A DNA stretch of 64,000 nt from Verrucomicrobiota bacterium (GCA_030604905.1 JAUVVA010000003.1:1-64000), one strand, 5' to 3'; counted from the stretch's first letter, positions 1 to 64,000 are shown. Made by a program: numbers and translations. Notes: generated by a model from the sequence alone, not told the origin.

Positions 1-2
1 AC

Positions 3-1289
<1,287 letters not shown>

Positions 1290-1370
1290 GACCGGAAAAA
1301 CCGGCGCGCTTGGATCCTCATCCTCGCCTGTCGCTTTGACCTCGCGGCAAAGATTCTTCTCCTCCCGCCG

Positions 1371-2771
1371 ATGCCTTTTCTCTCCAGCGTCTCCCGTCGC
1401 CTCTCCCGTCTGGTTCTCGCGAGCACGCTTTCTTGCGCCTGCGCCTCGCTCCGCGCCGCGCCCGAGGCCCCCGCGGCCGCCGCCACCCCGGATTTCGCCG
1501 AGGCCCCGCCCATCGCCCTCGCGCCCGTCTCCGCCCCCGAGTGGGGCCTGGCCTTCGCCGTTCGGTATTCAAATATCCCCTACGCCACCGGGCGCGACGG
1601 CGTCGCCGACCTCGTGCCCCTGTTTTTCTACGAGGGCGAGCGGCTCTACCTCCGCGGGCTTGAGGGCGGCTTCCGCCTCTACCATCCCGAGCACCTCCGC
1701 CCCCTCCCCGGCTACGGGCTCGATGCCATCGCCCGCTACCGCTTCTACGACATCCCGCGCTCGCAGCAAAACGCCGACCGCCGCGACGCCGTCGACTTCG
1801 GCCTGCGCCTCGTGCGCCCCCTCTCCCCCGTCTGGCGCGCCGAGGCCGACCTCCTCTCCGACACCGATGCGCGCACCCACGCCGTCGCCCGCCTCACCGG
1901 CGACTTCACCGACGGCCCCTACACCATCTCCCCCGCGCTCGAGCTCCGCGTAAAATCCTCCGCCTTCAATTCCCGTTACTACGGCTTCGACGAGCGCGAC
2001 GTCGGCGCCGGCGCCGATCTCCGCGCCCGCGTGCGCTTTCGCCGCCACCTCTGGAGCAATTTCCACCTCGTGGGCTCCGCCGAGCTCGGCTTCATCGAGG
2101 CCACCGCGCGCCGCAGCGCCTTCCTCGAGGACAGCTGGGAGTGGGAAGGCATGCTCGGCCTCGGCGTCTTTTCGCCGCCCGCCCAACTCGAGACCGTCGA
2201 GCCCGCCGGCCCGGCCGCCCGCCCCTACCTGCGTTTCGCCCAGGGCTGGGGCAGCGATGCCCGCCTCGGCGAGATCCTCGTCGGGCAAAACCGCTCCGAC
2301 GGCGTGCCCGTCTACATGAGCTCCGTCTTCTACGGGCACCCGCTCTCCGACACGCTCTTCGGCCTGCCCATCGAGGTCTACCTCACCCCCGGCCTCGCCC
2401 ACCACTACGCCTCCTCCGTGCAAGGCGCCGCCACCGAATACCTGCTCGCGGTCAAGTTTCACTACACCCTCCAATGGCCCTGGCGCGTCCGCCTCGGCGC
2501 CGCCGAAGGCCTGTCCTACATGGACTCGATCACCTTCTACGAGGAGCGCGACCTCCAGCGCAAAGGCTACCAGCCCAGCCGCCTGCTCAACTACCTCCAC
2601 TTCAGCGCCGAGCTGAATCTCGGCGACGTGTTCCGCAGCGAGCGGCTCGAACGTCTCTGGCTCGGGGCCGCCATCCATCACCGCTCCGGCATCTTCGAGA
2701 CCGCCTCGCTCTTCGGCCGCATCAAGGGCGGAGCGAATTTCAACACCGTCACCCTCAACTGGGAGCTTTGA
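1371..2771 (+). CDS. MipA/OmpV family outer-membrane protein
   Basis: Signal peptide from ATG 1371, then beta-barrel pattern (WGLAFAVRYSNIPYATGRDGVADLVPLFFYEGERLYLRG...; MLGLGVFSPP; C-terminal NTVTLNWEL). Confidence 0.75.
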   Translation: MPFLSSVSRRLSRLVLASTLSCACASLRAAPEAPAAAATPDFAEAPPIALAPVSAPEWGLAFAVRYSNIPYATGRDGVADLVPLFFYEGERLYLRGLEGGFRLYHPEHLRPLPGYGLDAIARYRFYDIPRSQQNADRRDAVDFGLRLVRPLSPVWRAEADLLSDTDARTHAVARLTGDFTDGPYTISPALELRVKSSAFNSRYYGFDERDVGAGADLRARVRFRRHLWSNFHLVGSAELGFIEATARRSAFLEDSWEWEGMLGLGVFSPPAQLETVEPAGPAARPYLRFAQGWGSDARLGEILVGQNRSDGVPVYMSSVFYGHPLSDTLFGLPIEVYLTPGLAHHYASSVQGAATEYLLAVKFHYTLQWPWRVRLGAAEGLSYMDSITFYEERDLQRKGYQPSRLLNYLHFSAELNLGDVFRSERLERLWLGAAIHHRSGIFETASLFGRIKGGANFNTVTLNWEL

Positions 2772-2861
2772 CCCCGCGCCCCCACGGGCGTCCGCCCCGC
2801 GGCGCTTCCCCCGCCGCCCCGATGCCGCGCCCGGCGCGCCTTGGCTAGGCTCGCGGGCGTG

Positions 2862-3221
2862 ATGTATTCTCTCCTCGCCCCGCCGTCCCGCCTTCTGGCG
2901 CCCGATCCCGCCTCGCACTCCGCCGGCGGGGAGGAAACCCGAGCGGCCCCCAATCTTCGCGCCCAACCCTTGGAGCAAAAGATCGCCGCCGCCGCCGAGG
3001 AGCTTTGGCGCGGCTACGGCCGCCCCGAGGGTCGCGACGTGGAGATCTGGCTCGAGGCCGAACGCCAGATCCTCGGCACCGACCCCGAGGTCGCCCGCGT
3101 CGGCGGCCCCACCGCGGCCGATGCGCTCAACCAGGCCTCGCCCCCTTCGACCGCCACCCCCGGGACCGCGCCGGAGGGCACCGCCATCAGCCCCTCGCCC
3201 GCCTCCTCCGGCAGTCCCTGA
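2862..3221 (+). CDS. DUF2934 family protein
   Basis: AAAAEELWRGYGRPEGRDVEIWLEAERQILG matches the DUF2934 core; low-complexity tail. Confidence 0.75.
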   Translation: MYSLLAPPSRLLAPDPASHSAGGEETRAAPNLRAQPLEQKIAAAAEELWRGYGRPEGRDVEIWLEAERQILGTDPEVARVGGPTAADALNQASPPSTATPGTAPEGTAISPSPASSGSP

Positions 3222-3237
3222 GGCTGGTCAAGCGCGT

Positions 3238-3330
3238 GTAGTCGGAGCCGCCGGAGCGGCCGGAGCCCCGTCGCCGTCGCGGGACAGCGCACGCGCACCG
3301 GGCTCCCGCCCGGCCATGCGGGATCCGTCG
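3238..3330. repeat. Single degenerate copy of the 591-1289 repeat core
   Basis: CCGGAGCCCCGTCGC ... CACCGGGCTCCCGCCCGGCC occurs in the same order as in the array units. Confidence 0.5.
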
Positions 3331-3442
3331 TTTGAAAGGGCGCCCCGCCGCCTCGGCGCTCGTTCCTGCCCGCCTCCCCGGGGGCGAAATCCGGAGATTC
3401 CCCGATTAGCGGTTTCGTGACAGCCGCCCCCTCGCCCCTAGG

Positions 3443-6400
3443 ATGGGCGAGGTGAAACTGACGCGCCGATTTACCACGCCGCTGACCAAAGCGGGCCCGG
3501 GGTCGCTGCACGTGAAGGCACTCGTGGTAGCCGCCTGCGTGGCCGCGGCGCTCGCCCAACGCGCCGCCATCGCCCCCTGGGTCGGCGACCGCGCACCCTA
3601 TGTTACCCTCTTCGTCTGTGTGATGATCGCGGCGTGGTTTGGCGGCACCGCCTCCGGGCTCGCCGTCTCCCTGATCGGGGTGCCGCTCTTCGTCTGGCTC
3701 TTCGTCGCCCTGCCCCACGCCGGCCTCGTCGACACGGGCGACGTCCTCATGGCGCTCGTGGTCCTCGTCCAGTGCGTCGCCGCCAGCTTCCTTTGCGGCA
3801 CCATGCGCCGCTCCCTGCGCGGTTGGCGGCGAGCCCGCCAACAGGCCACGCTCGACTTCCAAAACATGGCCGACCACGCGCCCGGTTTCGTGTGGTGCAC
3901 CAACGACTCCGGCGACACCGGCTTCGTCAACCAGGCCTGGCGCACCTTCACCGGCGTGAGCCCCAACGTGCGCGAGGTCGACCGCCTGCAACTCGTCCAC
4001 CCCTCCGATCTCGCTCGCGTCCGCGCCCTTGTCGCCGACGCCCAGGCCGCGGGCGTGCCCTACCAGGTCGAGTATCGCCTCCGCCGCGCCGACGGCGTCT
4101 ATCGCTGGATCCTCGAACACGCCGTGCCCCGCCTCAGCCGCGAGGGCCGCTTCGAAGGCTTCACCGGCTCCGGCGCCGACATCACCCCCTCCCATCAGGA
4201 ACGCGACGAACTCCGCTTCATCGGCGACCTCCATCGCGGTCTCGCCGCCTCCCTCGACCTGCACCGCACCGCCGAGACGCTCACCCGCGCCGTCGTGCCC
4301 GCCCTCGCCGACTGGTGCTCCATCCACCTCCTCGACGAGCAGGACGGCGGACTGCGCCCCGTCCATCTCCACCACATCGACCCGGAGAAAGTGCTGCGGG
4401 CCAACGAGAGCGCCCGCCGCGGCGCCGGCCCCGGCCCCGCGCCGGGCATCGCCCGCTGCTTCGAGCGCATTCTCCTCGAGGGCGAGCCGCGCGTCGTCAC
4501 CCGCATCGACGAGTCCTTCCTCGCCGAGCTCGCCACCGACGAGGACCACCTCCTCCACCTGCGCACCCTCGGCCTGGTCTCCTTTGTCGCCGTGCCCCTG
4601 CGCGTCGCCGGCCGCACCATCGGCGTGCTCGCCTTCGCCACCGCCGAGTCTTGCCGCCACTTCGGCCACGAGTTCCTCCCGCTCGCCCTCAAGATCGGCG
4701 GCATCGGCGCCTTCGCCCTCGAAAACGCCCGGCTCCACCGCGGCGTGCGCGAAGCCCTCGCCGCCGAGGAGCGCGCCCGCCGCGACCGCGAACGCAGCGA
4801 GCGCCAGTTCCGCGCCGCCTGGGATGCCGATATCTTCGGCATCTGCCTCGTCGACCGCTCCGGCGCCATCAGCGCCGGCAACGACACCTTCCTCCGCCTC
4901 GTCGGCCAGAGCCGCGAGGACCTCGCCGCCGGCCAGGTGGAACTGCGCTCCCGCCTCGGCGACCGTGTGCACCGCTTCGGCGCCTTCCTCTGGGAAAACC
5001 TGACCGACGCCCGCCGCTGCGAACCCTTCGAAAACGTCTGCATCCGGGCCGACGGCACCGAGTTCCCCGTCCTCGTCGGCGGCAACGTCAACCCCGACGG
5101 CGCCACCGCCATCGTCTTTCTCCTCGATCTCAGCGCGCGCCGCGCCGCCGAGACCGAGCTCCAGCGCCAGCGCGGCCTGCTCAAGACCATCATCGACGCC
5201 GTGCCCGCCATGGTCGCCTACGTCGACCCGCGGGAACGCCTCCTCCTCCACAACCTCCAGTCCGAGAAATGGCTCGGCCTCGAATCCGCCGCCATCCAGG
5301 ACGCCACGCTGCGCGAGGTCCTGGGCGAGGAAGGCCACGCCCAGGCCCGGCCGCACCTCCGCGAGGCCTTCGCGGGCCGTCACGTCAGCCACGAGATGTG
5401 CATCCACGGCGCGGGCCGGACCCGCGACGTCATGCTCAGCTACCGGCCCGATCTCGACCCCGCCGGCCGCGTCGTCGGCGTCGTGCTCCACGCCTACGAC
5501 ATCACCGAATCCCGCCGCCTCGCCGCCGACCTCGCCCGCAGCGAGCGCCGTCACCGCACCCTCATCACCCACAGCGCGGCCGTCGTCTGGACCGCCGACG
5601 CCCGCGGCGTCATCCAGGAGGTCAACGGCTGGGAGGAGTTCACCGGCATGCCCGTCACCCCCGGCACCTGCCCGCTCTGGTTCCGCCTCGTTCACCCCGC
5701 CGACCGCCAGCGCGTGAAGGACTACTGGCTCCACGTGCCCGAGGGCGACCACGTATGGGAAACCGGATACAGGATGCTCGCCTCCGACGGGCGCTACCAC
5801 CACGTGCAGGCCCGCGCCGCCGCCATCACCCGTCCCGACGGCGCCATCGAGGAATGGATCGGCACCATCACCGACGTCACCCAGCGCGTCGAGGCCGAGC
5901 AATCCCTCCGCCGCAAGGAGGCCGAGCTGAAGCTCATCGTCGACAAGATGCCGGCCCTCGTCTCCTACGTCGGGCGCGACCTCCGCCACGGCCTGGCCAA
6001 CCTCGCCTACGAAAAATGGTTCGGGGTCCCGCCCGAGCGGATCCGCGGCAGCACCGTCGCCGAGCTGCTCGGCGACGAGGCCTTCGCCCGCCTCGCCCCC
6101 CGCTTCGAGCGGGTCATGCGCGGCGAGGAGGTCGCCTTCGAGGAGCTGGTCCAATACCGCCTCGGCGGCCCCCGCTGGGTCAACGCCCTCTTCACCCCGC
6201 ACTTCGACGACAGCGGCGAGGTGCTCGGCTGCTTCGTGCTCGTCCTCGACATCACCTCGCGCAAGCAGTCCGAGCGCGAGATGGCCGAGCTCGTCGAGCG
6301 TTACCGCTTCCTCGCCGACGCCATGCCCCAGAACGTCTGGACCGCCGACGCCCAGGGCCGCCTCGACTACGTCAACCAACGCTTCACCGACTACGCCGGC

Positions 6401-7492
6401 ATGCCCGGGGATCGCCTCCGCCAGGCCCAGTGGGCCGACATCGTCCACCCGGACGACGCCCCCGAGACCACCCGCCGCTGGCGCCAGGCGCTCTCCACCG
6501 GCGAGCGCTACGCCGCCGAGCATCGCCTGCGCGACGCCTCCGGCCGCTACCACTGGTTCCTCAGCCTCGCCATCGCCCGGCGCGACGCCTCCGGCCAAGT
6601 CGTCCAATGGGTCGGCGCCGCCACCAACATCGACGCCCAGCGCCGCGCCTACCTCGAGCTCGCCGAGGCCCGCGCCGAGCTGCGCCGCCACGCCGACCAC
6701 CTCGAAAGCGAGGTGCGCCAGCGCACCGCCCGCCTCAGCGAGGTCAACGAGGAGCTCGAGGCCTTCACCTACTCCGCCTCGCACGACCTCCGCGTGCCGC
6801 TCCACCACATCCACGGCTTCGCCCAGGCCATCCTCGAGGATCGCGAGGCCGGCCTCTCCCCCGCCGGCCACGCCAACATGCGCCTGATCCTCAACGCCAC
6901 CCAGCGCATGGACACCCTGATCATGGATCTCCTCGCCTACAGCCGCCTCTCGCGCGCCGAGATCGTGATCGCCCCCACCGACCTCGAGCCGATCCTCAAC
7001 GACGTGCTCGCCCAGCACCGCGGCACCATCCAGGCCAAACACGCCCTCGTGGAGATCGCCCGCCCCCTCCCCCTCGTGCCCGCCGACCGCGTCGGCCTGC
7101 AGCAGATCCTCTTCAACCTCGTCGGCAACGCCCTCAAATTCGTCCCCGCCGGCCGCCGCCCCGAGATTCGCATCCACGTCGAGCGCCGCGAGCGTCGCCA
7201 CCGCCTCTGGGTCGAGGACAACGGCATCGGCATCGACAAGCGTCACCACGAGGGCGTCTTCAAGCTCTTCCAGCGCCTCCACGGCACTCGCGACTACGCC
7301 GGCACCGGCATCGGTCTCTCCCTCGTCAAACGCGCCGCCGAACGCATGGGAGGCGCCTGCGGAGTCGAGTCCGTTCCCGGCCACGGGAGCCGTTTCTGGG
7401 TCGAGTTTCAGGTCGCGGAGGCCGGGGACCCGGAGACCGGCGCCGATGAAGTCGCCGCCGAGTCCCTAGGGCTTGCCGAGCGCGTGGCCTGA
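3443..7492 (+). CDS. Membrane-anchored multi-PAS/GAF hybrid-length sensor histidine kinase
   Basis: N-terminal DUF4118-like transmembrane segment, about six PAS repeats, one GAF, HisKA (FTYSASHDLRVPLHHIHGFAQ), HATPase (NLVGNALKF, VEDNGIGID, GTGIGLSLVKR). Confidence 0.92.
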   Translation: MGEVKLTRRFTTPLTKAGPGSLHVKALVVAACVAAALAQRAAIAPWVGDRAPYVTLFVCVMIAAWFGGTASGLAVSLIGVPLFVWLFVALPHAGLVDTGDVLMALVVLVQCVAASFLCGTMRRSLRGWRRARQQATLDFQNMADHAPGFVWCTNDSGDTGFVNQAWRTFTGVSPNVREVDRLQLVHPSDLARVRALVADAQAAGVPYQVEYRLRRADGVYRWILEHAVPRLSREGRFEGFTGSGADITPSHQERDELRFIGDLHRGLAASLDLHRTAETLTRAVVPALADWCSIHLLDEQDGGLRPVHLHHIDPEKVLRANESARRGAGPGPAPGIARCFERILLEGEPRVVTRIDESFLAELATDEDHLLHLRTLGLVSFVAVPLRVAGRTIGVLAFATAESCRHFGHEFLPLALKIGGIGAFALENARLHRGVREALAAEERARRDRERSERQFRAAWDADIFGICLVDRSGAISAGNDTFLRLVGQSREDLAAGQVELRSRLGDRVHRFGAFLWENLTDARRCEPFENVCIRADGTEFPVLVGGNVNPDGATAIVFLLDLSARRAAETELQRQRGLLKTIIDAVPAMVAYVDPRERLLLHNLQSEKWLGLESAAIQDATLREVLGEEGHAQARPHLREAFAGRHVSHEMCIHGAGRTRDVMLSYRPDLDPAGRVVGVVLHAYDITESRRLAADLARSERRHRTLITHSAAVVWTADARGVIQEVNGWEEFTGMPVTPGTCPLWFRLVHPADRQRVKDYWLHVPEGDHVWETGYRMLASDGRYHHVQARAAAITRPDGAIEEWIGTITDVTQRVEAEQSLRRKEAELKLIVDKMPALVSYVGRDLRHGLANLAYEKWFGVPPERIRGSTVAELLGDEAFARLAPRFERVMRGEEVAFEELVQYRLGGPRWVNALFTPHFDDSGEVLGCFVLVLDITSRKQSEREMAELVERYRFLADAMPQNVWTADAQGRLDYVNQRFTDYAGMPGDRLRQAQWADIVHPDDAPETTRRWRQALSTGERYAAEHRLRDASGRYHWFLSLAIARRDASGQVVQWVGAATNIDAQRRAYLELAEARAELRRHADHLESEVRQRTARLSEVNEELEAFTYSASHDLRVPLHHIHGFAQAILEDREAGLSPAGHANMRLILNATQRMDTLIMDLLAYSRLSRAEIVIAPTDLEPILNDVLAQHRGTIQAKHALVEIARPLPLVPADRVGLQQILFNLVGNALKFVPAGRRPEIRIHVERRERRHRLWVEDNGIGIDKRHHEGVFKLFQRLHGTRDYAGTGIGLSLVKRAAERMGGACGVESVPGHGSRFWVEFQVAEAGDPETGADEVAAESLGLAERVA

Positions 7493-7529
7493 TGGCCCGC
7501 GGACCCCTTGCGCGTTACACTGGCGCGCC

Positions 7530-8234
7530 ATGAAAACCCGCCATGCCTACACCCCCATCCTCGCCGTTCTGCTCGGCGCCTCCGTGGTCGTCGCGCAGGA
7601 GCGCGTCATCCCCAGCGATCCCGGCGCCCAGTCCGGCAACACCGGCGCCGCCGGAGCCCACGGCGAAGCCATAAACCCCAACGCCCCCCGCCTGGGCGAC
7701 CGCCTCCCGGCCGACCGCGTCGACATCCACGACACCGGCACCGCCGGGCAACTGCCGCGCGATGACCGCCAGGAGCCGCTCGTCGGCGTCGGCACCGCCA
7801 CCGGCGAGCGCGACGAACACAAGTCCGTGCAAAAGCTCTCCAAGCTCAATCAGCGCGTCACCTCCCTGTCCCGCCTCGCGACCGATCGGGCCTCCGATCA
7901 ACAGGTCCGCGGCTTCGCCGAGGAGATGGTCCGCGCCCACGAAAGCGCCGCGCAAGAGCTCGCGCTCCTCGCCGCCCGCCGCGGAGCCTCCCCCGAGGCC
8001 CGTCAGCTCGACGAGTCCCGCGACGACCGCGAAAACCTCGCGCGCAAGAGCGGCCGCGACTTCGACAAGGCCTACGTCGAGGAGATGGCCAAGGCCCACG
8101 AGAAGAGCATCGAAGCGCTGGAAAAGGCCTCCCAAGGCGACGACGGCGAGCTCGCCGCTTTCGCCAACCGCGTCCTTCCCCAGGTGCGCGACCACCACGA
8201 GCGCGTCAGAGGCCTGAAGAACAACCTGCGTTGA
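7530..8234 (+). CDS. DUF4142 family secreted protein
   Basis: Signal peptide MKTRHAYTPILAVLLGASVVVAQ; helical DUF4142-type region KLNQRVTSLSRLATDRASDQQVRGFAEEMVRAHESAAQEL... Confidence 0.7.
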   Translation: MKTRHAYTPILAVLLGASVVVAQERVIPSDPGAQSGNTGAAGAHGEAINPNAPRLGDRLPADRVDIHDTGTAGQLPRDDRQEPLVGVGTATGERDEHKSVQKLSKLNQRVTSLSRLATDRASDQQVRGFAEEMVRAHESAAQELALLAARRGASPEARQLDESRDDRENLARKSGRDFDKAYVEEMAKAHEKSIEALEKASQGDDGELAAFANRVLPQVRDHHERVRGLKNNLR

Positions 8235-8284
8235 TCCGGCCCGGCGCGGAACGGCCGCCGACAAGTCCCCCTCTCCGCCCAACC

Positions 8285-8316
8285 AGAGGCCCTCGATCCC
8301 CGAGGGCCTCTTTTTC
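8285..8316 (+). terminator. Rho-independent terminator downstream of DUF4142 gene
   Basis: GAGGCCCTCG-atccc-CGAGGGCCTC-TTTTT. Confidence 0.9.
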
Positions 8317-8437
8317 GGATACGTTTCCGGGAACCTTCCACCCTGCGACAGGACCATCCCGCCGCACCACTTCATCAAACCTCCCCGCTTCACCCAAACG
8401 TCCGAGCGCCCCGCGCCGCCAGCTCGCGCCGCGCCAC

Positions 8438-9859
8438 ATGCCCTCCCTCACCTTTTTCACCATCATCGGCTACACGATGGCCCTGATCGCCGTCGTGCAC
8501 CTGCTTTCCCTGCGCAAGCAGCCGGCCTCCACGCTGGCCTGGGCCTGGGGCATCCTCCTTTTTCCCTATCTCGGCGCCATGCTCTACTGGGGCATCGGGG
8601 CCGACCGCCTCCGCCGCAAACGCCTCCGCCGCCGCGCCGCCTTCGCCCCCTTCCGGCGCGACCGCCGCGAACACCGCCGCCACGAGGCTTTCTTCGCCCT
8701 CGTGCCCGAGGACGACCTCGGCCTGGCCCGCGTGCTGGCCCGCCTCAACCGCATCCCGCCCACCGGCGTCGACCGCTTCCGCCTGCTCCACACCGCGGAC
8801 GTCTTTTACGACACGCTCATCGAGCGCATCGACGCCGCGCGCCACCACATCCACATCCAGTTCTTCATCTGGCGCGACGACGACCCCGGCCGCCGCCTGC
8901 GCAACGCCCTCGTCGCCGCCGCCCGGCGAGGCGTGATCGTGCGCGTGCTGCTTGACGAGATCGGCTCCGTCCTTCTCGCCGCCTCCCACTTCAGGGACCT
9001 CGTGCTCGCCGGAGGCGAGTTCTCCTGGTTCCAGACCATCAGCCCCCTGCGGCGCCGCTTCCTCTTCAACCTCCGCAACCACCGCAAGGTCCAGATCATC
9101 GACGGCGAGTATGCCTTCGTCGGCGGCATGAACGTCGGCCGCGAATACCAGGGCCTCGACCCGAAGTTCGGCGCCTGGCGCGACCTCCAGGCCGAGCTCA
9201 CCGGCCCCGTCGCCTGCACCCTCCAGGAAAGCTTCGCCGACGATTGGTTCTTCGCCACCGGCCGCCGCGTGATCGAAGCCTGCTACTACCCCGACAGCGC
9301 CGACACCGGCCGGCACCCGGCGCTCGTGCTCGCCGGCGGCCCCGACGATCCCTCCGAGCCCCCCCAGAAGAGCATCGTCTCGCTCTTCAACCACGCCCGC
9401 CGCCGCGCCTGGTTCACCACCGGCTACTTCGTGCCCAACGGCGTCCTGCTCTCCGCGCTCCAGCTCTGCGCCGCCCGCGGCGTGGACGTGCGCCTCCTCA
9501 TCACCGAAAAAACCGACCACCCCGGTTTGCTCCGCATCGGCCGCTCCTTCTACGACGAGCTGATGGCCGCCGGCGTAAGGATTTTTGAATACTCCCGCGC
9601 CCTCAACCACACCAAGGCCGCCGTGATCGACGAGGACTGGCTGCTCGTCGGCTCGGCCAACCTCGACAACCGCTCCATGCGCGTGAACTTCGAGCTCGGG
9701 GTGTTCGCGCGCGAGCCCGACGCCGCCGCCGAGCTCGCCGCCCGGCTGGAGGAGGACTTCACCGCCTCGATCGAGATCAAGCCCGCCACCTTCGCCCGCC
9801 GGCCCTGGTATGAGAAGTCCATGGAGGCCGCCTTCCGCCCCTTCGCCCCGCTCTTGTGA
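8438..9859 (+). CDS. cls: Cardiolipin synthase (phospholipase D family)
   Basis: Two N-terminal TM segments; HKD motifs NHRKVQIIDGEYAFVGGMNVG and NHTKAAVIDEDWLLVGSANLD. Confidence 0.93.
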   Translation: MPSLTFFTIIGYTMALIAVVHLLSLRKQPASTLAWAWGILLFPYLGAMLYWGIGADRLRRKRLRRRAAFAPFRRDRREHRRHEAFFALVPEDDLGLARVLARLNRIPPTGVDRFRLLHTADVFYDTLIERIDAARHHIHIQFFIWRDDDPGRRLRNALVAAARRGVIVRVLLDEIGSVLLAASHFRDLVLAGGEFSWFQTISPLRRRFLFNLRNHRKVQIIDGEYAFVGGMNVGREYQGLDPKFGAWRDLQAELTGPVACTLQESFADDWFFATGRRVIEACYYPDSADTGRHPALVLAGGPDDPSEPPQKSIVSLFNHARRRAWFTTGYFVPNGVLLSALQLCAARGVDVRLLITEKTDHPGLLRIGRSFYDELMAAGVRIFEYSRALNHTKAAVIDEDWLLVGSANLDNRSMRVNFELGVFAREPDAAAELAARLEEDFTASIEIKPATFARRPWYEKSMEAAFRPFAPLL

Positions 9860-9867
9860 CACTCGCG

Positions 9868-9900
9868 AAAAAACCCGCCCCGTCGGAACACGGGGCGGGT
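9868..9900 (-). terminator. Rho-independent terminator for the minus-strand gene at 9990
   Basis: ACCCGCCCCG-tcggaaca-CGGGGCGGGT with AAAAAA at 9868-9873 (T-run on the minus strand). Confidence 0.8.
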
Positions 9901-9989
9901 CCTGCAAACCAAACCAAAGCAAAGGCGGCGACCACGGGCGGGCCTTCGCGGGCGCGCGCCCGCGAGGCGGCGGTCGCCTCGCGCCGCGT

Positions 9990-10766
9990 TCAAGGCGCGC
10001 CGGGCGCGGGCAACAGCCGACCGGGCTCCTGCTGCTGCATGCCACCGCGGACGGCGGCGTCGCGGGCCTCCTCGATCGCGCGGATGTAGTCCGAGTAGCG
10101 GGCCACCACATCGCGACGGAGCTCCTCCCAACGCGGCTCGTTCGCCGCGCGGGCGCTGGTGATGGCGCTGGCGAGCTCCGACTCCGCCTGGTTCATCCGA
10201 AGGATGCGGTCGTTCAGCAGGGTGCGCGCCTCGCCGCTCAAGAGCTGGGAGTGCTGCACGATCGCCTGCCCCTGCTGCTGGCCCTGCGCGAGTTCGCGCT
10301 CGGCCATCGCCATCGCGCGGTCACGGTGCACGAAGCTGGCCTCGCCGAGCATTCGCGCCGTCGTCTCGGGATCGCGCTGCGGCGCCGGCTGCGGCGCTTG
10401 CTGCGGAGGCGGGGCGGGCGGGATGCCGGCCGGGCCGTCGTCCACCGGGCTCACCAGCTCGGGGTCAAACAACACCGTGCCGCCGCCCCGGCCCGCGACG
10501 GGCTCGAGCGCGGGCTGGGCGGTATCGTGCACCCCGTCGGGATCGGCTCCGCCCGGGCGGGGATCGCTCAGGGTCGGACCGCTCTGCGGCACGGGCCCGG
10601 AGCGCGGCGTGGTGTTTTCCACGTCGCGGGTCTCACGCCCCGCGCCGCCCCCGTCGGGCTCGCCTTGGGCGAGCGCGGCCGCGACGGGCAGGGCCAGAAA
10701 CAGGGCGCCCCAGGCCCGCGCTCGCGCGCGGGCCCCGGAGCAAGCTGGAGGAGGAAGGGGCTTCAT
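9990..10766 (-). CDS. Hypothetical secreted protein, helical C-terminal half
   Basis: Signal-like N-terminus MKPLPPPACSGARARARAWGALFLALPVAAALAQ; alpha-helical tail with conserved-looking ERELAQGQQQGQAIVQHSQLLSGEARTLLND. Confidence 0.7.
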   Translation of the reverse strand: MKPLPPPACSGARARARAWGALFLALPVAAALAQGEPDGGGAGRETRDVENTTPRSGPVPQSGPTLSDPRPGGADPDGVHDTAQPALEPVAGRGGGTVLFDPELVSPVDDGPAGIPPAPPPQQAPQPAPQRDPETTARMLGEASFVHRDRAMAMAERELAQGQQQGQAIVQHSQLLSGEARTLLNDRILRMNQAESELASAITSARAANEPRWEELRRDVVARYSDYIRAIEEARDAAVRGGMQQQEPGRLLPAPGAP

Positions 10767-10786
10767 GGTGGAAGGCGCTTCCCGCT

Positions 10787-10969
10787 TCACACCCGGGTGC
10801 TGCGTCCGCCGCCGCCAAACATGCCGGCGATGAGCGAGACCACGAGCAGCACGAGGAAGATGTAGAAGATGATTCGCGCGATTCCGGCCGCGGCTCCGGC
10901 GATGCCGACGAAACCAAGGAGACCGGCGATCAGGGCGATAACGAGGAATATGAGTGTCCAGCGTAACAT
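10787..10969 (-). CDS. DUF1328 / UPF0391 small membrane protein
   Basis: [49 protein letters not shown]. Confidence 0.9.
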
Positions 10970-11144
10970 GGTGTCAGGGGGTTGAGGGTTGTCGGTTCAC
11001 AAGGGCGGACCGCGGGCGCGTGGCCCGTGGTCCGCCCCAGAGGGAGACCTGCTGGAGTAGGAAGATGAGGGCCCGGGCGGCGCGACGTGGGGAGCGCTGC
11101 GCGCGCCCGGGCGGGGACTGGATCTGGGAACGGGCGCGGATCGA

Positions 11145-11423
11145 TCAGTAGGCGCCCCGCAGGGCGGTGCCGAGGATGCCGCTGCTCGTGCGCAGCCGAC
11201 GGGTCCAACGACCGATCGGCCCCGGCACGTGCGGCAACAAGGCCCCGAGCGCGGGCATTGCCGCCATCGAGGTCGACCAGAGGTCGAGCTTGCCGTTCTG
11301 CGCCGCCTTAGGAGGCAGTTTCCAGAGCAGGCGCACCCGGGCGCGGTCCGCCTCGCAGAGGAGGCGGAGCCGCTCGCGCCGGGCGGCGCGGTTTTCCACG
11401 GAGTTGTGGGAGGCGTGGCTCAT
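11145..11423 (-). CDS. Hypothetical protein of the envelope-stress cluster
   Basis: MSHASHNSVENRAARRERLRLLCEADRARVRLLWKLPP...; start overlaps the end of the next gene by 4 nt, consistent with translational coupling. Confidence 0.6.
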   Translation of the reverse strand: MSHASHNSVENRAARRERLRLLCEADRARVRLLWKLPPKAAQNGKLDLWSTSMAAMPALGALLPHVPGPIGRWTRRLRTSSGILGTALRGAY

Positions 11424-11836
11424 GGTGCGGTGGCGCTGGAGGTTTTGTCTTCGTGAAGAAGCGCGCCCAGGCAGACGCGGTCTTCGTTGAGCTGTCGCGA
11501 GGTCTCGGGCAGGAATTCGAGCGTTTTGAGGCGCTTGATCATCACCATCGCCAGCACCCCCGCCGCCACGAAGTAGACGAGCGTGAGCAATCCGAGCCAG
11601 AGGCCGCGGTGCTCGAGGTGCCACACCGCCGCGGCGATCGCGAAGGTGAGCGCTATGCCGCCCAGCAGCGACAGGATGAGGGCGATCACCCCCATCAACA
11701 ACGAGGAGGTGATGCGATCCCGCATCTCGGCGAACTCCAGCTTGGCGAGCTGGGCCCGGTGTCCGAGACCGTCGAGACAGGCGCGCGCGACCGGCCCCGC
11801 GCGCTTGAGCAGATGATAGATGGACTCCGCGATCAT
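11420..11836 (-). CDS. Phage-holin-family (DUF1469/holin-X-like) membrane protein
   Basis: Two TM segments LMGVIALILSLLGGIALTFAIAAAVW and GLLTLVYFVAAGVLAMVMIKRLKTL. Confidence 0.7.
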   Translation of the reverse strand: MIAESIYHLLKRAGPVARACLDGLGHRAQLAKLEFAEMRDRITSSLLMGVIALILSLLGGIALTFAIAAAVWHLEHRGLWLGLLTLVYFVAAGVLAMVMIKRLKTLEFLPETSRQLNEDRVCLGALLHEDKTSSATAP

Positions 11837-11866
11837 CGGGAGGAAGGTGGGCGCGCGGGGCGCCGG

Positions 11867-12178
11867 TTAGCTGCGGCCGCGGCAGACGAGGGCGCCCAGC
11901 ACGATGCCGAGGCCGGCGGCCACGCCGACCGCCACGTAGGGATGCTCGTGAATGGCCTCATCGCACTGCACGCAGCGTTCCTTGGCCATCTTGAGCGCCT
12001 TCTGCGCGGTGTCGCGGCTTCGGTCGAGGGCGCTGCGGAGGCGCTCCTTGAGTTGGGCGATCTCGTCGCTGGCGACGTCACCGGAATGCGCGATCACGTT
12101 CTCGGCTTCGGCCAGGAGGGCCTTGATCTCGTCGATGGTGCTGTCTTGGGGAGCGGTTTGGTCAGGGTTCGCGGGCAT
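11867..12178 (-). CDS. DUF883 (ElaB/YqjD-like) membrane-anchored protein
   Basis: DEIKALLAEAENVIAHSG...LKERLRSALDRSRDTAQKALKMAKERCVQCDEAIHEHPYVAVGVAAGLGIVLGALV. Confidence 0.85.
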   Translation of the reverse strand: MPANPDQTAPQDSTIDEIKALLAEAENVIAHSGDVASDEIAQLKERLRSALDRSRDTAQKALKMAKERCVQCDEAIHEHPYVAVGVAAGLGIVLGALVCRGRS

Positions 12179-12243
12179 GGTGGTTGGGATGGTTTAGGTT
12201 GGAGGGAACTACGCTGGAAAGGGGCTCGGCGCCGGGATCGCGG

Positions 12244-12486
12244 CTAGCGGTCCTCGCGTCGGAAAAGCAGGCCGACAAAACCGTAGATGATGCAGATCAG
12301 GCCGACGACAAAGGGGGCGAAACCCGGATCACCCGGCGCTCCGCCAAAGACCGCGCCGGCCGCCGCGCCGAAGGAACCGGCGGCATTCGCGGCCAGAAGC
12401 AAAAATCCCCCGCCCGCGATCAACACCGAGATGGATAGGAACAAGCGCAGGAGTAGCGCTTGGTTGTTGTGGTGGCGGGTTTTCAT
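12244..12486 (-). CDS. Small two-TM membrane protein
   Basis: MKTRHHNNQALLLRLFLSISVLIAGGGFLLLAANAAGS...FAPFVVGLICIIYGFVGLLFRREDR. Confidence 0.65.
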   Translation of the reverse strand: MKTRHHNNQALLLRLFLSISVLIAGGGFLLLAANAAGSFGAAAGAVFGGAPGDPGFAPFVVGLICIIYGFVGLLFRREDR

Positions 12487-12619
12487 CGGGGTATGGCGGC
12501 GTGCGCGGGTGTCGGTTTCCACGACCTCGCAGACCCCGGGCCAGTCCGGCCACGAAAGGCCTACTGCCTGTGCGCCTACGACTTAAGAACCTCACGCTTT
12601 GCCATCGGCCTTTCTTCAC

Positions 12620-12634
12620 GTTGCAAAACGCAAC
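12620..12634. promoter_or_regulatory. Candidate metalloregulator site GTTGCaaaacGCAAC upstream of znuA-like gene
   Basis: 5-bp perfect inverted repeat with 5-nt spacer, 120 bp upstream of the start codon. Confidence 0.3.
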
Positions 12635-12754
12635 CAAGCCCCTCCGCCGCCGCTGCAAAAATAGACCCGCCGAGCGGCGCGCGCTCCGCGTCCCTTCCTA
12701 CCTGTTATCGGCCCTCGCCACTCGCTTGACGACTTTGCTAAGGTCCCCCTTCGC

Positions 12755-13774
12755 ATGCCCGCCTCCCTCCGCCTTGTGCTTCGCGCCCTGCTGCTCGCCC
12801 CGCTCGCCCTCGCGCTCGCCTGCACCCTCCCCGCCGCGCAAGCCGCCCCGGCCTCGCCCCTTCGGATCGTCGTCACCCACAGCCTGCTTGAGGACTTCAC
12901 CCGCCAGGTGGCCGGCGAAGAGGCGCAGATCACCTCCCTCGTCCCCCGCGGCGCCGACCCGCACCACTTCGAGCCCCGCCCCGCCGACGCGCGCTCCCTC
13001 GCCCGCGCCGACCTGATCTTTGTCAACGGCCTGGGCTTCGACGCCTGGGCCGATCGCCTCATCGCCGCCTCCGGCTCCTCCGGCCGCACCCGCGTGCTCA
13101 CCGCCGGCATCGAGCCCATCACCTGCACCGTCGACCACGACCACTCCGCCCACGATCATCACCACCACCACGGCGACGGCGATCCACACGCCTGGCAGGA
13201 CCCGCTCCTGGTCGTCCGCTACGTGGAAAACATTCGCGCCGCCCTCACCGAGGCCGCGCCCCGGCACGCCGACACCTTCGCCACCCGCGCCGCCGCCTTC
13301 ACCCAGGAGTTGAAACTCCTCCACCGCTGGGCGGCCGAACAGTTCGCCACCATCCCTCCCGAGCGCCGCGTCCTCGTCACCTCGCACGACGCCCTCGCCT
13401 ACCTCGGTCGCGCCTACGGTCTGCGCGTCACGCCGATTCGCGGCACCGGCAACAACCGCGAGCCCTCCGCCCGCGAGCTCGCCGCCCTCACCGCCATGAT
13501 CCGCGCCCAAAACGTGCCCGCGATCTTCATCGAGACCACCACCAACCCCCGCGTTGCCGAGCTCCTCGCCCGCGATGCCGGCGTGCGCCTCGGCGAGCCC
13601 CTCTACACCGACAGCCTCGGCCCCCTCGGCGGCCCCGCCTCCACCTACCTCGACCTTTTCCGCACCAACGTGCTCCGCATCGTGGCCGCCCTCGCCCCCG
13701 AGCAAGCCTCGCCTCCCCCGTCCGGCCAGCCCGAGCCTCTCCCTGGCCCGGTCCGCGACGAAACGCGCCCGTAG
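12755..13774 (+). CDS. znuA: Metal (zinc/manganese-type) ABC transporter substrate-binding protein
   Basis: Cluster A-I family motifs (IVVTHSLLEDFTRQVAGEEAQITSLVPRGADPHHFEPRPAD) and His-rich loop DHDHSAHDHHHHHGDGDPHAWQDP. Confidence 0.88.
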   Translation: MPASLRLVLRALLLAPLALALACTLPAAQAAPASPLRIVVTHSLLEDFTRQVAGEEAQITSLVPRGADPHHFEPRPADARSLARADLIFVNGLGFDAWADRLIAASGSSGRTRVLTAGIEPITCTVDHDHSAHDHHHHHGDGDPHAWQDPLLVVRYVENIRAALTEAAPRHADTFATRAAAFTQELKLLHRWAAEQFATIPPERRVLVTSHDALAYLGRAYGLRVTPIRGTGNNREPSARELAALTAMIRAQNVPAIFIETTTNPRVAELLARDAGVRLGEPLYTDSLGPLGGPASTYLDLFRTNVLRIVAALAPEQASPPPSGQPEPLPGPVRDETRP

Positions 13775-13912
13775 GCCCGGCTCCGCTCGCACCGCAAGGA
13801 CTTGCGGACATCGCCCGTGGCCCGCGCCACGGCACCGCCCTTGGATCGGGACGCTTCCCGCCGCGGCTCCTCCCGTCGCGCGCCCTTCCACCCGCCAGAA
13901 ACGCGTCCGCCC

Positions 13913-15994
13913 ATGCGCTTTCCCCTCTCCGCCGCCCTCCTCTCCGCCGCGCTCCTCTGCGCGTCCACGGCCGCCGCCCAGTGGCGCCCCGTCACCTTCA
14001 CCAATCCCGAGCTCCGCGCCAAAGGCACCCTCACCGGCGACGGCTGCCAATGGTTTCGCGCCCTCGCCATCGCCCCGACCAACGGCGACTTCATGCTCTG
14101 GTGCACCGACGTCGGCGGCCTCTTCCGCTCCCTCGACGGCGGCCGCAACTGGGAACCCGCCAATGTCGGCTTCCACTCCCGCGGCTCCGCCGCGGTCGCC
14201 ATCGACCCCCATAACGCCGACCGCGTCCTCGTCGTCGCCGCCAACTCCGTCCCCACCGAGCGCAACGGCCTCTACCTCTCCACCGACCGCGCCGCCTCCT
14301 GGCTCCAGGTGCTCCCCGTCCGCATGTCCGGCACCCGCGACATGCGCCGCCAGATCGCCTTCGACCCCTCCACCTACGATCCCTCGCAAAACCTCACCCG
14401 CGTCGCCTACTGGTCGCGCCTCGACAACGACCCTCCGCACAACCCCGCCTGGGGGGAGACCGTCCGCGAGCCCGGCTTCTACAAGTCCACCGACGGCGGC
14501 GAGAGCTGGCTCCGCGTCCGCGGCGGCGAGATCGTCGCCGACGCCGAGATCGCCGTGCATCCAAAACGTGGATACATCTATGCCGCCACCCCGAAGGGCC
14601 TGCACATCTCCCGCGACGGCGGCGCCTCCTGGAAACTCGCCCTCCCAGGCCGCCCCACCGGCCTCGACGTCTCGCCCGCCGCCCCCGACTCCGTCTGGGT
14701 GAGCTTCGCCGACCGCGTGCTCCGCTCCGACGACTCCGGCGCCACCTTCGCCCCCATCGTCGGAGCCCAGTCCCTGCGCGCCGATCGCGCCCCCCTGCGC
14801 AATCTCGCCGTCTCCCCCTCCGATCCCTCCCGCCTCATCCTCTACCGCGAGGGGGCCGACTGGGACTGGCCCCGCTTCACCTCCCACGATGGCGGCGCCA
14901 CCTGGACCCGCTCCACGCTCCACCGCGACCGCGTCATCGTGCCCACCAACTCCCGCCAGGGTCGCTTCGCCTTCCACCCCACCGACCCCGACATCATCCT
15001 CGCCCCCGGCGGAGACTACCCGATGCTGTCCCGCGACGGCGGCCGCAACTTCACGCTCGCCGGCAACGGCGTGAACAACATCTACGTCGGCGGCGCCTTC
15101 AATTTCAGCGCGGTCGACCCCGACATCCTCTTCCTCGGCTCGCAGGACTACGCCACGCTCCTCACCACCGACGGCGGCCAGAACTGGACCTACCTCGAGC
15201 CCGGCGGCAAAGGCTGGGGCGGCTACAACTACGCCACCTACGCCTCCACCGCCGACGCCCTCCTCGCCGGCGAGGCCGAGCACTGGGGCGGCCCCAGCCG
15301 CCGCGCCGTTTCCCCCGACCGCGGCCGCACCTGGCGCATCGCCCGCGAGACCATCGAGCCCAAGTTCACCTACGGCGACCCGCGCGATCCCCGCACCCTC
15401 TTCGCCGGCAACCAGCGCTCCACCGACGCCGGCCGCACCTGGTCCCCGATGCACAACGCCACCAGCGTGCGCACCCACGACCACCGCTCCGGCACCCTCT
15501 ACGGCGTGCGCGAGGGCCGCGACCGCCCCTCCGTGGTCGTGTTCTCCACCGATCGCGGCGCCAGCTGGCGCGACCTCTTCACCGTGCCCGGCCAGATCGA
15601 CGACCTCGCCGTCGATCCGCAGCGCCAGCGCATCTACGTCGCCCGCGGCGGCCGCCTCTACCAATGGGAACGCTCCACGCCCGAGCTCGTCGAGCTCTTC
15701 GGCCTCGCGCACGATCAGGAAGGCCCGCCCCACGTGCGCTCCGTCGCCGTCGATCCCGCCGACACCTCGGTCGTCTACATCGCCGGCAACCGCAACATCT
15801 TCGCCAGCGACGCCAGCGCGCAACGCTCGCGCGACGCCGGCCTCACCTGGGAAAACCTCACCCGCACCGCGCCCCTCGACGGCCGCGGCCTTGATGGCGG
15901 CCGCGAGGCCCATTTCGTGCGCGTCCACCCGAAGACCCGCGAGGCCTGGTTCGCCACCAACTGCTACGGCGTATGGATCCACGCCGCGCCCTGA
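13913..15994 (+). CDS. Secreted BNR/WD40-like beta-propeller glycosidase-type protein (GH74/sialidase-fold)
   Basis: Signal peptide; repeated Asp-box-like SxDxGxxW motifs (STDGGESW, SRDGGASW, SHDGGATW, TTDGGQNW, STDRGASW). Confidence 0.75.
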   Translation: MRFPLSAALLSAALLCASTAAAQWRPVTFTNPELRAKGTLTGDGCQWFRALAIAPTNGDFMLWCTDVGGLFRSLDGGRNWEPANVGFHSRGSAAVAIDPHNADRVLVVAANSVPTERNGLYLSTDRAASWLQVLPVRMSGTRDMRRQIAFDPSTYDPSQNLTRVAYWSRLDNDPPHNPAWGETVREPGFYKSTDGGESWLRVRGGEIVADAEIAVHPKRGYIYAATPKGLHISRDGGASWKLALPGRPTGLDVSPAAPDSVWVSFADRVLRSDDSGATFAPIVGAQSLRADRAPLRNLAVSPSDPSRLILYREGADWDWPRFTSHDGGATWTRSTLHRDRVIVPTNSRQGRFAFHPTDPDIILAPGGDYPMLSRDGGRNFTLAGNGVNNIYVGGAFNFSAVDPDILFLGSQDYATLLTTDGGQNWTYLEPGGKGWGGYNYATYASTADALLAGEAEHWGGPSRRAVSPDRGRTWRIARETIEPKFTYGDPRDPRTLFAGNQRSTDAGRTWSPMHNATSVRTHDHRSGTLYGVREGRDRPSVVVFSTDRGASWRDLFTVPGQIDDLAVDPQRQRIYVARGGRLYQWERSTPELVELFGLAHDQEGPPHVRSVAVDPADTSVVYIAGNRNIFASDASAQRSRDAGLTWENLTRTAPLDGRGLDGGREAHFVRVHPKTREAWFATNCYGVWIHAAP

Positions 15995-16067
15995 CCCGAT
16001 GTGGCGCCGGCCGCCACCGGCCGATCACCGTTGCGCTGCCCGCCCCCGGGCCGATCCCCGGCCCGCC

Positions 16068-17108
16068 TCACCTCGCTCGCGGGCCCGGCGCCGTCGCCCC
16101 GGCGTGCCATAGCGCGTCCACGCTCACGCCCCTCGCCATCGCCGGCACGCCGCCCTCCCCCCGCAGGATCAACGAGTGCAGCAAATCGAGCGCCGCCGCC
16201 CCCGTGGCCGCCGCGTCGAGCCGCATGCCGGAGAAACGCTCCTCGTCCCCCGCTTGCAGGCCCGGGCTCGCGAAAGCCGCGTCGGCCGGGAAGCGCACGC
16301 CCCCCTTTTCCAACACCATCGCCGCCCACACCTCCGACCCCACCACCACGTCCGGCTTCCACTTGCGAAACCAACGCGGGGCCCCGCGCGAAAACTCCTC
16401 GTGGGTGAGCAGACAACAAGGCACCCGCGCCGCCTCGGGGACATGCAGCGACTGCCAGCTCAGGAAAGCCGCCGAGGCACGATGCTCCGTGCGCGCGTCA
16501 TGGCTGCTCACCGCCGCGAAGCCCGGCCGCCGATAGCCCAGCCGCTTCAGCCGGTGCAACAAATCGAGCGTCGAGCGGTAGGGGTCGCTCGCCGCATAGT
16601 GCAGCCGCGGCAGCCGCAGACTTCGCCCCAAGGCCACCGCCGGCAGCTCGCCCAGCTCCAGCCGCGTGTGCCCCGCCGCGGAGAGCGTCGGCCCGAGCAA
16701 TAGCCCCACATAACCGCGGTGGTGCAGGATCTCCTCCGCCCTCCGCAAAGACCCCGCCGCCCCAAGCGGAAACTCCTCGGTGCCATAGCCGAGCTGCTCG
16801 GCCCGCTCGCGCGCCCCTTGAAAATACCCGCCATAGATCGGCCAGTCCCGCCACGGCGTCCCCGCCGGATAGTTGGTCACGTAGGCCACCGTCGCCGTCC
16901 GCCGCGGCGCCCGCACGTTGCGCCGATAATTCACCAGGACGCTCATGAACGGATCGCTCCGGTAGCCCAGCTCGCGCGCCGCCGCCTGCACCGCCGCCCG
17001 CGTCTCGGGCGACACCCGCGTGCCCACGCGCAGCGCCCGCGACGCCGTCATCGTGCTCACCCCGCACCGCTCCGCCACCTCCGCCAATGTCGCCCGTTTT
17101 GACTGCAT
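16068..17108 (-). CDS. LacI family transcriptional regulator
   Basis: HTH ATLAEVAERCGVSTMTASRALRVGTRVSPETRAAVQAAARELGYRSDPF plus periplasmic-binding-like domain. Confidence 0.92.
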   Translation of the reverse strand: MQSKRATLAEVAERCGVSTMTASRALRVGTRVSPETRAAVQAAARELGYRSDPFMSVLVNYRRNVRAPRRTATVAYVTNYPAGTPWRDWPIYGGYFQGARERAEQLGYGTEEFPLGAAGSLRRAEEILHHRGYVGLLLGPTLSAAGHTRLELGELPAVALGRSLRLPRLHYAASDPYRSTLDLLHRLKRLGYRRPGFAAVSSHDARTEHRASAAFLSWQSLHVPEAARVPCCLLTHEEFSRGAPRWFRKWKPDVVVGSEVWAAMVLEKGGVRFPADAAFASPGLQAGDEERFSGMRLDAAATGAAALDLLHSLILRGEGGVPAMARGVSVDALWHAGATAPGPRAR

Positions 17109-17110
17109 GT

Positions 17111-17122
17111 GTTAATGTTAAC
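17111..17122. promoter_or_regulatory. LacI-type operator GTTAATGTTAAC in divergent intergenic region
   Basis: 12-bp near-perfect palindrome 2 nt upstream of the LacI start codon (17108) and 55 nt upstream of the PEP-CTERM gene. Confidence 0.65.
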
Positions 17123-17177
17123 CTCCCGTGCGTCTTCCGGCCATCCGAAAACGCAGCAAATGTGCGAGGCCTAAGCC

Positions 17178-18035
17178 ATGAAAACCCAAACCCTCCTCGC
17201 CTTCAGCCTACCCCTCGTCGCCTCGGCGGCCTTCGCCCAGTATGACATCGTCTACCGCGAAACCTTCAGCTCGGCGGCGAACAACTCCAACATCAACCTC
17301 TTCGGCTGGGGCGTCCACTACGGCAATACCAGCGCGACGGTTTACACCAATACCGACCTCTCGAACGCCGTCGCGGTGTCGAACCTCACCGGCCGCGTCA
17401 CCGGGGTGGACAACATCAACGCCGGCTCGATGATCATCACCGCGCCGACCGGAGGAGTCGCGACCAATCCCTCTCCCGGCCAGAACAGCACCGGCTTTGT
17501 CTTTGTCGCGCCGCAGAACGTCCCCTTCTCCAGCGCTTCCCCGATCCTCATCTGGACCAACGAAGGCGCCAACCTGGTCTCCACCTCGACCGCCCATCAA
17601 TTTAGTTTCTATCTCGGCAACACCACCACCGCGTCCGTGGTTCGGGTGGCCGTTCAAGTCGGCGGCGCCTGGTATGTCAGCGCCAACCCGTTCAGCACCG
17701 CATCCATGACCGGCGGGCAATTCGCGGCCAACGCCGAGCTGAAGACGCTCACGTTTGATCCCGCGGCCGACCAGTGGCGCTCCCTCAGCTTTAGCCAAGC
17801 CGCGACAAACCCCTTCTCCACCAACGGCGGCGGAAACCTCTCGCTCGGCGCCCTGTCGACCAACGATCTCAGCGGCGGCATCACCGCCTTCGGCATCTAC
17901 ATCGACTCGGGCACAAACAACAGCGTCCGCTTCGACACCTTCACCATCACCGCCATCCCCGAGCCCTCCGCCTTCGCCGCCCTCGCCGGCCTCGGCGCCC
18001 TCGGCCTCGCCGCCACCCGCCGCCGCCGCCGCTGA
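17178..18035 (+). CDS. PEP-CTERM sorting domain protein
   Basis: Signal peptide MKTQTLLAFSLPLVASAAFAQ; C-terminus IPEPSAFAALAGLGALGLAATRRRRR. Confidence 0.9.
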   Translation: MKTQTLLAFSLPLVASAAFAQYDIVYRETFSSAANNSNINLFGWGVHYGNTSATVYTNTDLSNAVAVSNLTGRVTGVDNINAGSMIITAPTGGVATNPSPGQNSTGFVFVAPQNVPFSSASPILIWTNEGANLVSTSTAHQFSFYLGNTTTASVVRVAVQVGGAWYVSANPFSTASMTGGQFAANAELKTLTFDPAADQWRSLSFSQAATNPFSTNGGGNLSLGALSTNDLSGGITAFGIYIDSGTNNSVRFDTFTITAIPEPSAFAALAGLGALGLAATRRRRR

Positions 18036-18077
18036 GCCGGCTGCTCCTCCTCCCGCCGTCGCCCTCCCCTCGGCCCC

Positions 18078-18114
18078 AGGCCGCGCACGCGCCCCGCGTT
18101 TGCGCGGCCTTTTC
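18078..18114 (+). terminator. Rho-independent terminator after PEP-CTERM gene
   Basis: AGGCCGCGCA-N13-TGCGCGGCCT-TTTT. Confidence 0.8.
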
Positions 18115-18168
18115 GCGTCCCCCTTTCGCGCCCTTTCTCCCCGCCCCGGCGCCGCTTCCCGCCGCGCC

Positions 18169-19251
18169 CTACGCGCTCTTCCCGTCCCACCAGCGGCCCG
18201 GCACCAGAACCATCCTCGGGTTCACCGGCACCCCGCGCTCATTCCGCGTCAACTGCGCGATCAACACGTCCACCGCCGCCGCCGCCACCTTCTCGAGATT
18301 CTGATCCACCCCGGCCAGTTCGCCGCCCCGCTCCTCCGGCTCCAGGCACAGGTGCGCGAAGGCCAGGTCCTCGGGCACGCGCAGCCCGAGCGAACAGAGC
18401 GCGTCCCGCGCCTCCCGGTGCGTCGAGACCACCGCGTCCGGTCGCGCCTCCTTCAACCAAAGCCGCAGACTGTCCCGGTCCCGCGCATCCCTCGCCAGCG
18501 CGTGGTCCGCGCCCGCGCCCGCCCCGCCTTCCAGACCGTAACCATACAAAATCGGCAGCGTGCTCGCCCGCAGATCCGCCGCCACCGCCGCGAAGTAGCC
18601 CGCCGCAAACTGGAAATCCATCAGGCGATCCACGAAGTGCGGCAACATGCACCCGATCCGCCGCCGCCCCCGCGCATGCAGCGCGCGACAGGCCGTCATC
18701 ATCACGTCCGCCACATGGCTCGCCACCGTGTGCAGCCGCCTCGCGTCGCTCGCCCGCCCCAGGCTCACGCAGGCGAAGCGCCTCACGTCGAGCGGCACGC
18801 CCGGCTCCAGGTGCCGCGGCTGCGGCAACAAGATCACTCCCTCGATCCCCCGCGCCGCCAGCACCTCCGTGAGACGCTCCGCGCTCATCCCCGCGGCCCT
18901 CGCCTGGAACCGCTCGATCCGACAGCCCATCTCCTCCGCCCGCTCCAGCGCGCCCGCCAGGAACCTACGCTGCACCGAGTGCGCCATCGTCTCCTCCGCA
19001 TCCGCGAAAGGCTCCACCCAGGCGAAGACCGGCGCCACCCCCGGACCCGCCGCCGTCGACCGTCGGCGTGTCATCAACTCGCTCACGAAAGGATTCAACC
19101 GATAGCCCAGCCGCCGCGCCGCCTTCGAGACCCGCTGCGCCAGCTCCGTTCGCACATGCCGCCCGCCGTGCAAAACACGGGACACGGTGCTCGGGGAAAC
19201 TTTCGCCGCCCGCGCCACATCGCGGACGGTTGGCGCGGCTTTTTTTGACAT
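18169..19251 (-). CDS. LacI family transcriptional regulator
   Basis: MSKKAAPTVRDVARAAKVSPSTVSRVLHGGRHVRTELAQRVSKAARRLGYRLNPF. Confidence 0.92.
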   Translation of the reverse strand: MSKKAAPTVRDVARAAKVSPSTVSRVLHGGRHVRTELAQRVSKAARRLGYRLNPFVSELMTRRRSTAAGPGVAPVFAWVEPFADAEETMAHSVQRRFLAGALERAEEMGCRIERFQARAAGMSAERLTEVLAARGIEGVILLPQPRHLEPGVPLDVRRFACVSLGRASDARRLHTVASHVADVMMTACRALHARGRRRIGCMLPHFVDRLMDFQFAAGYFAAVAADLRASTLPILYGYGLEGGAGAGADHALARDARDRDSLRLWLKEARPDAVVSTHREARDALCSLGLRVPEDLAFAHLCLEPEERGGELAGVDQNLEKVAAAAVDVLIAQLTRNERGVPVNPRMVLVPGRWWDGKSA

Positions 19252-19406
19252 GGCTCTCACCGGATTCGGCGAGTCGCAATCACCTCGCCCTCGGTCGGGC
19301 CGACAAGCCTCCCGCCCCGCAAGCCATTGCACCCGCCCCTCCGGGAAACATGTGCCAGGCCGCGCCGCTTCCGCCCCCCCGGCCCGCGCCCCACGCTGTC
19401 CCCGTT

Positions 19407-21395
19407 ATGCCCCACCCCACACTCCACCCCCGCTCCGGGGGCGCCGCCGCCCTGCGCGCCCTCGTCTCCTCCGCCCTCGTCGCCGTCGCCGCGACTCTCG
19501 CCTCCGCCCGCGACCCCTGGACCCAACCCTTCGCGCCGGAGAGCATCTGGAACACCCCCATCGGCACCGGCGCCGTCTACGAACCGATCAACATCGGCGG
19601 ACTCCCCAACCTCCCCGCCCACTCCCACGTCACGGTCGATCCCGAATACCTCCTGCGACCGCGCAAGGACGCGCCCGTGCGCATCCTCTACCAGGCCGCC
19701 GGCTGGTCGAACCGCAGCTTCTCCACCGCCACCTTCCTCGGCCGCATCCGCATCCCCGACAACTTCCTCCTGCCCGACACCACGAGCACCGATCGCCCCA
19801 ACAACTGCACCGTCATCCTCGCCAACGACCGCCGCACCGTCTGGGAGCTCAACGCCTTCACCCGCCCCGCCGCCGGCGGCAACGCCTGGGCCTACGAGGG
19901 CAGCCCGCAGGATCTGTATGGACTCGGCACCTACGGCGCCCACGCCGGCTCGGGCCTCTCCACTCTCGGCGGCTCCCTCCGCAAGGGCGAGCTCACCGGC
20001 CCCGATCCCATCCGCCACGCCCTCAAGATCCTCATCCGCGGACGCACCTTCCTGAACTACAACTCCACCCACAAGGGCTACCGCTGGCCCGCCGTCACCG
20101 CCGATCACTACGCCGGCGATCCCAACGATCCCTCCCGCTACCTCGGCACCAACCCCAAGCTCCTCATGGGCGCCCACCTCGCCATCCCGCCCACCGTCAG
20201 CGAGTCCTCGCTCGGCCTTCAGACCACCTGGGGCCGAAAGCTCTTCGCCGCCCTCCGCGACTACGGCGCCTACATCGTCGACGACTCCGCCTGGGACGCC
20301 TTCTACCTCAACGCCGATCACGAGGCCATCAGCGAGTTCAACACCGTCTTCGGCTACTCGATGGTCAACTCCTCGCAGTTCCGCGCCGAGATGAACCGCC
20401 TCATCCCGCACCTGCGCATCCTCGACAACAACGTCATCAACGGCGTGCCCACCCCCGGCGGCCCCGGCGCGCGACGCGTCACCCCGGTCGGACCGCTCAC
20501 GCCCTACGATCCCGCCACCGGCAACGCCTTCGACCGCGGCTCCATCACCTTCGGCGGAGACATGGCCGGCGGCGTCAGCAAGGACGGCGACCTCAACACC
20601 TACCGCACCTCCGCCTCCACCCAGAGCGCCGCCCAGACCTTCTTCACCATCGACCTCGGCGGCACCCGCACCTTCGACCGCATCACGCTCGAGACCGGCC
20701 CCTCCGACCGCGAGGCCTTCCCCCGCTCGCTCAACCTCTGGGCCTCCACCAGCGCCTACTGGCACGGCTTCGTCAACGGCGGCGACTACGTGGTCCTCCA
20801 GGCCCGCGGCGAGGGCAAGACCCACATCCGCTTCAAAAACGCCCGTAGTGCCCGTTACCTTACAATCCAGAACAACACCGTCGGCGCCGCCCAGGGCGGC
20901 AACAACCGCTGGCGCCTGGCCGAGGTCAACATCCACTACGACAACGACCCCGCCGCCACCGAGCCCGCCGTGGTCAACCTCGTGCCCAACGGCGGCTTCG
21001 AGTCCGGCCTTTCCGGCTGGGACAACTGGAACGGCGCCGCCACCCTCGTCACCGATCGCGCCGAGGGCGCGCAGGCCATCCGCATCGGCCCCGCCGAGGG
21101 CGGCGTCGGCCGCTACCCCACGCTCCCCACCGGCACCTCGACCGTGCGGGTCCGCTTCGCCGCCAAGGCCGACACCTGGAATTGGACCGCCGTGCAGATC
21201 CAGTTCCTGAACAGCAACTGGCAAACCCTCGGCGCCCCCACCTCGGTCACCGTAAACGCCGGGGCCTCGCAGTGGACCCAGTTCCAGAGCGGCATCCTCA
21301 CCGTTCCCTCCGGGGCCACTCGCTTCCAGATCTGGGCCTGGAAGTCCGGCTCCACCGGCCAGCTCTGGGTCGACGATATCCGCGTGATCCCCTGA
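19407..21395 (+). CDS. Secreted protein with F5/8 type C (discoidin) domain and C-terminal carbohydrate-binding-like module
   Basis: N-terminal DPWTQPFAPESIWNTPIGTGAVYEPINIGG; central TFFTIDLGGTRTFDRITLETG (discoidin); C-terminal NGGFESGLSGWDNWNGAATLV (CBM-like). Confidence 0.7.
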   Translation: MPHPTLHPRSGGAAALRALVSSALVAVAATLASARDPWTQPFAPESIWNTPIGTGAVYEPINIGGLPNLPAHSHVTVDPEYLLRPRKDAPVRILYQAAGWSNRSFSTATFLGRIRIPDNFLLPDTTSTDRPNNCTVILANDRRTVWELNAFTRPAAGGNAWAYEGSPQDLYGLGTYGAHAGSGLSTLGGSLRKGELTGPDPIRHALKILIRGRTFLNYNSTHKGYRWPAVTADHYAGDPNDPSRYLGTNPKLLMGAHLAIPPTVSESSLGLQTTWGRKLFAALRDYGAYIVDDSAWDAFYLNADHEAISEFNTVFGYSMVNSSQFRAEMNRLIPHLRILDNNVINGVPTPGGPGARRVTPVGPLTPYDPATGNAFDRGSITFGGDMAGGVSKDGDLNTYRTSASTQSAAQTFFTIDLGGTRTFDRITLETGPSDREAFPRSLNLWASTSAYWHGFVNGGDYVVLQARGEGKTHIRFKNARSARYLTIQNNTVGAAQGGNNRWRLAEVNIHYDNDPAATEPAVVNLVPNGGFESGLSGWDNWNGAATLVTDRAEGAQAIRIGPAEGGVGRYPTLPTGTSTVRVRFAAKADTWNWTAVQIQFLNSNWQTLGAPTSVTVNAGASQWTQFQSGILTVPSGATRFQIWAWKSGSTGQLWVDDIRVIP

Positions 21396-21467
21396 GCCGG
21401 GAAAACAGGCATGGCGGTCGCGTCCACCCGCGCCCGCCCCACCTTCGCCGCGCTCGTGCGCTTTTTT

Positions 21468-22079
21468 TCAGCAACGCACGGGCGTGACCAACGAGGTGCC
21501 GCGGAACCAGGCGATCCAGGCCGGCGCGCTGACCGTCAGCACATAAGCCCCCAGGGATGGACTCACTCCGATGAACACATAGCCGAGCAGCGCCGTGAAC
21601 AGCGCCGCCGCCCAATAACCGGCCGCGTAGTGGTGCATGGCCACCGCCGTCGCGCCGCCCACCACCAGCGCGCCCAAGGAGACCTGCAAAGGCATCAAGG
21701 CGATCATCAGCCCGGCCATGAAACCCGCCGGCGACAGCGATTCATTCTGACCCGGACGCCCCTTGGTTTGCACCATCAGCACGACCAGCAACGCGCCCAC
21801 CAAGGCGAAGAGGGGCAACTGGGCCTGCGCTAATTTTGACTGCGGAATCGGAGTGAAGGCCTGGGCGAGCGAGGCCCCCACCACATAACCCCGCACCGGG
21901 TCGATCCAGACGAGCGGCAGCTTCCACCAGCGCCGCCGCTTTTGCCCGTCACGACGCCACAAGACGCGGGTCCACAAATCGGTGAACGGGAGATAGCGGC
22001 ACTCGCAGTTTATGAGCAGCCGCGGAGGGATGAGCCCAAAAACGAGCGCCATCACGAGGGGTAACCAGTTCACCAGCAT
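21468..22079 (-). CDS. Multi-pass membrane protein, unknown function
   Basis: 203-aa ORF with about five hydrophobic segments. Confidence 0.65.
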   Translation of the reverse strand: MLVNWLPLVMALVFGLIPPRLLINCECRYLPFTDLWTRVLWRRDGQKRRRWWKLPLVWIDPVRGYVVGASLAQAFTPIPQSKLAQAQLPLFALVGALLVVLMVQTKGRPGQNESLSPAGFMAGLMIALMPLQVSLGALVVGGATAVAMHHYAAGYWAAALFTALLGYVFIGVSPSLGAYVLTVSAPAWIAWFRGTSLVTPVRC

Positions 22080-22195
22080 CCCGCGACTTAAGAGCCGCCC
22101 TCAGTCCGGCGGGCAAGAAAACGATTTCATTCCAATCACTTGCGTCTCATCCCGGGTTGGGGCGAGACGACCCGCGACACCCGCGGAATCCGGGC

Positions 22196-22774
22196 TTATT
22201 TCTTGGGCCAACCCAGATGCCGGCCGGCGAGCACCGAGAAGAGGATCGGCATGAAGAAGGCGACGCCGACCAGGAGCGAGTTCCGCCACTCCTGTTGTTC
22301 CACCGCAAGCCCCACGACCGCCAGGCCGATGCCTCCGCCGAAAAAGCCGCCCGCCCACGCGCGAAACGCGAAGGCCCCGCCAAGCGCCAGGGGCAGACTG
22401 ATGGCGAGCACGATCGGATGCGCCACGACGGCGGCGACACCCAAGGCAAACAAGACCGGCGCAAACGCGAAATCCTCATCGCGCCACGCCAAGGTCTGCA
22501 CGATGAGCCCCAGCGTCACCACCGAGGCGAGCAGGATGGGATCCTGCCACACGCCGAAGAGCTCGATTCGCTCCATGGCCGGCAGATAATGCAGGAGCAG
22601 TCCCGCACCGGCTGCCGCCCGCAGCGGATCGACGATGCAGAGCAGCACGGAACGCCAGCCGGAGGGCCATCCCCGCCGCTCGAAATCGACGAGACGCGCG
22701 TTGCTGACTCGCAGCCACCACAAAGGCAGCAGCAAGAGTCCGATGGCCAGGGCAAGGTAGGAGACGGGCGACAT
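22196..22774 (-). CDS. Multi-pass membrane protein, unknown function, probable diverged paralog of 21468-22079
   Basis: MSPVSYLALAIGLLLLPLWWLRVSNARLVDFERRGW...; shares the VDPLR / IVQT / APVLFALG pattern with its neighbour. Confidence 0.65.
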   Translation of the reverse strand: MSPVSYLALAIGLLLLPLWWLRVSNARLVDFERRGWPSGWRSVLLCIVDPLRAAAGAGLLLHYLPAMERIELFGVWQDPILLASVVTLGLIVQTLAWRDEDFAFAPVLFALGVAAVVAHPIVLAISLPLALGGAFAFRAWAGGFFGGGIGLAVVGLAVEQQEWRNSLLVGVAFFMPILFSVLAGRHLGWPKK

Positions 22775-23054
22775 TATCACGAAAAAGGAGTCAACAGACA
22801 AAGCGCCTGCTCCGCAAAGCGAGCGCAATAAACCCTTTTCCCCCCGATATTTTTCTCCGGCCACGGCTTCCGCGGCCAGAGCACGGCGAATCGCCCGCCC
22901 CTGCCCCAGGCGCTTCCGGCCGACGAGGCCGGGCCTGTTCCTCCCGCGCCCCGACACGAGGGGGATGGCGCCGACGCGCGATCACGACGGGATTTCTCAA
23001 AACGAGGGCTTGACGATTGCGAAATGTCGCCAATCGTCCGCCTTCCTTTATTTC

Positions 23055-23129
23055 GCCCCTATCGTCTATCGGTTAGGACGGAAGATTCTCATTCTTCAAA
23101 GCGGGGTTCGATTCCCCGTGGGGGCGCCA
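23055..23129 (+). tRNA. tRNA-Glu (anticodon CTC), CCA encoded
   Basis: GCCCCTATCGTCTATCGGTTAGGACGGAAGATTCTCATTCTTC...GCGGGGTTCGATTCCCCGTGGGGGCGCCA folds as a cloverleaf; anticodon loop TTCTCAT. Confidence 0.95.
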
Positions 23130-23609
23130 ATTTCATAGTAAGCTAGGTTCCAAGGGAACGAGAAGGGAACAAATCCTTCCTTCTCTTGGAGCCGACGGAG
23201 CCAAAGAGAGGAAGGCTGATGCCTTGAAAGCCGAAGTAAAATCGCGGTGCGTGGCGGCGCATGCCAACACTCCAATTCCATCGTTGGCGGCGAACGAAGA
23301 GGGCTCAGGGACAACCGGAGCGCTCACCGTCACGTCATCAAATTCGGCCACCGATCATCCGCAGCTCCTTCGGTCACGAAACTTTAGGCCAACCCTTGTG
23401 CCGATCTCCGCGCCTACACACTCCTTACGGCGCCTCCCACCGCAGCCCCTGGGTGATGGCTGCCCGACCCGCCCCAAAGTGCCCACACCTTCTCCCCATG
23501 TCGGGGCAAGTTCTGGGATTGGTCCCAAAAACGCAAGCCCACGTCCCCTTGCCTCTCCCAACAGGAGAAAGGATAACGAAAACGTCCTTATTACACCCCT
23601 CGTCCACCC

Positions 23610-24380
23610 ATGCCCTTATACCCAACAGTCCTCGCTTCGGCCCTTGGTTTTGCCTGCCTCGCCACCGGCCTTGCCGCCCAAGTCAGCTTCACCGGGTCTT
23701 ACTCCCAGAACTTCGACTCGCTTGGCGCGGGTGCGGTCACTTGGACAAACAACAGCACCTTACCTGGCTGGTTTGCGCATCAAGCCTCGGGGAACCAAGC
23801 TCCCACGACGCTCAACGCCCCGCTAGCCGCGGGCACGGGCACGGGGAGCAACTCCAAGGGACTCTGGTTCAACTTTGGCTCGGGCAGCGACCGCGCACTG
23901 GGCGGCAGCCCGGCGGGCGGCACCGGTGCCATCACGTATGGCGTGGCTCTCACAAACAATACCGGCGCCACCATCACCCAGTTCAATCTCTCCTTTGATT
24001 GGGAACGCTGGTTTGATTCCGACATCACCGTCGATCAGACCCTTACCTTCGCCTACAGCCTCGACGCGACCTCGCTCACCTCCGGCACATTCACGTCCGT
24101 TTCCTCCGCCTCGGTGACTTACAGCACTCCCCAAGGCTCGCAGGTTTGGGCAGAGAATCCCTTGGTCGTTTCCCGCAGCATCTCTATCACCAGCATCAAC
24201 TGGGCTCCCGGTGGCACCCTCTGGCTGCGTTGGCAGGACGTCAACGAGGCCGACGGCGACCACGGCGTGGGCATCGACAACGTGTCCATCTCCGCCATCC
24301 CGGAGCCCGCGTCCGCCGCCCTGCTTCTCTCCGGCTTCGCCGCCGCCGCGGTCGGCCTGCGCCGCCGCCGCCGCGCCTGA
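23610..24380 (+). CDS. PEP-CTERM sorting domain protein
   Basis: Signal peptide MPLYPTVLASALGFACLATGLAAQ; C-terminus IPEPASAALLLSGFAAAAVGLRRRRRA. Confidence 0.88.
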   Translation: MPLYPTVLASALGFACLATGLAAQVSFTGSYSQNFDSLGAGAVTWTNNSTLPGWFAHQASGNQAPTTLNAPLAAGTGTGSNSKGLWFNFGSGSDRALGGSPAGGTGAITYGVALTNNTGATITQFNLSFDWERWFDSDITVDQTLTFAYSLDATSLTSGTFTSVSSASVTYSTPQGSQVWAENPLVVSRSISITSINWAPGGTLWLRWQDVNEADGDHGVGIDNVSISAIPEPASAALLLSGFAAAAVGLRRRRRA

Positions 24381-24403
24381 TTCTCCTCCTCCGCAGAGCC
24401 ATG

Positions 24404-24436
24404 CCCGCGCCCGGTCCTTCAGGACGGGCGCGTTTT
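24404..24436 (+). terminator. Rho-independent terminator, ends 8 nt before the next start codon
   Basis: CGCGCCCGGTCC-ttca-GGACGGGCGCG-TTTTTT (one bulge). Confidence 0.85.
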
Positions 24437-24443
24437 TTCTGCC

Positions 24444-26645
24444 ATGAACCCTCGCCTCGCCTCCCTTCTCGTGCTGCTTCTCAGCACGCTCGCCACGCCA
24501 ACCCGCGCCGCCCTTCCCTACGCTGGCGGCGATTTGCTGCAAAACTTCGACTCGCTGCCCGGCTCCGGCGACGTCGCGTGGACCGACAACCAGACACTCC
24601 CCGGCTGGTTTGCCCATCAAAGCTCCACCGGCGCCGCCCCGGCCACCCTTCGCGCCCCCTTGGCCGCGGGCACCAGCACCACCAGCAATTCCAAGGGCCT
24701 CTGGTTTAATTTCGGCTCCGGGGCGGACCGCGCCCTTGGCGGCAGCCCCGCCGGCAGCAGCGGCGTCCACAGCTACGGCCTCGCGCTGACCAACACCAGC
24801 GGCGCGACGCTCGCCACCTTCTCCCTCGCCTTCGATTGGGAGCAGTGGTTCGTCGCCGACATCGCCGAGGCGCAAAACCTCCGCTTCGCCTACAGCACCG
24901 ACGCCACTTCGCTCACCACGGGCACGTGGACCGAGGTCCCGGCCGCCCTCCTCACCCTCACCGCCGGAGGCTCCCAGGTTTGGCTCGGCACGCCCCTAGT
25001 GTTCCCGCGCAGCGTCACCGTGACCGGCCTCGCCTGGGACTCCGGGAAAACGCTCTGGCTGCGCTGGCAGGACATCAACGAGGGCGGCGGCGACCACGGC
25101 GTCGGCATCGACAACGTCTCCTTTAGCGCGCAACCCGCGGGCCCTCCGCCTCCGCCCCCGCCCGCGCCCGCGGCCACCGTCTCCCTCGGCCCCTGGTCCG
25201 GCGCGGTCACCTCCCGCTCCGCCCGCGTGCACGTCAAGATGAGCGCCCCCGCCAGCGGCGCACGCCTCCTGGTCAGCACGGAGGAGACCATGGCCGATCC
25301 TTGGCGTATCGAAGCGGGACCCGAGCACGCCGGCAGCGCCATCGCCACCTTCCGCCTCGAATCCCTCGTTCCGCATCAACTTTATCACTACGCAGTGGAG
25401 CGCTCCGACGGCACCGTCGATCTCGCTCGCCGCGGACGCCTCCGCGCCTTCCCCTCCGGCCCCGCCAGCTTCACGTTCGTCTTCGCGGCCTGCGCCGACA
25501 CCGGCTCAAACCACCGGGTCTTCGACCACATCGCCGCCGCCGACCCGCTCTTCTACCTGAACATCGGCGACCTCCACTATGCCGACATCGCGGTCAACAA
25601 CCCCGCGTCCTTCCGCTCCGCCCTGGACGCCGTCCTCGGCTCAGCCCGCCAGTCCGCCCTCTACCGCGCCGTCCCTCTCGCCTACATGTGGGACGACCAC
25701 GACTACGGCCCCAACGACTCCGATCGTCTTTCGCCCGGCCGCCCCGCCGCGCTGCGGGTCTATCGGGAATACATCCCGCACTACCCTCTCGCCCTCGACG
25801 GCGACGACGCTCCGATCGACCAGAGCTTCACCGTCGGCCGCGCCCGCTTCATCCTCTCCGACCTGCGTTCGCAACGCGATCCGAAGAGCCAGACCGACAA
25901 CGCCTCCAAGCGCATGCTCTCCACGGCCCAGCTCGACTGGTTGAAGCAGGAGCTGCTTGCCGCCCGGGCCGCGCGCCAGGCGATCTTCTGGGTCAGCACC
26001 GTGCCCTGGATCGAGCCCGCCACGGCCGGCAGCGACATGTGGGGCGGCTACTCCACGCAGCGACGCGAGCTGGCCGACTTCATCGCCGATAACCAGATCG
26101 AGAACATCGTCATTCTCGCCGGCGATTCGCACATGCTCGCGGCCGACGACGGCTCCAACGCCAACTTCTCCGCCCGCCCCTCCGCGCCCCGGGTCCGCGT
26201 GCTCCAGGCCGCCGCGCTGGATCGCAGCGGAAGCGTCAAAGGAGGCCCCTACAGCGCCGGCACCTTTCCCGGCGGCGGTCAATACGGCCACGTGACGCTG
26301 ACCGACCTCGGCGACACGCTTCGCGTGCGCTTCAGCGGCCGCGCGGTGGATGCCTCGAGCGGCGCGATGACGGAGCGCGTATCGCTGCAATTTGACCTCC
26401 CCGTGGGTCCCGCCCTTCCGCCCGTCGTCCCCCAGTTGCAGGACATCAAGCATGAATCCGACGGCTCGTTTTCCTTCCAGTTCGAGGGAAGTCCTGACCG
26501 CGATTATCGGGTTCAGTTTTCGGAGGATCTTGTCCGTTGGCTTGACCTTGGCCCGCCTTCTTCGGCCCCGACCGGCCGCTTTTTCTTCACCGACCGGGAG
26601 CCGCGCAACTCTTCGCGCCGGTTTTACCGCGTGTTGGTGGACTAG
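24444..26645 (+). CDS. Secreted PhoD-like metallophosphatase with N-terminal domain homologous to the 23610-24380 protein and C-terminal FYRV-type module
   Basis: N-terminal QNFDSL...TLPGWFAHQ...GLWFNFGSGADRALGGSPAG; PhoD motifs FVFAACAD, NIGDLHYAD, MWDDHDYGPNDSD, ILAGDSHM; tail VQFSEDLVRWLDLG...RRFYRVLVD. Confidence 0.85.
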   Translation: MNPRLASLLVLLLSTLATPTRAALPYAGGDLLQNFDSLPGSGDVAWTDNQTLPGWFAHQSSTGAAPATLRAPLAAGTSTTSNSKGLWFNFGSGADRALGGSPAGSSGVHSYGLALTNTSGATLATFSLAFDWEQWFVADIAEAQNLRFAYSTDATSLTTGTWTEVPAALLTLTAGGSQVWLGTPLVFPRSVTVTGLAWDSGKTLWLRWQDINEGGGDHGVGIDNVSFSAQPAGPPPPPPPAPAATVSLGPWSGAVTSRSARVHVKMSAPASGARLLVSTEETMADPWRIEAGPEHAGSAIATFRLESLVPHQLYHYAVERSDGTVDLARRGRLRAFPSGPASFTFVFAACADTGSNHRVFDHIAAADPLFYLNIGDLHYADIAVNNPASFRSALDAVLGSARQSALYRAVPLAYMWDDHDYGPNDSDRLSPGRPAALRVYREYIPHYPLALDGDDAPIDQSFTVGRARFILSDLRSQRDPKSQTDNASKRMLSTAQLDWLKQELLAARAARQAIFWVSTVPWIEPATAGSDMWGGYSTQRRELADFIADNQIENIVILAGDSHMLAADDGSNANFSARPSAPRVRVLQAAALDRSGSVKGGPYSAGTFPGGGQYGHVTLTDLGDTLRVRFSGRAVDASSGAMTERVSLQFDLPVGPALPPVVPQLQDIKHESDGSFSFQFEGSPDRDYRVQFSEDLVRWLDLGPPSSAPTGRFFFTDREPRNSSRRFYRVLVD

Positions 26646-27005
26646 ACGGTCCACCGAGCTCGATCCGCAGGTGCGCCGGAGCCGCTCCCGGCGCCCAGCG
26701 GGAGCGCTGAGCACTCGGCGGGCCCGCCCCACCTCGCCAAGCAATGCACCCGGCTACAGTCTTCTTCGAACCGCGATAGCGTCCACGCGGCCTTGATGAA
26801 GTGGCGCCCGGCGAGTCGGCCTTACACACGGGGGGGAGGAACCGCAGATCGCGCAGAGAGCGCGGAAAAAACTGATCCACGAGAACACGATCAACTGAAT
26901 CCCGATCACCTACACGTGATGGGGTTCAGGTTTATCGTGTCCCGGTGCTCCGCGTCGATTTGCACCATCTGCGGGTTCCACGGCTCGAATGGAAATACCG
27001 TCCCC

Positions 27006-28775
27006 TTAACGGCGGGCACGTGGGGTGTTCGCATCGAGCAGCGCACCCCACTTCGGCATCTCCGTGCGAGGCTGCCCGTAATATTCTTGGTGGCCCCAGG
27101 CACCCCAGCGCTCGTTTTGCACGCTAATGCTGGAAAACACCGCGAAGAGGTCGCAACCGACTTCGCGGTGAAGGGCGAAGTTGCGCATATAAACGTCATA
27201 CATGCCGGGGTGCGACTGGGCGGCGACCAAGGCGGGCAGATAAGGCAGGTTTTGCTGCCCCTTCGGCTGGATGTGCTGCCCGCCTTCGTAAACCACGAAG
27301 CGCATCTTGTTCGACTTGGCGATCCGCGCGACCTGCCGGGTCCACACCGCCGTGTCCTGCTCGAAGGCCTCGTGCATATCCGCGATCACCTGAGCGGCGG
27401 TGAGCGACGCCCCGGCCGCCTCCCACCGCGCGTAGATGGCGTCGTTGGGCCCGAAATAGCCCGCGGGGGAAAGCGCATCGGCGCCGCCGTTGTCCGCCAC
27501 CCACTCGGCGGTGCGCCTCACGGTGTCGATCCACGAGTGCTGCACGCCGACCACCCGCACCAGACGGCCGCGGTCCGCGCCGGTGAACACGTTTTCCCAG
27601 AACCCGAAGACATGGCGATTGAGCGCGGCGATGCGCTCGGGGTGGTTTTGGCCGCCATCCTTGGCGACCGTGCCGCCGTCCAAGGGAAAGGCAGGGACCA
27701 CGCCATCCTTCCAAGGCTCGCCGCCTTTGGCGGCGAGAAGATCGGCCGCGAGTTTGCTCTGGAGCATCCAGTTCGCCTGCTGGAATTGCCAGTTCCAGAC
27801 CTCGTTCGAATATTCCACGTAAACCTTCAGCTTGGAGTCGAGCCGCTCCTTGAAGAGCTTTGCCATCTCGGTGATGTATTCGGGGGTGGCGCGGTGGGGC
27901 ACGCAAACCCACGGGTCCGTCTGCGTCAGGTTCGCAAGCTGGATGATGACCTCCAGCGCCACGCCGCCGGAGAAACGGGTTTCAAACGCGCTCGCCGGCT
28001 TGCCCCAGCGCCCGATCGCGTCGCCGCCCTGCCCGATCATCGTGTAGAAGCCGGCGGGCTTGCGGCCGGACCACTCCTTCTCGAGGGAGTTGTTGGTGAC
28101 CTGCCAGTCCATGAAACGGAGCGCGTGCCACTGGCGGCAGTAGTCGAGGAAATCCTTGCGGAAAGGATTGGCGTTCAGGTCCGCCCGTTCGTCGGCAAGC
28201 GCGACCAGCCGGACGTTGCGCACATGGTTGCCGCGCTTGGACCGCACGATGGCGAAGCCCTCGTAGGCGCCGGAGCCGCTGTAGCCGCGCTGCGAACGGA
28301 GGTTCTTCAAACGAAGCACCACGCGGCCGGGCGCGCGGGAGACCAGCTCCGTGCCCATGGCGGCCTCGATCTCCCCCTCGCCGTCGTAGAGCAGCACGTA
28401 GTCGCCCGGCTCCACTGTGTTCGGCACGATGGTGAACACCACCTGCAGGTCCGTCTCGCGGTTCACCCGGAACGGGATCTCGAGCGGGTAACCGTGCGCG
28501 TCCAGCTCGAGCGCGTCGGACAGATCGGTGGAGTGCGGCCCGCCCGGGGAAAGGTTACGCGTGATCCAGGGACGTGCGCCCCACATAAGGTTGCGGAAGG
28601 GATAGCCGGGGGTCCAATCGTTCACCCCCGCGAGGTTCATGCCCAAGGGGAGGCGCGCCTGTTCGGGCGAGATTTTGGGCAGGGCGGTCGAACCGGTGGC
28701 GGGATTGGCTTTGGCCGCGGGCAGAAACGGGAGCAGCACGCCAAGACAGCACAATCCAAGAAGGAGGTTTTTCAT
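27006..28775 (-). CDS. Secreted glycoside-hydrolase-like protein (TIM-barrel type)
   Basis: Signal peptide MKNLLLGLCCLGVLLPFLPAAKA; KVYVEYSNEVWNWQFQQA typical of clan A-like catalytic region. Confidence 0.6.
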   Translation of the reverse strand: MKNLLLGLCCLGVLLPFLPAAKANPATGSTALPKISPEQARLPLGMNLAGVNDWTPGYPFRNLMWGARPWITRNLSPGGPHSTDLSDALELDAHGYPLEIPFRVNRETDLQVVFTIVPNTVEPGDYVLLYDGEGEIEAAMGTELVSRAPGRVVLRLKNLRSQRGYSGSGAYEGFAIVRSKRGNHVRNVRLVALADERADLNANPFRKDFLDYCRQWHALRFMDWQVTNNSLEKEWSGRKPAGFYTMIGQGGDAIGRWGKPASAFETRFSGGVALEVIIQLANLTQTDPWVCVPHRATPEYITEMAKLFKERLDSKLKVYVEYSNEVWNWQFQQANWMLQSKLAADLLAAKGGEPWKDGVVPAFPLDGGTVAKDGGQNHPERIAALNRHVFGFWENVFTGADRGRLVRVVGVQHSWIDTVRRTAEWVADNGGADALSPAGYFGPNDAIYARWEAAGASLTAAQVIADMHEAFEQDTAVWTRQVARIAKSNKMRFVVYEGGQHIQPKGQQNLPYLPALVAAQSHPGMYDVYMRNFALHREVGCDLFAVFSSISVQNERWGAWGHQEYYGQPRTEMPKWGALLDANTPRARR

Positions 28776-28975
28776 GGGTGGGAAAGCGGGGCACGAAGAC
28801 CACGCGAAGAAGGCCAAATCGGACGACGCGGGCCAGGCCGGTGAAACTCCACGGTTTTGGGTGCGAGTCCACGCCATTGCGGCCGAACCAGGAGACCGGT
28901 GGCCGTGAGGCCCGTTCCCATTGGCCGGGCCTCGTCCCCGTCACCGCCCTGAAGCCACGCTTCCCGCTTTTTCCC

Positions 28976-31507
28976 ATGCCGCTCCAAACCATCATGCATC
29001 GCTCCCAGCTCCCTCGCTCCGGACTCGCCCTTGGCGGGATCGGAACAGGCGGCTTCGAAATCCGCCAGGATGGCGGTTTCGCCAACTGGAGCCTGTTCAA
29101 CAACGCGCCCCTTTTCGCCGGCCCGCCCTTTCCCCACCCGCCCAAGAGCATGCTTTTTTTCAAGCTTTGGGTGCGCTTCGAGAACGAGCATCCGCGACTC
29201 GTCCTCCTCCAGATCGAGGACAGCCACGGGGCGGCCAGTCTCGAGAACCACGAATACCACTACATCTTTCCCTGGCTCTCCGCGGTGGACGTCATCCGCA
29301 CCAGCGCCAGCTTCCCCTTCGCCGACCTCGATTTCGAGCAGGACGGCCTGCCCCTCCGCGTCACGCTGCGGGCCTGGTCGCCATTCATCCCCGGGAACGT
29401 GAAGGACTCCGCCCTTCCGCTCGCCTGTTTCGACTTCGAGGTTCGCTCCACCAGCTCCCGCCCGGCGGATGTCCAGGTGCTCGCCGTGCTGCGCAACTCC
29501 GTCGCCTACGACCAGCCGGAGCGCACCTATGCCAACCGCCGCGTGCGCGACGGGGTCTTCTCCGGCGTCGTGGTCTCCGCCGGGGGCACGCGCCCGGCCG
29601 CGTGCACCACCGGCGAGCTCTGCCTCGCGGTCGCCGATCCCGCCGCCACCGCCTACCTCGGCTGGGAGCACCCTCACCCCTACTACGAGCGCTGCCTTCG
29701 TGAGTATCCTCTTCCTGAATACGACGACACCGAGGGCCGCAACTCCCCCGACCCCGCCACCGGCGCCCGCCGCGCCGACCCCCGCTGCTTCGTCACCCTG
29801 GGGGTCCCCGGCCGTCTCTCCGCCCGCGGCGACTCCCTGCGCACCGGCTTCGCCCTCGGCTGGTATTTCCCGAACAACTACGCCAGGGGCGATGATGAGA
29901 TCGGCGCCGGCTACCTGGAGGACGCCGGCTTCCCCGGCCGCGACGAGGCGGCCCGGCCCCGGGGCGACGACGAGGGGGCGGCCCCCGGGCGCGCCCGGCC
30001 GCTCGAGGGCCACCTCTACTCGGAGTTCTTCGATTCCGCCGAGGCCGTCGCCCGCTACGGCCTGCGCGAGCACGCCCGGCTCCACGCCGAGTCGGAGGCC
30101 TTCCATCGCGCCTTCTTCGACAGCTCCCTGCCGGCCTTCGTCCTCGACCAGGTCAACTCGCAGCTCAACACCCTGCGCACCAGCACCTGGCTCACCAAAA
30201 CCAGGATGTTCGGCGTGCTCGAGGGGCTGAGCCCGGTGAAATCCTTCGCCGGCATCGCCACGACCGACGTCGCCATGTATGGCCAGATCGCGGTTTCCCT
30301 GCTGTTCCCCGCGCTCGACCGCATGACCGTCGATCTCTGGACAAAATTCCAAAACCCCGACGGCTCCGTCATCCACTCCGTCGTCTGCGACAGCACCACC
30401 GCCTCGCCCCGCGAGGCCAACGGCCATCGCTTGGACATGCCGGGCCAATACGTCTTCATGGCCCTCCGCGCCGCCCTCTGGAGCGGCGACCGCGCCTACC
30501 TCGAAAAGATCTGGCCCGCGGTGAAGCGGGCGCTCGCCTACGTGCTGCGCGAGCGCGACGCAAACGGAGACCGGCTACCGGACATGGAGGGCATCATGTG
30601 CTCCTACGACAACTTCCCCATGTATGGTGTCGCGCCCTACGTCGTGTCGCAGTGGCTTGCGGCCGTCTCGCTCGCCCTGGTGGCCGCCCGGCGCCTCGGC
30701 GACGAATCCTGGTCGAACGAATACCTCCCCCACCTCGAGCAGGGCCGCGCCACCCTCGAACGCACGACTTGGAACGGCCGCTACTTCCAGCTCTGCTCGG
30801 AACCGAGAGCGACCGATCCGGCCGGGCATCTCGGCTGCCTCGCCGACCAGATCATCGGCGACGGCCTCGGGCGCCAGCTCGGCCTGCCGCCGGTCGTGGA
30901 CCCCTCCAAGGCCGAGACCGCGCTGCGCACCGTCCTGGAATTGAACTACAAACCCGACCAGGGCCTGCGCAACTGTCAGTGGCCGGGCGACGCCTTCCTG
31001 CACGAGGTGGCGGCCGACTGCTGGGTGGACCAGGCCAACACCTGCTGGACCGGCGTGGAACTCAACTTCGCCGCCCAACTCTACTACGCCGGCCTCACCG
31101 CCGAGGCCGAGACGATCGTGCGCAACGTGGACGAGCGCCACCGCCGGTGGGGCATCTACTGGGACCACCAGGAATTCGGGGGCCACTACTTCCGCCCGCT
31201 CTCCGCGCTCGCCATCCCGAACGCCTTTCTTGGCCTCAGCTACGACGGCGAGAGCCTCCGCCTCGCGCCACCCCGCCCCCTTCCCAACGGCCGTTGGTGC
31301 GTGCTGCTGCCGGGTGCCTATGGCACGCTCTTCCGAACGCCGGAGGGCGTCCGCCTGCGCCTGCTTTCCGGCGCGGATTCCCTCCGCTCCCTGCGCTCCG
31401 TCGTCCTGCACCTGCCCGGGTCCGCGCGTCTGGAGGGCTTTCCGGGCAAATGGGTGGCCGCTCCCGCCGGTGACTGCGACGGCGCGCGCTTCCTGCGACA
31501 GGAATGA
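28976..31507 (+). CDS. GH116-family glucosylceramidase/beta-glucosidase-like protein, no signal peptide
   Basis: SGLALGGIGTGGFEIRQDGGFANWSLFNN; C-terminal DPDG-type catalytic segment NRLPDMEGIMCSYDNFPMYGVAPYVVSQWLAA and VDQANTCWTGVELNFAAQLYYAGL. Confidence 0.82.
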   Translation: MPLQTIMHRSQLPRSGLALGGIGTGGFEIRQDGGFANWSLFNNAPLFAGPPFPHPPKSMLFFKLWVRFENEHPRLVLLQIEDSHGAASLENHEYHYIFPWLSAVDVIRTSASFPFADLDFEQDGLPLRVTLRAWSPFIPGNVKDSALPLACFDFEVRSTSSRPADVQVLAVLRNSVAYDQPERTYANRRVRDGVFSGVVVSAGGTRPAACTTGELCLAVADPAATAYLGWEHPHPYYERCLREYPLPEYDDTEGRNSPDPATGARRADPRCFVTLGVPGRLSARGDSLRTGFALGWYFPNNYARGDDEIGAGYLEDAGFPGRDEAARPRGDDEGAAPGRARPLEGHLYSEFFDSAEAVARYGLREHARLHAESEAFHRAFFDSSLPAFVLDQVNSQLNTLRTSTWLTKTRMFGVLEGLSPVKSFAGIATTDVAMYGQIAVSLLFPALDRMTVDLWTKFQNPDGSVIHSVVCDSTTASPREANGHRLDMPGQYVFMALRAALWSGDRAYLEKIWPAVKRALAYVLRERDANGDRLPDMEGIMCSYDNFPMYGVAPYVVSQWLAAVSLALVAARRLGDESWSNEYLPHLEQGRATLERTTWNGRYFQLCSEPRATDPAGHLGCLADQIIGDGLGRQLGLPPVVDPSKAETALRTVLELNYKPDQGLRNCQWPGDAFLHEVAADCWVDQANTCWTGVELNFAAQLYYAGLTAEAETIVRNVDERHRRWGIYWDHQEFGGHYFRPLSALAIPNAFLGLSYDGESLRLAPPRPLPNGRWCVLLPGAYGTLFRTPEGVRLRLLSGADSLRSLRSVVLHLPGSARLEGFPGKWVAAPAGDCDGARFLRQE

Positions 31508-31517
31508 CCGCACACCG

Positions 31518-31560
31518 CGACGGCGCGGCCGGATGGCCGGCGCGAACACTCGCGCCGTCG
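31518..31560. terminator. Stem-loop between convergent genes
   Basis: CGACGGCGCG (31518-31527) pairs perfectly with CGCGCCGTCG (31551-31560) with a nested GC-rich hairpin; no U-tract. Confidence 0.4.
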
Positions 31561-31589
31561 GGCGCGGCTCCCGCGAGCCCTGCCGCCGC

Positions 31590-32393
31590 TCAAGGGGAGC
31601 CGCTCCCGGACGGGCCGCTCCCGGCCCCGGCGAACGCGACAAGGCGAAAGCGGCGAATCTGAAGCTGATCGAGCGTGCAGGCATACTTCACCTTGGCCTC
31701 ATCGCGCGTCCCCGGCGCGCTGCCGAGACGGATGCGAGGCTCCACCGGCGCGTAGGCGTGGGGGCCCGTCGCACGCCAGACCTCGCTGTCGTCGATCAGG
31801 ACGAGGAAGACGCGCTCCCGCCATTCGACCCGCACCCGGTGCCACTTGTCGGGGGAAAATGGATACGCGAGTCCGGTCGGCTCCAGGGTCCAATCCCGCT
31901 CGGCGGGAAACACCGCCCGCGCCGCCTCCCTGCGCTCCGCGGTCGGCGCTGCGCAGGAGATCACCGCCTTGATCGCGGCGCGATTCTGCCTCCAATGGAC
32001 ATTCCAGCGGAAAAAGTTGCCCTTGAAGTCCTCGAAGTAGGCCGCCGGCTCGGAAATCCCGCGCCCATCGTAGATGGCTAAGAACCCGTGGTCCGAGCCC
32101 GCGGGCACCGCGGCGGGATCCATGCCCTTGATCTCGAACTCGGCGTAACCGTCCGTCAGCGGCCCCGGCGGGCGGTAAAGGATGTAGTTGAACCCGAGCC
32201 CCGGACGGAAGCCCTCCGCGCCCAGTTCCCCTCCCACTCTTTCGCCGAGCGTCGAGCCGGCGAGCGCATCCTCGATCAGCACGGTCTCGTGGCGGACCTC
32301 GCGCTCCGAGAAGCTGCGGTCGGCGGTCTCGTCGGCGAGGCCAAGGACGGTGGTGGCGAGCAGCATAGACAGAAGGCGCAGGGGAAGGGGCAT
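31590..32393 (-). CDS. Secreted concanavalin/laminin-G-like protein (glycan-binding or GH16-like fold)
   Basis: Signal MPLPLRLLSMLLATTVLGLA; beta-sandwich pattern DKWHRVRVEWRERVFLVLIDDSEVW. Confidence 0.6.
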   Translation of the reverse strand: MPLPLRLLSMLLATTVLGLADETADRSFSEREVRHETVLIEDALAGSTLGERVGGELGAEGFRPGLGFNYILYRPPGPLTDGYAEFEIKGMDPAAVPAGSDHGFLAIYDGRGISEPAAYFEDFKGNFFRWNVHWRQNRAAIKAVISCAAPTAERREAARAVFPAERDWTLEPTGLAYPFSPDKWHRVRVEWRERVFLVLIDDSEVWRATGPHAYAPVEPRIRLGSAPGTRDEAKVKYACTLDQLQIRRFRLVAFAGAGSGPSGSGSP

Positions 32394-32512
32394 GGCCCAT
32401 CTCTTCCGGACAAGCCGCCTGATCGCAACCGTTTGCAAGGCCGGGACGACGGATTCACGACAGTTTCCCACCTCGGAGCGCTGCCTCCGACTTTGGCGGC
32501 TCGTGCCGCTGC

Positions 32513-33289
32513 TCAGCGCATACGGCCGTAGCGTTCGCGCCACGCGGCGGGATTGATTTGCCCGCCGCTCAAAAGTCCCGGAGCGAGGGAGGAGACGGAC
32601 AGATTCTCTACGTGCCCATCGGCAAAGAGCAGCACCGTGCGCCTGTCGTGCGCCCAACGAGCTGGGTCGAGTTCCGGACTATCCCCCAGAGAGTTGGCCC
32701 ATTGTCCCACGCTTCGTCCTGCCTCGCGCGCGGCTTGCAGATTCTCGACCAACAGCACGGTCCGCGACGGGTTTTGGATGGCGCCGCTCGGCGCTCCGCG
32801 GTCGGCCGGCCACGTGGCGCCCAGGTCCGTGTAGGCACCGAAGGCGTTGCAGATCCAGCCAGGCATCGAATAGCTTTGGGCAAAGGCTCCGGCCGGACGG
32901 GCACTGCCATCGACCGAGCAACGGAAGGCCTCGTAACGGGCTTCCGCCCCTCGATCACGCACACCGGCTTCCGCCGTCCAGCTTTCGAAGGGCTGATCGA
33001 TTCCGAGAAAAGGGCGAAGATCTATGTCCCAATTGCTGAAAGGAGCCGCGTGCCCTGCATTGGGGAAACGGCCCTTTTCATTGGAGTGAAGCAGAAACGC
33101 GGTGCCCAGCTGGCGCATGTTGGACGCGCACTTCATCCGGTTCGCCGTCGCGCGCGCCGCGCCCACGCTTGTGATCGTGATCGCGAACAGGATGCCGATG
33201 ATGGCGATCACCGTCAGGAGTTCGATGAGGGTGAAGCCGGACCGGGCAAGGACGCCGCGGCGCAACGAGGAGGTGGGGTGGGGAAACAT
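32513..33289 (-). CDS. Prepilin/pseudopilin-type protein with H-X9-DG motif
   Basis: RSGFTLIELLTVIAIIGILFAITITSVGAARATANRMKCASNMRQLG; C-terminal AHDRRTVLLFADGHVENLS fits H-X9-DG exactly. Confidence 0.9.
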   Translation of the reverse strand: MFPHPTSSLRRGVLARSGFTLIELLTVIAIIGILFAITITSVGAARATANRMKCASNMRQLGTAFLLHSNEKGRFPNAGHAAPFSNWDIDLRPFLGIDQPFESWTAEAGVRDRGAEARYEAFRCSVDGSARPAGAFAQSYSMPGWICNAFGAYTDLGATWPADRGAPSGAIQNPSRTVLLVENLQAAREAGRSVGQWANSLGDSPELDPARWAHDRRTVLLFADGHVENLSVSSLAPGLLSGGQINPAAWRERYGRMR

Positions 33290-33295
33290 GGGCAA

Positions 33296-33309
33296 CTAAA
33301 AGCTTTTAA
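33296..33309. promoter_or_regulatory. Operator site CTAAAAGCTTTTAA (O1)
   Basis: Near-perfect palindrome; TTGACG on the minus strand at 33333-33328 and TATTAA overlapping the site form a plausible promoter for the pseudopilin gene. Confidence 0.75.
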
Positions 33310-33386
33310 TATGAATTTTGCCTCCCTCGTCAAATCATTTTCGGCAATCCGAGCAGGTCGTGCTTGTCGAAGGGGCGGGGCGGGAA

Positions 33387-33400
33387 CTAATACATTTTAA
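33387..33400. promoter_or_regulatory. Degenerate operator CTAATACATTTTAA (O2) abutting the LacI start codon
   Basis: Half-sites CTAA/TTTTAA preserved; ends at the base before ATG 33401; TTGTCG at 33364-33369 upstream. Confidence 0.45.
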
Positions 33401-34489
33401 ATGAAACGCCAGGGGTCCGCAGCAATCGTCGCATCGAGCAAGTCCGTCCCGCCCCGCCGCCCGATGACCTCCACCGAGCTGGCGCGCAAGCTCGGGCTCT
33501 CCACCACCACCGTCTCATTCGTGCTCAACGGCTTGGCAGAGGAGAAGAAGATCGCTCCCGAAACGGCCAAACGGGTCCTGGCAGCGGCGGAGAAGCACAA
33601 CTACATCCCAAATCCCTTCGCCCGCTCCCTGCACAAGAAACGCAGCGGCGTCATCGGCGTAGTTCTCGGCAACTTCAAGATGGACTATGCCGAGGCCGCG
33701 ATGCTGGGCATGCGCCGGGTCCTCGACGCGACAGGGCACGTGCCCTTCGTGGCAATGCACTCCTTCGAGACCGAGCGCAACCGAAAGGAACTGCTGTCAT
33801 CCCTGGGCCGCCGCGATGAGGGCATCATCGCCTTTCCCCTCCCCGACTGCGACGAGGTTTACCAGAAGATCCACAAGGCGGGGCTCCCTCTCGTCCTTTT
33901 CGGCGAGGTCTTGACCGGCCTGGAAAACATCAGCTCGGTGACTTGGGATTCGGAGGCGGCCGCCCGTGCCGCGGTCCAGCACTTGGTTGCGATCGGACGG
34001 CGTCGGATCGCGTTTCTCGGCGTGGACTACCCGGGCATCGGCAACCTCCATCGGTTCAAGGCCTACAACGACGTCCTGAAAAGCAACGGGCTTCCGGTCA
34101 GCCGCCAATGGATCTCCCACTCCCCGGCGCTGCTTGACCCCGAAGTCATCACCCGCCGCGCCATCGACCAATTCTTCCCGGGCGGGCCCAAGGCGTCGCC
34201 CGACGCCATTTTCGCGGTCAACGACGGTCTGGCCCTCCCCGCCCTCGACGAACTTCAGCGCAGACGGATCCGCGTGCCAGACGACGTCGCCGTGATCGGC
34301 ATGCAGGACCTCCCCATTTCCGGCCATCCGGCCATAGGCCTGAGCACTATCCGCGAACCCGTCCGCGAGATGGGGGAAGCGGCCGCGCGGGTGCTCATCG
34401 ACCTCATCGAAGGCAGGGCTCGCCCTCCCGTTCGCGTGGCCATCCCGTCCTGCGAACTTCTGATCCGCCGCACCACCGCCGGAGTTTGA
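33401..34489 (+). CDS. LacI family transcriptional regulator (candidate local regulon master)
   Basis: MTSTELARKLGLSTTTVSFVLNGLAEEKKIAPETAKRVLAAAEKHNYIPNPFARSL plus sugar-binding domain. Confidence 0.93.
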   Translation: MKRQGSAAIVASSKSVPPRRPMTSTELARKLGLSTTTVSFVLNGLAEEKKIAPETAKRVLAAAEKHNYIPNPFARSLHKKRSGVIGVVLGNFKMDYAEAAMLGMRRVLDATGHVPFVAMHSFETERNRKELLSSLGRRDEGIIAFPLPDCDEVYQKIHKAGLPLVLFGEVLTGLENISSVTWDSEAAARAAVQHLVAIGRRRIAFLGVDYPGIGNLHRFKAYNDVLKSNGLPVSRQWISHSPALLDPEVITRRAIDQFFPGGPKASPDAIFAVNDGLALPALDELQRRRIRVPDDVAVIGMQDLPISGHPAIGLSTIREPVREMGEAAARVLIDLIEGRARPPVRVAIPSCELLIRRTTAGV

Positions 34490-34568
34490 TACCCTTCGGC
34501 CATCGGCCGCGGCCGAGGCCCACGGTTTGCGCCACCGCCCCCAGCTATTGCGGTTGACAGCTCCAACT

Positions 34569-34586
34569 TTAACTAAAAGCTGTTAG
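34569..34586. promoter_or_regulatory. Operator TTAACTAAAAGCTGTTAG (O3)
   Basis: Reverse complement shares 18 contiguous nt with 52012-52029; TTGACA at 34554-34559. Confidence 0.8.
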
Positions 34587-34601
34587 GTGAACACCCCGAG
34601 C

Positions 34602-37262
34602 ATGCCACCCCTCTTTCCGGTTCGCCCCCTCCCCTTCCTCGGTCTCTGCCTCGTCCTCGGCCCCAGCGCATCCCTCGGCTCCCCCTCCTGGATCTGGGCC
34701 TCAGGTCCGGCGGCGAATCCCGCCGAATGGGCGCCTTCGGGGGATATCTTCCTCCGCCACACCTTCGAGGTGCCCGCGTCCCTGTCTGACGTGACGACAG
34801 CCACCCTCGACGTGGGCGTGGACAACCGGGCCGAGGTTTTTCTCAACGGCCGCTCGTTGGGGGAAAGCGAAGGATGGAACCCCATGCGCCGCAGCGAGGT
34901 CACCAAGCTGCTCCGCGGCGGGCGAAACGTCGTCGCCGTCCGCGCGATCAACACCGGTCCGGGACCGGCGGGTTTCATCGCGGAGCTGAAAATCAAGCTC
35001 AGGTCGGGCCGCGAAATCGTGATCGCTTCCGGACCCGATTGGAAGGCGACGGACAAGGAACCGGGCGAGCATTGGCACCGGGGAGAATGGGAAGCGCCGG
35101 CCGCCCTCGCCTTCGCGCAGAACGGAGACCTCCCATGGGGAATCAGCCTCCCGCCTCGGAACGACCAGACTTTCCCCTCCCTGAAAGCCAAGGGGGCCGA
35201 TCTCGAGCCGCTCAACGACATGCTCCGTCGCTTCCACGCCTCGGCGAACATGGACGTGGCCGGCACCTACGCCCTCGCTTGGCTACCGCGCGGAATGCTG
35301 TGGGTGTCGGACAGCAAGTCCCCCGGCGAGTCGATCACCCGTCGCCGGATTGCCAACCGCCTGGGAGGCATGCGAATCAGCCCTGAGGGCTACGTCTCCT
35401 GCCACCAGCACGAGGGCCTCGCGCACTCGGAGGGCTGGCCCTTCCCCTTCCCTTCCCAAAGCCAGGGCTTCAGCTTCTATTTCACCCTCTCCGGTCTCCC
35501 TTTCGGCCCCGAGTTCGGCCTCCCGCTCGTCACCGAGCCCGCCGGGTGGCGTTTGGAAAACGCCGAGACCAAGACGATGGACGCCGCGCGCGGATGGACG
35601 GTCGCGCTGACGGGCCCGGGCGCCGTCCTCTCCTCGCCCGCCTTCGACGTCGATGCCTTCGTCAGCCCCTTCATCCGCGTAAAGTGGAACGCCGGCAAGC
35701 TGCCCGCCGACGCGCGCCCGGAGCTTTCCTGGATCTCCACAAACGAGTGGGGTGATCGAACCGAACATCGCCTGCCCTTCCCCGCGCCCTCGGCCGCCAG
35801 CCGACATCCCGTCCAGGATTTTGACATCCCCGTGCAAACCCTCACCCAGGCGAAGGGCCGGATAACCGCGCTCCGTATCCATTTCAACAATACAGATCCG
35901 GGCGAGGTGACAATCCAGCGGATCTTCTCCGCCGTCGATTCACGCCATCCGATCAACAACCCCAACTACCTTGTCGCCGCCACCGATTTCTATCGCTGGA
36001 CGGGCGACCGCGAGTGGCTGCTGCGCAACCTGCCCCGGATGCGCCTCGCGCTCCGCTACATGCTTTCCGAGTTCGCGGTGAGGGAGACGGGCCTCATCCG
36101 CCGTCCTTGGGTCGGTCACGACGGACGCAGCGGCCTGGAAATCACGCCCGAAGGCCGCAAGATCATCCACCACGGCGTCGGCATCGGCGGAAACTACTGG
36201 GACCTGATGCCCTTCGGCGGGGACGACGTCATCGCCACGACCTACCTCCACCCCGCCCTCGCGCAGATGGCGGCCTTGGAGGAACTCGCCGCACGCGAAT
36301 TCCCCGCGCAGGCGGGAGCTCCCGAAGAAGGTCTCGACGCGGCCTCGCTGCGCCGCCTCGCCGGCAAGGTGCTCGAGCGCTTCCGCTCCACCTTCTGGAA
36401 CCCGGAGACCCTTCGCTTCGCCCCCATCGACGACCAGCGGCGCTTTCGCGACTACGGCTACACCTTCGTGAACAACGAGGCCATCTTCTACGGCCTGGCC
36501 GACGAGCTTCAGGCGCGCGACATCCTCGCTTGGACCAGTGGCGATCGAATCGTCGAGGGCGACACCTCCACCGGCGCCGACATCTATCGCTGGCGCTTCG
36601 GCCCGCGCGCCTCCACCCGCCGCAACATCTCCTACTACCAATACGTGTGGTCCGCGCCTGAGTCGCTCGCCTTCGGCGACCAGGTGCAGGACGGCGGCGC
36701 CGTGCTCGGCTTCGCGTTCCACGACCTCGTGGCTCGCATCCGCCACCGTAGCCCCGATGACGCCTGGGCCCGGCTGCTTGAGACCTTCGAATGGTATCGC
36801 GAGGTCCAGGCGGCGGGAGGCGCCCGCGCCTACTATTCCGTGCCCGGCCGCGGCACGCTCCAGGGAGGAGGCACCGCCGGCGGCCTCGGAATCGACGAGG
36901 AATTTTACGAAAGCGTTCTCATCGCCTCCGTTCTGCTCGAGGGCTTTCTGGGCTTCGAGCCCCGGCCCGACGGATTCGACCTTCATCCGCGGCTGCCCGC
37001 CGCCGTCCCGGCGATGACCATAACCGACATCGCCTATCGTCGCCTTCGCTGGGACGTCGAATTCTCCTCGCAACGCGTCGCCTTCCGCGTCGCCGAAGGC
37101 CAGCCCGACCGGCCGCTGCTGGCGCGTCTGGCCGAGGGACGCTGGACGGGCTCTGCGGTCGGCCCGGACGGGCGCCGCATCGAACTACGCTCCACCGACG
37201 GCCGCAGCTTCACCGTGCCCGCCGAGCCGTTGAAGGAGCTAATCTTCAGCCGCACCGAGTGA
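34602..37262 (+). CDS. Secreted six-hairpin glycosidase, GH78-like N-terminal domain (alpha-L-rhamnosidase-like)
   Basis: Signal-like N-terminus; FLRHTFEVPASLSDVTTATLDVGVDNRAEVFLNGRSLG; six-hairpin region YLVAATDFYRWTGDREWLLRNLPRMRLALRYMLSE. GTG at 34587 is an alternative start. Confidence 0.7.
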   Translation: MPPLFPVRPLPFLGLCLVLGPSASLGSPSWIWASGPAANPAEWAPSGDIFLRHTFEVPASLSDVTTATLDVGVDNRAEVFLNGRSLGESEGWNPMRRSEVTKLLRGGRNVVAVRAINTGPGPAGFIAELKIKLRSGREIVIASGPDWKATDKEPGEHWHRGEWEAPAALAFAQNGDLPWGISLPPRNDQTFPSLKAKGADLEPLNDMLRRFHASANMDVAGTYALAWLPRGMLWVSDSKSPGESITRRRIANRLGGMRISPEGYVSCHQHEGLAHSEGWPFPFPSQSQGFSFYFTLSGLPFGPEFGLPLVTEPAGWRLENAETKTMDAARGWTVALTGPGAVLSSPAFDVDAFVSPFIRVKWNAGKLPADARPELSWISTNEWGDRTEHRLPFPAPSAASRHPVQDFDIPVQTLTQAKGRITALRIHFNNTDPGEVTIQRIFSAVDSRHPINNPNYLVAATDFYRWTGDREWLLRNLPRMRLALRYMLSEFAVRETGLIRRPWVGHDGRSGLEITPEGRKIIHHGVGIGGNYWDLMPFGGDDVIATTYLHPALAQMAALEELAAREFPAQAGAPEEGLDAASLRRLAGKVLERFRSTFWNPETLRFAPIDDQRRFRDYGYTFVNNEAIFYGLADELQARDILAWTSGDRIVEGDTSTGADIYRWRFGPRASTRRNISYYQYVWSAPESLAFGDQVQDGGAVLGFAFHDLVARIRHRSPDDAWARLLETFEWYREVQAAGGARAYYSVPGRGTLQGGGTAGGLGIDEEFYESVLIASVLLEGFLGFEPRPDGFDLHPRLPAAVPAMTITDIAYRRLRWDVEFSSQRVAFRVAEGQPDRPLLARLAEGRWTGSAVGPDGRRIELRSTDGRSFTVPAEPLKELIFSRTE

Positions 37263-37291
37263 TTAGCCCCGAACGATCTTTTCCCCGCCCC

Positions 37292-38530
37292 ATGAAAACC
37301 ACCGCTATCACACTCGGCCTCATCGCCGCCACCCTGCCCATGTTCGCCGAATCTGCGCGCAACTTCTCGGAGGACCTCCAATTTCTGCGCCGCCACACGT
37401 CGGTCATAGAGCTGCGCCGCGGCGAGGCCGCGATCGCCGTCGTGCCGGAATACCAGGGTCGTGTCATGACCAGCACCGCCACCGGCCCCTCCGGCACCAG
37501 CTACGGCTGGATCAATTACAGGCTGGTCGAGCAAGGCGTGCTTCCTGAAGAGCGAGTCCGCGGAAAACTAGAGTCAAAGATCTACGTCTTCGGCGGCGAG
37601 GAACGCTTTTGGCTCGGGCCCGAGGGCGGCCAGTTCGGGCTCTTTTTCGCGCCCGGCTCCGCCTTCGACTTCGAAGCGTGGAAAACGCCCGCCGCCATCG
37701 ACACCGAGCCCTTCGACCTCGTTTCCCGCTCGGACACCGAGGCCGAGTTTCGTCGCGAGTTCTCGGTGCGAAATCACTCCGGCACCCGCTTCCAACTGAG
37801 GGTGGATCGCACCGTGCGACTGCTCCCCGACGATGAGATCCAGTCCCTCCTTGGCGCCCGGCTCCCTGAAGGCGCACGCGCCGTGGCCTACGAAACGATC
37901 AACGTCATCACGAATCGAGGACAGGCCGCATGGGAGCCGCAGAGCGGGCTGATCTCCATCTGGCTCCTGGGCATGTATAAGCCTTCGCCCTCGACCGTGA
38001 TGGCCATCCCCTTCCGGCAAGGTCCAGAGCGCGAGCTGGGGCCGATCGTAAACGACGCCTACTTTGGCAAGATCGCCCCGGACCGCCTTCGCGTTGCCGA
38101 CGGGATCGTGTTCTTCAAAGGCGACGGCGCTTCGCGGGGCAAGATCGGCATCCCGCCCCGCCGCTCCCTCGGCGTGGCCGGCAGCTACAGCCCTGATCTC
38201 GGCTCGCTCACGCTCGTGCTCTACACTCCACCCGACGACGCGACACTGCCGTATGTGAACTCGATGTGGGAGATCCAGGCCGAGCCTTACGCCGGCGACG
38301 CCATCAACGCCTACAACGACGGCTCCCCCGCGCCTGGCGAGCCGCCCCTGGGTCCCTTCTACGAGCTCGAAACCTCCTCTCCCGCCGCGGCGCTGCGTCC
38401 CGGCCAAAGCCTCACGCACCGCCAGGTCACGATGCACATCGCGGGCGCCCCCGCCGCGCTCGATCCCATCGCCCGGATGCGGCTCGGAGCCTCGGTCGGC
38501 GCGATACAGGGCGCATTTGCCCAACCCTGA
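37292..38530 (+). CDS. Secreted protein of unknown function (DUF6786-like, mutarotase-like fold)
   Basis: Signal MKTTAITLGLIAATLPMFAES; AIAVVPEYQGRVMTSTATGPSGTSYGWINYRLVEQG...ERFWLGPEGGQFGLFFAPG. Confidence 0.6.
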   Translation: MKTTAITLGLIAATLPMFAESARNFSEDLQFLRRHTSVIELRRGEAAIAVVPEYQGRVMTSTATGPSGTSYGWINYRLVEQGVLPEERVRGKLESKIYVFGGEERFWLGPEGGQFGLFFAPGSAFDFEAWKTPAAIDTEPFDLVSRSDTEAEFRREFSVRNHSGTRFQLRVDRTVRLLPDDEIQSLLGARLPEGARAVAYETINVITNRGQAAWEPQSGLISIWLLGMYKPSPSTVMAIPFRQGPERELGPIVNDAYFGKIAPDRLRVADGIVFFKGDGASRGKIGIPPRRSLGVAGSYSPDLGSLTLVLYTPPDDATLPYVNSMWEIQAEPYAGDAINAYNDGSPAPGEPPLGPFYELETSSPAAALRPGQSLTHRQVTMHIAGAPAALDPIARMRLGASVGAIQGAFAQP

Positions 38531-38569
38531 ACCGCCTCCCCTCCCTCGTCCTCCGGCCCACTCTCCGTC

Positions 38570-40843
38570 ATGAAAAATTCCTTCTGGTCCCACCCTTCGC
38601 CTGATCCCGACACCTACTCCCTGTTTCGCGGGCGCTTTCGTCTCGAGACGTCGGCCGAGGTGGAGTTTCGCGTCGTGGGCTCGGCTTGGTATGAGGCTTG
38701 GCTGAACGGCAAGCCCCTCCTTGAGGGGCCGCTCCGCTTCGCGCTGGATCGACCCGAATACCAGATCGAGCGCGTCCTCCTGCCGGCCGGCGAGCATGTC
38801 CTCGCTTTCCATGCACACCACATCGGCGAGGAGACGCGTATCCTGAAGAACACGCCTGCGTTTCTCTGGTGCGACGTTCTGGCCGCCGACACGCCGCTCG
38901 CGATCGACTGGCGCTGCCTCCCGCTCAAATCGCAAGGATCCAAGACGCGCCGCATCAACCCGCAGCTTGGCTGGATCGAGTGGCGCGACACGCGGCTTGA
39001 GCCGGAGGGCTTCGAGACGCCCGCCTTTGACGATTCGAGTTGGACGCCGCCCGTCTGGGACGCCTCGCCCCTGCCCGATCCCGTCCCGGCCGACCTCGGT
39101 TCGGTGCAAACGCTCGCGCACCGGCTCAAGCCCTGCGGACAGGGCCCCCTCGCCCACACCTTTGGCTATACCACCGACGAGCCGGCCTTCGTCTTCCACT
39201 CGCGCGACCGGGTCTGTTCGGAACTCCCGGCCAAGGGGCTCTGGCGACGCTACGACCTGGGGCGGGTGCGCCTTGGCCGCCCCTGCTTCCGCCTCCGCGC
39301 GCCGGCCGGGACCGTCATCGAATTTGCCCTGGCCGAAAGCCTCACCGAGGGCCGCGTAAGCCCCTACATCAACCTCTCCGCCGGCACCTCGTGTAATCTC
39401 GACCGCCACGTCGCGCGCGGCGGAGAGCAGGTGTTTCGCCCGCTCACTCCGAAAGGCGGTCGGTTCCTCGAGGTGCACGTGGTCAACGCGCGCGAAGGCG
39501 TCGAGTTTCTTGCGGAGGAGTTCCTTGAACGCTGCTACCACGCGCCCACCGAGGCGACCTTCCACTGCGGCGACAGCCTGCTTGAACGCATCTGGCAGGT
39601 CGGCGTGGAGACCTACCGCGGCTGCGCGGAGGACGCGCTCATCGACAACCCCACCCGCGAGCGCGGCCAATGGGTGGGCGACGTGGCCTCCGTCGGTTCC
39701 GAGATCGCCGCGGTCGCCTATCACGACCTGCGCCTCTGCAAGCGCGCGCTGGCGCAAGCCGCGCTTTGCCCCCGCGAGGACGGCCTCGTCGCCGGCATGT
39801 CCCCCGGCGGCTGCGTCTATCTCCCCACCTACGCCTTTCAATGGGCCGTGGCCGCGGTGGATCTCTTCCGGCTCACGGGCGACCAGGCGATGCTCCGCGA
39901 ACTTTGGCCCGCGGCCCGCCGCAACATGGACGCCATCCGCGCCTTCTGGCACGAGGATGGTCTTCACAACGTCGCCGGCTGGAATTTCGTGGACTGGGGC
40001 TACCGGGCGGAGGACGGCCCGATCGACACCGCGTGCAACCTGCACTACCTCTGGAGCCTTCGCTCGATGATCACGTGGGCGAAGGCCATCGGAGAACCAG
40101 CGGAAGCCTTCCAGGCACAGGAACTCGAATTGTCGCTGCTTCTTCGCGCACGACTGGCGGACAAGCAGCGAAAGGGCTGGGAACACATAGGCTACCACTG
40201 CGCCGCGCTCGCGATGCGTCTTGGCCTGGTCTGGGACGAAGCCGAGTGCCTCGCCTACCTTGAGCGGCACCTCCTCGCCTGTTTCCCCAACAACCGATCC
40301 GCCCCGCGCAACGACGATCCCACGGCGTTCAATAGCCAGCTCATCACCCCTTACTTTGCCCATTACGTGATGCCGCTTTTCATCGAGCGCGGCCGCATGG
40401 ACTTCGTGCTCGACCAGTTCCGGATCTGCTGGGGCGACTACATGCTCGCCGAAGGCAGAACCACGTGGATCGAGGTCTTCGACACACGCTGGAGCCATTG
40501 CCACCAGTGGGCCGGCTGCCCCACTTGGCAGCTCTCGCGCTACCTGCTCGGCCTTCGTCCGCGCTGCGACCGCGCCGTCGGCGATTTCGACTGGATCTTG
40601 CAACCCGGTTCCTGCGAGCGCGCCTCAGGACGCCTGCCGCACCCAGGAGGCGGATGGATCGACGTGGGCTGGACCCGCGACACCGAAGCGCTGCGCTGTC
40701 GCATCCGCACCGAGAAAGCCCTGCGGCTACGCCTGCCCGACGGCTCGGACCTCACCATCTCGGGCGAGACCACCTTCGCCCTTCCCGAACTCGCGCTCGC
40801 ATCCGCTCGGCGTCAGGCCAGCCGCGAGACCTCCTCGGTCTAG
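38570..40843 (+). CDS. GH78-like alpha-L-rhamnosidase family protein, cytoplasmic
   Basis: No signal peptide; DNPTRERGQWVGDVASVGSEIAAVAYHDLRLCKRAL and WIEVFDTRWSHCHQWAGCPTWQLSRYLLGLRP typical of GH78 six-hairpin enzymes. Confidence 0.8.
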   Translation: MKNSFWSHPSPDPDTYSLFRGRFRLETSAEVEFRVVGSAWYEAWLNGKPLLEGPLRFALDRPEYQIERVLLPAGEHVLAFHAHHIGEETRILKNTPAFLWCDVLAADTPLAIDWRCLPLKSQGSKTRRINPQLGWIEWRDTRLEPEGFETPAFDDSSWTPPVWDASPLPDPVPADLGSVQTLAHRLKPCGQGPLAHTFGYTTDEPAFVFHSRDRVCSELPAKGLWRRYDLGRVRLGRPCFRLRAPAGTVIEFALAESLTEGRVSPYINLSAGTSCNLDRHVARGGEQVFRPLTPKGGRFLEVHVVNAREGVEFLAEEFLERCYHAPTEATFHCGDSLLERIWQVGVETYRGCAEDALIDNPTRERGQWVGDVASVGSEIAAVAYHDLRLCKRALAQAALCPREDGLVAGMSPGGCVYLPTYAFQWAVAAVDLFRLTGDQAMLRELWPAARRNMDAIRAFWHEDGLHNVAGWNFVDWGYRAEDGPIDTACNLHYLWSLRSMITWAKAIGEPAEAFQAQELELSLLLRARLADKQRKGWEHIGYHCAALAMRLGLVWDEAECLAYLERHLLACFPNNRSAPRNDDPTAFNSQLITPYFAHYVMPLFIERGRMDFVLDQFRICWGDYMLAEGRTTWIEVFDTRWSHCHQWAGCPTWQLSRYLLGLRPRCDRAVGDFDWILQPGSCERASGRLPHPGGGWIDVGWTRDTEALRCRIRTEKALRLRLPDGSDLTISGETTFALPELALASARRQASRETSSV

Positions 40844-40852
40844 ACCGCGCCC

Positions 40853-43800
40853 ATGCCTGCTCCCCGTCCCACCCCGGCGACGACCGCTTTCGCGTCGCCC
40901 CCGGTCGAATACCGCCCGTGGCCGTTCTTTGTATTAAACGATGAATACGAACCCGGCGCGGGCGAGCGGCGCCTCACCGAGCTGCTCGAAAACCTGAAAC
41001 GCGTCGGCTACGGCGGCGTGTTTATCCACCCGCGTCCGGGGCTGATGACGGAATACCTCTCGCCGCGATGGTTCGAGATCATCCGGCACTGCGTCTCCGA
41101 GTGCCTCCGCCTCGGCCTCGTGCCCGCGCTCTACGACGAGCACTCCTACCCCAGCGGCTTCGCGGGCGGCCACGTCTCCGCGCTGGCGCCGGAGACGACC
41201 GTGCGCTTCCTGCGCCCCACCTTTGGCAAGACTCCGGCCATGCCGCCGGCCGACGCGCTCGCCCTCTACCGGGCGGAGGGCGGCAAGCCAGTCGAGCCGC
41301 TCCGTTCCGCCGCCGACCTCAAAAAGCTGCCCGCGGAGACCGCGTGGTGCGCCTTCGGCGTCGAGCGCATGCAGCCGATGCCGTTCCACGGCGATCTGGC
41401 CTACACGAGCCTCCTCGATCCGAAGACCACGGAGCTGTTTCTCCAAACCACCTACGAGCGCTACCGCTCGGAGCTGGGCGAACTCTGGCCGCGCTGCGCG
41501 GCCATGTTCACCGACGAGCCCCACCTGCCCTCCGATTGCCACGGGCCCTGGGGACAGGGCCTGCACTTCTCGCGTCACGTGCAGTCGGAGTTTCGCCGCC
41601 GCCGGGGCTACGCGCTCGAGACCCGGGTGGCCGACCTCTATTACGGCTCGCCCACCAGCGCCGCCACGCGCTTCGACTTCTACGAAACGTTGCACGAAGT
41701 TTGGATGGAGTCGTTCGCGCTGCCCCTCGAGCGCTGGTGCCGCACGCACGGCATCCCGCTGACCGGCCACTTCCTTGAGCACGACTGGCCTTGCCCCTAC
41801 GCCACCCCCGGCCACGTGCACCTGCTCGCGCACATGGACTGGCCCGGCACCGACCTCCTCGAGTGCTTTCTCCTCGAAGGCCACGACTACGGCGATCCGC
41901 AAAATCTCGACGCCGCCGCGCCGGGCACCGAGCCGCACGCGCTCCATTTCCTGCGCCAGGTCCAGTCTGTCGCCAATCAACTTGGGAAGACTCGCGTGAT
42001 GAACGAGAGCTGGGGCGCGGGCGGGCACGATTCCCGGCCCGCGGACTGGCTCCGCATCGGCCGCTTCCTCGCCGTCCATGGCGTGAATCTTTTCGTTCCC
42101 CACTACGCCGCCTCCACCATTCGCGGCGGACGCAAGAAAGACCACCCGCCTTTCTTCAGCGAACAGAGCGCCGTGTTCGAGCACCTCGGCCCGCTCAACG
42201 ACGAACTTGGCCGGCTCTCGTGGCTCGCCGCCCGCGGGCGGATGCGCCAACGCGTCCTCGTCCTGGATCCGCTTACCACCGGTTTCTGCATCGCGGACAA
42301 GGCCGACTGCCTCGGCGCCGCCACCGCCCACGACACCGTCACGGATCCTCTCTCGGTGCTCGCCGACACGCAACGAAGCCTGCGCCCCCTGCGGCAGTCG
42401 GTGGCCGCATTCTCCCAAGCCCTCTCGGACCACCAATGCGACTTCGACATCGGCGATGAATACACGCTGGCGGAGTTTGCACGGGTGGAGGGTTCGGCGA
42501 TCCGGTTTCCGCACCAAAGCTACGAGATCCTGGTGCTCCCGCCGGGCCTCCAGAATCTGCGTTCGCACACGCTCGCCATGCTACGAGCTTTTTCGAGCGC
42601 CGGAGGCCGCATCCTCGGGCTACGCCCCGCCTGCGCCTGGATCGACGGTCGCCCGGGCGACTGGCCCGACCAGTTGAGCGCCGAGTGGTGCGAGAGCGCC
42701 GAGGCCCTCCAGGCCGCGACTCTGCGAGCCGCTCCGCCGCGCCCCCTGCTCGATCCGATGCCGCCGGCCGGCTTCGCCCACCAACGGCGCGAGGCGGAAG
42801 AAGGCACCTATTACCTCTTCGTCAACTCGTCCACAAGCGTCTGGCGCGGCGCCGTCCGTGTCCCCGAAAAAGGAAAAGCCTCGATCCTCGACCCGCAGGG
42901 CGGTTCCGCGGTCTCCTTCGATGGCACTCTGGAAATCGCGGCCTCAGGCGCGACCGTCTTGTTCGTCAGCCGCGCCGAGACGACAGCGGCCACGCCCGCT
43001 CGACGCCCCCGGCAAGGCGGGAGCCAAGGTCCGCTCGACTTCATCGACGCTCGGCCCACTTCACCCAACGCCTTGGTCCTCGACACGTGTGCGCTGACGG
43101 TGAACGGGGGCGATTCTCACCCTCCCCAACTCGTTTACGAATCCAACCGGCTCTACTGGCTCGCCCACGGCATGGAGAACAACGGCTGGTCGATGGTCAT
43201 CCAATACCGTGACCAAACGCTGTCGGCCAATCGTCGCATGAACCGCGACAGCGGCGGGGTGGCGCGCTACACCTTCCACGCGGCCAAAGACCTCGACCTG
43301 ACGGCGATCGACCTAGGCTTCGAATGCCCCGATCAATGGCGCCTTTTCGTCAATGGTGCCGAGGTGGACAGCTCAGCCGGTCGGCCTTGGCTGGACTGGC
43401 GCATCGGCCGTGTTCGCATCGGGCATCTGCTCCGCGCCGGAGAAAATGTCGTCGAACTCGCGGGGAGCCCCTTCGACGTCCGGCAGGAGATCGACCAAAT
43501 CTACCTTCTGGGCGAATTCGCGGCGCGCGCGGGCGACCCCGGCTTCATTGTCGAGCCTCGCTCTGCCCCCCTGCGCCTCGGCTCGTGGAAGGATCAGGGC
43601 CTGCCCTTCTACGACCGCGAAGTCGCGTATCGTTTCCGGCGTCCACCGGGCGCGGGGTCCGTGTCGTTGGACGCATCCGCGTGGCGAGGGTCGGCGGTCG
43701 AGCTGCGCTGCGGCGAGCAGCACACGCGCTCCTATGGCGCCGCGCTGCTGGAACTCGACGAATCAGGCCCGCTTGACTGCACGGTCACCGTGACCGGATT

Positions 43801-43966
43801 GCCCAGCAATCTCCTTGGCCCTTTTCACAAACCCGGCCTTCTGCCCAAGCACGGCTGGTGCAACTTCTGGCATGGAGGCGACATCCCCAACTCGCCCCAG
43901 CCTGGGTCCGCCTACCACCTCCTCGATCTCGGGCTGCTCACCCCACCCCTGTGGCTCTCGCACTGA
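40853..43966 (+). CDS. Large glycoside hydrolase (GH106/GH2-sugar-binding-like)
   Basis: RPWPFFVLNDEYEPGAGERRLTELLENLKRVGYGGVFIHPRPGLMTEYLSPRWFEIIRHCV; C-terminal galactose-binding-like jelly roll VNGAEVDSSAGRPWLDWRIGRVRIGHLLRAGENVVEL. Confidence 0.72.
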   Translation: MPAPRPTPATTAFASPPVEYRPWPFFVLNDEYEPGAGERRLTELLENLKRVGYGGVFIHPRPGLMTEYLSPRWFEIIRHCVSECLRLGLVPALYDEHSYPSGFAGGHVSALAPETTVRFLRPTFGKTPAMPPADALALYRAEGGKPVEPLRSAADLKKLPAETAWCAFGVERMQPMPFHGDLAYTSLLDPKTTELFLQTTYERYRSELGELWPRCAAMFTDEPHLPSDCHGPWGQGLHFSRHVQSEFRRRRGYALETRVADLYYGSPTSAATRFDFYETLHEVWMESFALPLERWCRTHGIPLTGHFLEHDWPCPYATPGHVHLLAHMDWPGTDLLECFLLEGHDYGDPQNLDAAAPGTEPHALHFLRQVQSVANQLGKTRVMNESWGAGGHDSRPADWLRIGRFLAVHGVNLFVPHYAASTIRGGRKKDHPPFFSEQSAVFEHLGPLNDELGRLSWLAARGRMRQRVLVLDPLTTGFCIADKADCLGAATAHDTVTDPLSVLADTQRSLRPLRQSVAAFSQALSDHQCDFDIGDEYTLAEFARVEGSAIRFPHQSYEILVLPPGLQNLRSHTLAMLRAFSSAGGRILGLRPACAWIDGRPGDWPDQLSAEWCESAEALQAATLRAAPPRPLLDPMPPAGFAHQRREAEEGTYYLFVNSSTSVWRGAVRVPEKGKASILDPQGGSAVSFDGTLEIAASGATVLFVSRAETTAATPARRPRQGGSQGPLDFIDARPTSPNALVLDTCALTVNGGDSHPPQLVYESNRLYWLAHGMENNGWSMVIQYRDQTLSANRRMNRDSGGVARYTFHAAKDLDLTAIDLGFECPDQWRLFVNGAEVDSSAGRPWLDWRIGRVRIGHLLRAGENVVELAGSPFDVRQEIDQIYLLGEFAARAGDPGFIVEPRSAPLRLGSWKDQGLPFYDREVAYRFRRPPGAGSVSLDASAWRGSAVELRCGEQHTRSYGAALLELDESGPLDCTVTVTGLPSNLLGPFHKPGLLPKHGWCNFWHGGDIPNSPQPGSAYHLLDLGLLTPPLWLSH

Positions 43967-44001
43967 GCCCCGGCCCGCGCACCCCGTCCGTCCCTGAGCT
44001 C

Positions 44002-47000
44002 ATGCCCTCCTGCCTCCGATCGCTCCTCGGCGCACTTTGCGCTTCCGCGGCGACAGCCACCGTCCACGCCGCCACCTCCTCCGTCGCGAGCGGGGCCTGG
44101 TCCTCGGCCCAGACCTGGAGCCACGGCGTGCCGGTCAACTCCTCGGCTGTCGGCGTGCTCAACGGCTTCACCGTCACCTTCTCGGCCGGGGATTCATGGA
44201 CCGGGGGCGAGCACCCGCAGGGGCTTCTCGTCGGCGACAACGGCGGCTTCGCCTCGCAGGCCGCGCTCGCCGGCTCGGGCTCGGGCTCGCTTCGCGTCCA
44301 GGGCGGCGGCTTGACCAGCGGCTTCGTCGGCGTGGGCTGCGGCGCCGTCGGCGCGGTCGAGCAGAGCGCCGGCACCGTCTCCACCCAAGAGATCTGGCTG
44401 GGCAACGGTTCCGGGACCGGCACCTACACGCTCGCGGGCGGAAATCTCGCGATTAACCGGCTCCTGCGCTTCGGCGTCTTCGGCTCCGGCACCGGCATCT
44501 TCAACCACGACGGCGGCCTCGCCGAGATCGCCTCCGTCACCGCTTGGACCGACGTCACCGGCGTCTATCGCCTCCGCGGCGGCTCCCTCCGAGCCCTCGG
44601 CGATCTTTCCTTCACCGGCTTCGGCGCCAACATCGCGCTCGAAATAACCGGCGCGCTGGGAGACGTCACCCTCGACACCAACGGTCGCTCGATCACCGCG
44701 GTGAGCACCAGTGTCTTTGACAACCCCGCCGCCACACTCCGCAAAACGGGCGCCGGCACGCTGCTGTTTTCGGGATCGCAACTCCAGGTTCAGAACGGGG
44801 CCCTCTCCGTGGACCAAGGCACGCTGGAGACCCACAGTTCGCTCGTGATCGGCCAAAACGGCGGCGCCGCCAGCCTCGCGCTGTCCGGCGGCAGCCTCCG
44901 CTTCGGCTATCCCCAGGCCGCAAACTTCATCGTCGGTCTCGCCGGCGGCAGCGGTTCCGTCACCCAAGGCGGCGGCTCGCTGGAGACCGGCAGCCAGACC
45001 TACGCGCTCGGCTGGAGCGGCACCGGTTCCCACCACCTCCTGGCCGGATCGGTCAAGCTCGGCACCGGCACCGCCTTCGTCGGGCTGGGCTCGGGCGGCG
45101 CGGGCGACCTGCGCATCAGCGGCGGTTCCTTTGCCGCGGGATCGCTTCAAGTCGCGGTGGCGGGCGCAAAGGGCACGGTTCGCCTGGAGGGCGGATCGCT
45201 TGCCCTCTCCGGTCCCCTCACCCTCGGCCCGGGCGCGGCCCTTCTGCTGGACGGCGCCTCCGCCGGCGCCACGGGCTTCACCTGGACCTCCGGCGCCCGT
45301 GTCCGCTTTGGAGCCTCCGCGGCCTCGTTCCACCGGCTCAATCTCGACACGGCGCAAGCGCTGAGCATCCCCCCCGGCGCCAATCTTGAGCTAAATCCCC
45401 CCTCCTCCGCCCCCGCCGTTGGCAGCCGGCACTTCCTCATCAACAACGCCGGCGCGGGCGGTCTTGGCGGCCGCTTTGCCGCGGTGAACGGTCGCTCCCT
45501 TCCGCTCGATGAGGCCGCGACCTTCGAGCTGAACGGCGTGTATTATCGAATCGGATACGGCGGAGACTTCTCCGCCAACACCTTCACCGGTGGAAACGAC
45601 CTCGTGCTGGAGGTCGCGGCGCCCCCCGCCGGCCGGGCCACCCAGTCGTGGACCTTCGAGAGCCCCAGCCTCGCTCCCTGGAGCGCCCAGGATTGGAGCG
45701 GTGGCGCGCCCGCCAAGATCTCCGCGGTCTCCAGCAATCAGAGTCCACTTTCCGGCGCCCGCTCGGCGCGCGTCTCGATCGCCGCAACCCACCAGCCCGC
45801 ACAGGCCGAGGTCTGGCACTTGGTCTTCACCACGGACGTGCCAGTCACCGCCGGTCGCTACTACCACGGCGGTCTCACCCTTCGCGCGGACCGCGAGCTA
45901 TCCTTCGAGATCTTCGTCCAGCGCTCGGACGTGCCTTACTCCACCTTCGTCGCCCGCACCGTGACGGTCGGCACCACTCCGATCACCGTGCACTTCGGAG
46001 GCATGGCCAATTTCACCACCGTGCCCGGCGATGCCTCCACGATGGGCCGCCTCCTTCTCGCCCTCGGCCGGGTGCCTGCAGGCGCCCAGATCTGGTTAGA
46101 CGACATCACCTTCACAGAGGCGCCTCTCGCGCCCTCCAACGCCACGGTTTCGGTCAACTTCGACCAGCCCTTGGCCGCTCCCTCCCTCTCCGGGTTTCTG
46201 CTCGGACTCGACGTGAACAACCTCTCCACAGGCAATCCCCCCGCCCATCGCGTCACTCCCCTGCGGCCCAAATACTGGCGCGTCCGCAGCGAGTGGACCG
46301 GGCGCGTCGCCGCTTACGGGGCCGTCCCCATCGTCGTTTGCTCGGAGGGGCTCTACCCGCCCGCCCCCGCTCCATGGAGCGATGGCTACGCGTCCTGGCG
46401 CGCGCACGCCACCACCCTGGCCCAGACCCACGGCACGTCGGTGGTATACGACATTTGGAACGAACCGGACATCGGCGTGTTCTTCACCAACTGGCCGGAC
46501 GCCACCTTCGCGCGCTTCCTCGAGACCTTCAAGGAGGCGCACGACGCCATCCGCGCAGTCGTGCCCGATGCCGTCATCAGCGGCCCCTCGCTCGCCGCCT
46601 CCTATTGCCCGTATCGCCTGCGGCAGTTCATGGATTACTGCCGCGCGCACAACCTCCGCGTCCAGGTGCTCTCGCTGCACATGCTGGAACGGGACGACGG
46701 CGACTTCGATCGGATGGAGACCGACATCGCGCAGGTCCGCGCCGACTTCATCACCAATCCCGATTACGCCCCGGTCGGCGTGCAGGAGATCCATGTCAAC
46801 GAATACGGCGCTCCTGGCGACCAGTCCTACCGCCCCGGCTCGATCCTCGCCTTCCTGCGCGCCATGGAGTCGGTGGGAGTCGCCGCCGCCTGCCGATCCT
46901 GCTGGGACCACCCGGATGCGCCGGGGGTCAACTCGGGTTTCGACGGCACGCTGGACGGTTTGCTCACCCGCGACACCTTTCAGCCGCGCGCCGTTTGGTG

Positions 47001-48060
47001 GGCCTACCGCTGGTATGCGGAAGGCGAGGGTCATCGCGTCTTCACGTCCGGCGACAACCCGGACCTGGTCGCCCTGGCATCAGGTCAGGCTGGCGGACCG
47101 GCCGCCGCCCAGATCCTCCTCGCCTCACATGGTTCACGCGGCGCCGCCCGCGCGCTCCAAGACGTCACGATTCAGCTCACCCAGCTTCACTCGCTGCCTT
47201 TTGTTGCCCCCGGGGCCACCCGCGTCACCGCTCGCGTGGAAAGCGTTTCCTTCACGGGCCTCGGCACCGGGGCCGTGCCGCAGCCTCGGGTCCTCGTGGA
47301 TGTGCTCCCTCTCGATATCAACGGCGGCTCCGCCTCGCTCAGCCTCGGCGCGATCTCACCCTACGACGCCCTGCGCATCACCCTGCATCCGGCGAACTCG
47401 CCGCCGCAAATCTTCCCGGCCACGAGCCCGCTCGTGACGATGGACGAAGACGCTCACCCCCGGGCTTGGAGCGCCCCCGCTCTCGGCGCCACCGACCCGG
47501 ATGGCGACACGCTCACTTGGTCGCTTGCGAGCCCGCCGAGTTCGGGCACCGCCACGGTTTCGGGCGTGGGGCCCTCCCCGAGCGTCCTCAACTACCAGCC
47601 GGCCGCGAATTTCCACGGGGAGGATTCCTTCGTTGTCCGCGTCTCAGACGGCCGCGGAGGGATCGCGGAGCGCACCCTGCTCGTATCGGTGGTCTCCGAC
47701 GGCATCCCTGAAGCGTGGGAAACCCAGCACAACATCACCTTGGCGTCGGCGGACAAGGACGGAGATGGCCTCTCCAATCTCGCCGAATTTGTGTTCGGGA
47801 CCGATCCGTCCGACCCTCGCAGCCGCTTTGAAACCAGCCTGAGCCACGTCGCGTCGCCGGAGGGACCGGTCCTTGTCGTTGAATTCCCGACCTCGGTCGG
47901 TCGGACCTATTTTGTCGAACGTTCGCCGGATCTCGCCGCAGGTTCGTGGACCATCATCGCCACGGTTGACGGCACCGACGTCCCGCACACGCACGTCGAG
48001 CCACTGTCCGGCTCGCCCCGCCGGTTTCTCCGCGTCCGCGCGGTCCTGTCGCCGCCCTGA
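44002..48060 (+). CDS. Secreted multi-modular protein: beta-solenoid repeats, carbohydrate-binding-like module, GH39-like TIM barrel, cadherin-like domain and FLRV-type C-terminal module
   Basis: LRVQGGGLTSG/TYTLAGGNLAINR repeats; VVYDIWNEPDIGVFFTNWPDATFARFLETFKEAHDAIRAVVPDAVISGPSLA; DPDGDTLTWSLASPPSSGTATV...GEDSFVVRVSDGRGG; DKDGDGLSNLAEFVFGTDPSDP. Confidence 0.75.
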   Translation: MPSCLRSLLGALCASAATATVHAATSSVASGAWSSAQTWSHGVPVNSSAVGVLNGFTVTFSAGDSWTGGEHPQGLLVGDNGGFASQAALAGSGSGSLRVQGGGLTSGFVGVGCGAVGAVEQSAGTVSTQEIWLGNGSGTGTYTLAGGNLAINRLLRFGVFGSGTGIFNHDGGLAEIASVTAWTDVTGVYRLRGGSLRALGDLSFTGFGANIALEITGALGDVTLDTNGRSITAVSTSVFDNPAATLRKTGAGTLLFSGSQLQVQNGALSVDQGTLETHSSLVIGQNGGAASLALSGGSLRFGYPQAANFIVGLAGGSGSVTQGGGSLETGSQTYALGWSGTGSHHLLAGSVKLGTGTAFVGLGSGGAGDLRISGGSFAAGSLQVAVAGAKGTVRLEGGSLALSGPLTLGPGAALLLDGASAGATGFTWTSGARVRFGASAASFHRLNLDTAQALSIPPGANLELNPPSSAPAVGSRHFLINNAGAGGLGGRFAAVNGRSLPLDEAATFELNGVYYRIGYGGDFSANTFTGGNDLVLEVAAPPAGRATQSWTFESPSLAPWSAQDWSGGAPAKISAVSSNQSPLSGARSARVSIAATHQPAQAEVWHLVFTTDVPVTAGRYYHGGLTLRADRELSFEIFVQRSDVPYSTFVARTVTVGTTPITVHFGGMANFTTVPGDASTMGRLLLALGRVPAGAQIWLDDITFTEAPLAPSNATVSVNFDQPLAAPSLSGFLLGLDVNNLSTGNPPAHRVTPLRPKYWRVRSEWTGRVAAYGAVPIVVCSEGLYPPAPAPWSDGYASWRAHATTLAQTHGTSVVYDIWNEPDIGVFFTNWPDATFARFLETFKEAHDAIRAVVPDAVISGPSLAASYCPYRLRQFMDYCRAHNLRVQVLSLHMLERDDGDFDRMETDIAQVRADFITNPDYAPVGVQEIHVNEYGAPGDQSYRPGSILAFLRAMESVGVAAACRSCWDHPDAPGVNSGFDGTLDGLLTRDTFQPRAVWWAYRWYAEGEGHRVFTSGDNPDLVALASGQAGGPAAAQILLASHGSRGAARALQDVTIQLTQLHSLPFVAPGATRVTARVESVSFTGLGTGAVPQPRVLVDVLPLDINGGSASLSLGAISPYDALRITLHPANSPPQIFPATSPLVTMDEDAHPRAWSAPALGATDPDGDTLTWSLASPPSSGTATVSGVGPSPSVLNYQPAANFHGEDSFVVRVSDGRGGIAERTLLVSVVSDGIPEAWETQHNITLASADKDGDGLSNLAEFVFGTDPSDPRSRFETSLSHVASPEGPVLVVEFPTSVGRTYFVERSPDLAAGSWTIIATVDGTDVPHTHVEPLSGSPRRFLRVRAVLSPP

Positions 48061-48110
48061 GACCGCGCCGCGCGCTCCTCCACTTTCCCCGAAACCATCC
48101 GTCTCTCCCT

Positions 48111-49673
48111 ATGATACCCAAAATCCTGAAACCCTTCCGAAGCGCCATCATCGGCGCCTCGCTCACCCTTGGCCTCTGCGCGCAGGTTCACGCCACCGAA
48201 GCGCGCTTTTCGGGCTTCATCCTCGACACCCGGGAGTGGCTGGAAACGAAAAATCCCAACCACCCGGCCGGACCCGCGAGCGGGCTGCAGGTCAGCGGCT
48301 GGTCTCTCTTTGGCTCCGGCTTCCCCTCCACGAATTTCATCGGGCTCGAAGCGCAGGTGGAACGGCTGCCTAGGTTCGTTTCCAGCGTGCGCCCGCGCGC
48401 TGGCGCGCAAGTGGCGCAACTGCCCGCCTACGCTCCGATTCAGGCGCCCGGCTCCGCGTCGGAAAACTGGGTCTCGGGAACCGTCACCTTCTCCGCGCAA
48501 GACATGGTGGATCTTGTCCGCGTGCGGCTGGGTGATTCGGTTCCCTCCAACTGGCGCCTGGGCATCCTGATCGACAATCTCGACTCGCCCGCCTACGTTT
48601 CGAAAGAAATTCGAATCTCCATCGGCGACGCTGTTTCCCCGCCCGTGCTCACCACCGGCGGCGCGGGCATCGCCAACGGAAAACCCGACTGGTATTTCTG
48701 GGACATTATCGACGCCAAGCCCGGCGCGGAGCTCATCATCCGCGCGTCGCCAAACTCCGGCGTCGCCACCCTAGGCGGCGTGATCTTTATGTCCCAAGAA
48801 AACGCGCCCGCCCCCCGCCACGTCGGCGAATTCTCCCGCCCCGGCGAATACATGAAGGACTACTACGTCTTCAAAGAAGGCGACACCTTCCATCTGTTCT
48901 ACAACGTCGGCGACGCCGGCTCCACGCAGGACTGGCAGGAGCCGAACAACGAAAAAGCTTTCGGCCACGCCACCTCGAAGGACCTGCGCAACTGGACCCA
49001 CCACCCGCGTATTCTTCACGTGATTCCCGGCACTTGGGAGGGCCAAGTCGTGTCGGCGCCTTCGATCATCAAGCACGAGGGGACCTACTACATGTTCTAC
49101 ACCGGTTTCGACGACCGCGTGGTCGGCAAACAATCCATCGGTCTGGCCACCAGTCCCGATCTCTTCAATTGGACGCGTCATCCGGGCAACCCGCTCTATG
49201 AAGCCCCGGCCTGGACCATGCGCCCCCCGAGCGGCTGGATCGATTGCCGCGACGCGCATGTGATCAAGCACAAGGACGAGTTCCTGCTCTTCACCATGGT
49301 GACGACGGCGGAAGGCCGTGGAGCCATCTCGCTCGCCACCTCGCGTGATTTGAAAAAATGGACCGATCGCGGCCCGGCCTTCATCACCTTCGAGGCTCCC
49401 GAGAGCCCGCGCGTCTTTGAGCACAAAGGCATCTACTACATGTTCGCGACGAGCGGCCACGGAAAGATCCTCGTGAAGACCACGGATCCGAAGAGCGGCA
49501 ACTGGGAAAAGGTGCCTTTCCGCTGGCCCGCCCCGGGCTTCTGGTCCGGCTGGGAGGTGGTGCAGGACGGAGACCGCACCATCTTCTCGGCCTTCGAGTG
49601 GAAATTCTACGGCAACCACATCCGCTTCTGGGAAGTGGACTGGGACGGCGAGGTGCCGCTCGTGCGCTACTGA
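48111..49673 (+). CDS. Secreted five-bladed beta-propeller glycosidase (GH43/GH32-like)
   Basis: Signal peptide; YYVFKEGDTFHLFYNVGDAGS..., AFGHATSKDLRNWTHHPRIL, SAPSIIKHEGTYYMFYTGF, IGLATSPDLFNWTRHPGNPLYE. Confidence 0.78.
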   Translation: MIPKILKPFRSAIIGASLTLGLCAQVHATEARFSGFILDTREWLETKNPNHPAGPASGLQVSGWSLFGSGFPSTNFIGLEAQVERLPRFVSSVRPRAGAQVAQLPAYAPIQAPGSASENWVSGTVTFSAQDMVDLVRVRLGDSVPSNWRLGILIDNLDSPAYVSKEIRISIGDAVSPPVLTTGGAGIANGKPDWYFWDIIDAKPGAELIIRASPNSGVATLGGVIFMSQENAPAPRHVGEFSRPGEYMKDYYVFKEGDTFHLFYNVGDAGSTQDWQEPNNEKAFGHATSKDLRNWTHHPRILHVIPGTWEGQVVSAPSIIKHEGTYYMFYTGFDDRVVGKQSIGLATSPDLFNWTRHPGNPLYEAPAWTMRPPSGWIDCRDAHVIKHKDEFLLFTMVTTAEGRGAISLATSRDLKKWTDRGPAFITFEAPESPRVFEHKGIYYMFATSGHGKILVKTTDPKSGNWEKVPFRWPAPGFWSGWEVVQDGDRTIFSAFEWKFYGNHIRFWEVDWDGEVPLVRY

Positions 49674-49685
49674 TCGGCCGCCCCC

Positions 49686-51944
49686 GTGAGCGCCGTCCGC
49701 TCCGCCCCTCGCACCCGCCTCGCGCACTGGCGCCGAGACAGGCCGGGACGCCTTCGAGGCGTCCCGCTGCTCTGCCTGGCCGGGGCCTTGTGCGCCACGC
49801 TCGGTCCCGAGGCACGCGCCCAAGCGGACCCGGAGAGCGAGGCGGACGAGCCCTTCATGCTGGATCCGCTGGTGGTCACCGACGGGGAGGCCGATCCGAC
49901 GGGCTTCGACCGCGATGAGGCGGAGTTGTCCGACCCCGTTTTCAGCAACACACTCATCTGGGACATCGGCGCGAACGAAGGGCTCTTCACCGACCTGGAA
50001 GCCGAGCTCTCCTTCGCCGCCGCCGCCCGGGCTGACGCCGCGGCGCTGGCCGCGGGCTCGGAAACCCTCGATCTACGCGGGTTTCCCAGCCCGCTCCAGC
50101 GCGACGGCTTTTCGCTCGGCGGCATCCCCGAGGTGATCAATCCCTCCGGCAGCCAGGTCATCGTTGGCGCGCTCGTGCCGGTGGTCGGCCGCGCCGCGCC
50201 CGGTGGAATCCGCAACCTCACCAGCGCCCGCCCCGGCGGGCGCCCCTCGCGACAGATCAACGCCTCCGCCTCCACCAACCAGACCTTCACCGCCGGCTTC
50301 ACCGCCACCGACGTGGTAAAGCCACGGAGAGCATGGCTGCTCACCTCCGCCTCGGTCACACACCGCGACGGGCCCCAGCGCTTCGCGGAGATCCATACGC
50401 TTCGGGCCGGCGCCGCCCTCGCGTTGCGACACTCCGCCACCACCAGCACGCTCTGGCAGCTGGACGCCACGGAAACTTCCGGCAACCCCGCCCCCGGCAT
50501 CCCCGATTACCGCGCCACTCCCGGCGGGCCCGTTCTCGGACCCTACCGCCCTCTCGCCGACTTCCACACCCAGGGCCCCAACGCCCACGTGGGCCGCGGC
50601 GCCGTCGCCCTCACCGGTCGGCTCGACTCGCAAATCACGCCCGACCTTGCCCTCGCCTCCGCCACCCAGCTTTTTCACCGCGACTCGCTCCACGATCGCT
50701 TCACCGTGGGCCAATACATCGTGTCCACCGGCGTTTTCTCCGGAGTGCGCGAGCCCCTCCGCCGCACCGGGCATCAGACCAGCCTCGCGCACCAGACCGA
50801 ACTCACGCGGCGCTTTAACACGCGCTTTGGCGACCACCGGGTGCGTCTCGGCGTCGAGGCCGGCCTCAGCCGCGCGCAGGACGAGGAGCGCGGCCTCACC
50901 CCGGCCGATCGACTCGCGCTCCTGCCCCTGAGCGTCCGACGCTTCGACCCCGACGAGCCCGACTACTTCCGTCCCGACTATTCCGACTCCGTTTACCGCC
51001 GCATCGTGATCGACCGGGCGACCGACATCTTCACCTCCGCGGTTTCGCTCGACTCGCGCTCCGCCTTCAACCGCGGCCGCACTGTCATCGCCGCCGGCAT
51101 GCGTTACCGCCACAGCCTCGTGGAAATCGCCGACGACCGGCCCGGCGCCGCCGTGCCGGAGGCCGCGCGCGAGAGCGGAAACAGCTCCTTCCACCTCGGC
51201 GTCAACCAGCGGGTCGGCGCACGGTATCTGATCTTCGCCAACACCAGCTCGGCGTTCGCCCCGACCAGCCGGGTGGACGCGCGCACCGGCGCCATCCAAC
51301 CCGAGCAATCCACAGCCGGCGTCGAGCTTGGTGCCCGCGCCCTCTTCCTTGAACGGCGCATGAGCGTCTCCGCCTTCGTCTACCGCTACTCCAACTCCGA
51401 CATCGCCCGGCTCAACCCGCTCTACAACGATCCCGTCGCCGATCCCAACCAGACCCAGCCCCAGCTCGTGGCCAGCGGCGAGGAGGAATTCCGCGGGCTC
51501 GGCGTCCAGACCGGCTGGCGCCCCACCCCCGAGTGGACTCTCACCGCCCGCGCCAGCTGGACCGACGCCGTGACCGTCTCCTCCCCCGACATCCCGGAGG
51601 AAGAGGGCAAGCCGCTCGCGCGAGTGCCGGCCTTCGCCGGCGCCGCCGCGCTTCGCCGTCAGTTCAACCAAGGGTCCCTTCGCGGCCTGAGCCTGAACTC
51701 CAGCGTGACCTACATCGGCGAGACGGTTCAGAACTACGAACGCCCCAATCGCGCCCGCCTCGACTTCCCGGGCTACACCCTCGTCAGCGCCGGCGCCGCC
51801 TACTCCATCCCGGCCAAAAACAAGAAGCCTCGCCACACCGTCACCGCCACCGTCTCCAACCTCCTCGACGAGGATCTGGTGGAGAAGGCCGCCCGCGTCG
51901 GCGCCGAGCGCAGCCTCACCCTCGGCTGGCGCGTCGAATTTTGA
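49686..51944 (+). CDS. TonB-dependent outer-membrane receptor (divergent plug)
   Basis: Barrel C-terminus VTATVSNLLDEDLVEKAARVGAERSLTLGWRVEF; RYLIFANTSSAFAPTSRVDARTGAIQPEQSTAGVELG. Confidence 0.82.
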   Translation: MSAVRSAPRTRLAHWRRDRPGRLRGVPLLCLAGALCATLGPEARAQADPESEADEPFMLDPLVVTDGEADPTGFDRDEAELSDPVFSNTLIWDIGANEGLFTDLEAELSFAAAARADAAALAAGSETLDLRGFPSPLQRDGFSLGGIPEVINPSGSQVIVGALVPVVGRAAPGGIRNLTSARPGGRPSRQINASASTNQTFTAGFTATDVVKPRRAWLLTSASVTHRDGPQRFAEIHTLRAGAALALRHSATTSTLWQLDATETSGNPAPGIPDYRATPGGPVLGPYRPLADFHTQGPNAHVGRGAVALTGRLDSQITPDLALASATQLFHRDSLHDRFTVGQYIVSTGVFSGVREPLRRTGHQTSLAHQTELTRRFNTRFGDHRVRLGVEAGLSRAQDEERGLTPADRLALLPLSVRRFDPDEPDYFRPDYSDSVYRRIVIDRATDIFTSAVSLDSRSAFNRGRTVIAAGMRYRHSLVEIADDRPGAAVPEAARESGNSSFHLGVNQRVGARYLIFANTSSAFAPTSRVDARTGAIQPEQSTAGVELGARALFLERRMSVSAFVYRYSNSDIARLNPLYNDPVADPNQTQPQLVASGEEEFRGLGVQTGWRPTPEWTLTARASWTDAVTVSSPDIPEEEGKPLARVPAFAGAAALRRQFNQGSLRGLSLNSSVTYIGETVQNYERPNRARLDFPGYTLVSAGAAYSIPAKNKKPRHTVTATVSNLLDEDLVEKAARVGAERSLTLGWRVEF

Positions 51945-52011
51945 GCGGCGCCCCGCCGGACGATCTTTCCGGACCGGATTCTTCCCTCAAGCGGCGTGAC
52001 GCCGGTCTTGA

Positions 52012-52029
52012 CTAACAGCTTTTAGTTAA
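52012..52029. promoter_or_regulatory. Operator CTAACAGCTTTTAGTTAA (O4)
   Basis: Exact 18-nt reverse complement of O3; 13 nt upstream of the pseudopilin start codon. Confidence 0.8.
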
Positions 52030-52042
52030 TTTCGCTTTACGC

Positions 52043-52702
52043 ATGGCTTTTCCCTTCCGCCCCCGCGCCGGCTTCACCCTCGTCGAGTTGCTCACCGTCA
52101 TCGCGGTCATCGGCGTGCTGGCGGCAATCCTCATCCCGGTGGTCGGGCGGGTGCGGGAATCGGCTCGAAAGGCGAACTGCATATCGAACCTCCGCCAGCT
52201 CGGTCTCGCCACCCTGCTTAGCGCCGACGAACGAAACCGTTTCTTCCCGACCGAGTTCACCCAAAGCGGCACGCCGACCAACTGGATCATCCAGATGGTG
52301 CTCAGCGGCTACGCGCCGGATATCGTGCCCATCGTCCGGAACGTGGACACCGTATGGATCTGTCCCAGCGCGCGTCTCGCCCGCGTTCCAGCGGAGGAAA
52401 CGAACGCCAACACTTATGGCAAAAACGAGATCGTCGTCGGCCGAGGCGGAGTGCCCGGCACCGCCCCCACGCTCGCCCGACTGGAAAGCCCTGCCCGGAC
52501 CGCCCTGATCATGGACGGCTTCTGGACCGGCTCCGCGTTCGCCACCAGCGTCAATCCGGTCAACCGCCAGCCCACCGCGGTGCATCCGCCGGACGACTCG
52601 TCGCTGATCAACATCGTTTTCATGGACGGGCACGTCGGGAGCCGACGCCGATCCGACCTCCCCGCGGCCCCTGAAGATATCTTTTGGAGCGGTCGCGGCT
52701 AA
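52043..52702 (+). CDS. Prepilin/pseudopilin-type protein (H-Xn-DG variant)
   Basis: RAGFTLVELLTVIAVIGVLAAILIPVVGRVRESARKANCISNLRQLG; tail HPPDDSSLINIVFMDGHVGSRR...DIFWSGRG. Confidence 0.93.
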   Translation: MAFPFRPRAGFTLVELLTVIAVIGVLAAILIPVVGRVRESARKANCISNLRQLGLATLLSADERNRFFPTEFTQSGTPTNWIIQMVLSGYAPDIVPIVRNVDTVWICPSARLARVPAEETNANTYGKNEIVVGRGGVPGTAPTLARLESPARTALIMDGFWTGSAFATSVNPVNRQPTAVHPPDDSSLINIVFMDGHVGSRRRSDLPAAPEDIFWSGRG

Positions 52703-52762
52703 GGGGCGGTGCATCCCAGCCGACAGTTCCCGCGTCCGCCACGGCCTGCCCTCTTCCACCCG

Positions 52763-53437
52763 ATGCAAACTCAATCCTCGTCAAAGACCCAAAGGCGCAT
52801 GGCGGGCTTCACCCTGATTGAGCTGCTCACGGTGATCGCCATCATCGGCGTCCTCGCCGCCATCCTCATTCCCGTGGTCGGGCGCGTGCGCGAATCCGCT
52901 CGCAAGGCGAACTGCGTTTCGAATCTCCGCCAGATCGGCATGTCCCTGCAGCTTTTCGGAGACGAGCGTGGACGTTTCCCGCCCGCGCAATCCACTCCCG
53001 GCGGCACCTTGACCAACTGGATCATCCAGCTCGCCGAGGGCGGCTACGCGCAGAACTACATCCCGATCCGTCTCGGCGTGGACACGATGTGGATCTGCCC
53101 CACCGCGCGCACGATCCACACTCCCACCGTCGAGCACAACGCCAACACCTACGGCGCCAACGCCGTCGCCCTGGGCGATATCGGCCTCGCGGCCAGCGCC
53201 CCGTCGATCAACCGGGCAAGCAGCCCCGGGCGCACCGCCCTCGCGATGGATGGCGCTTGGACCGGCGGCATGTTCGTGGTCAGCGTGCATCCCGAAACGC
53301 TCCGCCCCGAGCAGACGCATCCGCCGGGCTCCGGCGCCGCCGTGAACGTCCTCTTCATGGACGGCCACGTGAGAAGCATCCGCATCGCCGAGCTTCCCCC
53401 CTCCACCGACGACATCTTCTGGAATGGCCGAGGTTAA
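52763..53437 (+). CDS. Prepilin/pseudopilin-type protein, tandem paralog
   Basis: MAGFTLIELLTVIAIIGVLAAILIPVVGRVRESARKANCVSNLRQIG; tail HPPGSGAAVNVLFMDGHVRSIR...DIFWNGRG. Confidence 0.93.
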   Translation: MQTQSSSKTQRRMAGFTLIELLTVIAIIGVLAAILIPVVGRVRESARKANCVSNLRQIGMSLQLFGDERGRFPPAQSTPGGTLTNWIIQLAEGGYAQNYIPIRLGVDTMWICPTARTIHTPTVEHNANTYGANAVALGDIGLAASAPSINRASSPGRTALAMDGAWTGGMFVVSVHPETLRPEQTHPPGSGAAVNVLFMDGHVRSIRIAELPPSTDDIFWNGRG

Positions 53438-53477
53438 AAACACCGCGCCCTCCGCCGTCCTCCCGCTTCACCCTCCC

Positions 53478-54917
53478 ATGCAGCCCCCCCACATCCACCC
53501 GCTCCGCGTCGGCATTTTTGGCATCGGCCTCGAGGCCTACTGGGCCCAGTTCAAAGGACTCAAAGAGCGCCTCGAGGGTTACGTCGCCGATGTGGCCCGC
53601 CGCCTTGATCGCTCAGGCGTCAGCATCGTCAATCTCGGGCTCGTGGACTCCCCCGAAAAAGCGCTGGAGGCCGGTCACGCCTTTCGCCGCGCCGACGTGG
53701 ACATCCTTTTTCTCCACGTCACCACCTACGCCCTCAGCTCGACCGTGCTGCCCGTCGTGCAACGCGCAAAGGTGCCGGTGATCATCCTCAACCTCCAGCC
53801 CGCCGCGGCCATCGACTACGCGAACTTCAACCGCATGGGCGATCGCACCCGAATGACCGGCGAATGGCTGGCCTACTGCGCCGCGTGCCCGGTCCCCGAG
53901 ATCGCCAACGCCTTCAATCGCGCCCGCATCGGCTTCCACCAAGTCACCGGCGTCCTTGAGGACGGCAGCCCCGTGTGGGCCGAGATCAACGAGTGGATCG
54001 AAGCAGCCCGCGTCGCCCACGTGATGTCCCACAATCGCCTCGGGCTGATGGGCCACTACTACAACGGCATGCTCGACATCTACACCGACACCACGCGTCA
54101 GCTTGCCTACTTCGGCGGTCACATCGAGATCGTGGAGGTCGAGGAACTGGCCGCGCTCCGACGCGAGGTAGGCGCGGAGCAGGTCGCCGCCAAGGTATCC
54201 GAGTTTCGCGAACTGCTCGACATCCAGCCCGACTGCTCCGCCGCCGAGGTGGAGCGCGCCGCCCGCACCGCCGTGGCTCTCGACCGCTTGGTCGCGGCCA
54301 AGGCACTCGGCTCGATGGCCTACTACCACATGGGCTCCGGTTGCCCCGAGCATGAGGACGTGATGAGCTCCGTGATTCTAGGCACCTCGCTCCTCACCGC
54401 CCGCGGCGTCCCGGTGGCGGGGGAATACGAGGTCAAGAACGCCCAAGCCATGAAGATCATGGACACCTTCGGGGCCGGGGGCTCGTTCACCGAATATTAC
54501 GCGATGGATTTCGCCGACGACGTGGTGCTGATGGGCCACGACGGCCCCGGCCATATCAAGATCGCCTCCGGCAAAACCAAGGTCCGTCCGCTCAAGGTTT
54601 ATCACGGCAAGGTTGGCGCCGGCCTCTCCGTCGAGATGAGCGTGAAGCATGGCCCGGTCACTTTGCTCTCCGTCGTGGAATACGCCGACGGCACGCTGAA
54701 GCTCCTCTACGCCGAGGGCGAGTCCGTCCCGGGCCCGATTCTTGAGATCGGCAACACCAACAGCCGCTACCGTTTTCCCATCGGCGCGCGCGCCTTCGTG
54801 GAGCGCTGGAACGAGCAGGGCCCCGCCCACCACTGCGCGGTCGGCGTGGGCTCGGTCGGCTCCCGCATCGAGAAGCTCGCCAAGCTCCTCGGCATGCAGG
54901 CCGTCCGCATCTGCTAG
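53478..54917 (+). CDS. L-fucose/L-arabinose isomerase family protein
   Basis: LRVGIFGIGLEAYWAQFKGLKERLEGY; FLHVTTYALSSTVLPVVQRAKVPVIILNLQP; GAGGSFTEYYAMDFADDVVLMGHDGPGHI. Confidence 0.85.
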   Translation: MQPPHIHPLRVGIFGIGLEAYWAQFKGLKERLEGYVADVARRLDRSGVSIVNLGLVDSPEKALEAGHAFRRADVDILFLHVTTYALSSTVLPVVQRAKVPVIILNLQPAAAIDYANFNRMGDRTRMTGEWLAYCAACPVPEIANAFNRARIGFHQVTGVLEDGSPVWAEINEWIEAARVAHVMSHNRLGLMGHYYNGMLDIYTDTTRQLAYFGGHIEIVEVEELAALRREVGAEQVAAKVSEFRELLDIQPDCSAAEVERAARTAVALDRLVAAKALGSMAYYHMGSGCPEHEDVMSSVILGTSLLTARGVPVAGEYEVKNAQAMKIMDTFGAGGSFTEYYAMDFADDVVLMGHDGPGHIKIASGKTKVRPLKVYHGKVGAGLSVEMSVKHGPVTLLSVVEYADGTLKLLYAEGESVPGPILEIGNTNSRYRFPIGARAFVERWNEQGPAHHCAVGVGSVGSRIEKLAKLLGMQAVRIC

Positions 54918-55024
54918 CTTTTGCCACCGTGCCGGCCCCGCTTGCCCGCGGGCGGTGTCCGGCCTACCCCGGTGCCCTCCAAAGGCGTGCCGCCCTCCCT
55001 TCCTGCCCCCTGCCACCCCGCACC

Positions 55025-56497
55025 ATGTCACTCGTCGCCCCGCCCGCCGCCCCGTCCGCTCCCCCCGCCGACGCGCGCGTGCCGTTCTCCCGCAAACTCC
55101 TTTGGGGCGCGGGCGGCGCGGCCGACAACATCATGTATAACGGGCTGAGCGCCCTCGTCCTGCCGATCTTCAACCTGGGCCTCGGAGTGGACGCCGTGCT
55201 CCTTGGCTACGCCATGGGCATTCCCCGTCTGCTCGACGCGATCACCGATCCTCTTATTGGCAACCTCTCCGACAACACCCGATCCCGCTGGGGCCGGCGC
55301 CGCCCCTACATCCTCTGTGGCGCGATTGGAGCCGGCGTGCTTCTCGCCACGCTCTTCAACCCCGGAGCCGGCTGGTCCACCGACGTCCTTTTCTGGTGGT
55401 TCCTCATTCTCTGCTCCCTCTTCTACGTCGCCTACACCTTCTTCATGATCCCCTACTCGGCCCTCGGCTTCGAGCTGACGACCGACTACGCCGAGCGCAC
55501 GCGCGTCCTCGCCTGGCGACCCTACCTCGGCTTCGCCTCCGGCCTCGCCATCCCCTGGCTCTACAAGCTCTGTTTCGTCTTCGGCGAAAACGAGGTCGAG
55601 GGCGTGCGCGTCGTTGCCGTTTTGATGGGGATAACCGTGATCGCGCTCGGCCTCCTGCCCGCGCTCTTCGTGCCCGAGCCGCCCGCGCCCGCCATCGCAC
55701 CGGCGCCGCTGCCCCTCCTCCAATCGCTGCGCGTCACCTTCACCAATCCGGCATTTCTGCTCCTTGCCGGCGCCACTCTCTGCATTCTTCTCGGCCTCTT
55801 TCTCGCCGGGCCTCTCGGGCTCTACCTCTCCATGTTCTATGTCTTCGGCGGCGACAAGGAGGCCGCCGCCACGATCGGCGGCTGGGCCGGCGTGGCCGGC
55901 ATGCTCGCCGGCTACGTCGGCCTGCCCCTCGCCACCTGGTATTCCGCCCGCTTCGGCAAGCGCCACGCCGCCCTCCTCTTCGTCGGCATCGCGACCCTCA
56001 GCATCCCGCTTACCTGGTGGCTCTTCACCCCCGCCAACCCCTGGCTCATGCTCGTGCCCGCCGTGATCATCGGCATCACGATCAACGGCGCCTTCCTCGT
56101 CGGCGTCTCCATGCTCGCCGACGTCTGCGACGCCGACGAACTTCGCACCGGCCTGCGCCGCGAGGGCATCTACAGCGCCTCGATGGAGTTCGGGAAGAAA
56201 TGCGCGATCGCCCTCTCCACCGTCCTTGGCGGCTACCTCCTCGCCGTCGCCGGTTTCGACCAGAGCCAGGCCACCCAGACCGAGAGCACCCTCACCGCGC
56301 TCCGCCTCGGCTACATCCTCGTGCTCGGCCTCGCCTTCCTCACCGCCTTCCTCCTCTTCCGCCGCTTCCCCCTCACCCACGAGAGCGCCCGCGAAATCCG
56401 CCGCCAACTCGACGCCCGCCGCCCCGACGCCGCCCAGCTTCGGGCCCGACGCGCGCAAAGCGAAACAGCTGGAGAGCAACGCGCCGCGCCACGGTGA
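55025..56497 (+). CDS. MFS sugar transporter, GPH/MelB family
   Basis: 12-TM pattern; LLDAITDPLIGNLSDNTRSRWGRRRPYILCGAIGAG; SMLADVCDADELRTGLRREGIYSASMEFGKK. Confidence 0.92.
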   Translation: MSLVAPPAAPSAPPADARVPFSRKLLWGAGGAADNIMYNGLSALVLPIFNLGLGVDAVLLGYAMGIPRLLDAITDPLIGNLSDNTRSRWGRRRPYILCGAIGAGVLLATLFNPGAGWSTDVLFWWFLILCSLFYVAYTFFMIPYSALGFELTTDYAERTRVLAWRPYLGFASGLAIPWLYKLCFVFGENEVEGVRVVAVLMGITVIALGLLPALFVPEPPAPAIAPAPLPLLQSLRVTFTNPAFLLLAGATLCILLGLFLAGPLGLYLSMFYVFGGDKEAAATIGGWAGVAGMLAGYVGLPLATWYSARFGKRHAALLFVGIATLSIPLTWWLFTPANPWLMLVPAVIIGITINGAFLVGVSMLADVCDADELRTGLRREGIYSASMEFGKKCAIALSTVLGGYLLAVAGFDQSQATQTESTLTALRLGYILVLGLAFLTAFLLFRRFPLTHESAREIRRQLDARRPDAAQLRARRAQSETAGEQRAAPR

Positions 56498-56573
56498 TCT
56501 TTGCGTATCGTCCTGGCTTTCGCGGCGATTCCCTACACCCCATCGGCAGATCCAGGCCCCGGACTCTTCCCAC

Positions 56574-58094
56574 ATGATCCCCCGCGTCACCTCGTTTACC
56601 TCACTCCTGATGTCCGCATTCCTCGGCGGGGCACTCGCCGCTGCGAACGAGCCACAGGGAGTCGAGGCCGTTGCGGGAACACCGGCCGCAAGCCGACTTG
56701 CCGAGCCCGCCGCCCTTCGGCTGTGTGTGGACCTGACGAAGAAGCTGCGCCCCGTGAGCCCGCTTCTGAACGGAATCTGCCTCAACGAGGCTAACGACAC
56801 GGACGAACGCTGGGCCGACGGCAAGTTCGCCCGGGGCCTCGAAGAGATCGGTGTCGGCGTCCTCCGCTTTCCCGACACGACACACACCGGCTTCCACTGG
56901 CAAAGCCCCGGCGCCCCGCTTTGGAAGGACCTCTGGGAGACGAATCCAGACTCGCCCTACTACGTGGCCGACCGCTCGACGCTCCGGCCCGAAGCCGCCA
57001 TGAGCGTGGACGAGTTTGTCGCGGTGTGCCGGGAGATCGGAGCCGAGCCCATCTTGGATGTGAATTTCCAATCAGGGCTTCGCTACGGCCGTTTGGCCGA
57101 CTCGCTCGCGGAGAGCCTAGCCTTGGTCAAGCACTGCCGCGCCAACGGATACGACGTGAAATTCTGGCGCGTCGGCAACGAGCCCTTCCAGTATTCAGCA
57201 GAAGAACTCGCGGCCGTGTTGAACGACTGGGTCCCGCGGATGAAGGCCATCGATCCGGACATCAAAATCCTCTTCAACGCCGCCAACCACTATGGTGGGA
57301 AACACAGCCACGAACGCTGGCGCAGAATTTTCGAACTCGCGGGCCAACACATCGATATTGCGGACATGCACCATTACTGGCGCTGGGTTTACCCGCCGAA
57401 TCCCGCCATCGGGCCCACTTGGGAACGCTTTATCTCCGGCGACGAAGTCCCGCTCATCGAAGATCTACGAAACGCCACGAGCTCCGGGGAGTCGGCCCGA
57501 GCGCTCCGCGAGATGGTGAAGCGCGAGTTTGGCCGAACCATCGACGTCGCGATAACCGAATGGAACTGCGGGCCGGTCGGCAGCTATCCGATGTCGTCGT
57601 TCATGTATGCGATGATTCACGCCGAGCTCATGATGCAGTTCGTGGACGGCGGGGTGTTGATCGCCTGCCGCTGGCCAGGCACGGGACCGGACCCGCGCAG
57701 AGGGAGCAAGGCCTCCCTCTTCCACCCCCGCAGCAAGGAAAAGCTCCCCCCGTGGCACACGGCGCGGCTCTATCGAGACGTCTTGGTCGGTGACCAAATC
57801 GAGGCCACAAGCTCGGAGCGCCGCGTTCCGGTCTTGGCGACCCTCGCGCCAGACGCAGCCACGGTCTGGCTCATGACCTTGAACAAGACGGCCGACGACC
57901 TCGTGACCCATATCGACTTGTGCGGGAGCGAAGCGCTGCAGGTCGACAGCGCGTCGATGGTGCCGGCAGAAGGCGCGGTGGCTTCCGATCACGCTGAAAT
58001 CATTCATCCCCCTACAAGGATCATCGGCCAAGGGATCAAGTTAACCCTTCCGGCCTTCTCGCTCACGCGTCTTTCCATCACCGTGCGCCACTGA
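56574..58094 (+). CDS. Secreted GH51/GH39-like glycosidase (alpha-L-arabinofuranosidase-like)
   Basis: VSPLLNGICLNEAND...; VKFWRVGNEPFQYSAEELAAVLNDWVPRMKAIDPDIKILFN; AITEWNCGPVGSYPMSSFMYAMIHAELMMQFVDGGV. Confidence 0.72.
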   Translation: MIPRVTSFTSLLMSAFLGGALAAANEPQGVEAVAGTPAASRLAEPAALRLCVDLTKKLRPVSPLLNGICLNEANDTDERWADGKFARGLEEIGVGVLRFPDTTHTGFHWQSPGAPLWKDLWETNPDSPYYVADRSTLRPEAAMSVDEFVAVCREIGAEPILDVNFQSGLRYGRLADSLAESLALVKHCRANGYDVKFWRVGNEPFQYSAEELAAVLNDWVPRMKAIDPDIKILFNAANHYGGKHSHERWRRIFELAGQHIDIADMHHYWRWVYPPNPAIGPTWERFISGDEVPLIEDLRNATSSGESARALREMVKREFGRTIDVAITEWNCGPVGSYPMSSFMYAMIHAELMMQFVDGGVLIACRWPGTGPDPRRGSKASLFHPRSKEKLPPWHTARLYRDVLVGDQIEATSSERRVPVLATLAPDAATVWLMTLNKTADDLVTHIDLCGSEALQVDSASMVPAEGAVASDHAEIIHPPTRIIGQGIKLTLPAFSLTRLSITVRH

Positions 58095-58273
58095 GCGCCG
58101 ACAAGAAACGGAGCTCGCAAGAGCCGCGCCCCGCTCGCGCCCAGCCGCGCGCCAGAGGCCACGCCGGACGATCTCTCCCGTCCCAGCGTATCCGCGCCCT
58201 GCCTTTGAACCCTCGCCTTCGCACGGCTTAACCGTCCCACCCACAGAAATTTCATGACCAAAATACCACTACC

Positions 58274-58294
58274 CTAAAAAACTTAGTTAATTAG
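58274..58294. promoter_or_regulatory. Degenerate operator CTAAAAAACTTAGTTAATTAG (O5)
   Basis: Retains CTAAAA and TTAGTTAA of the consensus with one base missing; ATGACC 14 nt upstream. Confidence 0.45.
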
Positions 58295-58305
58295 CGGGTC
58301 TGCGG

Positions 58306-58416
58306 GTGCTCGGCCTCGCCCTCCTCACCGCCCTCCTCCTCTTCCGCAGCTTCCCCCTCACCCACGAGAACGCCCGCGAAATCCGCCGCCAGCTCGACGC
58401 CCGCAAAGCTGTCGCG
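58306..58416 (+). pseudogene. Remnant of a MelB-family transporter 3' end, near-identical to 56321-56425
   Basis: VLGLALLTALLLFRSFPLTHENAREIRRQLDAR versus VLGLAFLTAFLLFRRFPLTHESAREIRRQLDAR; about five nucleotide differences over ~105 nt by eye. Confidence 0.85.
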
Positions 58417-58526
58417 CGCCGGGCCCCTGAAGATTCGCGACCCGTGCCGGCCGCGCCGCCCTCACCGGCGCCTCCGTCCCACAGACTCCATCGCCGACCA
58501 ATCCCCTTGAAAACAAAGCAAAATCA

Positions 58527-58540
58527 CTAAAAGGATTTAG
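58527..58540. promoter_or_regulatory. Operator CTAAAAGGATTTAG (O6)
   Basis: Perfect CTAAA/TTTAG arms; TTGAAA at 58507-58512; next gene starts at 58647. Confidence 0.6.
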
Positions 58541-58646
58541 CGCTGTCGTTTTTTTTTCCAGCGCCCCGTTTTATCCAGCCCTCTCCGGCCGGCCGCCCCA
58601 CCCCCGTCCCGTTCAACCGCTCACCCTTCGCCTTTCCTAGCGCCCC

Positions 58647-61600
58647 ATGGAACCCACGCCCAACTCCTCCTGCTGCGGCGACAAGTCATGCTCCCCCAAG
58701 CACGTTCCGCGTCGTGATTTTCTGCGACTTGCCGCTCTCCTTCCCGTTGGAGCCGCCGCACTCCGGCGCGCCGCCTTCGCCGCCCCGATGGCGGGACCCT
58801 TCGTGCGCGAGGATTTCCTCCGGCTCATTCCGGAAGATAAGAAGCTCGATCCCGTCTGGATCGCCTCACTCACCCGACGCGGAGAACCGGAGACCTTCCG
58901 CGGCGAGGCGCTCCAGCGCATCGGCATGCCCATCGGCGGACTTTTCTGCGGCACACTCTACCTCGGCGGCGACGGTCGTTTGTGGCTCTGGGACCTTTTC
59001 AACGGCCGCCACCTTGGCATCGAGCCGAAGCAGGTGCCGTTCCGCGGGGTGAACTTGGACGCGATGTCGGGAAACAGCTACGTCCGCCCGCTCCTCGCGT
59101 CCGATTACCGGCGAGTCGGCCAAGGCTTCCGCCTCCACATCAAATCCGACACCGGCACGATCACGAGGACCGTGGACGCCGAGCCCGGCACAGGCTTCAA
59201 AAATGTCGCCTTCACCGGCCAGTATCCGATTGGACGAGTCGATTATCAGGACCCGGCCCTGCCCTTGGAACTCCAACTGGAAGCCTTCTCCCCCTTCGTC
59301 CCGCTCGATATCGAGGCCTCCGCAATCCCCGCCACCGTTTTCAGCTTCCGAGTCACCAACCGCGGCAAGGAGCCGGTTGAGGCGTTCTTGGAGGGGTTCC
59401 TCGAAAACGCAGTCTTCCACCTCCACCGCTCCCTCCGCGGAGAACGCCACCGCAAAACGGTCGACATCTCGGGGGCGACCATCGCCGCCCTCACCGCCAC
59501 GATCAACGAGTCCGACAACCCCGCGCTCCCCGACGAGGTCTTCGAAGATTGGAAACACCCCTCCTTTGCCGCAGCCGGCTGGACTGCGGAGGGCCGCGCC
59601 TTTGGTGACGGTCCAGTCGCCCGCGGCGCCATGCCTGCCTATATCGGCGACATCGGCGGTGAAGGGGATCGCTTCGCCCATTCCCACGCCGGCAACACCG
59701 CCGCAACAATCCCCGATAGAGACAACCTCACCGGACGCCTTCTCAGCCGTCCCTTCGAGATCAGGCACCGCTTCCTCCGAGTCTGGATCGGCGGGGGCGG
59801 CGATGTGACGCGTCTAGGTCTCCGCGTCCTCGTCGACGGAAAAACCGTCCGCAGCCTGGCCGGCAAGAACGCCAACCCCCTGAGTCACGAGTGGGTGGAC
59901 CTTTCCGAGTTCCTTGGCCGACAAGCTCGGATCGCGATCGATGACAGCGCGTCGGGCGCCTGGGCCCACACCGGAATAGGGCAGATTCTCTTCACCGACC
60001 GAGCCCCGGTCGACCCCCAGAGCCTGAAACGCCTCCCCGATGACGGGAGCATGGCGCTCTCGCTCATCGGCCCCCCCGCGGAGCTGCGCGATCCCGATGC
60101 GGCAACACCACTTTCCGGCAAATTAGAAGCTCGTCTCGGCCGCCGGCTCACCCTCGCCCCGGGTGCCAGCACCACCGTCGAATTCGTCCTCGCATGGCAC
60201 TTCAAAAACGCCCCGGCCGACATTGTCGGAGGTCGCGACCGAATCTACGCCGCCCGCTTCCCCGACGCCGTCACCGTCGCCACCCACCTCGCACGAAACC
60301 TCCCTGTCCTCGCCGCCAAGACCCGTGCTTGGCGCGACACCTGGTATGAGTCGAGCCTGCCCCACTGGTTCCTCAATCGCACCTTTGCCAACACCTCCAT
60401 ACTCGCCACCGACACCTGCTACTATTTCTCGGATGGTCGCTTCTACGCCGACGAGGGCGTCGGCTGTTGCCCGGGGACGTGCACTCATGTCTGGCAATAC
60501 GCCCAAGCCATGGGGCGCCTCTTCCCCTCGATCGAACGCGACCATCGCGAAAGAGTCGATTTCGGCCTCGCACTGAGACCCGACGGTGCCATCGCCTTCC
60601 GCGGCGAATACGGCGACACCTACGCCATCGACGGCCAGGCCGGCCGCGTCCTTGGCGTGCTCCGCGAGCACCAAATGTCAACCGATTCGACCTTCCTACG
60701 CCGCATCTGGCCATCGGTGAAACGGGCGATAGAAAAAATGATCGATACCGACCGAGACGACGACGGCATCGTGGTGGGCCCGCTCCATAACACCCTCGAT
60801 GCCGACTGGAACGGCGTCGTGCCTTGGCTCTGCGGCATGTATCACGCAGGCCTCGCCGCCGGCGAGGCCATGGCCTTGGAACTCGACGAGCCCGATACCG
60901 CCCGCCGCTATCGGAAGATTCGCGAGGCGGGGCAGCGCAAACTCGAGAAATGCTGGCGCGAAGACTACGGCTACTATGTGCAACTTGGCGACCCCCAGCG
61001 AAAGACTGAAGTCGGCCACTACGAAGGGTGCCACATCGACCAAATTTTTGGTCAGAGTTGGGCCTGGCAGGTTGGCCTCGGTCCGGTTTTCCCTCCGGAA
61101 CGCGCGCGCCGCGTCCTCGGCTCGCTTTGGCGCTTCAATTTCACGCCCGACGTCGGCCCCTTCCGCGATGCCAAGCAGATGGGCCGCTGGTATGCCCTAC
61201 CCGGCGACGGTGGTATGATCATGGTCTCAAATCCGTTCGCCCCCGACATCGAGTTTACCGGCCCCTCCGCTCCCACCGCGCAATACTTCAACGAGTGCAT
61301 GAGTGGTTTTGAACACCAAGTCGCCAGCCACATGCTCTGGGAAAACATGATCATCGAGGGCCTCGCAGTCACCCGCGCCATCCACGACCGCTACCACCCG
61401 TCGCTGCGCAACCCCTACAACGAGATCGAATGCAGCGACCACTACGCCCGAGCCATGGCCAGCTACGGCACCTTCCTGGCCGCCTGCGGCTACGAATACC
61501 ATGGCCCGCGGCAACACCTCGCGTTCGACCCACGTCTCGGCGCTGAGGACTTCCGCGCCGCCTTCACCGCCGCGGAGGCCTGGGGCTCCTTCGCCCAACG

Positions 61601-61829
61601 CAAAAGCGCAACCGAACTCTCCGCATCCCTTGAAGTCCGCTTCGGTCATCTGCCCTTGCGCACGCTCTCGCTGCGCGCACCCAAGGCTGTCGCCGGCCGC
61701 GTCCGAGCCGCAATCGATGAACACACGGTCGCCGCCTCTCTCCGCCACGAGTCCGGCCGCGCCCTGATCGAGTTCGTGCCCGCCATCACGATTCCGGAGG
61801 GCTCCACCCTCCACGTCGCGCTCTTCTGA
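58647..61829 (+). CDS. GH116-family glycosidase with Tat signal peptide
   Basis: Twin-arginine motif RRDFLRLAALLPVGAAALRRAAFA; IGMPIGGLFCGTLYLGGDGRLWLWDLFNG; GPLHNTLDADWNGVVPWLCGMYHAGLAAGEAMA. Confidence 0.85.
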   Translation: MEPTPNSSCCGDKSCSPKHVPRRDFLRLAALLPVGAAALRRAAFAAPMAGPFVREDFLRLIPEDKKLDPVWIASLTRRGEPETFRGEALQRIGMPIGGLFCGTLYLGGDGRLWLWDLFNGRHLGIEPKQVPFRGVNLDAMSGNSYVRPLLASDYRRVGQGFRLHIKSDTGTITRTVDAEPGTGFKNVAFTGQYPIGRVDYQDPALPLELQLEAFSPFVPLDIEASAIPATVFSFRVTNRGKEPVEAFLEGFLENAVFHLHRSLRGERHRKTVDISGATIAALTATINESDNPALPDEVFEDWKHPSFAAAGWTAEGRAFGDGPVARGAMPAYIGDIGGEGDRFAHSHAGNTAATIPDRDNLTGRLLSRPFEIRHRFLRVWIGGGGDVTRLGLRVLVDGKTVRSLAGKNANPLSHEWVDLSEFLGRQARIAIDDSASGAWAHTGIGQILFTDRAPVDPQSLKRLPDDGSMALSLIGPPAELRDPDAATPLSGKLEARLGRRLTLAPGASTTVEFVLAWHFKNAPADIVGGRDRIYAARFPDAVTVATHLARNLPVLAAKTRAWRDTWYESSLPHWFLNRTFANTSILATDTCYYFSDGRFYADEGVGCCPGTCTHVWQYAQAMGRLFPSIERDHRERVDFGLALRPDGAIAFRGEYGDTYAIDGQAGRVLGVLREHQMSTDSTFLRRIWPSVKRAIEKMIDTDRDDDGIVVGPLHNTLDADWNGVVPWLCGMYHAGLAAGEAMALELDEPDTARRYRKIREAGQRKLEKCWREDYGYYVQLGDPQRKTEVGHYEGCHIDQIFGQSWAWQVGLGPVFPPERARRVLGSLWRFNFTPDVGPFRDAKQMGRWYALPGDGGMIMVSNPFAPDIEFTGPSAPTAQYFNECMSGFEHQVASHMLWENMIIEGLAVTRAIHDRYHPSLRNPYNEIECSDHYARAMASYGTFLAACGYEYHGPRQHLAFDPRLGAEDFRAAFTAAEAWGSFAQRKSATELSASLEVRFGHLPLRTLSLRAPKAVAGRVRAAIDEHTVAASLRHESGRALIEFVPAITIPEGSTLHVALF

Positions 61830-61905
61830 TCGCCCCCTCCCGCATCGGACCGCCGAGCCACGGCCTCGCTCGTGCCATCACGAGCCCCGCACCCCAACCT
61901 GACGG

Positions 61906-62343
61906 ATGAAACCGAACGTCTTGATCCTCTGCACCGGCAACTCCTGTCGCAGCCAAATGGCGGAGGGCCTCTTGCGCGCAGCCGCGGGCGACATCGTCAC
62001 GGTCCTCAGCGCCGGCGTGAAACCCACCGGCCAGATACATCCGCTCGCGCTCAAGGTGATGGCGGAAGTCCAAATCGATATCTCTTCGCACTCCTCCAAG
62101 CACCTCGGCGTTTTTTCCGACCTTCCGATCGCAACGATCATCGCCGTCTGCGGACACGCCGACCAGACGGTTCCACTTTCACCGCGCGTATCGCGATACC
62201 ACTGGCCGTTCCGCGACCCCTCCGAGTTCAATGGCGCCGAAGAGGAGGCGCTTGTCCAGTTTCGCATCGTGCGAGACGAGATGAAACGAACCTTCGATGC
62301 CTATGCCGCCGGCCTTCGTGACGGACGTGGACTGCCCCTCTAA
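61906..62343 (+). CDS. Low-molecular-weight phosphatase / ArsC-like protein lacking the third redox cysteine
   Basis: LILCTGNSCRSQMAEGLLR P-loop; DISSHSSKHL; AVCGHADQTVPLSPRVSRYHWPFRDPS. Confidence 0.85.
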   Translation: MKPNVLILCTGNSCRSQMAEGLLRAAAGDIVTVLSAGVKPTGQIHPLALKVMAEVQIDISSHSSKHLGVFSDLPIATIIAVCGHADQTVPLSPRVSRYHWPFRDPSEFNGAEEEALVQFRIVRDEMKRTFDAYAAGLRDGRGLPL

Positions 62344-62532
62344 ACCCGGCATCAGCACCGCGCCTCTCGTGGCCGCCCGCACTTCAACCCATCCCGCATC
62401 GCCGCTCAGACTCGCCGATCCTGCGCCGGTCCCGCCTCCTGCCTGGTTTACCCGCTCAACCCATCGCCCCGGCCCCGAGAACTCCGTGAATTGACGTCCT
62501 CCAAACAATTTCCTTGACCAGACCACCGAAGA

Positions 62533-62550
62533 CTAAAAGCTTTTAATTAA
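62533..62550. promoter_or_regulatory. Operator CTAAAAGCTTTTAATTAA (O7)
   Basis: Matches O4 at 16 of 18 positions; TTGACC at 62514-62519; PEP-CTERM start codon at 62592. Confidence 0.8.
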
Positions 62551-62591
62551 ACAAGGGCATCTTCTCGTCCCAAGCTTTCCTGCCGCACCCC

Positions 62592-63287
62592 ATGAACCTA
62601 AAAACCCACATCGTTATCGCCGTCGTCTCTTGCGCGACGTTTTCCCTGCCCGCCCTGCAAGCTCAGACCGCTGAACTTGTCACCAACGGCAATTTCTCGG
62701 CTGGATCCGCCGCCTTCGGCAGTTCGCCGACAGGATGGAACGCCACCGTTGGCGCCGACGGCGTCGGGCAGTTCAGCCCCGGCGTTTCCGCCCCTCTCAG
62801 CGGCCAAGTCGCCTACATGGGCGCCGGCACGCAGATCATCCAGACCTTCTCCGTCGGCTTGGCGGCCAACACCACCTACACGGTCTCCTTCAATTTTGTC
62901 GGATCGGTGGGCGACTTCTCAGGAACCAACACCTTCAACGGGTTCATCGGTTACGGCGTCGGCTCGGGCGGCACCAGTGCCTTTGGCGGCTTCATCGAGG
63001 CCGGCGACATCCTCTCGGGGTCCAACGCGTGGGCGCCCCTCATTGGCACCTCGACCTCCAGCTTCAGCGTTTCCTTCACCACGCCCGGAATCATCACCGG
63101 CTCGGCGAACAACCTGGCCATCATCCTGAATCCCGTGTTCGACGGCGTGACCGGCGCCCAGGCCTACTTGGACAATGTCTCCGTCACCGCGACCGTCATC
63201 CCCGAGCCCTCGAGCGCCGCGCTCTTGCTAGGCTTCGGCGCGCTCGGCCTCAGCACGCTGCGCCGTCGTCGCAAGGCCGCCGCCTGA
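62592..63287 (+). CDS. PEP-CTERM sorting domain protein
   Basis: Signal MNLKTHIVIAVVSCATFSLPALQAQ; NGNFSAGSAAFGSSPTGWN; C-terminus IPEPSSAALLLGFGALGLSTLRRRRKAAA. Confidence 0.92.
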   Translation: MNLKTHIVIAVVSCATFSLPALQAQTAELVTNGNFSAGSAAFGSSPTGWNATVGADGVGQFSPGVSAPLSGQVAYMGAGTQIIQTFSVGLAANTTYTVSFNFVGSVGDFSGTNTFNGFIGYGVGSGGTSAFGGFIEAGDILSGSNAWAPLIGTSTSSFSVSFTTPGIITGSANNLAIILNPVFDGVTGAQAYLDNVSVTATVIPEPSSAALLLGFGALGLSTLRRRRKAAA

Positions 63288-63312
63288 TACCCGCGCACAC
63301 CTTGCATGGATG

Positions 63313-63347
63313 GAAGGGCGGCTCCCTCGGCCGCCCTTCTTTTTTTG
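63313..63347 (+). terminator. Rho-independent terminator between PEP-CTERM gene and fucP
   Basis: GAAGGGCGGC-tccctcg-GCCGCCCTTC-TTTTTTT. Confidence 0.9.
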
Positions 63348-63389
63348 CCAAACGCCCGACACGCCCCCTCTCCGACTGTCGCCTCGCAA

Positions 63390-64000
63390 ATGAAAACCCT
63401 CGAGTCACCCCGCTCCATCCCGACCGCTCCGCGCGCCCGTATCGTGCCGCGCGAATACCTGCTGCCATTCATCCTGCTCACCACGTGCTTCGCCGCTTGG
63501 GGCGCGGCCAACAACATGACCGACCCCTTGGTCAAGGTCTTCAGCCGGGTCTTCAGCATGAGCAACCTGCAGGGCGCGCTCGTGCAATTCTCCTTTTACG
63601 GCGCCTATTTCTGCCTCGCCCTGCCCGCCGCCATCCTGATCAAGAAAACCTCCTACAAGACCGGCGTCCTGATCGGCCTCGGCGTGTTCATCACCGGCGC
63701 GCTCCTTTTCTACCCCGCAAGCCGGACCATGGAGTATTGGCACTTCCTCGCCGCCATCTACATCCTCGCCTCCGGCCTCTCGATCCTCGAAACGAGCTGC
63801 AACCCCTACGTCATCGCCCTCGGCCCGCAGGAAACCGCGACGCAACGCCTCAACCTCGCCCAGGCCTTCAACCCTGTAGGCTCCAACCTCGGCGTCTTCC
63901 TCGCCGCCCTCCTCATCCTCCCGAAGATCCACCCGGCGACCGACGAGCAACGCGAAGCGCTCGCGGCCAGCGAGCCCGCCACGCTATCCGCGATTCAAGG
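63390..64000 (+). CDS. fucP: L-fucose:H+ symporter family permease (FucP), truncated by window end
   Basis: LLPFILLTTCFAAWGAANNMTDPLVKVFSRVFSMSNLQGALVQFSFYGAYFCLALPAAILIKKTSYKTGVLIGL...SGLSILETSCNPYVIALGPQETATQRLNLAQAFNPVGSNLG. Confidence 0.9.
   Translation, partial: MKTLESPRSIPTAPRARIVPREYLLPFILLTTCFAAWGAANNMTDPLVKVFSRVFSMSNLQGALVQFSFYGAYFCLALPAAILIKKTSYKTGVLIGLGVFITGALLFYPASRTMEYWHFLAAIYILASGLSILETSCNPYVIALGPQETATQRLNLAQAFNPVGSNLGVFLAALLILPKIHPATDEQREALAASEPATLSAIQ

Follow-up and report, generated by a model that had tools for sequence, protein, structure and literature searches.

The window analysed here, 64,000 nucleotides from contig C94 of a Verrucomicrobiota assembly, carries between positions 32,513 and 64,000 a glycan-utilisation block that includes the gene of a LacI-type regulator, P0001. 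The regulator and the surrounding transcription units, labelled by the predicted operator upstream of each, are the following.

32513..33289, minus strand: pseudopilin (N_methyl and DUF1559 domains by Pfam), O1 target
33401..34489, plus strand: LacI-type regulator P0001 (362 aa), with a LacI HTH and a sensor domain
34587..51944, plus strand: O3 operon, about seven genes (Pfam/NCBIfam) separated by gaps of at most 50 bp
52043..58094, plus strand: O4 operon, with two pseudopilins, an arabinose-isomerase-like protein, a GPH symporter and a weak ArfA-like enzyme
58647..62343, plus strand: O6 unit, with GH116 and an ArsC/LMWPc-like protein
62592..64000, plus strand: O7 unit, with a PEP-CTERM protein and a fucP-like permease, extending beyond the window end

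The O3 operon comprises a rhamnosidase-like N-terminus, a DUF6786 protein, a GH78-type rhamnosidase, a weak GH106-like match, a GH39-like giant protein, a GH43/32/130-like protein and a TonB receptor. Domain searches support GH116, the ArsC/LMWPc-like protein, the isomerase, the GPH symporter, fucP, the TonB receptor and the pseudopilins. The labels "GH51" and "LamG-like" of the initial annotation find no support in Pfam and are rejected on that ground. P0001 itself matches the Pfam families LacI (PF00356, 5.5e-10, 39.3 bits against a cut-off of 27) and Peripla_BP_3 (PF13377, 1.6e-29, 103.6 bits) and aligns over its full length with LacI, CcpA and PurR structures in the PDB. Its recognition helix reads S-T-T-T-V-S-F, and its hinge, NPFARSLHKKRS, keeps in the stretch NPFARSLH both Ala-51 and Leu-54 (numbering per PMC2978694). 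By domain composition and hinge residues, P0001 belongs to the LacI family of transcription factors.

Seven palindrome-like sites had been proposed as operators of this block, and the listed strings were all found at the coordinates given. They are set out below with their distances and with scores from a position weight matrix (PWM) built from O1, O3, O4, O6 and O7.

O1, 33296..33309: CTAAAAGCTTTTAA, 6 bp upstream of the start codon (ATG) of the divergent pseudopilin gene; 31.8 bits, one mismatch to the consensus
O2, 33387..33400: CTAATACATTTTAA, abutting the lacI ATG (0 bp); 17.8 bits
O3, 34573..34586: CTAAAAGCTGTTAG, abutting the GTG at 34587; 26.0 bits
O4, 52012..52025: CTAACAGCTTTTAG, 17 bp before the ATG at 52043; 29.6 bits
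O5, 58274..58290: CTAAAAAACTTAGTTAA, preceding a transporter stub; 7.2 bits in its best register, not recovered by the PWM
O6, 58527..58540: CTAAAAGGATTTAG, 106 bp upstream of the ATG of GH116, with GG at the centre; 23.5 bits, two mismatches
O7, 62533..62546: CTAAAAGCTTTTAA, 45 bp upstream of the PEP-CTERM gene; 31.8 bits

The O3 core at 34573 lies inside the reported 18-mer (34569-34586), and an in-frame ATG occurs at 34602, so that this site stands 0 bp (GTG start) or 15 bp (ATG start) from the start codon. O1, O2, O3, O4, O6 and O7 are all even inverted repeats with a 6-base spacer upstream of their target operons. The divergence of O6 and O2 from the consensus counts against the regulon reading. 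The five training sites score 23.5-31.8 bits within the 64-kb window. O2, which was kept out of training, reaches 17.8 bits, where the next-best score in the window is 9.8; O2 is thus better than its earlier label, weak, suggests. It is a real, though weaker, predicted site and probably an autoregulatory one. O5, listed earlier as degenerate, does not look functional, as its spacer has five bases rather than six (CTAAAAAACTTAG) and its score is as low as given above. The adjoining stub, LRVLGLALLTALLLFRSFPLTHENAREIRRQLDARKA..., resembles the C-terminal end of a transporter. O5 is rejected as a working site and would at best be a relic.

The distribution of the motif is one line of evidence for a regulon. 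A genome-wide scan, set beforehand as a check, was run with mismatch patterns rather than with the PWM (query CTAAAAGCTTTTAR/G over 4,187,951 bases, the assembly being 81% complete, with about 19% of the genome missing). At up to two mismatches, the palindrome CTAAAAGCTTTTAG has five matches in the 4.19-Mb assembly, all of them intergenic and all in this block, with none outside; the 17 further matches at exactly three mismatches all lie on other contigs. A reversed-pattern control gives 7-8 matches at two mismatches and 85 at three. Set beside our own counts, these control counts indicate a motif that is not frequent overall, but confined. The probability that five of five sites fall within a 31.5-kb block of 4.19 Mb is about 2e-11, and under a second-order Markov model of the window, 64 kb should contain 0.04 matches at 12/14 or better. 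Within the block, each of the five gaps of at least 90 bp between 33289 and 63306 carries a site, and the next largest gap (76 bp) carries none. The initial annotation was thus right that an operator heads nearly every transcription unit, and O1, O3, O4, O6 and O7 are each intergenic, as it had claimed.

The assignment of these sites to a particular regulator is a separate question, since 59 LacI HTHs are encoded in this genome and proximity alone is therefore a weak basis for choosing the reader; comparison with other genomes settles it. The motif is conserved beside homologous regulators about 34-40% identical to P0001. In G281, a genome from one other Verrucomicrobiota family, the lacI homolog and a gene for an ABC solute-binding protein are divergent, and CTAAAAGGTTTTAG lies in the gap that separates them. 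G224, from a further family, carries CTAAATCCATTTAG as well as CTAAAAGGATTTAG in the gap from lacI to a divergent GH31 gene, and these are the sole exact matches in that genome. In a Phycisphaeraceae genome (L066/G563), two sites 36 bp apart likewise lie between lacI and a divergent GH31 gene, with a DUF1559 pseudopilin downstream that recalls the window; the L066 LacI is 40% identical to P0001 over the protein and 64% over the HTH.

A broader association was then obtained from 80 loci chosen by HTH/hinge similarity only (TTVS[FL] helix; the retrieval patterns cover both the recognition helix and the hinge), with 400 bp upstream scanned. The string CTAA-N6-TTAG occurs upstream in 12 of the 80; when the spacer is given any other length between 0 and 14, the count is 0-4. 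Allowing one mismatch raises these figures to 35 of 80 and about 11, respectively. Many of these loci are close kin, so the 12 are not 12 independent events, but they represent at least five lineages, the exact-site loci spanning Bacteroidota, Actinomycetota, Planctomycetota, Pseudomonadota and Verrucomicrobiota. In comparison, the string is present at one of 30 further LacI loci in the genome of P0001 (on contig C95, with different inner bases). Together, the footprinting in three other genomes and the HTH-operator association across the 80 loci now lend good support to the proposed assignment to the LacI gene at 33401. This agrees with the finding that the outer half-site is dictated by recognition-helix residues (PMC2978694). 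Autoregulation is also common in the family, as 72% of LacI transcription factors are autoregulated, most of them local (PMC4052901).

The reach of this comparison has its bounds. A single-protein scan of 84,980 species genomes found no close relative of P0001, and no orthologue near enough to footprint the whole regulon was found, the best being about 40% identical. The full 22-mer at up to three mismatches, searched in 388 genomes of the phylum, has one lone match outside this genome (G145), which indicates that the exact motif is not conserved. No sites were found near moderately similar regulators in G431 and G296, and an automated search for palindromes around most of the remaining LacIs in this genome returned nothing except at C49 and C95.

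From these data, a single LacI-type regulon is supported as the best reading, and the glycan block is very probably controlled by a sugar-sensing LacI through five or six near-identical palindromes. Specifically, we infer, at a probability of about 0.87, that the product of the gene at 33401-34489 acts locally, as an autoregulated repressor of the block, through these predicted operators. A P0001 dimer would bind the 14-16 bp palindrome (ACTAAAAGCTTTTAGT); at O1-O4 the bound dimer would cover the -10/start region or a very short leader and block transcription, its position 0-17 bp from the start codon making steric repression the most likely result. The repressor would then be freed from DNA when a sugar liberated from the target glycan binds its C-terminal domain, so that the glycan hydrolase, TonB receptor, transporter and pseudopilin operons would be induced together. 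As a guess from gene content (rhamnosidase-type GHs, GH116, arabinose-isomerase-like protein, fucP-like permease, GPH symporter, TonB receptor and pseudopilins), the effector may be a deoxysugar or pentose, e.g. L-rhamnose, L-fucose or L-arabinose. A simple scan found no sigma-70-type promoter at any operator, and the repression geometry consequently rests on start-codon distances. Visual inspection of the minus strand at O1 picks out the string TTGACG-N16-TATTAA, which overlaps the operator; it is not claimed as a promoter.

The position of the remaining sites bears on the sign of regulation. O6 and O7 lie 106 and 45 bp upstream, compared with 0-17 bp for O1-O4, and P0001 could thus activate some targets (e.g. 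from O6 at -106) and repress others. CcpA, a LacI-family protein, can activate, and so can Cra, of the same family (PMC4052901). Most site-to-start-codon distances nevertheless suit steric repression, although the promoter scan placed no promoter by which to decide, and an activator or dual function is considered unlikely. A second possibility is that the operators are true but are read by another of the 59 LacIs, or are common to several. The one-by-one reading covered 30 of the 59 HTHs; a paralog on C95 has a related palindrome (CTAAAGCGCTTTAG) at C95:14534, with a one-mismatch copy at C95:12016, and the TTVSL helix is also found in LacIs at C23:6128 and C229:13369. The C95 sites, however, have other bases at the inner four positions, with CG at the centre. 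In the C23 and C229 proteins the hinge is atypical; CTAA-N6-TTAG is missing upstream of their genes and their contigs contain only three-mismatch sequences, which indicates that the helix alone is insufficient. The other LacIs of the window (16959 and 19099) have different helices, PSTVSR and TMTASR, and no site nearby, and P0001 is the sole LacI inside the block; a different or shared reader is accordingly rather improbable.

It might also be argued that the palindrome is a promoter element, a repeat or a chance feature of AT-rich gaps, as the sites are located in gaps that are richer in AT than the sequence as a whole, which is 68% GC. The palindrome is, however, limited to one block although AT-rich gaps occur everywhere, is dyad-symmetric, and recurs at lacI genes in other phyla, all of which makes this explanation highly implausible.

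The centre of the palindrome is a distinctive feature of this regulon. The dyad centre is GC in O1, O3, O4 and O7, GG in O6 and CA in O2, so that the CG pair is absent from O1-O4, O6 and O7; in this branch of the LacI family most operators likewise have no CpG at the centre, but GC, GG or CC. The initial annotation had described central CG/GC-type pairs as established for the family, which understates how uncommon GC and GG centres are (PMC4052901). In that survey, even palindromes were assigned to 1251 of 1303 LacI transcription factors, 1173 of the 1251 being CG-centred, with 49 different and 29 degenerate exceptions. Since exceptions have been published, a CG centre is usual but not required, and a non-CG centre marks a variant rather than an exclusion. 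Camas et al. (2010) tied the central CG to a hinge leucine inserting there and called exceptions rare (PMC2978694).

In a tree of 35 LacIs, a clade of 12 rows (support 100/99) holds P0001, G281, G224, L066 and two G019 regulators, together with one CG-centred member (L017) and further rows with no assigned centre. Six of the seven non-CG regulators fall in this clade, which is mainly Planctomycetota-Verrucomicrobiota; the seventh, from Paraflavisolibacter with a site at -296, is less certain. The non-CG label is clustered on the tree beyond shuffles (1/500 as low), in part owing to close copies, the two G019 rows sharing one site. In the 7.4-Mb G019 genome this site, CTGAATGCATTCAG, is the one exact match to CTRAAWGCWTTYAG; it follows closely downstream of one lacI gene of the pair and precedes a GH42-like gene by about 180 bp. 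The site search fixed the outer half and left the centre free, which makes the comparison of centres fair, though small, with few independent non-CG lineages.

On the protein side, Phe or Leu stands at residue 20 in place of the Arg of the coded TVSR group, and in the half-site the G that this group has at position 6 is replaced by T. As described for the TVSR code (Camas et al. 2010, PMC2978694), the outer half-site would be set by residue 20 together with two helix residues, and hinge Ala-51 and Leu-54 are conserved; the published code is restricted to TVSR proteins, however, and the Phe/Leu-20 class falls outside it. The predicted helix/half-site pairing fits as an extension of that code. 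P0001 also shares full-length homology and the hinge leucine with PurR, CcpA and LacI, in whose solved operator complexes this leucine is inserted at the central CpG (PMC2978694), whereas the operators here have no CpG. Retention of the leucine with GpC, GpG or CpC at the kink step would imply another bending mode or no intercalation. Tentatively, and at clearly less than even odds, a Verrucomicrobiota-Planctomycetota-Sumerlaeota LacI clade may have largely abandoned the CpG dyad, with different bending or no intercalation, and would form a second recognition class (positions 6 to 4 = TAA). With this system one can test directly how strictly LacI operators follow the CpG-kink rule, and widen the recognition code so that it takes in the TVS[FL] class.

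Compared with the local LacI sugar regulons of the RegPrecise set (Ravcheev et al. 2014, PMC4052901), the predicted regulon is alike in its even palindrome, in-block regulator, sugar catabolic targets and likely autoregulation. It differs in its GC or GG centres and in spacing: a distance of 30-140 bp to the start codon is usual, accounting for more than 75% of known LacI sites (PMC4052901), and O1-O4 lie at 0-17 bp. The clustering of hydrolases, TonB receptor, transporter and local regulator resembles Bacteroidota-type polysaccharide utilisation loci, with the differences that control here is by a LacI protein, that pseudopilins belong to the regulon and that Pfam scans found no SusD-like protein. 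The word Verrucomicrobia does not appear in PMC4052901, and the phylum is apparently missing from this main survey of LacI regulons; the present case adds a complete predicted regulon from a Verrucomicrobiota lineage that has about 59 LacI regulators, and the regulons of further LacIs in this genome (C95, C49) could be read in the same way.

An N-methyl protein lies within 2.5 kb of 19 of the 59 LacI helix-turn-helix genes in the whole genome, compared with about 4.4 expected, the genome encoding 65 prepilin-type N-methyl proteins in total. Pseudopilins of the window are encoded at these positions:

32513-33289, pseudopilin gene
52043-53437, pseudopilin stretch of the O4 operon

The same LacI-pseudopilin neighbourhood is also observed at a Phycisphaeraceae relative (locus L066), and the linkage of pseudopilins to LacI may be a general arrangement in the lineage.

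With regard to the edges of the regulon, a further gene is present at the contig end, outside the window:

L001:4731-5966, GH95-type gene

No operator was found before this gene, and the regulon therefore appears to end near fucP. Within the window, at 58274-58440, the degenerate site O5 is followed by a stub reading LRVLGLALLTALLLFRSFPLTHENAREIRRQLDARKA, which resembles the C-terminus of a sugar transporter, the remainder of its gene apparently having been lost.

The hinge of the LacI-type regulator P0001 differs from that of the other LacIs of its own genome (L034-L063), most of which carry an atypical hinge, e.g., YRPDPLMARLMGMVR, without the usual ARxL motif. In the genome G019, CTAAAACGTTTCAG and CTAAAACGTTACAG (L025:4947 and L025:12163) lie near a 34%-identical LacI; these sites share the P0001-type operator half-site, but are CG-centred.

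A perfect 18-bp palindrome with a CG centre, TTCTAAAGCGCTTTAGAA, is located at C95:14534, upstream of the paralogous LacI L059 in the genome of P0001, and a near copy occurs 2.5 kb away, at C95:12016. These palindromes would correspond to a second regulon that can be read from the sequence of this genome. Furthermore, a near-perfect 20-bp palindrome, TTTTGCATAATCATGCAAAA, is found at C49:52410, approximately 30 bp upstream of the helix-turn-helix codons of LacI L049.
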